Of a DNA stretch of 38,839 bases, positions 1 to 38,839 are shown in pieces. The first letter of the stretch is position 1, and every line of letters begins with the position of its first letter. Below the pieces are notes generated by a model. The model made no database searches. It saw nothing but the letters and a program-made list of their open reading frames with translations, and was not told the DNA's origin. Source of the stretch: a virus; IMG/VR virus record IMGVR_UViG_3300050821_019977, positions 1 to 38,839 of that record, one strand, 5' to 3'. Made by a program: the position numbers and the translations under genes.

Positions 1-98
1 TTCATAGAAATCTGGATTATTCTTTATCCAATTATTCTTTCTTTCATCTTTGAGAGCGATCTGAACGGCTTTTTGAATCTCACTTTGAGTTTGCTGCA
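1..98. repeat. 98-bp terminal direct repeat (left copy; circular overlap)
   Basis: Bases 1-98 are identical to 38742-38839, the last 98 bases of the window. Because the scaffold-like reading frame continues without interruption when the two copies are merged, the simplest reading is assembly overlap of a circular or circularly permuted molecule. A true short terminal repeat of a linear genome is less likely but cannot be excluded from sequence alone. Confidence 0.95.
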
Positions 99-363
99 AT
101 GTTTGTTCACCAAATTGTGCTAACTTTTTATTGAGTTTTCTTTTATCCACATAGGGCTCATCGTCTTCATCTTCCTCTACTACAGGTTTTTTAGCTAATT
201 CTTGTGCTCTCTTTTCAGCTTCTATTCGTGCTGCACGCTCTTGTGCTAATATACGCTCATATTTATCTTGAATAGCTTTCTCTTGTAGTCGAAAGTTAGT
301 TTCTTTATCAATTGGCTTATTTTCTTGTGGTTTTGATTGGGTTTCTTGTACCATCTCAGACAT
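1..363 (-). CDS. Scaffold-like protein, N-terminal part (gene crosses the circular join)
   Basis: The frame starts at ATG 363, with AGGAG seven bases upstream. It reads 121 codons to base 1 with no stop, then continues in frame at 38741 down to 38433, giving a 223-residue protein. This part is Gln/Lys/Glu-rich and likely a long helix or coiled coil, with an acidic patch (EEDEDDEPYVDKRKL) in the middle. No enzymatic motif is visible. Charge, helicity, size and position in the head gene block point to a capsid scaffolding protein, which would guide assembly of the N4-gp56-type capsid and then leave the prohead. That role is inference from context and composition; a minor head protein is the alternative. 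Confidence 0.6.
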   Translation of the reverse strand, partial: MSEMVQETQSKPQENKPIDKETNFRLQEKAIQDKYERILAQERAARIEAEKRAQELAKKPVVEEDEDDEPYVDKRKLNKKLAQFGEQTLQQTQSEIQKAVQIALKDERKNNWIKNNPDFYE

Positions 364-373
364 TGGGACACTC

Positions 374-404
374 CTTTAATGTATTATGAGTAAACTCATT
401 AAAG
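374..404. promoter_or_regulatory. Nested palindrome in divergent intergenic region
   Basis: The 67-bp gap between the scaffold-like gene (minus) and the 170-residue gene (plus) holds CTTTAATG at 374-381 and its exact reverse complement CATTAAAG at 397-404. A second palindrome, ATGAGT-AA-ACTCAT, lies at 386-399 and overlaps it. It could be an operator shared by the two divergent genes. No convincing -35/-10 pair was identified. Confidence 0.4.
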
Positions 405-430
405 ACAAATATTTATTTTAAGGCAAGATA

Positions 431-943
431 ATGAAATTAAATGTTTATGATGCACATGATAGATATTTACATTTACAAAAGAAATTGGCTGAAAATATAA
501 GCCAAGGCGCTGATGATTGTTTAAAAAAAAATATTCTTTCATTAGATATACAAGATAGATCACCCTATGTTTATTTATGGGCTCATCCAAGGACTACAGA
601 TGATTATTTAGGTAAAAGACTCTTATGGCAACCAAGGCTTACAAAACCTACTCCTCAAACAAATTCCTATTTGCTACGTGCTAAGTCAAAGACAGATATA
701 GTAGAAATCTGTTGGTTTCTTCCACCTCGTGAAATGTGGAATTCATATAGAAAAGGAAATATTACAGAAAGTGAGGTTGTCAATTGGTCTATAGATCAAT
801 TTTCTAATAGTAGGCAAAAACTTTCTCATCCTCATCCAGAAGATTTTGAAGATGAAAAAATAAGATTTATTTATCTTCAGATAGCTGCAAACACAGAACA
901 TAACCTTAAAAAATTATGTAAAGAATTGTTGAAAGATGACTAA
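431..943 (+). CDS. Conserved phage protein of unknown function (170 aa)
   Basis: ATG 431 follows an AAGGCA-like ribosome site. The protein is soluble, with no signal peptide or TM segment. Notable segments are a central AHPRTTDDYLGKRLLWQPRL block (around residues 51-70) and a TKPTPQTNSYL run directly after it, followed by WFLPPREMW near residue 95. This combination resembles a widespread but uncharacterised phage protein family known to me only as hypothetical; the resemblance is recalled, not searched. It starts a two-gene plus-strand unit running opposite to the surrounding head genes, and its last 8 bases overlap the next gene. No function is assigned. Confidence 0.8.
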   Translation: MKLNVYDAHDRYLHLQKKLAENISQGADDCLKKNILSLDIQDRSPYVYLWAHPRTTDDYLGKRLLWQPRLTKPTPQTNSYLLRAKSKTDIVEICWFLPPREMWNSYRKGNITESEVVNWSIDQFSNSRQKLSHPHPEDFEDEKIRFIYLQIAANTEHNLKKLCKELLKDD

Positions 944-1121
944 GTGTTCCATATGCAATAAGAAATCATCAGAAGAAATGATTTCATTTTTTAAAGATAT
1001 AAATACGTTCAAATTTAAACGACATTCTTGCAAAGAATGTTTCGAAAAATGGAAGAAAAATCTAAAAAAAGATGGATATTATTTTAATATACCTAAACCA
1101 CAGATCTCGGAGGAGTCTTGA
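936..1121 (+). CDS. Small zinc-ribbon protein (61 aa)
   Basis: It begins inside the end of the preceding gene (ATG 936; upstream stop 941-943), so translation is probably coupled. Two Cys pairs, CSIC near residue 4 and CKEC near residue 32, are spaced as in a four-cysteine zinc ribbon; a His precedes the second pair. The rest is Lys-rich and basic. A nucleic-acid-binding or adaptor role is possible but not shown. Its 3' end overlaps the 3' end of the minus-strand gene at 1093-1260 by 29 bp, so the two genes converge. Confidence 0.7.
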   Translation: MTKCSICNKKSSEEMISFFKDINTFKFKRHSCKECFEKWKKNLKKDGYYFNIPKPQISEES

Positions 1122-1260
1122 GTTTTTTAGGAGGAACTTCATTATATCCAAATACACTCCTCATTCTTCCAGTTTTTTGCTTTATTGCACTTCCGTAATA
1201 ATCTCCACTTCCTAATTTGGTATTTGCCACATGAGATTGCTTTATTTTAGGTTTATTCAT
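1093..1260 (-). CDS. Small conserved phage protein (55 aa), head-gene neighbour
   Basis: This frame runs from ATG 1260 to TAG 1093. Its start overlaps the end of the upstream gene (stop at 1255-1253), which fits a polycistronic unit. The product is basic, with GSGDYYGSAIKQKTGRM in the middle and a KKLKTPPRS tail. I recall similar short proteins in phage portal neighbourhoods, with a central GDYYG motif and a terminal PPRS(L/V), but no function is established. There is no TM segment and no cysteine. It may be a small virion or assembly protein of the head operon. Confidence 0.65.
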   Translation of the reverse strand: MNKPKIKQSHVANTKLGSGDYYGSAIKQKTGRMRSVFGYNEVPPKKLKTPPRSVV

Positions 1261-1495
1261 CTATTCTCATGGTTTTTACACGACCTTCAGGAACTGTATC
1301 AAAGGTTGTATGTTTCATTTTTCCAATAGGCGAATTTCTACCTATACCATAGTTAGTGCCTGCTTTTATAAAACAACTTGATCTCTGATCATATTGTGGA
1401 CAACGAAAATCCCAAGGAGAATTCTTGCCTTCTTTTGGTTGATCTTGTGGTTTTTGATTTTTGATCTCTAATGGATCTTTAAATCCTCTATGCAT
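1253..1495 (-). CDS. Small conserved phage protein (80 aa), head-gene neighbour
   Basis: The start is placed at ATG 1495, not at an ATG eight codons upstream, because AGGAGAA lies at the correct distance before it. The product is polar. It has a DFRCPQYDQRSSCFIKAGTN segment containing two cysteines, then YGIGRNSPIGK. The pattern matches short proteins I associate with podovirus-like head clusters, of unknown function. It lies between the 73-residue and 55-residue genes in the same direction as portal and overlaps the downstream start by 8 bases. Confidence 0.7.
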   Translation of the reverse strand: MHRGFKDPLEIKNQKPQDQPKEGKNSPWDFRCPQYDQRSSCFIKAGTNYGIGRNSPIGKMKHTTFDTVPEGRVKTMRIDE

Positions 1496-1508
1496 AATTT
1501 CTCCTATG

Positions 1509-1532
1509 AAATGGGGCAATAAAGCCCCATTT
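1509..1532 (-). promoter_or_regulatory. Intercistronic hairpin
   Basis: AAATGGGGC (1509-1517) and GCCCCATTT (1524-1532) form a perfect 9-bp stem with a 6-base loop. It lies directly after the stop of the 73-residue gene and just before the ribosome site of the 80-residue gene. There is no long U-run on the minus-strand transcript, so it is more likely a weak terminator, RNase site or mRNA-stability element than a strong intrinsic terminator. Confidence 0.55.
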
Positions 1533-1534
1533 AA

Positions 1535-1756
1535 TTAGTTTCTATAAAGATGCTTTTGCTTAAGAGATTTAGCTTTGCCAATTCCCATATCTTGTTGTGA
1601 TTTGATCTTTTCTGTAGTATCTTCATACTCACTCATGTGACCAGCACCTTCAGCAGAATCAAATTCTTTACAATGTACTCCCTCAGGAAATACACTATGC
1701 TTACTTCCCTTTCCAGCCCAAAAGCTGTGATCATCTATTCTTTTTCCCCCTGACAT
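1535..1756 (-). CDS. Small conserved phage protein (73 aa), head-gene neighbour
   Basis: ATG 1756 is preceded by a strong AGGAGGTA ribosome site six bases upstream. The product is hydrophilic and rich in Lys, Gly, Glu and Ser, with FWAGKGSKHSVFPEGVHCKE near the N-terminus and a basic C-terminus. There is no TM segment or known catalytic motif. It lies 79 bases downstream of portal in the same direction and starts a run of three short genes (73, 80 and 55 residues) leading to the scaffold-like gene. It is probably a head-assembly accessory of unknown function. Confidence 0.7.
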   Translation of the reverse strand: MSGGKRIDDHSFWAGKGSKHSVFPEGVHCKEFDSAEGAGHMSEYEDTTEKIKSQQDMGIGKAKSLKQKHLYRN

Positions 1757-1835
1757 ACTTACCTCCTGTCATTTTTTTCGATTATAATCTTAAAGCCATA
1801 TTGTTCAAGAAATTATTTACATCTATATAATGAGT

Positions 1836-3968
1836 TCACGGAAACATCTGCGCTTCCTGTTGTCTATTATTTTGTCGTTGCTGTGGCAACATTCCATTCA
1901 TTATTTTTGACATAAACTCTTGTGCTTCAGCTTCTTTATATGCTTGATTTTTTTCTTGATCTTCTATATCTTTTTGAAAATAATCAAATGATTGGATATT
2001 ATTTGCTTTTAAAGCAGTTTCTACTTCTCCATATTTTGCTATAACATCCATCATCTTTTCTAAAGCTTCCATTTTTGATTTAGTAGAAAGTGCTCTATTT
2101 TTGCTAATCTCTGAAATTCTTTCTTCCAGTAATCCTATGTTACTTTCAAATCGTCCATATCTTTCTTTTGCACTAGCTATATTGTTAGCAGCTTTTGTAT
2201 ATAATTCTTGTAATTTAGCATTCTCAAAAGCATGTTCGACAGCCATTTGTTCTTGCTGAACTTGACCTGCTTGTTGCTCTTGTTGTTGAAGATAAGGAAT
2301 GATCTCCCCTTTTCCAGTAATATTAAGTTTAGGAATAATCATAGATGGTGGGAACACTTCTCTTCCAAATGCTTGATTCATATCCATCATCTGTTGAGCT
2401 TGTAGATTCTGTTGCGTTGGTGTTAAATCTGATTCCTCTACAAGTACTTGAAAACGTGAAAAGATCTTAGAAAAGAATAAAGGACTTGGTTCTTCACCTA
2501 TCACGAGATGAATTTTCTCAGCATTCCAATTGTTAAGCACTATTTGCAGTAATCTTTCTCCTAACAATTTTAAAGCAAAATCCCATTGATCAAAATATTT
2601 CTGGAATATCATAAGATTTGCAGCTTGCTTCAGCATCATTGTAAGGCTAGATATTTGTTTATCTTGCTGACCAGACCAATTTTCCATATTAATTCCGGAT
2701 GTGGAAAAGATAAGTTCTTGCATTTGCGATGCTAAAGCCAAATCTGATTCCGGAATAGCACTTGGAATAATCTTTTCACAATCACTCAATTCATAACCTT
2801 CATTAATAATGACATCCCATCCTTGACCAGCTTTCTTAAGGTTATCTTCATTAGCGACGGCACCAATTTTCCTTTTCCATCCTGCATTTATCGTAGCAGC
2901 TGCAATGTCATTATTGGTGATCACTTTATGATTAAATAGGAATTGAGAAGATCTCATTGTGCGTGTAAGGGATCTAACCCTTAATTCTGGATAGTTATTG
3001 TGTGGTTCATAGTTCCAAAATACCGGAATAAAAGGACAATCGTCAAATCCTAATGGATTATCACCTTGAAACATAAGCTGGTCATTCAAAACTGTTGCTA
3101 GTTTCCATGTAGGAACAGTTACAGTAACTTTTTCTAAATCTGGTATGTTTAATAAAATCTGATCTGCATTATCATTTCCACCAGCAAAATCGAAAAACAT
3201 ATTTAGTTTTTTACTATAAAGTCTTTCTTTTTTGCGTTTCCATTTATACCAAACATAACTCAATACCATTAGATCATTACGTGACATATTGTAATTTTCA
3301 GGCAAGAAATAGAAGTTTCCATATCTTTGTGGTGTTCCAGACATAGGTCTTATTTCTTTTACTCTATCTGGAAATCTCTCTTCAGCTTCATGTTTAGTTA
3401 TATATTCTTGACACCAAACAAACTGAGCATCTGACATGCTAGGATCACGGAAATATGGATCTATTAAGTAGGAATTGTATTCCCAAATCTTTACTCTAAG
3501 TTGTCCTTGAGCAGGATCACTGCCACCAAAAAATAAATAAGGTTGTAATAAAGCCATTCCAGCTACTGCTGCAAGTTCACATCCCTTACTATATTGTTCA
3601 TGGATACCCTCGGCGTTCGCTTCATGTGTAATGATTTTGGTGTATTGATCCACAGTTTGCGGATCTGCTCCTTCACATGCAACATAATTAAAATTCTTCC
3701 TGTGTTGTCGTTGATAGCCTGTCACCATGTTTATGGGTTGCTGAATGAGATTAAAATAATAATTGTTGTAGTTAAAAGAAGGTGTGTAATTGAAATATCG
3801 GTTTACAAAAGTTTGACAACCTGCATAAAAAAGTGTATCGATATTAGATTCATTCCATCTAATCTGTTCTTGTGGTTGAAATCGAGCATAAAGATTATCG
3901 AGCCAATGTCGAACATTTCCTGCATTAGGCTCAATATTATTATCCCAGGGAGAAAGATAGAAAGACGT
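1836..3968 (-). CDS. Portal protein, P22/T7-type; probable ACG start
   Basis: The portal forms the dodecameric head vertex through which terminase packages DNA. The frame is open upstream of the first in-frame ATG (3728) back to a TAG at 3983-3981. The upstream part (WNESNIDTLFYAG ... NLIQQPINMVTGYQRQHRKN) matches the usual portal N-terminus, so ATG 3728 would cut off real domain. A textbook AGGAGG (3979-3974) lies five bases before ACG (3968-3966), giving 710 residues, a normal family length. Middle segments such as WKRKKERLYSKK and the SGINMENWSGQQ loop fit P22-like portals. Roughly the last 150 residues are Gln/Glu-rich and helical, as expected for a barrel region. Large terminase lies immediately upstream. 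ACG as start is inference; a sequencing error in an ATG is the main alternative. Confidence 0.85.
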   Translation of the reverse strand, partial: TSFYLSPWDNNIEPNAGNVRHWLDNLYARFQPQEQIRWNESNIDTLFYAGCQTFVNRYFNYTPSFNYNNYYFNLIQQPINMVTGYQRQHRKNFNYVACEGADPQTVDQYTKIITHEANAEGIHEQYSKGCELAAVAGMALLQPYLFFGGSDPAQGQLRVKIWEYNSYLIDPYFRDPSMSDAQFVWCQEYITKHEAEERFPDRVKEIRPMSGTPQRYGNFYFLPENYNMSRNDLMVLSYVWYKWKRKKERLYSKKLNMFFDFAGGNDNADQILLNIPDLEKVTVTVPTWKLATVLNDQLMFQGDNPLGFDDCPFIPVFWNYEPHNNYPELRVRSLTRTMRSSQFLFNHKVITNNDIAAATINAGWKRKIGAVANEDNLKKAGQGWDVIINEGYELSDCEKIIPSAIPESDLALASQMQELIFSTSGINMENWSGQQDKQISSLTMMLKQAANLMIFQKYFDQWDFALKLLGERLLQIVLNNWNAEKIHLVIGEEPSPLFFSKIFSRFQVLVEESDLTPTQQNLQAQQMMDMNQAFGREVFPPSMIIPKLNITGKGEIIPYLQQQEQQAGQVQQEQMAVEHAFENAKLQELYTKAANNIASAKERYGRFESNIGLLEERISEISKNRALSTKSKMEALEKMMDVIAKYGEVETALKANNIQSFDYFQKDIEDQEKNQAYKEAEAQEFMSKIMNGMLPQQRQNNRQQEAQMFP

Positions 3969-4058
3969 AAATACCTCCTGCTACGACATGAATTTACACC
4001 ATATATTAAAGAATTTATTATTGCAAGTTAAGGATTTCATATTGTTATAGGAGTAATC

Positions 4059-5357
4059 TTATCTAAAAAAAGATGATTTAGTTTGATATTTGTCTCTTAG
4101 ATACTCAGTCGGATTATGCTTATAGGGTTGATATACAGAAACTTTATGAGTATAAATGGCATATCTCAAAGCATCTACTGCGTGATCATCTTTCTTTAAA
4201 GGTTGATCCAATCCTCTCTCTGCAGCTTTAGGATCCCAAACATATCCTTCTATTTCACGGATTAGGTTTTTACATTCTTCACATATCAATACAACTCCAT
4301 TCCTTAATTGCTTTGACAGTTCTTGTATTCCATTAAAGACATCATTATTTGCATGTATCACATGCATTCCTCGACGACTAAGTTCCACTTGAAAAGCTTC
4401 AGCACTAGGGTCTAAATATATATTCTTGACTCCATATGGTTCCAGAAACTCTTGAACGTCATCAGCAAACTCACTGTTTACTTTTTGTCTTGATTTTGTT
4501 TTGGGATCCCAATAATACTCTTTTTCCACCCAAATTTGTTTACCAACTTGATTTGCTTGACCACTATTAACCCCCAATAATAGACAGCAGAAGGGATTAG
4601 AAGTACCATAATCAATGCTAGCAATCCAGTACTCAGCAGCACAAGGAGGACGCTTAACAACATGAAGCTTAATATCAAAGAAATCAAAGATAGCACCTTC
4701 CGCCAATACCCAAAGCCCGAGATAATTCCTCTTATAAAAAAGGCCCGATAACGAATGTTTGATCCTATCCTTGTAACTATCGTCAAGATAGGGGTTATCA
4801 TCCAATGTAAAATGCAAGCTATAATAATTTTCATCTCCCGCCTCCGATTTATCTATCCACTGCTTAAGCTTATGCTTAGGGTAAGATGGATTCATTGAAG
4901 CAAAGCCCATGGAGTGGGGATTACTAAGTCTTGTGTCTATCATGTCTATAATTGATTCGGGATATAATGTCATCTCATCACAATAAACAAGAGACATTGT
5001 CTTTCCTTGAAATTGACCTATAGCTCCTTCATCTTTAGCACCTAGAGTTGTGATTGTTTTGTCTTTGAATTTAAGTTGCCGTTTTCCTGACATCCATGTA
5101 CAGAAAGGTCTAAAAATAGAAAGCTGGGAACTTTCAAGTAAAAGACGGATTGCATTTTGATAAATGGTATCACTTGAATGTCCAACCATAAAGATTTGAG
5201 AATCTGGACATTCATTACAAGCATGCATAAAACGAAATAATGTACCTACAGTCTTTCCAGAACGTACACTACCATGGGCAAGATTCCAATGCTTTGTACT
5301 ATGAATGATAAATTCTAGTTGCTTAGTTGATAGAGGTTCTTGCATAATTATTACCAT
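4059..5357 (-). CDS. terL: Terminase large subunit (ATPase and nuclease)
   Basis: This is the packaging motor: it docks on the portal, hydrolyses ATP to translocate DNA and cuts concatemers. Walker A is GSVRSGKT (residues 29-36) and Walker B is SLVYCDE (122-128), with the catalytic Glu last. The nuclease domain shows IDYG (D249), YLDPSAE (D316) and KKDDHAVDALRY (acidic residues 390-395), the standard RNase-H-like acidic set. Length (432) is typical of PBSX/P22-type large terminases. ATG 5357 and ATG 5345 are both possible; neither has a clear ribosome site. Unusually, its gene is separated from small terminase by a gene on the opposite strand whose start is 22 bp away. Confidence 0.95.
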   Translation of the reverse strand: MVIIMQEPLSTKQLEFIIHSTKHWNLAHGSVRSGKTVGTLFRFMHACNECPDSQIFMVGHSSDTIYQNAIRLLLESSQLSIFRPFCTWMSGKRQLKFKDKTITTLGAKDEGAIGQFQGKTMSLVYCDEMTLYPESIIDMIDTRLSNPHSMGFASMNPSYPKHKLKQWIDKSEAGDENYYSLHFTLDDNPYLDDSYKDRIKHSLSGLFYKRNYLGLWVLAEGAIFDFFDIKLHVVKRPPCAAEYWIASIDYGTSNPFCCLLLGVNSGQANQVGKQIWVEKEYYWDPKTKSRQKVNSEFADDVQEFLEPYGVKNIYLDPSAEAFQVELSRRGMHVIHANNDVFNGIQELSKQLRNGVVLICEECKNLIREIEGYVWDPKAAERGLDQPLKKDDHAVDALRYAIYTHKVSVYQPYKHNPTEYLRDKYQTKSSFFR

Positions 5358-5379
5358 ATTAAAAAAAAGGATTTATTTC

Positions 5380-5769
5380 ATGAAAAATAGAGCTAAATGC
5401 AAACTTTGTGGATCTATAATAGAAAGCTTTCATCTTTATGACTATGTTACATGCAAATGTGGAGAGATTGCAGTAGATGGTGGAACAGATTATTTAAGTT
5501 GTGCAGCAAAAGACTTCGATAATTTTCTACGTGTAGATGATCTAGGTAACGAGATAGAAGTGAAAGTTCACGATTCAAGTCAAATAGATGATATAAAAAT
5601 ACAGTCAAATGAAAGTTCTAAACCAAATAAGAAAGAACTTTTAGATATGCTTAAAGAGATGATAAACAATATTGAAAGACTTCCTAAGAATGCAATGACA
5701 ACTCCAATAACTCATTCAGACTTTGCATCAGCATTAATGCTTTTATTAGCTATCTTAACAGAAGATTGA
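5380..5769 (+). CDS. DUF7695-like zinc-ribbon protein (129 aa)
   Basis: The start is set at ATG 5380, which has AAGGA in front of it; an upstream in-frame ATG (5305) lies inside terL and adds unrelated residues. The N-terminus has CKLCGSIIES, then CKCGEIAVDGGTDYLSC, a two-CxxC/CxC ribbon followed by the DGGxDY signature I associate with the DUF7695 family (recalled, unsearched). A hydrophilic C-terminal extension follows, ending in a hydrophobic helix (DFASALMLLLAIL). The gene sits antisense between terS and terL, and its last 58 bp overlap terS tail to tail. Function unknown. Confidence 0.75.
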   Translation: MKNRAKCKLCGSIIESFHLYDYVTCKCGEIAVDGGTDYLSCAAKDFDNFLRVDDLGNEIEVKVHDSSQIDDIKIQSNESSKPNKKELLDMLKEMINNIERLPKNAMTTPITHSDFASALMLLLAILTED

Positions 5770-6209
5770 CGATTGGTTATCTGATTCATTATTAAAGCAA
5801 ATTGATTGAATGTTTCAGGTTCAATTCCTTGTGTTTCCTCTTTTTTATCCCATCCGAATTTGTTTCTCATGACCATTTGAAGACTAGCAGTGTTAGCTTT
5901 TTCATTTACACCAGTTGCAGAGTCTTCTACTATCTTTTCCCAAGTTCCAAACCCCCTACATTCAGCGACTTTCTTTTTGTTAGGATCGAACTCAGTTTTA
6001 TTTTCGATATACTTTTCCATTGTCTCCCAAGTACATGTAAGAGTAGGATGTTCGAAATACCAAGAACGTTTTGATTTTCCTTTAGCAAGATGCTCACAAT
6101 ATTGTGAGTAAGCTTGTTGACGAACATCTTCATCTTTAAGCTTAGTACCGTTTTCATTTCCTTGCATTGATGCAGAAGTTTTTTTATTTTTGATAATCTT
6201 TTTAGACAT
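5712..6209 (-). CDS. terS: Terminase small subunit candidate
   Basis: Small terminases recognise the packaging site and load the large subunit. The start at ATG 6209 (165 residues) is preferred over ATG 6272, whose extra residues are Phe-rich and upstream-like. The central HLAKGKSKRSWYFEHPTLTC segment (around residues 41-60), the TWETMEKY block after it, and a DSATGVNEKANTASLQMVMR block resemble phage DNA-packaging proteins of the terS class as I recall them. The middle TGxNxxANTASLQ stretch is the most distinctive part. It lies upstream of terL in the same direction but is separated from it by a plus-strand gene. No clear ribosome site was found. Confidence 0.65.
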   Translation of the reverse strand: MSKKIIKNKKTSASMQGNENGTKLKDEDVRQQAYSQYCEHLAKGKSKRSWYFEHPTLTCTWETMEKYIENKTEFDPNKKKVAECRGFGTWEKIVEDSATGVNEKANTASLQMVMRNKFGWDKKEETQGIEPETFNQFALIMNQITNRQSSVKIANKSINADAKSE

Positions 6210-6334
6210 ATTGCTATGTATAAAACATATAGGAAATAATTTAAATGAAAAAGAAAAAAAAGCTTGTGGCAAATGTTGTTATAAAGATATATTGACATCT
6301 AAAAAGTAAAATACACAAAATGAGGAGAAGGAAT

Positions 6335-6604
6335 ATGGAATTAACAAAAGAAACAATTATTTTTATTTCGACAATATTGGGATCGGGATTTTCAGTAGTT
6401 GGTTTTATATATGCAATGATAAGAAATTTGAAAATAGATTTACATAAGAGTATTGATCACTTGGAGAAAAGAATGGATGGGTTTGATAAGCGAATGGACG
6501 GATTTGAAATGAGAATGAATGAGATGGATAATAGAATGTTTTTGCTTGCTACTGGTAAACGGCTTGAAGATGCGATTTTAGAAGAGAAAATGAAAAAAAA
6601 ATAA
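6335..6604 (+). CDS. Single-TM plus coiled-coil mini-protein (89 aa)
   Basis: The start is placed at ATG 6335 because a purine-rich GAGGAGAAGG precedes it; a nearer-upstream ATG at 6320 overlaps that ribosome site. Residues about 7-26 form one hydrophobic TM helix, followed by Arg/Lys residues and then a coiled coil with the imperfect repeat KRMDGF/KRMDGF/MRMNEMDNRM. The C-terminus is charged (LEEKMKKK). The predicted topology is a membrane anchor with a soluble coiled-coil tail. It opens a three-gene plus-strand cassette (6335-6970). Size and topology fit holin- or spanin-like lysis proteins or membrane-tethered exclusion factors; none is proven. Confidence 0.75.
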   Translation: MELTKETIIFISTILGSGFSVVGFIYAMIRNLKIDLHKSIDHLEKRMDGFDKRMDGFEMRMNEMDNRMFLLATGKRLEDAILEEKMKKK

Positions 6605-6615
6605 AGGAGAACAAT

Positions 6616-6843
6616 ATGGAACTAAACGTTTTGTTATGGATTTTAGGTGGAGGATTTACTGGGACTTGGGGTCTTTGTATTTTCTTCATGAATCGTACTG
6701 ATAATGCAATATTGCAAATGCGTATTGAAATAAAAGCAGAAATCAGTGAGATCCGTAAAGAAATTAGTGAGATAAAAAATTGTTTAAAAGATCATCATTC
6801 AAGACTTTGTGTGATAGAGGAGAAGAAGGAAAGTGGAAAATGA
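6616..6843 (+). CDS. Single-TM plus coiled-coil mini-protein (75 aa), DHHxRLC family
   Basis: AAGGAGAACAAT sits directly before ATG 6616. A hydrophobic helix (around residues 5-25) with Gly-rich centre is followed by a heptad-like helix (EIKAEISEIRKEISEIK) and a C-terminal motif KDHHSRLCVIEEKK. The same motif ends the protein at 20459-20716 (KDHHARLCVLEEKK), 14 kb away, and a variant (KDFHxRL) ends three more proteins at 19.8-20.5 kb. These shared residues with different N-termini indicate a paralogous family with a conserved tail. The lone cysteine in the motif could make disulfide-linked dimers. Role unknown; membrane-anchored. Confidence 0.8.
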   Translation: MELNVLLWILGGGFTGTWGLCIFFMNRTDNAILQMRIEIKAEISEIRKEISEIKNCLKDHHSRLCVIEEKKESGK

Positions 6844-6970
6844 AAAAATAGTTATGACTACACTTAGATTGCCTGTGTGGCTTTTGAAGAAGGCGAAGAT
6901 AAAAGCTATTGAGGATGGTATAAGCCTTGCTCAAATGATAATACATCTTTTGACGAAAGCCGTAGATTAA
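6833..6970 (+). CDS. Ribbon-helix-helix DNA-binding protein (45 aa)
   Basis: GTG 6833 lies inside the end of the preceding gene and follows AAGGAA at short spacing; ATG 6854 is an alternative. The product matches an Arc/MetJ-type ribbon-helix-helix: a short beta strand (TTLRLPVWL), helix 1 (KKAKIKAIEDG) and helix 2 (SLAQMIIHLLTKAV), nearly the whole protein. Such proteins bind DNA as dimers through the strand and often repress their own operon. It closes the cassette with two TM/coiled-coil genes; a comparable protein opens the larger cassette at 19630, suggesting a repeated genetic arrangement. Confidence 0.7.
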   Translation: MENEKIVMTTLRLPVWLLKKAKIKAIEDGISLAQMIIHLLTKAVD

Positions 6971-7113
6971 TTTCTATTTAAAATAACATACAGAATCGTA
7001 AAAATTATGTAAAGAACTGCAAATGTTACGATATAGCCGATAAAATAGCATTGAGGCTCAAGGTAAAAATAAAGCATTAGATTTTCTATCTTTTTCTTTA
7101 TCCATTTTCTCAT
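6967..7113 (-). CDS. Possible small membrane protein (48 aa)
   Basis: A frame from ATG 7113 gives a Lys-rich N-terminus (MRKWIKKKIENL) and one strong TM helix (GYIVTFAVLYIIFTILYVIL). A longer version from 7194 starts within a terminator stem and is less likely. It converges with the ribbon-helix-helix gene, sharing three bases at the stops. No ribosome site is visible, and minus-strand terminators lie upstream, so it would need its own promoter. Spurious AT-rich ORF is a real alternative. Confidence 0.3.
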   Translation of the reverse strand: MRKWIKKKIENLMLYFYLEPQCYFIGYIVTFAVLYIIFTILYVILNRN

Positions 7114-7164
7114 GATTTTAGGGTATAGAATTAAAGAATAAATATATATACATTTTTTTATGAA

Positions 7165-7192
7165 ATAAAAAAGCCCCTGGATAAGTAGGGGC
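7165..7192 (-). terminator. Intrinsic terminator (minus strand)
   Basis: On the minus strand, GCCCCT (7192-7187) and AGGGGC (7178-7173) form a 6-bp GC stem with an 8-base loop, followed at once by six U residues. This is a strong rho-independent terminator for transcription coming from the SpoVG-like and replication genes. Confidence 0.85.
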
Positions 7193-7232
7193 AAGGAAAA
7201 TATATGAGTATTTCTTTAGTATAGAGGAGTAG

Positions 7233-7418
7233 ATGATTTATCTAAAGAAAAAAGACCGTAATCATCCGGACTACGGCCTAGCATATATAGAAACCCTAGA
7301 AGATGATGAAGTTAAGATATATTTTCAATTATTTTCTGTCATGGTATTTTTTTTAAACACAGATTTCTATAGTTTTTTAGTTATTCATCCGACATGTCAA
7401 ATTCTTGATTTAAGCTAA
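7233..7418 (+). CDS. Possible small hypothetical protein (61 aa)
   Basis: ATG 7233 has a good GAGGAG ribosome site, and the first half (KKKDRNHPDYGLAYIE, then TLEDDEVKIYF) looks protein-like. The second half becomes Phe/Leu/Val-rich and ends just before the stop of the convergent minus-strand gene. A minus-strand terminator stem lies within its first codons. It may be a real small gene, possibly with a decayed or frameshifted 3' half. No family is recognised. Confidence 0.35.
   Translation: MIYLKKKDRNHPDYGLAYIETLEDDEVKIYFQLFSVMVFFLNTDFYSFLVIHPTCQILDLS
7245..7276 (-). terminator. Intrinsic terminator (minus strand), upstream of a second one
   Basis: On the minus strand CCGTA (7276-7272) pairs with TACGG (7260-7256) around an 11-base loop, followed by a T-rich tail (TCTTTTTTCTTT). 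Together with the stem at 7192-7173 it forms a tandem pair of minus-strand terminators about 150-250 bases after the SpoVG-like gene. Confidence 0.6.
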
Positions 7419-7427
7419 TTTTTTATC

Positions 7428-7823
7428 TTACCTGTGGGTTGATATGTTTTTTTGTTTTTGAACGATTCTAGGTGGATTTGTGTTAGAATTTGAACACTTC
7501 CCGTTTGATATCGATGACCTTTGTATTTCATTCAGCTTGTTTTGAATGATATCTCGATTTTTGAAAAGAAAGTCAAAAATGTCTTGAAGTTTAGCTCGGT
7601 TAGTGAAGGAAATGAAAGGGAAATGAACTAGAGTTTTTGTGCAAGGATCTATCTGGAATCCATAAGGCATCTTGAAGATAAAACCCTTTTTGTGAGTGAT
7701 CACTCTAATTCCACGGATATCCATATCGAAATCTTCGATGTAGATATGGCAAGTGCCAAGTATTTTTTTGTTTTTACGCTCTTCATTTTGAAAAGGGTAA
7801 AAGTCGACGAACTCTATTTTCAT
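7428..7823 (-). CDS. SpoVG-like protein (131 aa), tentative
   Basis: The N-terminal 90 residues contain IYIEDFDMDIRGIRV, a basic turn, FIFKMPYGFQIDP and HFPFISFTNRAKLQDIFDFL. This order (IRxIRV, then a PYG/MPS-like turn, then an F/T strand and helix) resembles SpoVG-type single-domain nucleic-acid binders, a recalled similarity rather than a searched one. The C-terminal 40 residues are polar and probably disordered. It lies immediately downstream of the replication-initiator-like gene, four bases away, suggesting a role in replication or its regulation. A plain hypothetical early protein is the alternative. Confidence 0.5.
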   Translation of the reverse strand: MKIEFVDFYPFQNEERKNKKILGTCHIYIEDFDMDIRGIRVITHKKGFIFKMPYGFQIDPCTKTLVHFPFISFTNRAKLQDIFDFLFKNRDIIQNKLNEIQRSSISNGKCSNSNTNPPRIVQKQKNISTHR

Positions 7824-7826
7824 ATA

Positions 7827-8915
7827 TTATCCTTTAAGTTTCATATATTTACATTCTATTAGATCTTTAACTTTTTTTTTGAAATTACCATCTAAAAAAG
7901 ATATAAAAACAGGGTATGAATGAGCACCTCCAATGCATTCAAAAAGTAAGCCTTTATCATGCTTAATTTTATCATCGTAAATTCTTATTTGCCAACCTTT
8001 TTCTACTTCTCCGTAATCTTCTACTAACTTAGCTGCAAAGACTTCGTGTTCGGAAATTCGCTTAGAGGTAGAGTTAGTGAATTTCCAATTCTTGATTGTA
8101 GTCACCCAATCTTTGATTTCGTTTTTGCGGCCTTTCCAGTCTTGGGCTTGGCAAATGATTTGTTCGACAATCTCAAGGGAATTCCAAACCTTCAAGCATT
8201 CGTTTATCTCGTTTTGAGTTAGGTAGACTTCTCTACAAACATGAATCTTCTTTGAAAAAGAATCATCAATCAAATCAAAAGAATTTAAAGGGGTAGGGGA
8301 TTGATGATCTTTATATCTTATCTTCTTATCATCTTGATTGTGGCCCTTAGTGGGCCCTAAGTGGGCCCTTTGTTGGCCCTTGAGTTGGCCCTCTTGTTTT
8401 GAAAATCGATCTGTAACCCATATGTAGGTGCTAAATCGGTTGGCCCTTGAGTTGGCCCCTTTTTTTAACAATCCTGCTTCAACCATGGAAAAGAGTTGGC
8501 CCCGGAATTCTTTTTGTGACAAAAAACAATCATTTGAATTTTTTCTACGACCGCATACAAATTCAAATGGTTCTAAAATAATTTCTTTACCATCCATAAT
8601 TATTTTATGAGATTCAGTACTGCATTTAGAAAAAGCCCATGTAACAAATTTAAGTGTATTTTCATTGTCAAACCAACCCATTTCTCTAAAATATTTAGGT
8701 ATAGGGGTTTCAAATAAATATGGAATTTTCGACATTGATTTACCTATTTCGTTGCTGAAATTCGGTAAACCTGATAATATAGAAGTATTACTAGCACTTC
8801 TTTTATTGTGTTTACTCGAATCTCGAGTTTTAAAATTGCCAGGATTTAAAACCCCTGGCTTTTTTGCTTTTCTGATCTTAACAGTTTCATGCTTAGAAAG
8901 CAATTCAATAACCAT
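7827..8915 (-). CDS. Replication initiator-like protein with internal iterons (362 aa)
   Basis: ATG 8915 follows AAGGAG at good spacing, below a plausible promoter. The basic N-terminus is probably disordered. Residues about 60-180 (FREMGWFDNENTLKFVTWAF, ... LSQKEFRGQLFSMVEAGLLK) look like a winged-helix domain of the phage replication-organiser type. A polar linker (around residues 150-195, GQLKGQQRAHLGPTKGHN) follows, and a C-terminal domain of about 140 residues with no motif I recognise. The linker DNA carries eight TKGGCCC repeats. Lambda O and similar initiators also hold their origin iterons inside the gene. The protein would bind these and recruit host replication proteins, since no phage DNA polymerase is seen. 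Function is inferred. Confidence 0.6.
   Translation of the reverse strand: MVIELLSKHETVKIRKAKKPGVLNPGNFKTRDSSKHNKRSASNTSILSGLPNFSNEIGKSMSKIPYLFETPIPKYFREMGWFDNENTLKFVTWAFSKCSTESHKIIMDGKEIILEPFEFVCGRRKNSNDCFLSQKEFRGQLFSMVEAGLLKKGANSRANRFSTYIWVTDRFSKQEGQLKGQQRAHLGPTKGHNQDDKKIRYKDHQSPTPLNSFDLIDDSFSKKIHVCREVYLTQNEINECLKVWNSLEIVEQIICQAQDWKGRKNEIKDWVTTIKNWKFTNSTSKRISEHEVFAAKLVEDYGEVEKGWQIRIYDDKIKHDKGLLFECIGGAHSYPVFISFLDGNFKKKVKDLIECKYMKLKG
8341..8502. repeat. Iteron cluster, candidate replication origin
   Basis: Eight copies of T(T/G)GGCCC or TGGCCC lie at 8341, 8351, 8362, 8373, 8385, 8440, 8452 and 8496, most as TTGGCCC spaced 11-12 bases apart, close to one helical turn. They stand out in an AT-rich gene. 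Several carry a longer unit, TTGGCCCTTGAGTTGGCCC. They all lie inside the linker region of the replication-initiator-like gene. Alternatively they only reflect a repetitive peptide linker. Confidence 0.6.
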
Positions 8916-8940
8916 TGCGCTTCTCCTTGAAAACTTTCCT

Positions 8941-8970
8941 AGAATATGCTAGAATAAGGACTACTTCCAA
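8941..8970 (-). promoter_or_regulatory. Sigma70-like promoter for the replication gene
   Basis: On the minus strand, TTGGAA (8970-8965) and TATTCT (8946-8941) are separated by 18 bases and lie just upstream of the ribosome site of the gene starting at 8915. It is downstream of a hairpin (9006-8981) that separates it from the repressor operon. Confidence 0.5.
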
Positions 8971-8980
8971 AAAGTATTCA

Positions 8981-9006
8981 AAAGCCGAAAGTTATCTCTC
9001 GGCTTT
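8981..9006 (-). terminator. Hairpin terminator between repressor operon and replication gene
   Basis: AAAGCCGA (8981-8988) and TCGGCTTT (8999-9006) form an 8-bp stem with a 10-base loop. The minus-strand transcript then reads UUUUGAAUACUUUUU, a modest U-tract. The position, after the 65-residue gene and before the replication promoter, fits termination of the repressor operon; a U-run also exists in the plus direction. Confidence 0.6.
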
Positions 9007-9045
9007 TTAAATCAAAGCGAAATGTATCAATATTAATTTTTGAAA

Positions 9046-9243
9046 TCAACCACCTTTGCAAATATATTTTTCTATAAGGGAAAGCCTCTCTTCTAGGTCT
9101 AGAAGAATTTTACTTTGTTCATTAAGACGAGCATAAGTTCCTCGACGAACTTTATCTGAGCTGATCTTTATAGCTTCAACTCTTTTTTGTATGTCTTCGA
9201 TGATTAATTCTTCATCTGTCTTAAAAAAATCAAGTTGAATCAT
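9046..9243 (-). CDS. Small hypothetical protein (65 aa), last gene of the repressor operon
   Basis: ATG 9243 overlaps the stop of the preceding gene as ATGA, which indicates translational coupling. The product is mostly helical and charged (DEELIIEDIQKRVEAIKISS, ... LLDLEERLSLIEKYICKGG), probably a small coiled-coil or helical-bundle protein with one Cys near the end. There is no TM segment. A terminator hairpin follows. No family is recognised. Confidence 0.65.
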   Translation of the reverse strand: MIQLDFFKTDEELIIEDIQKRVEAIKISSDKVRRGTYARLNEQSKILLDLEERLSLIEKYICKGG

Positions 9244-9494
9244 TGACTTTGAATTCCTAAACCAGCTTTTAACAAAGTTAATTGTTCTTCAATGGATTGA
9301 AGAATCATTTCCTTAGGATAGTCAGGGCCTTCTCTCAAAGTCTGTACAAGATGTTGCATGCGAATGATTGAACAGTACATAGCAAGACATCTATATTTCT
9401 GAAACATTATATCATCTTCCCATAAAGGTATATTTTCTCCACAAAAACAGGTTGTAGATATGATTACAAACAAACTAAGCATTATTTTTTTCAT
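9240..9494 (-). CDS. Small exported protein with signal peptide (84 aa)
   Basis: ATG 9494 has an AGGAGAG ribosome site. The N-terminus (MKKIMLSLFVIISTTCFCG) is a classic signal sequence: two lysines, a hydrophobic core, then small residues and two Cys. No strict lipobox is seen, so cleavage probably follows CFCG, leaving about 65 residues. The mature part contains further cysteines (YRCLAMYCSII) that could form disulfides, then helical residues. It is the only clearly exported protein in the window. In a repressor-linked operon it could act in the cell envelope, for example in superinfection exclusion; that is speculation. Confidence 0.65.
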   Translation of the reverse strand: MKKIMLSLFVIISTTCFCGENIPLWEDDIMFQKYRCLAMYCSIIRMQHLVQTLREGPDYPKEMILQSIEEQLTLLKAGLGIQSQ

Positions 9495-9508
9495 TCAATC
9501 TCTCCTCA

Positions 9509-9751
9509 TTATTCTTGATCTTTTTCCAATATCTCTTCTTGGATATCCCAAGTATCACTGATATATTCCATGAATTTTTTTTTATTCTTTATCTTAACAA
9601 AGCATTCATAGACTGAGAAATTTATCATTGCAGCTACTCCTATCCTAGGTGTGATATTATTTAGAATGAACATGTCTCTTATTAATTTCATTGCGCTATC
9701 TATTTGCTTTTCTATCCGAAGTTCATCAGATTTTTTAATCTTCTTCTTCAT
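9509..9751 (-). CDS. Small helical protein, paralog of its upstream neighbour (80 aa)
   Basis: The start is set at ATG 9751, which has AAGGAAAA upstream; an earlier ATG (9784) lies inside the neighbour. The pattern (IDSAMKLIRDMFILNNITPR, ... AAMINFSVYE, ... FMEYISDTWDI) matches the upstream gene (VDLLIETLHFNDIS, ... CALINLAVE, ... FMKLMSEIWDI) in order and spacing. This indicates a tandem duplication followed by strong divergence. All-helical, no TM, no known motif; function unknown. Confidence 0.7.
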   Translation of the reverse strand: MKKKIKKSDELRIEKQIDSAMKLIRDMFILNNITPRIGVAAMINFSVYECFVKIKNKKKFMEYISDTWDIQEEILEKDQE

Positions 9752-9965
9752 TACAGTTTTCCTTGTGAATATCCCAGATTTCACTCATTAACTTCATGAA
9801 CTCTGCTTTTTCTGTATCTTTAACGATAGTTTCAACAGCTAGATTTATCAAAGCACAGAATGAAATACTTGTTGAAATATCATTGAAATGTAAAGTCTCT
9901 ATAAGTAAATCTACGGTCTCATAAACTTCATCTGAAAAATTTTCTCCGATATCATAAAATTTCAT
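9735..9965 (-). CDS. Small helical protein, paralog of the downstream gene (76 aa)
   Basis: ATG 9965 with AGGATT upstream is preferred to ATG 10040, which lies in the preceding gene. The product is acidic and helical and ends in DIHKENCNEEED. Its core shares the order L-hydrophobic helix, N-D/N-I-S/T, A-x-I-N-x-(A/S)-V, F-M-x-x-(M/I)-S-x-x-W-D-I with the next gene. Starts and stops of this operon overlap by 14-17 bases, so the genes are translated together. Unknown function, probably an oligomeric early protein. Confidence 0.7.
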   Translation of the reverse strand: MKFYDIGENFSDEVYETVDLLIETLHFNDISTSISFCALINLAVETIVKDTEKAEFMKLMSEIWDIHKENCNEEED

Positions 9966-10329
9966 TCTGAATCCTTTGTTCATAATCACGCTTAAGAGCT
10001 TTTTCAAGCAGCAAATGTGCCACAATTTTCCCTTCATCAAACCATTTTAAGAATGGATTTGTATCATTTTCATGTAAGAAAGCAAAAGATTCACCTATTT
10101 TTTTCCACGATTCTCCTTCCCAAGGCTTATATAGATTAAAATCTTCATCATGAGAATCAGAATAATTTTGTTTTTCTGGATTCTCATTCATGATATAACT
10201 ACGGACTATTCTTTTATCATCAGAACGCAAATCATTTAGATAATTTTTAACTTCAACTGGATCATCCCAAATGGAATCAATCTTTTCTACCCCATGATCT
10301 ATGTAGAAAACGATATAAATGTCTTTCAT
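9952..10329 (-). CDS. Hypothetical acidic protein (125 aa) in the repressor operon
   Basis: ATG 10329 overlaps the stop of the repressor gene as ATGA, with AGAGAG as a weak ribosome site; the longer frame from 10365 lies within the repressor gene. It begins with a beta-rich stretch (MKDIYIVFYIDHGVEKIDSI) and has an acidic middle (SDSHDEDFNLYKPWEGESWK) and a helical C-terminus. No TM or known motif. Coupling to the repressor suggests coregulation as an early or lysogeny-type gene. Function unknown. Confidence 0.65.
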   Translation of the reverse strand: MKDIYIVFYIDHGVEKIDSIWDDPVEVKNYLNDLRSDDKRIVRSYIMNENPEKQNYSDSHDEDFNLYKPWEGESWKKIGESFAFLHENDTNPFLKWFDEGKIVAHLLLEKALKRDYEQRIQNEIL

Positions 10330-10550
10330 AAATTCTCTCTTTTTTTTTTCATTTGATTGTAACAAAACAGCATCAATTCATCCCATTTAACTTGTCCTTG
10401 TGTTTTTTCTTCGATTTTAAGTGCTAAGGACATATGTGGAAGGAATTTACCAGCTTTTATGGAGCATAAATAAGTATAGTTACATCCTACTTCTTTAGCT
10501 AATTTTGAAAGCTTAGTTTTATTTTTAAAAATATATTCATCTAAAAGCAT
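10326..10550 (-). CDS. Cro/C1-type helix-turn-helix regulator (74 aa)
   Basis: ATG 10550 has AGGGGAAAA in front. Residues about 12-50 (LSKLAKEVGCNYTYLCSIKA, then GKFLPHMSLALKIEEKT) fit a lambda-repressor-like helix-turn-helix: helix 2 LAKEVG, turn, recognition helix NYTYLCSIKAG, then the P-x-M-S-L-A-x-K-I-E helix. There is no cleavage or dimerisation domain, so it resembles Cro or a small plasmid-type repressor. It faces the plus-strand recombination operon across two divergent promoters and a palindrome, and so very likely controls that switch. Confidence 0.8.
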   Translation of the reverse strand: MLLDEYIFKNKTKLSKLAKEVGCNYTYLCSIKAGKFLPHMSLALKIEEKTQGQVKWDELMLFCYNQMKKKRENL

Positions 10551-10594
10551 TTTTCCCCTAAAAATTTATGTTTACATTTTTATTAAGATATTTA

Positions 10595-10623
10595 AGTATA
10601 CGCGGTTTGGCTATTTATAACAA
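10595..10623 (-). promoter_or_regulatory. Promoter of the repressor operon
   Basis: On the minus strand TTGTTA (10623-10618) and TATACT (10600-10595) are separated by exactly 17 bases, a good sigma70 match. Transcription would start roughly 40 bases upstream of the repressor ATG. Confidence 0.6.
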
Positions 10624-10669
10624 TAACTTGGTCATGACGAAAATTTATTTGTAGAATATGAGAAAGTGT

Positions 10670-10698
10670 TTGGAGAAAATCAAAGCTTGTGTTATAGT
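10670..10698 (+). promoter_or_regulatory. Promoter of the plus-strand recombination operon
   Basis: TTGGAG (10670-10675) and TATAGT (10693-10698) have 17-base spacing. The -10 region lies inside the palindrome at 10687-10715, so a protein bound there would block this promoter. Confidence 0.55.
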
Positions 10699-10715
10699 TA
10701 TCATATATAACACAA
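10687..10715. promoter_or_regulatory. Operator-like inverted repeat
   Basis: TTGTGTTATA (10687-10696) and its exact reverse complement TATAACACAA (10706-10715) are separated by 9 bases. This perfect 10-bp inverted repeat covers the -10 of the plus promoter and lies 16 bp before the first ATG. It is the best candidate binding site for the adjacent Cro/C1-like regulator. Confidence 0.65.
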
Positions 10716-10730
10716 AACGATAGGAAGACC

Positions 10731-10931
10731 ATGAAAATCGAAATAGAACTCATGACAATAGGTAATCAGACAGTAGCTTTGCCTAGATCTCAAAACGCTT
10801 TTAGGGGATGCCAATTAGTTAGAAGAGATTACATGACAACCCAAGAAATTAAAATTTTATCAAAAATGGGATTCGAAATCCTTGAAGTCCCACAAAAAAA
10901 CAAAAAAAAGGAGAATCAAAATGCAATATAA
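10731..10931 (+). CDS. Small hypothetical early protein (66 aa)
   Basis: First gene after the plus promoter and operator, at ATG 10731 (GATAGGAAGACC upstream gives AGGA). The product has an N-terminal beta segment (KIEIELMTIGNQTVALPRSQ), a basic RGCQLVRRD patch and a short helix (QEIKILSKMGF). The C-terminus is Lys-rich. The last 11 bases overlap the next gene. No family is recognised; the basic charge and operon context allow a DNA-binding role. Confidence 0.6.
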   Translation: MKIEIELMTIGNQTVALPRSQNAFRGCQLVRRDYMTTQEIKILSKMGFEILEVPQKNKKKENQNAI

Positions 10932-11184
10932 CAAACAATATGACTATTGGGCCGATAAAGAATCGGAATCGGATTACTATCAACCTATTGAAAGCACTTA
11001 TTGCCGGTCAGCAGAAGATGCAGTCGAAAATATTATAGATGAACTCTTCAATTCTTGCAAGATAAATGAAGAATGTGTACGCCAATCACTGAAATATTTA
11101 TGTTGGCATTTTAAAATCAATAACGAATTCAGAGATGCATTAAATTATGAGACATCTTTGCCTATTAATTGCTTAGAAAGGTAA
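10921..11184 (+). CDS. Small hypothetical protein (87 aa)
   Basis: The start is at ATG 10921, with AAAGGAGAA upstream, rather than an earlier in-frame ATG inside the previous gene. The product is acidic, with many Tyr/Asp/Glu near the N-terminus (QYDYWADKESESDYYQPIES), a helical middle and paired Cys near residues 50-60. No TM segment. It precedes the RecT-like gene by 14 bases in the same operon, so it may assist recombination, but nothing in it proves this. Confidence 0.65.
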   Translation: MQYNKQYDYWADKESESDYYQPIESTYCRSAEDAVENIIDELFNSCKINEECVRQSLKYLCWHFKINNEFRDALNYETSLPINCLER

Positions 11185-11198
11185 ATTTAAGGGGATTT

Positions 11199-12014
11199 AT
11201 GAACCAACTACAAACTATAGAAATAGATGATTTCGCTAGATCAATAGCAGAAATTGAACAAACACAAAAAATGTGTGCTGCATTGATGCAAACTAAGCAT
11301 TATGCAAAGTTGAATGAAGTAGGCATATTTACGGTTGTACAAAAGGCAAGAAGTATGGGTATGAATGTGCTCGATGCTTTGAATGGAGGGATGTATTTCG
11401 TAAATGGAAAGGTTGAACTTTCAGCTAATTCTATGAATTACTTGATACGTTCTAAAGGTCATAGCGTAACAAAAGACCCAAAAAGCACAAAGGATTGTTG
11501 TGTTTTGCAAGGTAAAAGAGCAGATAATGGGGATCATTGGATAGTTAGTTTCTCTATTGAAGACGCTAAAAAGGCCGGCATTTATAAGAATGTTTGGCTT
11601 ACATATCCAGAAGATATGCTTTTTGCTAGAGCGCTATCTAGATTAGCTAGACAACTTTTTCCAGATGTGATTAAAGGATGTTATGTTGAAGGAGAGTTAA
11701 CGCAATCTTTCACTCCAGAAACTAAAGACTATAAAGCCTTAGATATAATTGCTTCTAATGAAGTTGAACCATCAAAAGAAGTTTTTATATCTGAAGATCA
11801 AGCATTTGAGTTATGTGATAAACTTGTTTTATGTAGCTCTGAATATCAAAAAGAAATCAAAAAATATTTCCAAAAAATAGGAGTAAAAGATACACTTGTA
11901 GATCTCCCAATAACACTTTTTGAACGTGTAAGCAAAGCTATGGATAAAAATATTAGTGAATGTAAAGCGGCTTTACACGAGGAATCACAAGAAAATCAAA
12001 TTGCCACTGCATAG
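11199..12014 (+). CDS. RecT-like single-strand annealing protein (271 aa)
   Basis: ATG 11199 has AAGGGG upstream. Conserved-looking blocks, in order: YAKLNEVGIFTVVQKARSMG (around residues 38-57), ALNGGMYFVNGKVELSANSM, the KGHSV strand, then RALSRLARQLFPDVIKGCYV near residue 145. This matches the RecT/Redbeta class: it coats single strands and pairs homologies, and works with a 5'-3' exonuclease. The YqaJ exonuclease gene lies 300 bases downstream in the same operon, the usual partner. The C-terminal 80 residues are polar and helical. Within the last codons sits a 17-bp palindrome (11961-11977). Confidence 0.8.
   Translation: MNQLQTIEIDDFARSIAEIEQTQKMCAALMQTKHYAKLNEVGIFTVVQKARSMGMNVLDALNGGMYFVNGKVELSANSMNYLIRSKGHSVTKDPKSTKDCCVLQGKRADNGDHWIVSFSIEDAKKAGIYKNVWLTYPEDMLFARALSRLARQLFPDVIKGCYVEGELTQSFTPETKDYKALDIIASNEVEPSKEVFISEDQAFELCDKLVLCSSEYQKEIKKYFQKIGVKDTLVDLPITLFERVSKAMDKNISECKAALHEESQENQIATA
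11961..11977. repeat. 17-bp palindrome, copy 1 (in the RecT-like gene)
   Basis: TGTAAAGCGGCTTTACA: two 8-base arms around one central G. Its exact reverse complement occurs once more, at 13472-13488. Both copies are followed, in their written strand, by a cgag-agg sequence within 15 bases. They could be protein-binding sites or short mobile or recombination sites. Confidence 0.7.
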
Positions 12015-12020
12015 TAAATC

Positions 12021-12047
12021 GAGTCGGTTACAAAATGTCACCGACTC
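12021..12047 (+). promoter_or_regulatory. Intercistronic hairpin between RecT-like gene and TM gene
   Basis: GAGTCGGT (12021-12028) and ACCGACTC (12040-12047) form a perfect 8-bp GC-rich stem with an 11-base loop. There is no U-run after it, so it is probably not a full terminator. It may give partial attenuation or protect the 3' end of the upstream message. Confidence 0.6.
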
Positions 12048-12065
12048 AAAGTTAAGGAAAAATAT

Positions 12066-12317
12066 ATGGAACACCTATATGAAATTTTAAAAAGTCTTAA
12101 TTATCAAACGATTATAGGCATGTTTGCTGTAATGTGGTATTTTACAAAAGATATCAAAGAAAATCTAATAAAACTTGATAGTGATGTTAGGGAAAAAGGA
12201 AACAAAGTTGATAAACTTTATGAAATATTTGCGCAAAGTCAAAAAGAACAAACAATACGAACTGATAAAATATATGATATGTACATGGCATCTATGAAAA
12301 ATAATAAGGAAAAATAA
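12066..12317 (+). CDS. TM plus coiled-coil mini-protein (83 aa) between annealase and exonuclease
   Basis: AAGGAAAAATAT precedes ATG 12066. A TM helix (YQTIIGMFAVMWYFTKDI, around residues 13-30) is followed by a coiled coil with heptad hydrophobics and DKLYEIFAQSQKEQ. The related VDK/IDKxYEIF segment occurs in the 61-residue protein at 13268 (IDKQYEIFIDMV), on the other side of the exonuclease gene, so the two are paralogs. The stop overlaps the exonuclease start (TAATG), so it is translationally coupled. A membrane protein inside a RecT/exonuclease pair is unusual. Function unknown. Confidence 0.75.
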   Translation: MEHLYEILKSLNYQTIIGMFAVMWYFTKDIKENLIKLDSDVREKGNKVDKLYEIFAQSQKEQTIRTDKIYDMYMASMKNNKEK

Positions 12318-13162
12318 TGCAACAGCAAACGCCAGAATGGATCGAAATGAGAAAGGGAAAGATCGGTAGTAGTGATGCTCCGGTTATTATGGGGGTTAGT
12401 CCTTGGACTACTCCCTATCAGAAATGGGAAGAGAAACTTGGCTTAACTGCTAAACAAAAGCAAACAATCTATATGGAACGTGGAATTGAACTTGAGGAAC
12501 AAGCAAGACAAGTCTTTGAAAAAGAAACAGGCCTTATCATGTCTCCCCAAGTTATTCAACATCCGACTATCGATTATATGATAGCCAGTTTAGACGGAAT
12601 TGACGTTTCACAAAAGAACATAGTAGAAATAAAATGTCCAGGTTTTAAAGATCATGAATCTGCTCTTGATGGTCATGTTCCAGATAAGTATTATCCACAA
12701 TTACAACATCAAATGACAGTTTGTGGATTAGATAAAGCCTATTATTTCAGTTATGATGGACAAAGTGGAAAGATCTTAGAGGTATATAGAAATGCAGATT
12801 ACGAAGATTTGATGCTTCTAAAAGAGGCCGAATTCTGGAACTACATGCAAAATTTTATTCCTCCTCCACTTACCGATAGAGATTATGTTGAAAAGAATGA
12901 TGAGTTTTGGGAATCTATTTCAAAAGAGTGGATAAAATGTCATAGAGAACTACAAACAATGAAGATAAAAGAAGAAGAATTAAGAAAACGTCTAATATTT
13001 ATGTGTGGAAAATCTAATGCAAAAGGAGGCGGTGTTAAACTTTCGAAAGTGGTTAGAAAAGGTCCTATTGATTATGAATCTATTCCTGAACTTATAGGGG
13101 TTGATTTAGAAAAGCATAGAAAAGAAAAAGTTGAGAGTTTTAGATTGACTGAATGCAACTAA
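12317..13162 (+). CDS. YqaJ-type 5'-3' exonuclease (281 aa)
   Basis: The start overlaps the preceding stop as TAATG. The fold is PD-(D/E)XK: the N-terminal KIGSSDAPVIMGVSPW block is the usual YqaJ/lambda-exo opening. It is followed by ERGIELEEQARQVFE with acidic Glu near residues 58-61, ASLDGID with Asp 93, IVEIKCP with Glu 104 and Lys 106, then YYPQLQHQMTVCG with conserved glutamines. This enzyme resects 5' ends to make the 3' tails that the RecT-like protein anneals. Length and motif order are normal; the helical C-terminal 110 residues add a basic patch. It is the last strong gene before a terminator. Confidence 0.92.
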   Translation: MQQQTPEWIEMRKGKIGSSDAPVIMGVSPWTTPYQKWEEKLGLTAKQKQTIYMERGIELEEQARQVFEKETGLIMSPQVIQHPTIDYMIASLDGIDVSQKNIVEIKCPGFKDHESALDGHVPDKYYPQLQHQMTVCGLDKAYYFSYDGQSGKILEVYRNADYEDLMLLKEAEFWNYMQNFIPPPLTDRDYVEKNDEFWESISKEWIKCHRELQTMKIKEEELRKRLIFMCGKSNAKGGGVKLSKVVRKGPIDYESIPELIGVDLEKHRKEKVESFRLTECN

Positions 13163-13201
13163 AAAAATATTATAAAAATGCTTTTTTCGTTAGTTAACTT
13201 C

Positions 13202-13235
13202 GAGCCGACTCTGTGCAGTTCGGCTCTTTTTTTTT
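13202..13235 (+). terminator. Strong intrinsic terminator after the exonuclease gene
   Basis: GAGCCGA (13202-13208) pairs with TCGGCTC (13220-13226) around an 11-base loop, followed by nine or more T residues on the plus strand. The stem begins with the same GAG-C/T-CG theme as the hairpin at 12021. It ends the recombination operon; the TM gene that follows may be read by leakage or by its own promoter. Confidence 0.9.
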
Positions 13236-13267
13236 GAGCATATATATAAAAGAGGAATCTGAAACAC

Positions 13268-13453
13268 ATGGAAGAGAAGAATTGGCTTATTCATATTGAA
13301 TTTTTGATTGTTTTCATCACATGCTTAATGGGTTTCTATACATTAAATGCAAAATTGGAAAGTCAAATCCAGAAAATTGATAAACAATATGAAATATTTA
13401 TCGATATGGTAAAAAATGAATATTTAATCTATGGAAAAAATTATCAGTCTTAA
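13268..13453 (+). CDS. TM plus coiled-coil mini-protein (61 aa), relative of 12066 protein
   Basis: ATG 13268 has AGAGGAATCTG upstream. One TM helix (IEFLIVFITCLMGFYTL, residues about 9-26) is followed by a short coiled-coil stretch with KIDKQYEIFIDMVKNEY. It shares the DKxYEIF segment with the 83-residue protein at 12066 and is therefore probably a truncated or streamlined relative. Its stop is 18 bases before the second 17-bp palindrome, and it converges with the lectin-like gene of the late operon. Function unknown; probably membrane-anchored. Confidence 0.7.
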   Translation: MEEKNWLIHIEFLIVFITCLMGFYTLNAKLESQIQKIDKQYEIFIDMVKNEYLIYGKNYQS

Positions 13454-13471
13454 TGAAATGGACAAATCTGA

Positions 13472-13488
13472 TGTAAAGCCGCTTTACA
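13472..13488. repeat. 17-bp palindrome, copy 2 (convergent intergenic site)
   Basis: TGTAAAGCCGCTTTACA, the exact reverse complement of the site at 11961-11977. It lies alone in the 35-bp gap between the 3' ends of the convergent genes at 13268-13453 (plus) and 13489-14256 (minus). As RNA it would fold as a 7-bp stem with a 3-base loop but has no U-run, so it is not an obvious terminator. Confidence 0.7.
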
Positions 13489-14256
13489 TTAACGAGAGGT
13501 TGTTATTTTTTGGAACATGAATACTTTATCAATCACAAGACCTATAGAAGTTGTTCCTGCACTCTTAAGCATCTGGAATATTGGACCACATTTTTGTGTA
13601 TTAGCTGTCCCAGTTGGAATGTTTGTAGATAATGGAGAAACGTTCATTGTAACCCCATCCATTTGGAAGACTACAGAACTAGCTGCAGCATTCACTTGAA
13701 TATGTGCTGTATGCCATCCTGTCGTTACTACTGTATTTGTTGTTGTTTGTGTTCTTGTTGAGTTTTGTGCTGTATTTATAACCCAGGCTGCACCTGTTGC
13801 AGCATCTGTATAGCTAAAATAAGCACCAGCCACCATGTCAGCAGAAGGCTGATCACCAAAACCCAAACGAATGGTATATGTATCAGTTGCAGTAGAAAGG
13901 GTAGGAATATTAAAAATCCAAAATATATCAATTTGCCCCCCACCAAAAGTTAAAGGTCCTTGTCCGTTATTTTGCTGTAGTTGTATACAAAGGTTACCAG
14001 TAGTTGTAGTTCCTGTAGCATAAACAAGAACACCTGGATGATTAGTATCACTTAAAACAGAATTCTGCCTAGATATTGCTGCTCCTGTACCAGATATAGT
14101 TGATGCCCAAGAATATGATGAAGTAGCAGCGTTAGTTACAAAATCATCTTCAATATAAATGTCTTTGATTGGATTATACCAATAGTATCCAGTACCATCC
14201 CACATAAGTGGAGAACCTGGAATTGCTGTATTTGCTGGTACGCCTTCAAAAGACAT
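13489..14256 (-). CDS. Lectin-like beta-sandwich protein, receptor-binding block (255 aa)
   Basis: ATG 14256 follows AGGAGAA. After a short N-terminal piece (PGSPLMWDGTGYYWYNPI), residues about 35-250 alternate short beta strands, with ISRQNSVLSDTNHPGVLVYA, FWIFNIPTL, DTYTIRLGFGD and TGWHTAHIQVNAAASSVVFQ. This order is like a concanavalin/LamG-type sugar-binding domain seen at phage fibre tips. No enzyme motif. It is last in the minus-strand receptor-binding block, so it is probably an adsorption protein. The fold is inferred by eye. Confidence 0.6.
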   Translation of the reverse strand: MSFEGVPANTAIPGSPLMWDGTGYYWYNPIKDIYIEDDFVTNAATSSYSWASTISGTGAAISRQNSVLSDTNHPGVLVYATGTTTTGNLCIQLQQNNGQGPLTFGGGQIDIFWIFNIPTLSTATDTYTIRLGFGDQPSADMVAGAYFSYTDAATGAAWVINTAQNSTRTQTTTNTVVTTGWHTAHIQVNAAASSVVFQMDGVTMNVSPLSTNIPTGTANTQKCGPIFQMLKSAGTTSIGLVIDKVFMFQKITTSR

Positions 14257-14276
14257 TCTTTTCTCCTAAAGTAAAG

Positions 14277-15791
14277 TTAGATTTTATTCCACTGCGTTCC
14301 ATTGTACACAACAGTAGCAGATCCAAAGTTAGTCGTTATCTTAAGATTCGCAGCTCCATCGATATTGCCTGCTGCGGGAACAATTGTTATATTGTTTGCA
14401 GCTGCTCCACCTGTATTGTCTTTTATAATAAATCGTTGTCCTGTTACAGGACTTGCATTTAGATTGATAGTTCTTGCTGATGTAGTATCAACGATAATAA
14501 CTGCATCTTGTGGAACTGCTGTATAAGGATAGGCTCCTGGGGCTTTAATTGTTATGGCATCATTTGACATAACTCTAGGATTTTGCGTCGTAGTATTAGT
14601 TAAAGAAGAAGTGTTTTTAAAAACACATCCACCCATTGCAGCCACTCCAGCACCAGTAATGGCATTTGTGTTCGTAGAATCAATAACACAATTGACAATC
14701 TGTGTATCATTGTTTGCTATTGATATAGCACTAGCTGAACCTGATGTGAAAATTGAATGATAAAGATTATTCTGACTTGAAGTTGTACCTAATGTTAAAC
14801 AAGTAGCATTAGCATTATTCATGAAAGCATATTCGCTTTCCATAAATCCTGTAGAAGATGAAGTTATTGGATTATTGAAGCGAGTACAAAATAACCTACA
14901 ACCTCCTGAGCTAGCATGAGTACTAGCTGTCGTTGAAGCATTTGCTATACAATATCTGAATTCAACTCCAGAAGCACCTGCAAGAGTGAAAACATTTGTT
15001 GCAGAACTTAATATACAATTAATTACTTTCGTTGATTGTGAGACATTACTTGAATTAAAAACAAGAGGAGTATTGCTAGCACCATCAATATTGCTATTAA
15101 AAATATTAAGGAGTGTTGCACTATTTCCAGTAACCGTTATAGCCGCTGTTGCACCATTAGTCAGAAAATGAATTCCTGTCATACAAGCTGTTCCTGCAAA
15201 ACTTGCAGTAACTGTTCCATTAATAGTTACAGTTGGTGTATCTCCATCACCATTATAGGCAGCTAAATTGACGCCAGCTTTAAGAGTAATATTCTCTGTA
15301 TATGTCCCTGGTAATATGATGATCGTATCACCACTTGTGGCTGATGTTAAAGCCGAGCCGATTGTAGTATGTGTTCCATTGAATCCTAAACCATCTACTA
15401 TCCATCTTGCAGATGACATAGGATTAATGTTAATAAGATTAGTTCCAGCAACTGTAGTCGAGAATTTAGTGGCACCTTGTTCATTTACATGTCCAACTAA
15501 TTGAATGTTATTTCCAGAAGGCAAAGCTTTAACGCCTACATCATCGGAAAGAGTTTCCATGATTGTTCCACTTCCGGAAGCATCTATAGTTATATTCGGT
15601 GATGAATAACCAATCGCAATTGTTCCCAAAGGAGAAGTTAATGTTCCAACATTAATATGTGTCCCACCACCATTCAAAGCTGTTGATGCTATAAGAATCT
15701 GTCCATTTGTAAGCATTGTAGGTGCTGGAGTGGCTGCCCCAGAAAAGTCAACATTTACTCCAAAGAATGTATCGTTATCAATTCCTGCCAT
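14277..15791 (-). CDS. Beta-helix tail spike or fibre protein (504 aa)
   Basis: ATG 15791 is used because AGGAGAA lies at correct spacing; the longer frame from 15827 overlaps the preceding gene. The middle (around residues 160-430) has many short repeated strands: GDTIIILPGTYTENITLKAG, TVTINGTVTASF, ITVTGNSATLLNIFNS, VINCILSSAT, YCIANAS. This is right-handed parallel beta-helix (pectate-lyase-like) style with solvent-facing Asn. No catalytic residues are clear. The C-terminal 70 residues (KAPGAYPYTAVPQDAVIIVD...) form a separate domain ending VVYNGTQWNKI, typical of phage adsorption proteins. Probable receptor-binding. Confidence 0.7.
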   Translation of the reverse strand: MAGIDNDTFFGVNVDFSGAATPAPTMLTNGQILIASTALNGGGTHINVGTLTSPLGTIAIGYSSPNITIDASGSGTIMETLSDDVGVKALPSGNNIQLVGHVNEQGATKFSTTVAGTNLININPMSSARWIVDGLGFNGTHTTIGSALTSATSGDTIIILPGTYTENITLKAGVNLAAYNGDGDTPTVTINGTVTASFAGTACMTGIHFLTNGATAAITVTGNSATLLNIFNSNIDGASNTPLVFNSSNVSQSTKVINCILSSATNVFTLAGASGVEFRYCIANASTTASTHASSGGCRLFCTRFNNPITSSSTGFMESEYAFMNNANATCLTLGTTSSQNNLYHSIFTSGSASAISIANNDTQIVNCVIDSTNTNAITGAGVAAMGGCVFKNTSSLTNTTTQNPRVMSNDAITIKAPGAYPYTAVPQDAVIIVDTTSARTINLNASPVTGQRFIIKDNTGGAAANNITIVPAAGNIDGAANLKITTNFGSATVVYNGTQWNKI

Positions 15792-15798
15792 ATTTCTC

Positions 15799-16350
15799 CT
15801 AGTCTGAGACAACGCCTGGTAAGGCAACTGTCCAATTTATTGTTTTTCCTACAGATCCTGTTACTTGAACTATAAAAGATGGACCTGTAGTTCCTACTGT
15901 AAATGTAGTTCCAGGCAATCCAGGATCTCTATTAACGATAATATCTGCAGTTCCTATAAGCGAAGCAGTTCCTGCTACATTTTTAACAGTAGCTGTACAA
16001 TAACCTCCCACTGTTAATCCATCAGGTTCGTCATTTCCTACTACGATCACTTGAATAGTTAAACTTTGTCCTGTAGCTAAAACAAATGAAAAAGCTGTAG
16101 ATGTCACTGCCCCAACTGTTATAACAGAACCTCTTTGAAAATCTATGATAAGGGCACCAGGAACTGCTGTTTGATTTGTTACGATACCATTGTCTCCACC
16201 CAATCTTAAAACATTAGCTTGAGGAACTACTGTACCTTGAAAAGCATTTATAGTAGTTATTGTAGTATCGTTTTTGTCTACTGTAAAACTTGTAGGAACT
16301 TGAGGGGGTACTGGACCTGAAGCAGTACTATTTATTCCAGCTTGAGACAT
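15799..16350 (-). CDS. Beta-rich tail-associated protein (183 aa)
   Basis: ATG 16350 lies 9 bases after the upstream stop, and the downstream gene starts 8 bases after this gene ends. The N-terminus is Pro/Ser/Gln-rich and likely a flexible linker (ASGPVPPQVPTSFTV). The rest is two beta-sandwich-like stretches with many Thr/Val/Ile and Gly (GNDEPDGLTVGGYCTATVKN, PGLPGTTFTVGTTGPSF). No signal peptide, TM or enzyme motif. Position between fibre and spike suggests a fibre adaptor or baseplate component. Confidence 0.65.
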   Translation of the reverse strand: MSQAGINSTASGPVPPQVPTSFTVDKNDTTITTINAFQGTVVPQANVLRLGGDNGIVTNQTAVPGALIIDFQRGSVITVGAVTSTAFSFVLATGQSLTIQVIVVGNDEPDGLTVGGYCTATVKNVAGTASLIGTADIIVNRDPGLPGTTFTVGTTGPSFIVQVTGSVGKTINWTVALPGVVSD

Positions 16351-16359
16351 GATTTGTCC

Positions 16360-16689
16360 TTAATTTTGTATAATATATTGTGATACTAAATATACTAATC
16401 CAGTACCTGCAGCTCCTTTAACGAATATTTGTGTGCCTTCAGGAATTGCAGCATCTCTACCTCCCCCTAATTTACCCTCATCATAAAGCCAAAATGAAGA
16501 TGCGGGAGCTACATCTATATCAGTAACTCCATCTAGTGAAATAGTCACTAATACTGTTGAATTATTTACAAGTTTACAGATATAGGAAGGATGAAGTAAA
16601 GGTCCCCCCACAGGAAGATAAATTCCTGTGAAGGTTGCCGAATCAACAGTTCTTAAAGTTTCCCAGGTAATTCTTGCAGTATAAGCCAT
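16360..16689 (-). CDS. Beta-rich tail-associated protein (109 aa)
   Basis: The start overlaps the preceding stop by one base (TAATG style). The product is a compact beta-sandwich candidate with GIYLPVGGPLLHPSYICKLV, a DVAPASSFWLYDEGK turn and a C-terminal VYLVSQYIIQN. Such short proteins with strand-Gly-Pro patterns accompany fibre genes in many podoviruses and may be tail knobs or adaptors. No catalytic motif is present and no family is certain. Confidence 0.6.
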   Translation of the reverse strand: MAYTARITWETLRTVDSATFTGIYLPVGGPLLHPSYICKLVNNSTVLVTISLDGVTDIDVAPASSFWLYDEGKLGGGRDAAIPEGTQIFVKGAAGTGLVYLVSQYIIQN

Positions 16690-16883
16690 TATTTACCTTC
16701 TGTTTCTGAAGCGGTATTTTCTTTTTGTTTTAAGTCTTCTTGTTCTTTTAAACGTCCATAAATATAACTTCTAAATGTGTCTAAACCCTGTAAAGCCTCT
16801 GTTAAAGAGGTATCGTTTTCACAGATATAAATCTGTTCTTTATCATTGATTTTTGTTTCCAAATGTGTTTTTTGTCTTATCAT
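16689..16883 (-). CDS. Small helical protein between fibre genes (64 aa)
   Basis: ATG 16883 follows the long fibre gene by 19 bases and its stop overlaps the next start. The product is polar and mostly helical (SLTEALQGLDTFRSYIYGRL, then KEQEDLKQKENTASETEG). Unlike its beta-rich neighbours, it could be a fibre-assembly chaperone or trimerisation aid. Inference only from position and helicity. Confidence 0.6.
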   Translation of the reverse strand: MIRQKTHLETKINDKEQIYICENDTSLTEALQGLDTFRSYIYGRLKEQEDLKQKENTASETEGK

Positions 16884-16902
16884 TTTTTTCCTTCATTTTT
16901 TT

Positions 16903-19494
16903 CTAAGCTGGTCTTACGATAAAATATGCAAAGGTACTTACGTCTAAAGTTTGAGTTGATCCTGGTGTACCAAGAATTAAACTTGTTACTGTAAAACTTG
17001 TACCATTTGAAATTGTATATGTCAATTCTCCAAGTGTTGTTGAAGCATTTACAGCTGTTCTAGATAATATAATCATATCCCCAGTAGCTATATTTGTATT
17101 TGCTATAGTGACTGTACCAGCAGTAAGAGTTCCAGTTCCAATAAAGTCAGTTACAGCTCCATGGTGTACTTGAAGCATTTTACCAGCACTATTGATCAAC
17201 AGATTTCCACCAGTTACAACTACATTTCCAGATCCTGCATTTATAGTTGTTGTTGAAGTGGAATTTGTTGAACCTATTGTAACTGAATTTGCTCCAGCTC
17301 CTGTACCTATTGCAATTGTTTTACCACCAGTGGAATTACCGATATTAATTGTCTGAGCTCCAGTACCACCACCTATTGTCATGGTTCCAGTTGCAGCTCC
17401 AGTACCACCAAAGTTCATTGTTCCTGTAGTTACAGAAGGTGCAAATGTATAAGTTGAACTTGCAGCGCCATCTAAGCTGAAATTACCTGTACCAACAAGT
17501 TGAGAAAGTGAAGAAGCACCAGTTACAGAACCTATAGTTATAACATTGGCTCCTGCTCCTGCTGCTATGTTTAGTGTCTTACCACCAGTAGAATTAGCAA
17601 AGTTGATAGTCTGAGCTCCAGTACCACCGAATAATGTAGCTGTTCCAGTTCCAGCACCTGTAGAACCAATAGTAAGAGTACCAGTTGTCATCGCAGCACC
17701 TATAGATACAGATCCAGCGACTTGCGCATTAGCAATTTGAACAGTAGTAGCTCCTGCTCCACCAGCAATCACTAATGTGTTTGTTCCAGAACTTGAACCT
17801 AATGTCATCGTTCCTGTTTGTGCAGTACCGCCTATTGTGATGGTTCCTGTCGTAGTTGAAGCACCAACTGTATAAGTTGAACTTGCAGCGCCATCTAAAC
17901 TATAATTACCTGTACCCACTCTTTCTACAATAGCGCTAGCACCTGTAGTATTTCCTATATTTGTAGTAGATGCTGCAGCACCTGTTGCAATATTAACTGT
18001 TTGTGTACCTGCTGTAGAAATACCGGCAAGTATATTTATAGTTGTACTTGCACCTGTTGCACCTGAAGCCAAGTTTAGAGTTTGTGTGCCTGCTGTAGCT
18101 ATACCATTTAGAATACTAACTGTAGAATTGGCTGCTGCAGCTCCAGAAGCAATACTTACTGATTGTGTGGAAGTATTAACACCATTTCCTATAGTTATTG
18201 TATTTCCTGAAACACCATTTCCTATAGAAATTGTTTTAGCACCATTATTATTTGCTAAAGTTACAGTTTGTGCTCCTGTAGATGGATCTAAAATAAAATT
18301 ACCAGTTTGAGCACCTGTACCACCTATAGAAATAGTTCCTGTTGTCATACCTGAACCGAGAACAACTGACCCGGCAGTTTGGGCATTTGCTATTTGAAGT
18401 GTTGTAGCACCTGCACCTCCTGCTATAATGAGAGTATTAGTACCTGAGCTTGATCCTAATGTTAAATTACCCGTCTGAGCAGTCCCACCTATTGTGATTG
18501 CTCCAGTTGTTAATCCTGCACCGACATTTATTGCTCCTGCTGTAGTTACATTAGCAATATTGACTGTAGTAGCTCCTGCTCCATTTCCTATTGCAATTGT
18601 ATTTGTTCCTGAAGAAGATCCTAGAGTCAATGTACCTGTAGCAGCAGTGCCACCTATGGTAAAAGTTCCAGACGTTTGAGCTGCTGCCATGGTTACATTA
18701 GTTGTTGCTGCCGTAGTAAGAACAAAGTTTCCAGTTCCAGCTTGAAGTGTTAAGGAAGCTGCACCTGTAGTTGATCCGACAGTTACTAAATTTGCAGCTG
18801 CATCATTAGCTATACCTACTGTATTACCACCACCAGTCAAAGAAAAGTTTCCTGCTCCTGTAGCAATTAAAATAGCTCCTGATGAACCACCAATTGTAGT
18901 AGTTCCTGTTCCTGTGGCATTAAGACTTACTGTGCCGACCGCTGTTAAATTCGTAAATGTACCTGCGGCTGGTGTTGTTCCACCTATTGCAGGAGCTGCA
19001 GCAAAAACCGCTGCGAGGTTAGATGGTTGAACAGCTAAGGCCGTTACTCCTGGTACTGTTGCTGTTCCTGCAACTGCCTGTGCATTAGTAGCTAGATTTG
19101 TTATACCTGTAACTGTAGTTTGAGCAATAGCTGCTCCTCCTAATACAACTGACTGTACAAAAGTAAACACGTCATTTGCTAAAGGTACAAAAGGACCAGC
19201 CGGAGCAGTCCCACCTTCTAATTGTGCTAATGTAGATAATTGAACAAGACCTGCTACAGTAGTAGTTGCTAAAGAATTACCACCAGAACTCCAATTTGAA
19301 GAAAGAGTCCCACCTACTGAAGTCTGACTGGTTAAATCATAAACATTATTACCTACCGTATCTACCCATGTTTTACCTATTGGATAGTTAACATCTGAGG
19401 TTGTTGGAGGTCTCACATCTAAATGAGGGACTTCTACGTTTTCTGGTCTAAGTCCGAAACCTGCTGTATAAATATTTCCGCCTGGCTGAAACAT
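16903..19494 (-). CDS. Long Gly/Thr/Ala solenoid tail fibre (863 aa)
   Basis: The first 60 residues include RPPTTSDVNYPIGKTWVDT, the usual start of a virion-attached fibre with a conserved anchoring region. From about residue 170 to 800 the chain is almost wholly G, A, T, S, N, I, L and V in short repeats such as TGTITIGGTAQTGTMTLGSS, SGTNTLVIAGGAGATT and VQIANAQ, many nearly identical in blocks (around residues 330-380 and 560-610). This suggests a repetitive beta-solenoid shaft. A distinct C-terminal 80 residues (MLQVHHGAVTDFIGTGTL...) may be the tip. Probable main receptor-binding fibre. No intramolecular peptidase motif is visible. Confidence 0.75.
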   Translation of the reverse strand: MFQPGGNIYTAGFGLRPENVEVPHLDVRPPTTSDVNYPIGKTWVDTVGNNVYDLTSQTSVGGTLSSNWSSGGNSLATTTVAGLVQLSTLAQLEGGTAPAGPFVPLANDVFTFVQSVVLGGAAIAQTTVTGITNLATNAQAVAGTATVPGVTALAVQPSNLAAVFAAAPAIGGTTPAAGTFTNLTAVGTVSLNATGTGTTTIGGSSGAILIATGAGNFSLTGGGNTVGIANDAAANLVTVGSTTGAASLTLQAGTGNFVLTTAATTNVTMAAAQTSGTFTIGGTAATGTLTLGSSSGTNTIAIGNGAGATTVNIANVTTAGAINVGAGLTTGAITIGGTAQTGNLTLGSSSGTNTLIIAGGAGATTLQIANAQTAGSVVLGSGMTTGTISIGGTGAQTGNFILDPSTGAQTVTLANNNGAKTISIGNGVSGNTITIGNGVNTSTQSVSIASGAAAANSTVSILNGIATAGTQTLNLASGATGASTTINILAGISTAGTQTVNIATGAAASTTNIGNTTGASAIVERVGTGNYSLDGAASSTYTVGASTTTGTITIGGTAQTGTMTLGSSSGTNTLVIAGGAGATTVQIANAQVAGSVSIGAAMTTGTLTIGSTGAGTGTATLFGGTGAQTINFANSTGGKTLNIAAGAGANVITIGSVTGASSLSQLVGTGNFSLDGAASSTYTFAPSVTTGTMNFGGTGAATGTMTIGGGTGAQTINIGNSTGGKTIAIGTGAGANSVTIGSTNSTSTTTINAGSGNVVVTGGNLLINSAGKMLQVHHGAVTDFIGTGTLTAGTVTIANTNIATGDMIILSRTAVNASTTLGELTYTISNGTSFTVTSLILGTPGSTQTLDVSTFAYFIVRPA

Positions 19495-19593
19495 ATAAAA
19501 ACTCCTTGAATTTAAAATATAAACTAAGGTTTTTATTTGTTATATAAAAGAAAATATTTATTACTACATGAAATATACTTGATAAAAAACACA

Positions 19594-19623
19594 TTGTGTT
19601 AAATTGCATAAATTGCGTATGAT
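19594..19623 (+). promoter_or_regulatory. Promoter for the plus-strand TM cassette
   Basis: TTGTGT (19594-19599) and TATGAT (19618-19623) are separated by 18 bases. The first ATG (19630) is at the expected transcription start, so the first gene may be translated from a leaderless or very short leader mRNA. A tandem AAATTGC pair lies between the two elements and could be an operator. This 135-base gap lies between the divergent fibre gene and the cassette. Confidence 0.5.
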
Positions 19624-19629
19624 AGAGAT

Positions 19630-19800
19630 ATGGAAAAGATCATAAGAATGAGAATACCAAACATCTTGTATAAGAGATATAAAGTCATTTGTGCTAAACT
19701 TGACTTGTCAATGCCAAAGCAAAATGCTGAACTTATCAGACAATTTGTAGAAGTTCAGGAAAAGAATGCAAAAATAATAGAAAATATCAAGGAAAAATGA
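19630..19800 (+). CDS. Ribbon-helix-helix-like small protein (56 aa)
   Basis: ATG 19630 lies 7 bases after a -10 element with no convincing ribosome site. The N-terminal IIRMRIPNILYKRYKVICAK and following LDLSMPKQNAELIRQFVEVQ fit a ribbon-helix-helix: strand RMRIP, helix 1, turn, helix 2. A Lys/Glu-rich tail follows. It resembles the 45-residue protein at 6833 in arrangement. It opens the TM/coiled-coil cassette (19630-21025), as the other one closes the cassette at 6.3-7.0 kb. It may autoregulate this operon. Confidence 0.6.
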   Translation: MEKIIRMRIPNILYKRYKVICAKLDLSMPKQNAELIRQFVEVQEKNAKIIENIKEK

Positions 19801-19801
19801 G

Positions 19802-20020
19802 ATGGATTGGACTCAAGTTTTAACAATAATTGCTTCAAATGTTGCTTTAATGGCGATCAGTATAGGAAGTACAATAACTTTATTTTTATGGGCTAGATCT
19901 GAAGCTAGAGAAGACCAACATCAAATTAGAGATTTAGTAGTAGCTATTCAAGAAGAAATGAAAGATTTTCATGGACGATTATGCTCTATCGAAGAAAGAA
20001 CTAAAACTAAGGAGAAATAA
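19802..20020 (+). CDS. TM plus coiled-coil mini-protein (72 aa), MDWTQ family
   Basis: It starts one base after the preceding stop. A TM helix (VLTIIASNVALMAISIGSTI, around residues 6-28) is followed by charged residues and the tail QEEMKDFHGRLCSIEER. The next two genes start with the same MDW(T/S)Q and end with the same KDFHxRL motif, so the three are tandem duplicates. Predicted topology is an N-terminal TM anchor with a soluble C-terminal helix. Could be a holin- or antiholin-like protein, or part of a membrane-tethered complex. Confidence 0.8.
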   Translation: MDWTQVLTIIASNVALMAISIGSTITLFLWARSEAREDQHQIRDLVVAIQEEMKDFHGRLCSIEERTKTKEK

Positions 20021-20021
20021 T

Positions 20022-20228
20022 ATGGATTGGTCTCAATTTGGAATATTTTTAATTTCAGTAGGGGGGATGTTTTTATGGAGCAGATCCGAATCAAGATCAG
20101 ATCATAGGGCTCTAGAATCTTGGACTAAAGATATGTTATCTTCTATTCAAGCAGAAATAAAAGATTTTCATGGTAGACTATGTGCTTTAGAAGAGAAAAA
20201 CAAAAATAAAGATAAAAAGGAGAAATAA
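20022..20228 (+). CDS. TM plus coiled-coil mini-protein (68 aa), MDWSQ family
   Basis: ATG 20022 with AAGGAGAAATAAT upstream is preferred to an earlier in-frame ATG in the previous gene. Starts MDWSQFGIFLISVGG, then MFLWSRSESRSDH, so the TM segment is short. The tail is QAEIKDFHGRLCALEEKNKN, then a Lys-rich end. It has the same head and tail motifs as its two neighbours but lost part of the hydrophobic segment seen in the 72-residue copy. Tandem paralog of unknown role. Confidence 0.8.
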   Translation: MDWSQFGIFLISVGGMFLWSRSESRSDHRALESWTKDMLSSIQAEIKDFHGRLCALEEKNKNKDKKEK

Positions 20229-20229
20229 T

Positions 20230-20457
20230 ATGGATTGGTCTCAAGTTTTAACTGTACTTGGTGGGAATATGGCTATGTTTTTATGGGCTGTTAGACAAGG
20301 TAGATCAGATTTTCTACACCTAGATAAAAAATTAGATGAAAATAGAAAAGAAACTAATAACTTAATAAAAGCTATTCAAGAAGAAATGAAAGATTTTCAT
20401 GAAAGATTGTTTTCTTTAGAGGAGAGGAATAAAAATAAAGATAAAAAGGAGAAGTGA
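20230..20457 (+). CDS. TM plus coiled-coil mini-protein (75 aa), MDWSQ family
   Basis: It follows the previous stop by one base, with AAGGAGAAATAAT just before. MDWSQVLTVLGGNMAMFLWA gives the TM segment, then a longer coiled coil (HLDKKLDENRKETNNLIKAI), then QEEMKDFHERLFSLEER. The Cys of the KDFHGRLC motif is Phe here (HERLF). The C-terminal NKNKDKKEK matches the previous copy, so the duplication is recent. Membrane-anchored, unknown function. Confidence 0.8.
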   Translation: MDWSQVLTVLGGNMAMFLWAVRQGRSDFLHLDKKLDENRKETNNLIKAIQEEMKDFHERLFSLEERNKNKDKKEK

Positions 20458-20458
20458 C

Positions 20459-20716
20459 ATGGACGAAAATTTTATTTCATGGATTCAAATAATAACAATC
20501 TTAGGATCAAATCTTGTGATTATGTTAACTTTTTTTGGAATTTCTATTACTTTATATATTTCTTTAAGTAATTCCACTTCTCAAACTATAATTGAAATTA
20601 GAAAGGAAATTGGACAAATTCGTAACGAAATTAGTGAACTATATCACTGTGTTAAAGATCACCATGCCCGTTTATGCGTTTTAGAAGAAAAAAAAAAGGA
20701 TAATAAAGGAAAATAG
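20459..20716 (+). CDS. TM plus coiled-coil mini-protein (85 aa), DHHxRLC family
   Basis: ATG 20459, directly after the previous gene, has AAGGAGAAG upstream. The TM segment spans about residues 8-36 and is longer than in neighbours (IITILGSNLVIMLTFFGISI then TLYISL). A coiled coil (IIEIRKEIGQIRNEISELYH) precedes the tail KDHHARLCVLEEKKKDNKGK. The tail and the RKEIxxIRxEISE segment match the protein at 6616-6843 more closely than its immediate neighbours. This indicates exchange or common origin between the two cassettes. Confidence 0.8.
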   Translation: MDENFISWIQIITILGSNLVIMLTFFGISITLYISLSNSTSQTIIEIRKEIGQIRNEISELYHCVKDHHARLCVLEEKKKDNKGK

Positions 20717-20719
20717 ATT

Positions 20720-21025
20720 ATGATAAATTTTATAGGATTTATTTTTTTATTTTTCATTTTATTATATGCATACATAAAAATGAATAAAGATGATAAATAT
20801 AATAGAATTAAAAATGAAAATGATTTTTTAAAATCTAAGATAGAAGAAGAAAAAAATGAGAAAAATAAAATTAAAATGGACAAACTATACAGAATTAAAG
20901 AAAAACAAGAACAAAGGAAAAATCGTCTTAAATTAATAGAAATGGATAGAATTGAAAATGAAAGAACTGAAAAAAAATTAAAATTTCAAAAGTTAAGAGA
21001 AAAATATAGAGAAATTCATTCTTGA
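20720..21025 (+). CDS. TM plus long basic coiled-coil protein (101 aa), spanin-like topology
   Basis: A TM helix (MINFIGFIFLFFILLYAYIK) is followed by about 80 residues of almost continuous Lys/Glu/Arg/Asn coiled coil (KNEKNKIKMDKLYRIKEKQE and on). This is the longest coiled coil in the family and resembles an inner-membrane spanin (Rz) in layout, although no outer-membrane lipoprotein partner was found. Its last 10 bases overlap the 3' end of the large ejection-protein gene on the opposite strand. Lys-rich low-complexity composition is a caution. Confidence 0.65.
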   Translation: MINFIGFIFLFFILLYAYIKMNKDDKYNRIKNENDFLKSKIEEEKNEKNKIKMDKLYRIKEKQEQRKNRLKLIEMDRIENERTEKKLKFQKLREKYREIHS

Positions 21026-23190
21026 ATTTCACGATCATTTTGACCATATACTAGTTGAGCATATGGTCTTAATTTACTTATAGACAACAAAAGATCTGTA
21101 TCTGATCTTTTTTTAGATGCTAAAATAATATCTTCTACAATTTTTAAAAATTCAGGATCCGCTAAAAGTTTAGTCAGTTTCTTTATCGCTAAAAATCCAC
21201 CTGCAGTTTTCATTATAGGCCAAGGATTTCCATAAAAAATATTCGTTAAATCATTAAGAATTTTTCCTATAATTGCTACATCTACAACTGATGTTCCAGA
21301 TTTTGATGCATTTAAAAATTTATTGAATGTATCTGCTAAGGCACCCGCATTTTTCTGTAATCTTTGTAGTCTTTTAAAGGAATTTGGTCCTAAAATCTCT
21401 TGAATAATTTCTTTATTTTTTCCTTTTTCAAGCAATTTAGAAAATGTACCTAACTTTGCTTGTTGAGATGTGCTATCTATAAGATTGTCACCAACTATTT
21501 TATCAAGTTTCAATCTTTTTAAATTATCGAAAATTTTCCTTCCTTCAGAACTTTTCTTGAAAACTTCATTTAATGAACGTATTCCTTGCACAGTATTCAT
21601 TTTATTTAAAATCTGTGCAGGATCCATTGATGTTAAAAGCTGATTAACAGATTTGTTGCGAAATGTTTTTGCATGTTCTGAAAAACGTTTATTTGCTTGG
21701 ATATAATTTTTTGCAAAAGATGCATTTTCTTTTCCATGAGAAATGATAGCTCTATCCAATTCAGATACTACACCTTTAAGAAGTTGTTTTGAACCACCTT
21801 GAACTTCATAATTTATAATGTCGTTAAGAGCGATCTTGTTATTCATTAAGTCTTTAACATTAGCATATAGAAGATTTCCTTCGGAATCATAGATATCCTG
21901 TTTAAGCCTTTGTAATGCATCTAAGACTTTATTTTGTTCTGGTGATTTTATTCTTCCAGGTGTCAAATCTTTCTCGATTTTACTTATTGAATCAGCCAAT
22001 TTTCTAGAATCAACAGCAGCACCTTCTTTAAGTGCATTATTAGCATTTTTATAAAGTTGACGAGTTTCTGCCAAATCCGCATCTCTAATATCTTTTAGAG
22101 CTTGTTTAGTTGCTTCTCCAGCTTCATGTTGAGTTGCAAATTTAGCTTCACCTAAAGAATCAGCTAAGGACTTATATTCATCTTTTATCTGTGTTGTAAG
22201 AGTTTCTTTGAAATCTTCCAATGCTTTTCCAGTAAGACCTGATTGAGCCAATCTAGATTGAGTCATTTTTATTAAATTGCTATCTGTAATAGTTCCTAAA
22301 TCAGCTTGTATACCTGATTTTCTGAAATCTTCAATAATTTCTTTTTGTAATTCTTTTTTAGCTGATGGTGTAAAAGATGCAGCAATTTTTGCTAACGTTT
22401 GTTTTGGTTGTGTTATTAATTGCTTTCCACCTTTAATAATACCTGCAGTTCCTGCTCCTGCTATATCTCCAGCAACAACAGCTGCCATAGTACCAATAGG
22501 TCCAAATTCACCTTCTTCAGCCATTTGTAAAGCAGTTCCTGCTCCTAAACCTCTCAATAATTCAGTACCTGTAGGTAAAACAGACTTTATTAGTTCTCCT
22601 GGTTTTAATCCTGTTTCAATCACTTTCTTTACATTTTTAGGATTCTTTATGAATCCCATCCAATTTGCTGCATGTTCTAATATACCTTCAGGTTTAAGAT
22701 TTAATCCTGTTGCCTTTTCAGCTAATGAACGAATTCCTAAATCTGTAGTTTGAACGAATTTTTCTGATTCTCTAGGATCCTGAATTTGTCTTATGAGATC
22801 ATTTAGCATTTCTTCATCTCTTTCATCCCAAATACCGGTGACTTTTTGTTCCATTAATCGTTCGATATCTTCTCCAATATTTTGTCTATAAGCAATATTT
22901 TGAGCAGATTGAGAAGCTAAGGGTGCAACTGATATTTCATAAGGAAGTAATGCATTCTCAGCTGCTCCCAAAGCAAATTGTCCAGCTAATCTTCCACCTT
23001 GTTCTAATAGAGATCTTTCAGGCTTTTCTTCTTCTTTAAAAGATAATAAATGTTGATTGACTTCTTCTGGCGTATAACCTGATTTTAAAGCGCTTTGAGT
23101 ATCATAGTTTGTATTTAATGAAGATAGATGTTGTAATATCTCATCATCTGAATAACCCGCATTTTTAGCACCTTCATAATCGAAAGCCAT
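21016..23190 (-). CDS. Large internal virion / ejection protein (724 aa)
   Basis: ATG 23190 is 3 bases after the upstream gene. The first 55 residues have two copies of a degenerate repeat, GYSDDEILQHLSSL and GYTPEEVNQHLLSF, like short virion-targeting repeats. A Gly/Ala-rich hydrophobic stretch (around residues 225-255, IGTMAAVVAGDIAGAGTAGI) could insert in membranes. The C-terminal half is helical and charged. This is the usual make-up of P22/T7-like ejection proteins, released from the capsid to carry DNA across the envelope. No lytic transglycosylase motif is evident. Position just upstream of the fibre block and after two smaller ejection candidates supports this call. Confidence 0.7.
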   Translation of the reverse strand: MAFDYEGAKNAGYSDDEILQHLSSLNTNYDTQSALKSGYTPEEVNQHLLSFKEEEKPERSLLEQGGRLAGQFALGAAENALLPYEISVAPLASQSAQNIAYRQNIGEDIERLMEQKVTGIWDERDEEMLNDLIRQIQDPRESEKFVQTTDLGIRSLAEKATGLNLKPEGILEHAANWMGFIKNPKNVKKVIETGLKPGELIKSVLPTGTELLRGLGAGTALQMAEEGEFGPIGTMAAVVAGDIAGAGTAGIIKGGKQLITQPKQTLAKIAASFTPSAKKELQKEIIEDFRKSGIQADLGTITDSNLIKMTQSRLAQSGLTGKALEDFKETLTTQIKDEYKSLADSLGEAKFATQHEAGEATKQALKDIRDADLAETRQLYKNANNALKEGAAVDSRKLADSISKIEKDLTPGRIKSPEQNKVLDALQRLKQDIYDSEGNLLYANVKDLMNNKIALNDIINYEVQGGSKQLLKGVVSELDRAIISHGKENASFAKNYIQANKRFSEHAKTFRNKSVNQLLTSMDPAQILNKMNTVQGIRSLNEVFKKSSEGRKIFDNLKRLKLDKIVGDNLIDSTSQQAKLGTFSKLLEKGKNKEIIQEILGPNSFKRLQRLQKNAGALADTFNKFLNASKSGTSVVDVAIIGKILNDLTNIFYGNPWPIMKTAGGFLAIKKLTKLLADPEFLKIVEDIILASKKRSDTDLLLSISKLRPYAQLVYGQNDREIQE

Positions 23191-23192
23191 AA

Positions 23193-24029
23193 TTACCTTT
23201 GAAATGAACTTAAAGGAGGTCTTCCTTTTTGATCTTTTAGTTGTTCGCTTTTTTCTGATATTCCTAATGAAGAAGTATCAAGTCCTAATATCTCGGCTAA
23301 TCCTTCAAGTTTACCTTGGATCTCTGCATCCCTATCTGTAGTTGTAGGTAGTAAATATTGAGTAATATAGTTAAATCTATCTTTAGATAAAGTACCTCTA
23401 CTTACCATGTCGACTAATATTGATTCAAGACCTGCACTTAAAGCTTTGAATTTACCTATGTCTTTAGATGTTTCTCCACCTTTTACAAAACTTTTTATAT
23501 TCGATCCTAAACCAAGATTTCCTTTTTTTAATAATCCAACCATTCCATTGAATGATTTTTGAGCAGTATTTTGAAGTTGTTTTTTATCTTCTTCTTCTTT
23601 TAATGATTTTTGAGAAATAGCTTCTGGTTTTGCTGCTTTCATAGCTAATTCTGGTTTTCCAATATAAGCTTTTAAACTTCCTTTTTGTAAACCATATCTA
23701 TCTTCCAAGTCATTAATGATAGCCTCATCTTGTTGCATTTTCATTTGATCAGCTTCCATTTTTGCTTGTAATTCACTTTCTTGTGATTGGAGTTTTCTAG
23801 CAACTTCACCTTGTTTATTTTGACCTTCTAGCTTATATTTAAGCATCAATTCTTGAAGATCAGGTGGTAAACCAGAAACATCTTCTCCAATCAATTGCCT
23901 AAGTTGTTCATCTCTTTTTGTTTTTTGTCTAGTATCCATAAAAGATCTACCAAAAGAGCCTATTGATTGACCTAAAATGCCTCCTAAATCTGATGAAAAT
24001 GAAGGTGCTTCTTCTATAATTTCTACCAT
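23193..24029 (-). CDS. Internal virion protein candidate (278 aa)
   Basis: ATG 24029 follows the Gly-rich gene by 1 base. The product is highly helical and Gln/Lys/Glu-rich (KLQSQESELQAKMEADQMKM and on), with a Gly/Ser-rich N-terminal part (SSDLGGILGQSIGSFGRSFM). A central FNGMVGLLKKGNLGLGSNIK stretch might associate with membranes. Composition and location between two other ejection-type genes suggest a DNA-ejection protein of the internal core. No enzyme motif seen. Confidence 0.6.
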   Translation of the reverse strand: MVEIIEEAPSFSSDLGGILGQSIGSFGRSFMDTRQKTKRDEQLRQLIGEDVSGLPPDLQELMLKYKLEGQNKQGEVARKLQSQESELQAKMEADQMKMQQDEAIINDLEDRYGLQKGSLKAYIGKPELAMKAAKPEAISQKSLKEEEDKKQLQNTAQKSFNGMVGLLKKGNLGLGSNIKSFVKGGETSKDIGKFKALSAGLESILVDMVSRGTLSKDRFNYITQYLLPTTTDRDAEIQGKLEGLAEILGLDTSSLGISEKSEQLKDQKGRPPLSSFQR

Positions 24030-24030
24030 A

Positions 24031-24600
24031 CTATCCTCCTACTCCAGCTGATCTTCCGCTAGCTCCTGCAAGTGCATTTGTTGCACCACTCGCTCCTGCT
24101 GCTCCTGCTGCAGCTCCTGGAGGACCACCAAGAAGACCTCCAGCTATTCCACCTAAAATAGGCAATCCACCTTCTAGAAGCTGTTGCCAAAAAGATTTTT
24201 TCTTTTTTATTAATTTTGTTTCAAAAGGCCTTTGTTGCAATAAATCCCCACTTAAACCCATTAATTGTTGAATAGCTTCCATTTGTAACTGCTGCCTTCT
24301 ACTTTGAAGATCTTGTGCAAAATCTGATGTTGCTTGATTTAGAGTATTATGGAAACCACTGCCTCCTCTTGCACTCATTTGCCCTTGTTGTGTACCACTA
24401 AATCTAGAAGCTATATCCCCTTGTAATCCCTGGAATTCTCTCATTGACTTTCCTTCCATTCCCTGGAATAAAGATTCATCACCTCCTGCAAGTCGTGCTA
24501 GATAACTTCCAGGTTGAACATTTGAGAACAGGCTTTGAAATAATTGCATCTGTTCCGGGGTAAAGTTTTGAATTTTTTCTTGTCTATAACCTGCAACCAT
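24031..24600 (-). CDS. Small ejection protein candidate with Gly/Ala membrane segment (189 aa)
   Basis: ATG 24600 begins a helical, Gln-rich N-terminal two thirds (EQMQLFQSLFSNVQPGSYLA, ... QSRRQQLQMEAIQQLMGLSG). A strongly hydrophobic Gly/Ala/Pro stretch follows near residue 147 (PILGGIAGGLLGGPPGAAAG). A Gly/Ala-rich tail ends the protein. Short virion proteins with such a segment are ejected ahead of the larger ones in P22-like phages. The role is inferred; the gene is first of three consecutive virion-core genes. Confidence 0.6.
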   Translation of the reverse strand: MVAGYRQEKIQNFTPEQMQLFQSLFSNVQPGSYLARLAGGDESLFQGMEGKSMREFQGLQGDIASRFSGTQQGQMSARGGSGFHNTLNQATSDFAQDLQSRRQQLQMEAIQQLMGLSGDLLQQRPFETKLIKKKKSFWQQLLEGGLPILGGIAGGLLGGPPGAAAGAAGASGATNALAGASGRSAGVGG

Positions 24601-24643
24601 AAAAACCTCTTTTTTTCTTTAAAATATCACTATCAAGTAATTA

Positions 24644-25117
24644 TTAGAATAGAGAAAGCCATTCCAGTATAATAATTCCTTGGGTAATATTTGGAGCACC
24701 TGCTCCTGATAAAATTACTATATTTGTTGGTGTAACAAAAAATGAAATTTGCCCTGCTATTGCTGTATTGCTTGCAAAGATAGCTCCATACCAATTCGTT
24801 CCATCTGTAAATGCACCCTGACATTTAGTAAATAGAGATATTGAATTCTGATTAATTCCATGAGGAATATTGCCTGCACCAGAAAATAAATAGATGCGAC
24901 GTAAACTTTGTTGCTTTTGATTATTGCCCTTTATAAACCAGCCTTCACCTGTATTTACTGGTGAAAGAACAGGAAAAATACCTATAGTTCTCACATTAAC
25001 TTTTTGAGCAATATCTATATAAGCTTGATCAACTTGCTTAGACAATTCATTAATCTCTGCAGGAAAGTCCCTTTGTACTCTAAGATAAGGTTCTTGTAAA
25101 AGAGGTGTATTATTCAT
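24644..25117 (-). CDS. Conserved tail-associated protein of unknown function (157 aa)
   Basis: ATG 25117 overlaps the stop of the tail hub gene (25114) by 4 bases, so it is translationally coupled. It starts with PLLQEPYLRVQRDFPAEINE and then SKQVDQAYIDIAQKVNVRTI, a helical segment. The C-terminal half is beta-rich (SLRRIYLFSGAGNIPHGI, GNTWYG-like tracts). The YLRxQRxFP opening is common to small phage proteins next to nozzle genes, as I recall. No function is known; possibly a tail adaptor or chaperone. Confidence 0.65.
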   Translation of the reverse strand: MNNTPLLQEPYLRVQRDFPAEINELSKQVDQAYIDIAQKVNVRTIGIFPVLSPVNTGEGWFIKGNNQKQQSLRRIYLFSGAGNIPHGINQNSISLFTKCQGAFTDGTNWYGAIFASNTAIAGQISFFVTPTNIVILSGAGAPNITQGIIILEWLSLF

Positions 25118-28100
25118 GATAGAGATGGTCCTGGACTTACAATAAGATTTATCGCATGTAAAGTTATCTCACTAAAACAAAAATCTATAGTTCTCATCTG
25201 AGAATCATTTAGAGTTATTCCTAATTGAACAGAATCACCTTGAAGAGAAGTACTCATTCTGTGCCATATTTGTGATTGATTTCCTGAAGTTACCGTTTGA
25301 AGATTTATATTGGCAGGTGTTAATCCTAAATTTGTACTCTCAGGACATGTATAAACCAATTGTGAATAAACTAAAGAACTATTATCAACAGCTGGATTTG
25401 TTACAGGAGTAACAGAACCCCCATTCCAAACAGTAGTAGGATCTTGAGATAAATATATATTAGCGGTAATTTGTCCATTAGAAGTCCTGTCTAAAAGATA
25501 TTTCTGTACAGAAACCCGAACTTGCCTTCCTTGTTCCCAGTAAACTGGAAACTGTTTTGTTTGAAGAAGTGGTTGTGATAAACGAACAAAAGAACCAAGA
25601 CCTATATAAGTTACAGGTGGAAATGAAAGATCAATTACAAAATTATCCTTATCAACAACCTGAATCACTTTTCCTACAACATTGTTAAAGCTATAAGTTG
25701 CTATTCCTCCTGATACATAAACGTTAAAATTTGTACTATCTACATTTATGGTTATAGATGTTCCACTAACAGAAATAATTTGAAAACTATCATTATTTAA
25801 TTGAGTCGTTCCTACAACTCCTGTAATCGTAATAAATTGATCAAAAGAGAAAGTGTTGATAGAAGTTATAATTGTAGGATTTCCTAAAGTTATGGCTGTT
25901 ATTGTCGATGATAATAATCCTGTGACTCCTCTTATCTGAATATAGTCACCAGTCATAGTAAGAGGATTGGAATCAGTAACACAGTGATTTATAGAAGTAA
26001 TCTGAGTATTTCCAGCATTATTCACCAAAGAAGAGATAGTTCCTGATCTATCTTCACCAACGCCTGTACTTTGGATTAATACATATCCTTCTGGATTGCC
26101 TGCTATTATCTTAGGAATTAATACAGAAGTAACACCAGAGTTCCATGGTTCTCTCCATGCTGTCCAAGAAGGAAAAGGAACTGTCTTCCAAGTAAATTTG
26201 TTTTGAGCTCTATAATTTCCATGCCTAGTATAGTTTTCATAAAGAATAGCCCATGTATTATCCCTATAATTTAACAAAAAGGTTTGTGTAGGAAATTTCC
26301 ATTGGCTATTATTGAATGGATAGCTAAAATAAATCCATTCATTTGTAAAATCTCTAATTGCATTTATTCTTTGAAGACCACTATTTGCTGTCTGAACTTG
26401 AAAAACATTATCTGGAATCTCTAAATCAATACGTCTTGCATTTTGCTGATTAGTCATGCAGATTCCATAAGTACCCAAATCGATAGCACCTTGATCTAGA
26501 ATAACACTAGAAAATGTTGCAGAGGATGGAAGTTCTGAATTGATATTGAAAAAAAGGAAAGGTTGAAAATCATTACCTGTATAAACAAAACGTGTTTTGC
26601 GTCCTTGTCCACCAAAACCTACTAGCAACACATCCTGGTTATTCGTAACAGTAGCTATAGGATCCGATATACCAGCAGGCAAGTACCCTCCTTTACCTGT
26701 TTGATCTACATAATAAGCAGTTTGATCAAAAGTTTGATTAGCTGGTATCAAAGATGTATAATAAGGTGTCCCATTCCAAGACCAAATAACTGTATCTATC
26801 AATTGAATTTGAATACCTGCACTTGTACCAATCCAAGGTGAAAAAAAAAGTAATCTATCTTTAAAAGGAACGATAGCCAAAGCTCCAATTAAGTAATAAA
26901 GAGCTGTCGGAGTATCATTTATAGATACATTTGTAGCCGTTAAAGGAGGTGCAAAATTAACCCAACCTTTTGTAGGAGTTGTAGGAAAACCTGTTGTATT
27001 TGTTGGATCTCCATCATACCATTTAATTCCATCTTGGCCTGGAATTGTATTAGTTAGCAATTGACCTATTCCAGTGCCAGTTAATGTTTGTGCATTTGCA
27101 AAAGTAACAACATAATTTCCATTTACTGCATCTGTATTATTACTTACAGTACCTACAATTCCATTAATTGTATTCGTTGCAGATGAGGGGTCTAAATTAG
27201 CAACTCCACCTCCAGCATAAACACCAAAAGCTGATGAATCTACATTTATTGAAAAACTAGTTGGAGAAGCAACAGTAATAGTGTAAATTCCTTGATTCAA
27301 TTGAGTCATACCCAAAACACCTGTAAAAGTGACTTTTTGCCCAGCAACAAAACTATTTATAGATGTTACTACTGTAGGACTCACACTTTTAACTATATTT
27401 GTAATAGTTGCAGCAGGAGGAATAAATTCATTGAACCAAATCTGATCACCTATGATTAAATTTTTATAATTTACACCAGCAGATTTAAAGTTAAATGTAA
27501 TATTTTGTGTTCCAGAACCTGAAGTGAATGAAGCTACAACAAAATTAAAACCAGGTATATTATTGGTAGCCCATAAAGCACCAGAATAATTAATTGTCCA
27601 AAATTGATTAAAATCATTACCTGACCATACAAATGGATTTCCTGTGCTCTTGAAAAATGTAGTATTGTAAAATGTTGCAGGAGATATATTTTGGTTTATC
27701 TGATAACTATATTGAGTATCAAAGGCTAATAAAACAGGAAATGCTGAAGTATCAGTTGAAACAACAAAATCTTCTAGTCCCATCACAGGAAGACCAGGAA
27801 AATAACCAAATGTTCCTGTCAATGGGCCAACACCACCACCCGCTATTGTAACAACTCCTGTTGCATAATTTATAGTGCTTCCAGGATCAGCAACTCCATT
27901 TTTTAGTAATGTTCCATCTGGTGGAATAGGTTCAGTATAAAGATTTCCACCTAAAGATAGATTTATGGTTCCTGGTGCTATAGTTTGTTGACCTGCTAAA
28001 TAGGCATTTCCATTGCTTATATAAGGAGAAAAAGCAATGCTATTCACATTCAAAGTAATCGTATTTACTGCTTGATTGACAATAGTATAATAACCCCCAT

Positions 28101-28485
28101 TGATTTGAGTCATTCCTACAACACCAGTAATATTAACCACTTGTCCGATACTAAAATTATTACCAACTATGGTCACTACAGCTTGAGTAGCTTGTGTGAT
28201 TCCAGTAATTGCTGTTGGAGTAGGAGCCAATCCTAGAAAAACAAATAAATCTACTGATCCATTAACCAACGCTATTGGACCAAACTGCCATTTTAAAGGT
28301 GCTGCTAATACAGATTGAATTTGTCTTTGAAGAATTCCTAGAAAAACAGTTCCACGTTTACGTTTAGCTCTTTCTCTCCACGTATAGAAATTTACCATTG
28401 TAGGAAAAGCATTATTATCAATATTGAATGGTACCTTTACATTCACTAACCCTTTTTGCGGCCCTATGTAAATTTGGTCTGGCAT
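25114..28485 (-). CDS. Tail hub/nozzle candidate with FCCH-like repeats (1123 aa)
   Basis: The first 60 residues (GLVNVKVPFNIDNNAFPTMV, then NFYTWRERAKRKRGTVFLG) form the usual opening of podovirus tail-tube/nozzle proteins. Three repeats of an FCCH-like beta module are visible at about residues 105-160, 365-430 and 870-935, each with a core like TGVVGMTQ(I/L)N(G/Q)xYTI and then NVDS(T/S)xF. This unit is found in other phage tail proteins, as recalled (Pfam UBA_E1_FCCH type). The long middle region has many beta strands with WFN, FYW and NPxY-type aromatic turns. It is the largest protein in the window. The nozzle role is inferred from order: adaptor, small tail protein, this gene, then ejection proteins. 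Confidence 0.65.
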   Translation of the reverse strand: MPDQIYIGPQKGLVNVKVPFNIDNNAFPTMVNFYTWRERAKRKRGTVFLGILQRQIQSVLAAPLKWQFGPIALVNGSVDLFVFLGLAPTPTAITGITQATQAVVTIVGNNFSIGQVVNITGVVGMTQINGGYYTIVNQAVNTITLNVNSIAFSPYISNGNAYLAGQQTIAPGTINLSLGGNLYTEPIPPDGTLLKNGVADPGSTINYATGVVTIAGGGVGPLTGTFGYFPGLPVMGLEDFVVSTDTSAFPVLLAFDTQYSYQINQNISPATFYNTTFFKSTGNPFVWSGNDFNQFWTINYSGALWATNNIPGFNFVVASFTSGSGTQNITFNFKSAGVNYKNLIIGDQIWFNEFIPPAATITNIVKSVSPTVVTSINSFVAGQKVTFTGVLGMTQLNQGIYTITVASPTSFSINVDSSAFGVYAGGGVANLDPSSATNTINGIVGTVSNNTDAVNGNYVVTFANAQTLTGTGIGQLLTNTIPGQDGIKWYDGDPTNTTGFPTTPTKGWVNFAPPLTATNVSINDTPTALYYLIGALAIVPFKDRLLFFSPWIGTSAGIQIQLIDTVIWSWNGTPYYTSLIPANQTFDQTAYYVDQTGKGGYLPAGISDPIATVTNNQDVLLVGFGGQGRKTRFVYTGNDFQPFLFFNINSELPSSATFSSVILDQGAIDLGTYGICMTNQQNARRIDLEIPDNVFQVQTANSGLQRINAIRDFTNEWIYFSYPFNNSQWKFPTQTFLLNYRDNTWAILYENYTRHGNYRAQNKFTWKTVPFPSWTAWREPWNSGVTSVLIPKIIAGNPEGYVLIQSTGVGEDRSGTISSLVNNAGNTQITSINHCVTDSNPLTMTGDYIQIRGVTGLLSSTITAITLGNPTIITSINTFSFDQFITITGVVGTTQLNNDSFQIISVSGTSITINVDSTNFNVYVSGGIATYSFNNVVGKVIQVVDKDNFVIDLSFPPVTYIGLGSFVRLSQPLLQTKQFPVYWEQGRQVRVSVQKYLLDRTSNGQITANIYLSQDPTTVWNGGSVTPVTNPAVDNSSLVYSQLVYTCPESTNLGLTPANINLQTVTSGNQSQIWHRMSTSLQGDSVQLGITLNDSQMRTIDFCFSEITLHAINLIVSPGPSLS

Positions 28486-28491
28486 TTTCCC

Positions 28492-29142
28492 TCAAATTTC
28501 TATCACTATAACATTCACTTCATGTCCAGATGTACCTGAACCTAAAGGAGCCATAGTTAACGTAATTACATTTCCTGTAAGTGAATAAGTTGGAACAATA
28601 TTTTGAAAAGTAGGACTATTATAAAAAGCAAATATTATTGGATTTGTTGTCACTATAATATTTGGTGTTAATGTTATTGTATATTGCTGTGCATTTCCTA
28701 ATAAATTACTGATTAATACTACAGGAGCAACTATATTATATTGCATAAAAGGAGTCACATTCTTAGGAAGACCTCCAGAATTATTTACATTTTTAAATCC
28801 AACAAAAGCTTTAACACAACTAATAGGAAAACTAGCAAGAGAATTTTTATAAAATAATTGAGAAACAACAGAACCTGCTGTGCTAGGACCTCCTACATTT
28901 GTATAGAGAACTGCTTGAGGATTACCTTGAACTCCAGGCACATTTTGACTATCAAAAGTCACTTGTAAATGATGCCCACCACTACCATTTGGCGTAGCTC
29001 CTGGAGAATTAAAACCTACGTGATCTACTGCTATCAAACCAGCTATATTAGTAGTATTCTTTAACATTTCCGGTTGATCATCACCAGGAAAATTAGGTCC
29101 AAAAGGAACGTTATTGTTGTACGGAAATGTTGTAGTTGGCAT
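28492..29142 (-). CDS. Small beta-rich tail protein (216 aa)
   Basis: ATG 29142 lies 32 bases inside the end of the adaptor gene. A flexible N-terminus (FPYNNNVPFGPNFPGDDQPE) is followed by a beta sandwich (GSGGHHLQVTFDSQNVPGVQ, FISxxKAFVGFKNVNNSGG-like) with no enzyme motif. Between an adaptor and the nozzle candidate it may be a tail-completion or knob component. No family could be named with confidence. Confidence 0.6.
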   Translation of the reverse strand: MPTTTFPYNNNVPFGPNFPGDDQPEMLKNTTNIAGLIAVDHVGFNSPGATPNGSGGHHLQVTFDSQNVPGVQGNPQAVLYTNVGGPSTAGSVVSQLFYKNSLASFPISCVKAFVGFKNVNNSGGLPKNVTPFMQYNIVAPVVLISNLLGNAQQYTITLTPNIIVTTNPIIFAFYNSPTFQNIVPTYSLTGNVITLTMAPLGSGTSGHEVNVIVIEI

Positions 29143-30328
29143 AATAACCGCCTATACCTTGACTATAAATTGTTTCTGTTCTTGTTGCTGTAAATTGTCT
29201 TTGGCTACGTTTCCAAACTAAAATTTCTTGTTCTCTAAATAAAGGCTCATAAAATGCAAATTGTTCCACATCTCCTGTATCAGAAAGAATCTTTCTAGCT
29301 GCACCCCTAGCTATATATTCTGTCATATAAGCAAAAGGAATTGCCTGTGTTGTGCTAAAAAATGCAGCAGGAGATAAATAAGCGTCTAATTCTACAAGAT
29401 ATTGTCTATCAGGAACACTTCTTAGAGTTAAAATGTTATCGTAAAAAAGAACACCACGTGGTAATCCACTTTGAAAGAAAAAGCACTGTCCACTAATAGT
29501 ATTTCCAGAAGGAATTGGAACTGGGAAGAATACATTTGCTTTACCACTTAAATAATTAATTGTATTGGTATTTATATCATAACCACCACCTAATACTGTA
29601 TTTCCATATGGCGCTTGACCAGGTGTCATTAACAATCCATAATTTACATTTCCCAATAAAAATAGACCACTATCACTCACTATAACGTTAGCTCCTGTAC
29701 TATCTATTGATGTAAAATAAACACCAGGAAATACACTAGTTGTAGGAATATTAGGTATTAAATTTGATGCACCCGCACTATCAGTAATAGTTGGATCCAT
29801 ATAAACACCTGTTTCTTGAAAAGCAGCCATGATACCTAAAATATTTACATGTCCCCTGATAAGTGCATTAATAGGAGGATTAAAAGGAGGAGAAGTATTA
29901 GGTAAAATAGGAAAATTGATAGTATAAGGCCCATTCGTTCCATCTCCTAAAATTATGGACTGAAAATTTTGTACAACATTAGGATAAGTTCTGAAAAATT
30001 GATTCTTTTGAGTATAAAAAGGAATCTCTATTCCATTTACATAACAAGGTCCTTCAAATCCTTGATAAACAGGGAAAATTCCAATAGTTTGATCAGGATT
30101 AGTTGTTTCCGTTTGAACCGTATAAAGTGGCATGTTGTATTGATCTACACCAGGAGTAGTTTGGAATGAAAACTTAGTTTTGAGATCAAAAAGTTGTAAT
30201 CTTGCGTCAACATCCATGATCCAAAATCGATTGATATAATCAATGATTAGAGCATCTGTAATGACAGCATCTGAAGGAGACTTTATAATTCTTCTAACAT
30301 AAGTGATCACATCGGAAAGAAAGTTCAT
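29111..30328 (-). CDS. Head-tail adaptor-like protein (405 aa)
   Basis: ATG 30328 coincides with the end of the previous gene. The first 65 residues are helical and typical of P22 gp4/T7 gp11-type adaptors: MNFLSDVITYVRRIIKSPSD, then ALIIDYINRFWIMDVDARLQ and a FKTPGVDQYN-like beta turn. The C-terminal third includes RSVPDRQYLVELDAYLSPAA and AYMTEYIARGAARKILSDTG, again familiar from this class. An inserted beta-rich middle (around residues 110-290) makes it longer than T7 gp11 (about 200). It probably forms the ring that joins portal to tail. Confidence 0.7.
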   Translation of the reverse strand: MNFLSDVITYVRRIIKSPSDAVITDALIIDYINRFWIMDVDARLQLFDLKTKFSFQTTPGVDQYNMPLYTVQTETTNPDQTIGIFPVYQGFEGPCYVNGIEIPFYTQKNQFFRTYPNVVQNFQSIILGDGTNGPYTINFPILPNTSPPFNPPINALIRGHVNILGIMAAFQETGVYMDPTITDSAGASNLIPNIPTTSVFPGVYFTSIDSTGANVIVSDSGLFLLGNVNYGLLMTPGQAPYGNTVLGGGYDINTNTINYLSGKANVFFPVPIPSGNTISGQCFFFQSGLPRGVLFYDNILTLRSVPDRQYLVELDAYLSPAAFFSTTQAIPFAYMTEYIARGAARKILSDTGDVEQFAFYEPLFREQEILVWKRSQRQFTATRTETIYSQGIGGYYANYNISVQQ

Positions 30329-30909
30329 TAGAAATTATTAGCTCCCATGAAAATAGATTTTCTATTGTTAACAGGTATGGCATCTAATCTTTGAATTGTT
30401 GTATCAACAGTCATTGTGCCATAATATTTTCCCATTCCATCTGCATTGGAAATAGATTCTTCCATAACCAATCTATGATATCTTTTTCTTTTAATCTGTT
30501 CTGCTAAATATCGAGGTCCCCATAGAGGTTTGTTGGAGGGTACTTTCCAAAATTCTGCAGGTACACCCGCATAAGGTTTTGTCCATATTTCGATAACATC
30601 CCCAATACATTCTTTATGTTCGGCAATGAACTGTACATACTCTTTATCGAAATTCCATTTGTCTCTAAATTTTTCATTAAATTTTTCTCTGCTACTAATT
30701 GTTTTATCTGGCTTAAGATATATATCATTCATTTTCTGCATATCTTTTTGAGATATCTTCGTCTGTTGTTCAGTTTCAAGCTTAGGAGCTTCATTCATAC
30801 GATCCATCGTTAAAGATTTCACATTTTCATCGAAAGCCTGAAATTGTTCTTGAGCTTTATCCAATTCTTGTTCTGCTAGAGAACTTGTTGCTTTTGGTCT
30901 TCCTACCAT
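30328..30909 (-). CDS. Conserved phage protein between FCCH-like gene and adaptor (193 aa)
   Basis: ATG 30909 lies 8 bases after the preceding stop. The N-terminus is basic and disordered; the middle is helical and charged (LETEQQTKISQKDMQKMNDI, KFNEKFRDKWNFDKEYVQF). The C-terminal part has a compact region with YAGVPAEFWKVPSNKPLWGP, KRKRYHRLVMEE and IPVNNRKSIF. Such proteins sit just before adaptor genes in several podoviruses, unknown in role. No TM or enzyme motif. Possible head-completion factor. Confidence 0.6.
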   Translation of the reverse strand: MVGRPKATSSLAEQELDKAQEQFQAFDENVKSLTMDRMNEAPKLETEQQTKISQKDMQKMNDIYLKPDKTISSREKFNEKFRDKWNFDKEYVQFIAEHKECIGDVIEIWTKPYAGVPAEFWKVPSNKPLWGPRYLAEQIKRKRYHRLVMEESISNADGMGKYYGTMTVDTTIQRLDAIPVNNRKSIFMGANNF

Positions 30910-30917
30910 GTTTTTAC

Positions 30918-31658
30918 CTACAAAGGTGATATGTTAATAAAACTTCCCTGAATAAATGTTGTTTGATTCGTTATTCCTGATGCATTTATAAATCCATTAT
31001 TAATATCTCCAATAGCTGCAATCTGAGGTTGTGTTTTAAGTGAAGCAGCTACAAAAGGATCATTTCCATTAGAATTAATGTTTAAAGCTACCTGATTAGC
31101 ATAAGATCCTGGATTAAACCAGAATGAAGCCTTAGCTAAAACACCTAATCCAGGACTAGATGTGAAGTTTAAAGTCAGAATACCACCAATATAATCTATC
31201 GTTCCTGAACTGATTGTAAAAGTACCTGAAATTAGATTTACGTTTCCATTACCATCATCTTGATAAAGAGCCTGTCCAGCTATTCCAAAATTAAAATAAA
31301 AAAACAAACTACCAGGAATAAGAGTTATATTTGAAAAAGTAGATCTTAATGAAGCTAAAATATCTTGAGAATATGTTGCAGTTCCATCTGCAGCAGGTTC
31401 TACCAATAGCAATTGATAAATATTTGGAGGAGCAATCACTTGTGCAGTTTGTTCATTTAATCCTCTACAACCAAATCCTTGAGGTATTATTAATCTAACC
31501 TCCTGTCCAATCACGTAATTGTGATTAACTGTAGTTGTAACTGTTGTCGTAACACCTAATGAAATATTGGAAATGAAAAAAACACTAGGTTGATAAAATT
31601 GAGATTGAATTGCTGTATTCTGAAAGAGAGGAATTGGAAATGTGATAACTGAGCCCAT
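30918..31658 (-). CDS. FCCH-like capsid- or tail-associated protein (246 aa)
   Basis: ATG 31658 with AGGTG upstream. It carries part of an FCCH-like unit (TTTVTTTVNHNYVIGQEVRL, around residues 34-53) related to the one in the next gene. Then come two beta-sandwich-like blocks (FNFGIAGQALYQDDGNGNVN, LISGTFTISSGTIDYIGG). No enzyme motif. Together with the 382-residue gene before it, it probably forms virion surface or collar elements after the capsid gene. Function inferred from place only. Confidence 0.6.
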   Translation of the reverse strand: MGSVITFPIPLFQNTAIQSQFYQPSVFFISNISLGVTTTVTTTVNHNYVIGQEVRLIIPQGFGCRGLNEQTAQVIAPPNIYQLLLVEPAADGTATYSQDILASLRSTFSNITLIPGSLFFYFNFGIAGQALYQDDGNGNVNLISGTFTISSGTIDYIGGILTLNFTSSPGLGVLAKASFWFNPGSYANQVALNINSNGNDPFVAASLKTQPQIAAIGDINNGFINASGITNQTTFIQGSFINISPL

Positions 31659-31670
31659 GTAAACACCTAA

Positions 31671-31690
31671 GGGGAAGATTACTCTTCCCC
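31671..31690 (-). promoter_or_regulatory. GC-rich intercistronic hairpin downstream of an FCCH-like gene
   Basis: GGGGAAGA (31671-31678) and TCTTCCCC (31683-31690) form a perfect 8-bp stem with a 4-base loop, 13 bases upstream of the next start on the minus strand. No U-run follows. It is suited to partial termination or mRNA stabilisation between capsid-region genes. Confidence 0.65.
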
Positions 31691-31701
31691 AACATGCACT
31701 A

Positions 31702-31724
31702 TAGTATTAAATAATTCAATACTA
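31702..31724 (-). promoter_or_regulatory. AT-rich hairpin covering a stop codon
   Basis: TAGTATT (31702-31708) and AATACTA (31718-31724) are perfect inverted repeats with a 9-base spacer; the right arm contains the stop of the FCCH-like gene. With the GC hairpin 12 bases further on, it makes a double stem-loop between the two genes. Confidence 0.5.
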
Positions 31725-32870
31725 AGTATTCAAATCGTGCAAGTAAGCACGCCAAAAAATCACATCTGCTGCAGTTCCAGCAATACTAGTTCCAATGACA
31801 AAACCTTGGAAAGTAGCATTAAAGAAAGCACCCTGTATCGCAGGACCATTAATGGTATTTGTTCCAACAGTAGTGCTGGAAGTATAACCATTAAAGACTT
31901 GCGGTGAAGGAAATAGTTGTGATCCAGATGAAATCTGAAGGCCACCTGTATTTACATCACCAACAGCCACTACTTGAGCAAACTTCAAACCTACGAAGCT
32001 CAAAAATGGAATGTTAGTGTTAAATGCTGTAAATCCAGTTGAATTGATATTCACAACAAATGTTGTACTATTCGTAACAGAAACTACAAAACCATAAATT
32101 GGTGATCCAGGGATTGTAGCATTTGGAAGTGAATTCAGTTGTGTTGTACCCCACACTGAAGGAATCCTAAACGCTACTTCTTGACCCACAACATAATTAT
32201 GTGGTGCAGTAGTTACTATTGTTGTAGTAGTACCCGTTGTAATCGCAGAAATAATTGAATCTCCAGGTGCATAAAGCACAGGAAATAAAATCTGTTTAAA
32301 CGATCCAACATTACCTGTAGAAGTTGATGTATTAAATGCAGTATAATTTGACTGGTTTGTGTTCCAAGGAATTGAGAATGTTGTAGGACTTAACACAGTA
32401 ATCATAAATGGAATGCCAGCAATTTGCTGCATACCAGTTGTTGATGTTTGTGCTAAATTTTGAAAAATAACCCAATTTCCAGTAGTCAAATTATGATTTG
32501 AAGTTGTTGTAATAACAGCAGCAGCAGCTTTACTTATGGAAAAATCTGTAGATCCTGTATGTTGGTATACAGCTCCATATTGTAAAGATAACCCAGCTTG
32601 GATAGTTGTGAAACCAGTACCGCTTACTAAAGCACCAGAACTTGTCCCACCAACAGGTGCAATAAACTGCGATCCAGTACCAAATGTACTAAGAACAGCA
32701 GCTCCTTGCCCCATATCTGTATTCCAACTTGCATTCGTAACACCAGCCCCAGCTACTAATCTTGTTTGATTATCAATAGCTATAAAGTCTGGAATAAATG
32801 GTGTGATAACCAGCGTTTGTCCACCAGTTGACACAACTTGTCCACTTGCTAATCTTGAATATTCAGCCAT
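31722..32870 (-). CDS. FCCH-like virion protein after the capsid gene (382 aa)
   Basis: Start at ATG 32870, with AAGGAGG upstream; an earlier ATG eight codons back is only read through that site. It opens AEYSRLASGQVVSTGGQTLV and is Thr/Ser/Gly/Ala-rich and beta-stranded. Two FCCH-like units are visible: ITTTSNHNLTTGNWVIFQNL with VLSPTTFSIPW, and IVTTAPHNYVVGQEVAFRIP with VTNSTTFVVNINSTGFTAF. It lies just 10 bases downstream of the capsid gene, a place for a decoration or head-fibre protein. No enzyme motif. Surface-exposed role is inference. Confidence 0.65.
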   Translation of the reverse strand: MAEYSRLASGQVVSTGGQTLVITPFIPDFIAIDNQTRLVAGAGVTNASWNTDMGQGAAVLSTFGTGSQFIAPVGGTSSGALVSGTGFTTIQAGLSLQYGAVYQHTGSTDFSISKAAAAVITTTSNHNLTTGNWVIFQNLAQTSTTGMQQIAGIPFMITVLSPTTFSIPWNTNQSNYTAFNTSTSTGNVGSFKQILFPVLYAPGDSIISAITTGTTTTIVTTAPHNYVVGQEVAFRIPSVWGTTQLNSLPNATIPGSPIYGFVVSVTNSTTFVVNINSTGFTAFNTNIPFLSFVGLKFAQVVAVGDVNTGGLQISSGSQLFPSPQVFNGYTSSTTVGTNTINGPAIQGAFFNATFQGFVIGTSIAGTAADVIFWRAYLHDLNT

Positions 32871-32880
32871 AACATCCTCC

Positions 32881-33855
32881 TTATGGTCCTGCAATCGAAC
32901 TTAATCGAGTGCAAAGTAGGTTTCTGATAGCTGTATCTTGTGTTAGAGCTTGTGCTTGAGCGAATTTAACCGCTAAAGTCGCATTCTGCGCTAACATTCC
33001 AGAATAGTAAGGATCACGATAAATCAAATTCATGGAATAACCATCTTGATCTATATGTGTAATAGCTTGCTTACCCATAACTGCATTGAAGTAAACATCT
33101 TGAGCATTAGCAGAAGCACCTCTTGCAACTGGAGCTTCAGAACTTGTAAGGATACGTAGATTAAATACAGATCCCCATTCTGAAGGTAGTGCAGATGTGT
33201 TATTAGGATAATTCCAATTGTTGAATACCCCTTGACCTACTAACGAATCAAAATCGGTTTGTAGTTCAGTTGAAGCCAACATAAAGTAGGAACTTCTAAT
33301 AGGACCTGTACCAAAACGGTCCATACCTTCAATACCAGACATAAATTTAAAGGCGTTATTTGTATCTAATGTTGTAGCTACTAAGCTAAAGTCTGAAAGA
33401 CCTAGATTGGTAGGATTATCACCATTAGAACCACCCCCAGCATTTATCTCTGATGCTGCAGAAACGATATAATCTCTTAAAATTAAATCTTCAGCTTGCC
33501 TCATGGAAACAGCTAAACGTTCTGACACCCAAGCCAAAACACCCTCTTGGTCCTGTAATATCACTTGCTCATTGATTATACAGCCAGTCCCAAAAAATGC
33601 CATTTGTGCGTCTATAATATCTTTCTGAGGCACTTGAGCTGGTGGGTCTATACCCGAATTCCCCAACTGAATAGTTGGTGGTTGTAGCGCCCTAGGACGC
33701 ATGAAACGACAAGTAGTACCACCATTTGGTGGCATACTTACTTTGTCGCAAACAATGATATTATTCATTGTAGGAGTAGGGACATAAAGCATCGCTGGTG
33801 CAAGCGATTGTAAAATTAGAGGCCCTAAACTACTCGTAGTCGTAATTTGTGCCAT
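32881..33855 (-). CDS. Major capsid protein, N4-gp56 type (324 aa)
   Basis: This is the HK97-fold shell protein. ATG 33855 has AGGTTGAT upstream. Features matching the N4-gp56 family: an N-terminal helix-turn (AQITTTSSLGPLILQSLAPA), the RFMRPRALQPPTIQLGNSGI region, AQMAFFGTGCIINEQVILQD, then LAVSMRQAEDLILRDYIVSA near residue 130. The region ATTLDTNNAFKFMSG and the C-terminal MGKQAITHIDQDGYSMNLIY, ending ALTQDTAIRNLLCTRLSSIA, are of the same class. At 324 residues it is within the family's range. It opens the structural operon; the scaffold-like gene lies upstream on the same strand. Confidence 0.85.
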   Translation of the reverse strand: MAQITTTSSLGPLILQSLAPAMLYVPTPTMNNIIVCDKVSMPPNGGTTCRFMRPRALQPPTIQLGNSGIDPPAQVPQKDIIDAQMAFFGTGCIINEQVILQDQEGVLAWVSERLAVSMRQAEDLILRDYIVSAASEINAGGGSNGDNPTNLGLSDFSLVATTLDTNNAFKFMSGIEGMDRFGTGPIRSSYFMLASTELQTDFDSLVGQGVFNNWNYPNNTSALPSEWGSVFNLRILTSSEAPVARGASANAQDVYFNAVMGKQAITHIDQDGYSMNLIYRDPYYSGMLAQNATLAVKFAQAQALTQDTAIRNLLCTRLSSIAGP

Positions 33856-33857
33856 AT

Positions 33858-33978
33858 CAACCTATTGGTTGTATGTTCATAGTATATGAAGATCGGTAGA
33901 CGACTCCCTAATACGTCTGTTCTCATTCATATTATCGAGGTTGCGAATTCCTCATACGCGAATGTCCTAACGCTGGAC
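33858..33978. ncRNA. Structured, GC-richer leader between capsid gene and helicase gene
   Basis: The 247-bp divergent gap holds a chain of hairpins near the capsid start: CAACC/GGTTG (33858-33871, which pairs the capsid ribosome site), TTCATA/TATGAA (33876-33890), AGACG/CGTCT (33898-33918), GAGG/CCTC (33937-33953) and GTCC/GGAC (33964-33978). The stretch 33891-33985 is richer in G+C than either flank. It may be a structured 5' leader that regulates capsid translation, or a small RNA. The other 110 bases are AT-rich and likely carry promoters. No known riboswitch was recognised. Confidence 0.4.
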
Positions 33979-34102
33979 GTGCGAAATTTCAAAATATAAA
34001 ATAATAATTTTAAATGCAATATCTAAAATAAAATAAATATTATTATTGAATTAAATTCTCAGTACTCATATCATATTCATTTTTTACGATGGGGTGAGTA
34101 TT

Positions 34103-35452
34103 GTGATAAATCTTAGAGATTATCAAAAAGAAGCTATTGCAATTATAAAAGAAACATTTGATGGATGTTATCGTCAGTATATTGAAATGCCAACTGGATC
34201 AGGGAAAACAGTCACTTTTTTATCCTATGCAAAAGAAAATCATAAATGTGTTTTGATCATCGTTCCTTCTGTAGAATTACTAAATCAAGTCTATGAAACA
34301 GCATTGCTTTTCTATTCCAAATCAGAAATTTCAAGAAAAGGGAATAGATATGATGAAGATCCTAAAAGATTACACATCAGTACTATTCAGAGTCTTCGTG
34401 GTGAATATTTACAATTATTACACAAATATCCTCATGATTTAATCATTATAGATGAAGCGCACCATGCGCAAGCAGAGTCCTATAAGAGATTTATTAGATT
34501 AAAAACAGATTATTATCATGAAAAATGCCAAAGATTTTTAGGTGTAACTGCAACTCCTGATAGAGCTGATGGTCAATTGCTAAATGATATTTTATACAAA
34601 TGTTCATATAGAATAAAAATTCAAGATCTTATTGAAAGAGAATACCTTTCAGATATTGAAGGTTTTTCAGTTAAAACAAATATAGACTTATCTGGTATCC
34701 ACGACCACAATTCAGATTTTAGCATTATAGATTTATATAAAAAACTATGTGTTGATAGCAGAAATCAAATGATTGTTGATTTATGCAAGAAAGAAATGAT
34801 AGGTAAAAAAAATTTAATATTTTGCATCAATATCCAGCACAGTAAAGAGATAAATAAAATGTTAAATGATCAAGGATTATCATCAAAACATATTGATGGA
34901 AAAATGAATGATATTGAAAGACATTCAATTTTAAAATCGTTTAGAAATGGGGAAATTTCGTTTCTTACTAACTGTCAATTGCTAACAGAAGGATTTGATG
35001 AACCCTCTATCGATGGAATCATTTTAGCGCGTCCTACTAAAAGCATATCTCTTTTTATTCAAATGATTGGTCGAGGATTGAGGATTTATCCTAGCAAAAA
35101 AACATGCAAAATTATTGATATTGTTGACAATCACAAATTATCTGTAGGATTTAATAATCTTGTAGATGAAGAAAAGTATAATCATATCAAAAATTTCAAA
35201 TCCATCAAAGATATCATAAATCATGTACATGAAAATAATCTCCAACTTTCAGAAATAACTATTGAACGTGTAGATTTACTAGGATTGGTAAGATATAAAG
35301 ATAATGTAGCAACACCTTCAATGATAGATTATTTGGAAAAAAATGACATATGTTTTTTGTATCCTTTATCTTTTGAAGAAGGTTGTTTTTTAGTTTGGAA
35401 AGATAAACTTCAGAAGGAATATTTAAATGGCAACTATAACAGAAAATTATAG
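34103..35452 (+). CDS. SF2 DEAH-type helicase, RadD-like (449 aa)
   Basis: Start at GTG 34103, because GGGGTGA just upstream is the best ribosome site; GTG 34094 would add three residues. Motifs (from GTG 34103): Walker A PTGSGKT (30-36), DEAHH (117-121), VTATPDR (149-154) and QMIGRGLR (320-327). The tail block FLTNCQLLTEGFDEPSID and LARPTKS match RadD/YejH-type helicases, which act in recombination and fork repair. The C-terminal 100 residues have no domain I recognise. It overlaps the following integrase-like gene by 26 bases. It is the only clear helicase here and may serve replication, in line with the absence of a DNA polymerase. Confidence 0.9.
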   Translation: MINLRDYQKEAIAIIKETFDGCYRQYIEMPTGSGKTVTFLSYAKENHKCVLIIVPSVELLNQVYETALLFYSKSEISRKGNRYDEDPKRLHISTIQSLRGEYLQLLHKYPHDLIIIDEAHHAQAESYKRFIRLKTDYYHEKCQRFLGVTATPDRADGQLLNDILYKCSYRIKIQDLIEREYLSDIEGFSVKTNIDLSGIHDHNSDFSIIDLYKKLCVDSRNQMIVDLCKKEMIGKKNLIFCINIQHSKEINKMLNDQGLSSKHIDGKMNDIERHSILKSFRNGEISFLTNCQLLTEGFDEPSIDGIILARPTKSISLFIQMIGRGLRIYPSKKTCKIIDIVDNHKLSVGFNNLVDEEKYNHIKNFKSIKDIINHVHENNLQLSEITIERVDLLGLVRYKDNVATPSMIDYLEKNDICFLYPLSFEEGCFLVWKDKLQKEYLNGNYNRKL

Positions 35453-35975
35453 AAAAGACAAAATAAATTATAAAGTACAGATAAGAAAAAAAGGGATAGA
35501 TGTAACCAAAACATTTTCTAATAAAGATGATGCAGATTTGTATATTTTTTACAAAGAAAGACTCATTGAAAACATGGAAAATTTTAATGTACCTATAAAT
35601 GAACAAGTTACTCTTACACAGATTGTTGAACTTCAGATTTCTAATGTTGATCTCTTTAAAAAAAGGCAAATCAATGATGTGAAAAGATCATTAAATCGTA
35701 TAAATGAAATCTTAGGAAAAGATAGACTTTTATCCACAATTTCTCTAGAAGAATGGGTTGAATGTGTAAAAATTCTTTATAGTATGGATGTATATAAAGG
35801 AGCTAAAACATCAAATGGAAAAAGAAAAATGAGTTTATCAACTTTAAAAAAAATATTTTCTCATATATCAAGTGCTATTTCATACGCAAAAAAACAAGGG
35901 ATTATCATTGAAAATCTACCACTTAAAGTAATACAGTCGTATATAAGACCTTTAGAAGAAAAGGAAAATAAGTAA
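35427..35975 (+). CDS. Tyrosine-integrase N-terminal half without catalytic domain (182 aa)
   Basis: ATG 35427 follows AAGGAA. Residues 1-55 (TITENYRKDKINYKVQIRKK, GIDVTKTFSNKDDADLYIF) match an arm-type DNA-binding domain of phage integrases. Residues about 65-165 match the SAM-like core-binding domain, including KKIFSHISSAISYAKKQGII. The chain ends at residue 182 where a catalytic domain (Arg-His-x-x-Arg-Tyr) should begin; no such residues follow, and a tRNA gene starts 8 bases after the stop. It could be a DNA-binding regulator, a competitive inhibitor of an integrase, or a remnant. Interruption by an assembly error is unlikely given the clean end. Confidence 0.7.
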   Translation: MATITENYRKDKINYKVQIRKKGIDVTKTFSNKDDADLYIFYKERLIENMENFNVPINEQVTLTQIVELQISNVDLFKKRQINDVKRSLNRINEILGKDRLLSTISLEEWVECVKILYSMDVYKGAKTSNGKRKMSLSTLKKIFSHISSAISYAKKQGIIIENLPLKVIQSYIRPLEEKENK

Positions 35976-35982
35976 ATTTTAT

Positions 35983-36054
35983 TCCAAGTTAGCTCAGTGG
36001 TAGAGTAGATGACTGTTAATCACTTGGTCATAGGTTCGAATCCTATACTTGGAG
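35983..36054 (+). tRNA. tRNA-Asn (anticodon GTT)
   Basis: The 7-bp acceptor stem TCCAAGT (35983-35989) pairs exactly with ACTTGGA (36047-36053), with discriminator G. The T arm is ATAGG-TTCGAAT-CCTAT, and the D arm is GCTC...GAGT with AGTGGTA loop. The anticodon loop CTGTTAA gives GTT; the anticodon stem has one A-C mismatch. CCA is not encoded. It lies directly after the integrase-like gene. It could support translation of Asn-rich virion proteins, or mark an attachment site. Confidence 0.9.
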
Positions 36055-36071
36055 ATTTAATATAAGGAAAA

Positions 36072-36245
36072 TTATCTTTTTTTTCTCAAGACTTTGTCAA
36101 TTTTAATTATTAGACATTTTTGGCAATCATCAAGATGAAATGGGGGTCTTGAATTGCAATAAATACAAGTTTGATCATCGCAAAGTCTTGTGATCCATGT
36201 GCCATCTTCTTCATAGTGAGCATCATATTCTTGGCAATAAGTCAT
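36072..36245 (-). CDS. Small zinc-ribbon protein (57 aa)
   Basis: ATG 36245 overlaps the stop of the upstream gene as ATGA. The product has Cys residues in CQEYDAHYEEDG, TRLCDDQTCIYC and HLDDCQKCL: up to six Cys in CxxC-like spacings, so at least one zinc ribbon. The basic tail LRKKR resembles the end of the upstream protein (LRKKK). It is one of four short coupled genes (36968-36072). Likely a zinc-binding nucleic-acid or protein adaptor; no specific function known. Confidence 0.65.
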   Translation of the reverse strand: MTYCQEYDAHYEEDGTWITRLCDDQTCIYCNSRPPFHLDDCQKCLIIKIDKVLRKKR

Positions 36246-36571
36246 TTCTTTTTTCTCAAAATTTTGTTTTCAACTTCTTCATGATAGGCAACTTCTTCAC
36301 GCATCTTTTTGGGGACTTTTTTAGAGACTTCGATTTTACCTGTTTTGGTATTTTTTCCAGCAAGTTCGTGATGACCAAGATGTCTATCAACTATTCCGAC
36401 ATCAGAAAAAGCTTTTCTGCCATATTTCTTAATCTCTGCTCTATTGGCTGCATTATGAGCTATCTTGTATTTCTTATCATGAGTTGGAAATCCTTTGTCA
36501 GAGAGTTTATCTACTACTTCATAATGCGGATTATCTTTTGAATGTGATTTACCACAAAGTTTACATTTCAT
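36242..36571 (-). CDS. Small Cys-pair protein with HLGHH motif (109 aa)
   Basis: ATG 36571 overlaps the preceding stop as ATGA and gives MKCKLCGKSHSK; an upstream in-frame ATG (36595) lies in the previous gene. A single CxxC pair opens the chain and a His-rich segment (IVDRHLGHHELAGKNTKTGK) follows, then VPKKMREEVAYHEEVENKI. YHEEVE could be part of a metal site but lacks the HExxH spacing. Coupled to zinc-ribbon genes on both sides. No enzymatic role can be claimed. Confidence 0.65.
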   Translation of the reverse strand: MKCKLCGKSHSKDNPHYEVVDKLSDKGFPTHDKKYKIAHNAANRAEIKKYGRKAFSDVGIVDRHLGHHELAGKNTKTGKIEVSKKVPKKMREEVAYHEEVENKILRKKK

Positions 36572-36816
36572 ACATATCCTAATTTTTTGTGCCAAAGTGT
36601 ATTATTACAAACAAAACATTTCATATGAATTCCTGTCATCATGAAATCACATTTCCTCAAATATTTATCACATTTTGGGCACTTTGGTCTTTGATTGTCT
36701 TTCTTTGATTGATCTTGATGTATTTCACAAAGTGGCCATTGATTATTTTTACCTTCAAGAATAAACTTATCACATCTCATGCAAGTATGTACGTAATTTC
36801 TTCTATCCTGTTTCAT
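36568..36816 (-). CDS. Small double zinc-ribbon protein (82 aa)
   Basis: ATG 36816 overlaps the stop of the 51-residue gene (TGA 36815-36813). Cysteines occur as CMRC, CEIH, CPKC and CFVC, with the last two flanking DKYLRKCDFMMTGIHMK, enough for two ribbon sites. The chain is basic and has no TM segment. Its stop overlaps the following start as ATGA. A transcription or DNA-binding role is conceivable, but nothing specific is seen. Confidence 0.7.
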   Translation of the reverse strand: MKQDRRNYVHTCMRCDKFILEGKNNQWPLCEIHQDQSKKDNQRPKCPKCDKYLRKCDFMMTGIHMKCFVCNNTLWHKKLGYV

Positions 36817-36968
36817 TTTTGTGATAATATTGTGTCACCTTCATTTTGACACAAAGATGTGTCAAAATAGTATTCAAAAGCCTTTTTCAATTTATCATTT
36901 GCAATTCTAGGCTTTTTGATTTCCTGTAAAATAGCATGTTTATCTTCACATGACAAAAATATTTTCAT
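36813..36968 (-). CDS. Small hypothetical protein at the head of the zinc-ribbon set (51 aa)
   Basis: From ATG 36968 to TGA 36813, overlapping the next start. The product has a helical segment (KHAILQEIKKPRIANDKLKK) and two Cys. Its codons contain an 11-bp inverted repeat (36843-36868). The overlap chain ATGA at 36815, 36570 and 36244 makes it the first of four coupled genes. Because the inverted repeat could be a regulatory palindrome, the ORF might be partly coincidental, but the coupling argues that it is translated. Confidence 0.55.
   Translation of the reverse strand: MKIFLSCEDKHAILQEIKKPRIANDKLKKAFEYYFDTSLCQNEGDTILSQK
36843..36868. repeat. 11-bp perfect inverted repeat inside the 51-residue gene
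   Basis: ATTTTGACACA (36843-36853) and TGTGTCAAAAT (36858-36868) are exact inverse complements with a 4-base loop. A further TGTGTCA occurs about 20 bases away (around 36831). A DNA operator or an RNA hairpin in the coding sequence is possible. Confidence 0.5.
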
Positions 36969-37043
36969 ATATAGACTTTGAGTTAAAGTCCCTTTAATTC
37001 TAGTAAATAGATTAAGGTACCTGTTACGTTTTAATTTAAAAGT

Positions 37044-37883
37044 CTAAGGTAAAGATTGCAAGCATTCAATATTGATACTTGCTATCGTAATAGGAAATAC
37101 ACTACCTGTCACGTTAGGATTTAGAGCTACATTACTAACAGATGTATTTCTGAGTTTTAACAAATCATTTGCTTGTACTTCTATGATGATATCACCTGTA
37201 CTATGGCATGCATCATCACCTGGAGCTTGGGTAAATCCTGAATAGATGCTTCCTGGAACTAGTATACCGTTAATCCAAAAACCAAAGCTCCATGAAGGAA
37301 CTGGTTCTGGAACTGGAGGTACTATTCTAGCTTGTAATTGCCATTGAAGATGATAGATTCCATGTTTTAAGAACTTAACATCTCCTGTAATACCCATATT
37401 AGAAAGATCAAAGTCACCAACAGATACCGCATTTTGCTTATCAAATAATACCATATCAAGTGGATCGCCAAAAGATCTTACAATTTGAGCAATAGATGCA
37501 TATACATTTGCAAATCTATCGCAACAACAATCTCTATCACATTCACAATCTTTTCCAGGTATACCTTGTAAACCCTGTACACCTTGAGGACCTTCTATTC
37601 CTTGAGGACCTTGAATACCTGGCTGACCTGGTTGTCCATCTATACCATTTTGACCAGATGGACCCGTAAGACCCATTATACCAGGTGCACCTGGAGGACC
37701 CATTGGTCCCATTGGACCGGAAATACCGTTTAATCCTGAATTTCCTTGTATACCTTGAGGACCCTGCATGCCTTGTATACCTTGAGGTCCTTGTGGACCA
37801 GGGCAACTACAGCATCCTTTACCTTCTTCTAAACACATAAACCACCTCATGAGTTTTTTGAGAATTTTGCACACATGTGCCAT
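37044..37883 (-). CDS. Collagen-like protein with Cys clusters (279 aa)
   Basis: ATG 37883. Residues about 28-111 are uninterrupted Gly-X-Y triplets ([20 protein letters not shown] and on), about 28 in all, with Pro, Gln and Ile in X/Y. A Cys cluster precedes it (GCCSCPG) and a second one follows ([12 protein letters not shown]), so the triple helix could be clamped by disulfides. The C-terminal 160 residues form a beta-rich globular domain ([37 protein letters not shown]), like a C1q/TNF-type tip. No signal peptide is clear. Might be a virion fibre or a surface-modifying factor; position outside the tail operon is odd. Confidence 0.8.
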
Positions 37884-37931
37884 AAGGTAACCTATATATC
37901 AATTATTTTATTTTCTCAATTTATTTTGATT

Positions 37932-38069
37932 TTAATGCTTTATACCAGCTTTATCTAATTTTTTATCAAACTTCTTGTCAGCTTTTTTCAAGATTTTGAT
38001 ATCTTTCTCGAACTTTTTCTTTTTATGTTCCTTGACATCTTTCTCAACTTTTTTTATGAGTTTGTCCAT
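37932..38069 (-). CDS. Small Lys-rich helical protein (45 aa)
   Basis: ATG 38069 has AAAGGAATC in front. The entire product is a Lys/Glu/Asp-rich helix (DKLIKKVEKDVKEHKKKKFE and on) with heptad spacing. It is likely an amphipathic or coiled-coil protein that binds nucleic acid or partner proteins. There is no recognised family; low-complexity composition lowers confidence. Confidence 0.45.
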   Translation of the reverse strand: MDKLIKKVEKDVKEHKKKKFEKDIKILKKADKKFDKKLDKAGIKH

Positions 38070-38164
38070 AATGATTCCTTTAATTTAAAGTTATTGACAT
38101 CGTTTACAATGGTCTGTAGATTACAAAATATATATTGAGTCTGATAATATATCTTATGTTAAAA

Positions 38165-38181
38165 AAATAAAGTATTTATTT
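38165..38181 (-). terminator. AU-rich hairpin with U-run after the zinc-ribbon mini-genes
   Basis: On the minus strand AAATAAA and TTTATTT form a 7-bp stem with a 3-base loop, with a run of U extending beyond. It lies just after the stop at 38185. Weak stem; it may terminate the scaffold-distal message. The rest of the 115-base gap to the Lys-rich gene start (38069) holds no other feature I recognise. Confidence 0.35.
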
Positions 38182-38184
38182 TAT

Positions 38185-38274
38185 TCAATGATTTATCTCA
38201 TCCCAACATGCTCTACACAATCTGTAGAGGCTTGGTTTGTTACATCTCATACAATAATATTTGTTTTCTTTCAT
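38185..38274 (-). CDS. Very small zinc-knuckle protein (29 aa)
   Basis: ATG 38274 shares a base with the upstream stop (TGATG), so it is coupled. YYCMRCNKPSLYRLCRACW has CxxC twice, exactly four ligands for one zinc. A basic patch lies between the pairs. At 29 residues it is one of the smallest genes here, but the coupling and metal-site spacing argue that it is real. Function unknown. Confidence 0.5.
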   Translation of the reverse strand: MKENKYYCMRCNKPSLYRLCRACWDEINH

Positions 38275-38429
38275 CAATATTTTTTCTTTTTCTTCATTGG
38301 TATCTTTGCCCCAGATTCCCTTGCTTTACTAAGAGCAATAGCAATAGCTTGCTTCTTAGGATGTGTTTTGGATTCTTCTTTAATATTTTCTCCAATAACT
38401 TTCTTGCTTGTACCACGTTTTAGGGGCAT
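38274..38429 (-). CDS. DUF6496-like small basic protein (51 aa)
   Basis: ATG 38429, with AGGAT upstream, 4 bases after the scaffold-like stop. The chain KRGTSKKVIGENIKEE, then SKTHPKKQAIAIALSKAR, fits the pattern of DUF6496-type proteins as recalled: basic, KKQAxAIALxKAR. It ends in a Lys-rich tail. It is coupled to the downstream zinc-knuckle gene. Nucleic-acid binding is plausible but unproven. Confidence 0.65.
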   Translation of the reverse strand: MPLKRGTSKKVIGENIKEESKTHPKKQAIAIALSKARESGAKIPMKKKKKY

Positions 38430-38432
38430 AAT

Positions 38433-38839
38433 TTATCCTAATCTTAATCTTGATTTAAGTTCTTGTAATTTGTTATATGCTTGCTTTTGCCCAGATTTAC
38501 TAAAATCACCTTGTGTAGAATAGGGTGCTGTACCTACTCCAGAGGGCTGATAATAAGGTCCTCTACGATTTGAGTCTATCTTTTCTTGTATAGATACTTG
38601 TTTTGTTTCAGGATTATGTAAACCTAACGCTTTGATATTCTTGTAAACCAGTTTTTGTCTTTCAAAACCCTCTGGCATTTCTAAAATAGATTCAGCTAAT
38701 TCTGGATCTTTTGCAGCAAATTTATCTGCATGTTGCAAAATTTCATAGAAATCTGGATTATTCTTTATCCAATTATTCTTTCTTTCATCTTTGAGAGCGA
38801 TCTGAACGGCTTTTTGAATCTCACTTTGAGTTTGCTGCA
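38433..38839 (-). CDS. Scaffold-like protein, C-terminal part (rest of the gene at 363-1)
   Basis: The frame is open from the window end. Its unique part, 38741 to 38433, encodes residues 122-223: ILQHADKFAAKDPELAESIL, EMPEGFERQKLVYKNIKALG, and ending QAYNKLQELKSRLRLG. It follows the 121 residues read from 363 to 1. A polar linker (around residues 175-200) precedes a basic helical end, as in scaffolding proteins that contact the shell through a C-terminal helix. It lies about 4.6 kb upstream of the capsid gene on the same strand. Scaffold role is inferred. Confidence 0.6.
   Translation of the reverse strand, partial: QQTQSEIQKAVQIALKDERKNNWIKNNPDFYEILQHADKFAAKDPELAESILEMPEGFERQKLVYKNIKALGLHNPETKQVSIQEKIDSNRRGPYYQPSGVGTAPYSTQGDFSKSGQKQAYNKLQELKSRLRLG
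38742..38839. repeat. 98-bp terminal direct repeat (right copy)
   Basis: Identical to bases 1-98. The repeat allows the scaffold-like gene to be rebuilt across the join without a frameshift, evidence that the window is one full circle of 38,741 bp. Confidence 0.95.

Follow-up and report, generated by a model that had tools for sequence, protein, structure and literature searches.

Small coiled-coil membrane proteins with exchangeable tails in an uncultured phage: possible accessory membrane adaptors rather than lysis holins

Nine mini-protein genes in three tail families and one orphan

The question raised by the DNA studied here, a stretch of 38,839 nucleotides from IMG/VR record IMGVR_UViG_3300050821_019977 (hereafter the window), is what a phage would do with nine small membrane-type proteins spread over three loci. 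A sequence-only reading had described all of them as one N-terminal TM helix followed by a charged coiled coil, and had proposed hetero-oligomeric holins, exclusion proteins or a membrane scaffold for replication. All nine open reading frames proved to be real and to begin where that reading had placed them, most with GGAG-like ribosome sites and gaps of 1–3 nt. For the gene at 20022 this ATG is the preferred start over a longer frame from 19971, which overlaps the preceding gene. Genes are designated below by their first position.

6335–6604, plus strand: family C mini-protein, tail RMFLLATGKRLEDAILEEK; start ATG 6335 with GGAGAAGG upstream
6616–6843, plus strand: tail KDHHSRLCVIEEK of family A, head outside the A profile; 34 bits overall
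11169–13162, plus strand: early-type operon RecT, 12066, YqaJ/RecE exonuclease; PHROG 561, 3.8e-18; PHROG 434, 1.2e-53
12066–12317, plus strand: family B mini-protein, tail DKLYEIF / DKIYDMY, between the RecT and YqaJ genes; best relative 3.6e-12
13268–13453, plus strand: family B mini-protein, tail DKQYEIFIDMVK, downstream of the YqaJ gene; best relative 3.9e-12
16903–19494, minus strand: late fibre-like repeat protein flanking the main cassette and divergent from it; conserved neighbour of mini-protein cassettes
19588–19623, no strand assigned: candidate operator/promoter-like stretch before the RHH gene, read from the sequence and suggestive only
19630–19800, plus strand: RHH gene (56 aa), probable autoregulator, first in the main cassette; same-slot relatives, profile, AlphaFold2 and Foldseek
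19802–20020, plus strand: family A mini-protein, tail KDFHGRLCSIEER; 108 bits, one helix in AlphaFold2
20022–20228, plus strand: family A mini-protein, tail KDFHGRLCALEEK; 84 bits, junction GAGAAATAATATGG
20230–20457, plus strand: family A mini-protein, tail KDFHERLFSLEER; 77 bits
20459–20716, plus strand: family A mini-protein, tail KDHHARLCVLEEK; 43 bits
20720–21025, plus strand: orphan single-TM protein with a long charged coiled coil, end of the cassette; 2.6 bits against family A, without relative
21016–23190, minus strand: late ejection/internal-protein-like gene (724 aa), convergent with the cassette; conserved flank, role by position only

Hydrophobicity backed the N-terminal TM helix in six of the nine products (6335, 6616, 13268, 19802, 20459 and 20720; best 19-residue mean 1.65–2.37), the stretch being short in 20022 and 20230 (1.1–1.2) and weak in 12066 (0.92). 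The tail motifs described earlier were present as given. The tail KD[FH]HxRLC, which defines family A (fuller consensus KDFHGRLCxIEER, with a head of MDW type), is common to 6616, 19802, 20022, 20230 and 20459. A family A profile built from non-window relatives only matched these five at the bit scores listed above, which were reached by 0/1000 shuffles in each case, and because one such profile matches them all, the KDFH and KDHH subgroups previously separated merge into a single family. In 6616 the match lies in the tail (26.5 bits) and the head does not resemble the A-head profile (p=0.64). The pair 12066 and 13268, already set apart by its DKxYEIF motif, constitutes family B (tail DRLYEMF, fuller consensus RTDRLYEMFIDLxK), and 6335 is the window member of family C (tail RMFxLATGK, fuller consensus RMFxLATGKxLADAIxEEK); both have relatives of their own, separate from those of A. 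These three and 20720, for which no relatives were found, were rejected by the A profile (2–5 bits). A single family of nine is therefore ruled out, profile search giving a shared family for five and otherwise two further tail groups and one orphan.

The families recur in many more than 100 contigs of uncultured phages yet fit no sequenced isolate and no model of Pfam, PHROGs, NCBIfam or PADLOC, where the mini-proteins gave nothing significant and only weak coiled-coil-type scores. A PDB profile search with family A reached a best E of 0.15, sequenced phages showed no DNA similarity to the window, and tblastn of a hand-made 58-aa family A consensus against phage isolates and plasmids gave no match.

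Predicted structure and cassettes of the relatives

AlphaFold2 modelled 19802 as a single helix (residues 3–71, pLDDT 95.8) in which no folded C-terminal DNA-binding domain is present; as the family A model is a straight helix only, a fold search was pointless. Lysine and arginine are more numerous after the TM helix than before it in 124/130 A, 14/15 B and 3/3 C proteins, a pattern that suggests an outside N terminus with the coiled coil and tail in the cytoplasm and that does not predict the N-in/C-out topology of i-spanins with their periplasmic coiled coil. Charge is the sole basis of this prediction, and the C-terminal flank is rich in acidic residues as well.

Families A, B and C recur across related uncultured phages of ~40 kb. 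Family A has 159 occurrences over 93 phages or genomes, with at most 7 copies each, and family C gave 14 matches at 14 loci. The cassettes, such as [RHH][A][B], [HTH][A][D][C] and AAAABBBBA, are mixed and translationally coupled. Gaps of −1, −4 and +1 nt between genes are more frequent than any others. Since cassettes so arranged carry different tails, hetero-oligomers are plausible on sequence grounds.

The slot of the main cassette is conserved: it lies between the fibre gene and the ejection-like gene, on the opposite strand. In the window the 3' end of 20720 overlaps the latter by 10 nt; this gene (21016–23190) had no Pfam or PHROG match. The mini-proteins thus appear as small membrane proteins in an independent, regulated, opposite-strand unit, and a crude TM-plus-charged-helix filter was passed by 209/240 family members vs 283/11530 other small ORFs of the relatives.

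Regulators of the cassettes

Fibre-slot cassettes usually open with a DNA-binding regulator, either RHH or HTH_17 (Pfam 3e-11), and 21/28 regulators are divergent to the fibre gene. The regulator gene of the window (19630–19800) was missing from the earlier list. Its product matched RHH structures by profile (2kel, 2.8e-4; ParG 1p94, 0.006) and was modelled with an extended N-terminus and two helices (pLDDT 92.7); the best Foldseek PDB matches were RHH repressors and antitoxins, including CopASO and ParD, none with E < 0.001. Relatives occupy the same slot. The model and these matches indicate a probable RHH DNA-binding autoregulator. The candidate operator stretch upstream contains the palindrome AACACATTGTGTT (19588–19600), a direct repeat of AAATTGC (19601–19607 and 19610–19616) and TATGAT (19618–19623). 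The palindrome has one perfect copy in the window, with 4 loose matches vs 2.4 expected, and does not recur in front of the remaining cassettes of the window; a window-wide regulon based on it is unsupported.

Exchange of genes and probable hosts

A-type heads were found on 8/23 B-tail and 4/9 C-tail proteins (shuffle p<=0.01), none of which had an A-tail match. Recombination of heads and tails is thereby demonstrated statistically, at the level of sequence. In multi-copy genomes the closest relative lay in another genome for 88/101 members. Recent tandem duplication as the origin of the window set was rejected, because all five A members of the window have closer relatives in other phages.

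Relatives were located in Chlamydiota bins, some as solitary chromosomal copies occupying three separate positions in the tree, and Chlamydiota are therefore the likely hosts. The family was found in only 1/289 genomes of Alphaproteobacteria, which were discarded as hosts. The phages are probably uncultured tailed phages of chlamydia-like bacteria. The known cultured Chlamydiota phages are small microviruses, and a narrow literature search turned up no description of tailed ones. Together with the regulated slot, the conserved tails offer a handle for studying phage action at the chlamydial membrane.

Possible functions of the mini-proteins

Several known systems resemble the mini-proteins in part. 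Phi29 p16.7 and p1 are membrane proteins sharing with them an N-terminal TM helix, a coiled coil and probably early expression; the mini-proteins differ in lacking a folded C-terminal DNA-binding domain and in their variable copy number and exchangeable tails. The Bdr proteins of Borrelia cp32 prophages, whose function is not known, are likewise, by description, multi-copy phage-encoded small coiled-coil membrane proteins, although with a C-terminal membrane span and a repeat-built rod. Like HK97 gp15, P22 SieA, Tuc2009 Sie2009 and TP-J34 Ltp are membrane-linked blockers of DNA injection (PMC10883804); gp15 is an exclusion moron, an independent accessory unit amid late genes. Proteins of the gp15 and SieA type are also phage-encoded and mostly inner-membrane or membrane-anchored. 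The likeness is one of description, similarity to known exclusion families not being significant (best, PHROG SieB, 0.067), and the mini-proteins differ from the gp15 type by their multi-copy mixed cassettes, swappable tails, regulator and predicted cytoplasmic tail.

We favour, tentatively and with a probability of about 0.4, that the mini-proteins are modular accessory membrane adaptors with cytoplasmic tails, which would serve superinfection exclusion or host takeover and would not be lysis holins. Each would form one long helix made of a short N-terminal segment, a single membrane span, a charged coiled-coil rod and a family-specific tail, with the positive charges holding rod and tail at the cytoplasmic face. 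Several variants would be co-produced from coupled genes, which in the fibre slot usually have a regulator at their head and are oriented opposite to the late genes, and might assemble into mixed coiled-coil bundles at the inner membrane, whose tails would dock on one or few conserved partners. As separately regulated, moron-like genes they could interfere with competing phages or take over the host membrane, each phage gathering divergent variants through exchange. That they form a full combinatorial kit, in which different heads on at least 4–5 docking tails are co-expressed under a switchable regulator and build mixed inner-membrane bundles, and whose genes are traded between phages and chlamydial chromosomes in a membrane-level contest, is conceivable from the sequences, if rather doubtful. 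Against exclusion, the predicted cytoplasmic tail is not the arrangement to be expected of a protein that stops DNA crossing the periplasm, and as no complete integrase was recognised, a lysogenic use is uncertain. The tails are more conserved than would be expected of a contact surface in an arms race, and no sequence is shared with known exclusion proteins, two observations that also weigh against exclusion.

A membrane scaffold analogous to phi29 p16.7 and p1, in which cytoplasmic rods would tether phage DNA or enzymes during replication, recombination or packaging, is an unlikely explanation. It would suit the location of 12066 between RecT and YqaJ and of 13268 after YqaJ, the agreement in strand with early genes (30/34 cassettes) and the favoured C-inside topology. 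However, copy number varies from 0 to 7, slots are scattered with their own regulators, several relatives have none, the single-helix model has no folded DNA-binding domain, and solitary copies reside in host chromosomes.

A role in lysis, as holins, antiholins or spanin-like proteins acting on a host that has little peptidoglycan, is improbable. Like Rz-type i-spanins and holins the mini-proteins combine one TM helix with a coiled coil, and lysozyme, SLT and Amidase_2 were absent from the 25 phages examined, so that a membrane-only lysis is conceivable. PHROG spanin and holin models scored 0.03–0.07, and one A member reached 0.0023 with phrog_214, but such weak scores are scattered among many unrelated families, as coiled coils would give, and the charge pattern is the reverse of that of an i-spanin. 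Among cassettes with a mappable late-gene neighbour 81/99 are opposite in strand to the late genes, including all 32 that adjoin the fibre gene, and neither lysis neighbours nor an endolysin were found. The genes are also not universal in the group: family A was absent or below threshold in 25/50 capsid relatives, and no A–D members were found in the near-complete relatives G001, G002, G003, G194, G143 and G276, whose contigs are perhaps slightly incomplete. This placement and these absences argue against holins and bear out the earlier view that the set is not a normal lysis cassette; the mini-proteins resemble accessory genes for interference more than they do lysis genes.

The RHH or HTH gene immediately upstream of small TM proteins, the likeness of the RHH model to the antitoxin DNA-binding domains of CopASO and ParD, and a weak match of 20459 to a 2TM effector (6.7e-4) recall a regulator with a small membrane toxin (a toxin-antitoxin or killing module) retained by phage or host. 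We consider this quite improbable, as regulators of two unrelated folds interchange while the mini-proteins remain, no regulator was detected in most surveyed cassettes, and repeated mixed copies with conserved tails are atypical of toxins.

Finally, mobile passenger genes that bring the phage no advantage and spread among intergenic gaps through recombination would account for the several slots and the exchange among phages and chromosomes, but are very improbable given the coupled translation, the conserved regulator and orientation, and the near-invariant A tails, in which D55, H57 and L60 do not vary over 37 rows, the tail being also the search pattern and so partly selected for.

Small membrane proteins and their tail families

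All nine open reading frames for small proteins listed by the sequence-only reading were confirmed in the window. An N-terminal transmembrane (TM) helix, which had been ascribed to every one of them, was clear in six, short in 20022 and 20230 (genes are named by their start in the window) and weak in 12066. When the nine were scored with a profile that contained no window sequences, only those of relatives, five were accepted as one family and the other four rejected. As a consequence, the KDFH and KDHH groups, whose tails were found as described, are not separate but constitute a single family, A. Genes 12066 and 13268 form a second tail family, B, and 6335 belongs to a third, C, both with relatives of their own in other phages, and 20720 is an orphan. 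A fourth family, D (KNIMPAELA), was frequent among the relatives and absent from the window. Together these families are a real, widespread and unnamed set with an unusual modular organisation. A fifth tail type, EERRNKxxLYxFV, was present in relatives G053 and G019 and at locus L146.

Cassettes, orientation and regulator

Cassettes and regulator gene in the window
Upstream of the packaging genes: one C (6335) and one A (6616) gene
Around YqaJ: two single B genes (12066 and 13268)
Between the fibre gene (16903-19494, minus strand) and a 724-aa late gene (21016-23190, minus strand): ribbon-helix-helix (RHH) regulator, four A genes and the orphan
19630-19800: regulator gene, encoding a 56-aa protein; its relatives head the same slot

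Altogether 135 distinct cassettes were found, a count including regulator-only ones. Many were coupled and had mixed tails, such as HTH-A-B-D, RHH-A-C and AAAABBBBA (the last in locus L130), and the commonest gaps between their genes were -1, -4 and +1 nt. In the fibre slot of many relatives, too, the small genes were preceded by a regulator of the RHH or HTH_17 type. All 32 cassettes adjoining a fibre gene were oriented against it, and overall 81 of 99 opposed the nearest late gene. That these proteins act as holins is disfavoured, since their cassettes lie on the strand opposite the late genes and no member of families A to D was found in several near-complete relatives. An endolysin search of 25 phages (the window and 24 relatives) revealed no lysozyme, SLT or Amidase_2 domain.

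The profile of the 19630-19800 protein matched RHH repressors in the PDB. Its model (pLDDT 92.7) showed an extended N-terminus followed by two helices, and its best structural matches were RHH proteins, none reaching E 0.001. Upstream of the gene come a palindrome and a short direct repeat, followed by a TATGAT box, and the protein probably regulates its own gene.

Distribution, head-tail exchange and possible role

One strict tail pattern retrieved 185 family A relatives from IMG/VR. The collected set comprised 159 sequences, a few chlamydial chromosomal copies among them, from 93 phages or genomes, 35 of which carried at least two copies (maximum seven). In multi-copy genomes the closest relative of 88 of 101 members, all five of the window among them, was in another genome, indicating that these sets are collections of divergent variants and not fresh tandem copies; the tandem B copies of L130, which look recent, are an exception. 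A profile of the A head only matched 8 of the 23 proteins with a B tail and 4 of the 9 with a C tail (shuffle p ≤ 0.01, the shuffles preserving composition by thirds, so that shared TM character could still give part of the signal), whereas the A-tail profile matched none of them. In addition, the A tail of 6616 is joined to a head that is not of type A. Both observations point to the swapping of heads and tails.

The predicted structure of family A is a single helix. Its tail, which also served as the search pattern, is near-invariant, and 124 of 130 sequences had an excess of K+R after the TM helix. Judging from charge, the N-terminus would be outside and the C-terminus inside. The proteins may form mixed bundles whose tails would dock onto a conserved partner, and could conceivably serve superinfection exclusion or membrane takeover. 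The main rival explanation is that they constitute a scaffold for replication. We file the cassettes as a form of accessory membrane moron cassettes and do not assign the proteins to an exclusion, holin or scaffold family already known.

Host

Among about 85,000 species genomes scanned, five loci had a match to family A. Four of the genomes with such a locus (L165, L166, L167 and L168) were placed in Chlamydiota by computation, against a depositor's label of Acidobacteria for one of them. Family A was present in 6 of 234 Chlamydiota genomes, and four had a terminase of 39-53% identity on 35-40 kb contigs, i.e., phage-sized pieces binned with those genomes. Tailed-phage contigs of 35-41 kb were found inside Chlamydiota bins (G194:C2, G143:C388, G276:C102, G215:C1 and G053:C19). 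In Alphaproteobacteria, the class of the fifth locus, only that genome was positive (1 of 289). Lone copies among ordinary chromosomal genes occurred in two Chlamydiota genomes, adjoining shikimate genes in L167 and near acc, efp and ftsY in G128, and three chlamydial copies were located at three separate places among phage copies in the tree. The host is therefore likely, though not proven, to be Chlamydiota, as binning can mislead. Descriptions of tailed phages from this phylum seem to be few. On a chromosome from a Chlamydiota bin (L237, 9518-9829), a family A copy with repeated GRLxxQDAxFK units in its tail adjoins a 2066-aa gene.

The phage and its relatives

The window, an IMG/VR virus record of 38,839 bases, codes for portal, large terminase, major capsid, RecT and RecE/YqaJ exonuclease proteins; most of its late genes lie on the minus strand. 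Bases 5000-22000 had no DNA similarity to any sequenced phage. The major capsid protein had more than 200 close IMG/VR relatives, many on 36-42 kb contigs, and matched a single sequenced phage (23% identity). At four loci (L227, L229, L241 and L243, from relatives G194, G143, G579 and G580) the capsid gene is divided in two by an additional ORF of about 90-220 aa, which suggests an intron, intein or homing-gene insertion; an Rfam search of L227, L229, L243 and L070 gave no intron. In the stretch 35427-36055, a 182-aa protein with no Pfam match resembles a tyrosine recombinase reduced to its DNA-binding half, the catalytic half being absent. A tRNA-Asn gene (35982-36055) directly follows, and both could be a decayed integration module. 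The Pfam domain E1_FCCH, named after the eukaryotic ubiquitin-activating enzyme, strongly matched two structural proteins, at 25114-28485 (three stretches, 1.4e-27) and 31722-32894 (1.6e-9). Finally, a collagen-like repeat protein is encoded at 37044-37883 (minus strand), with similar ones in relatives G008, G029 and G053.
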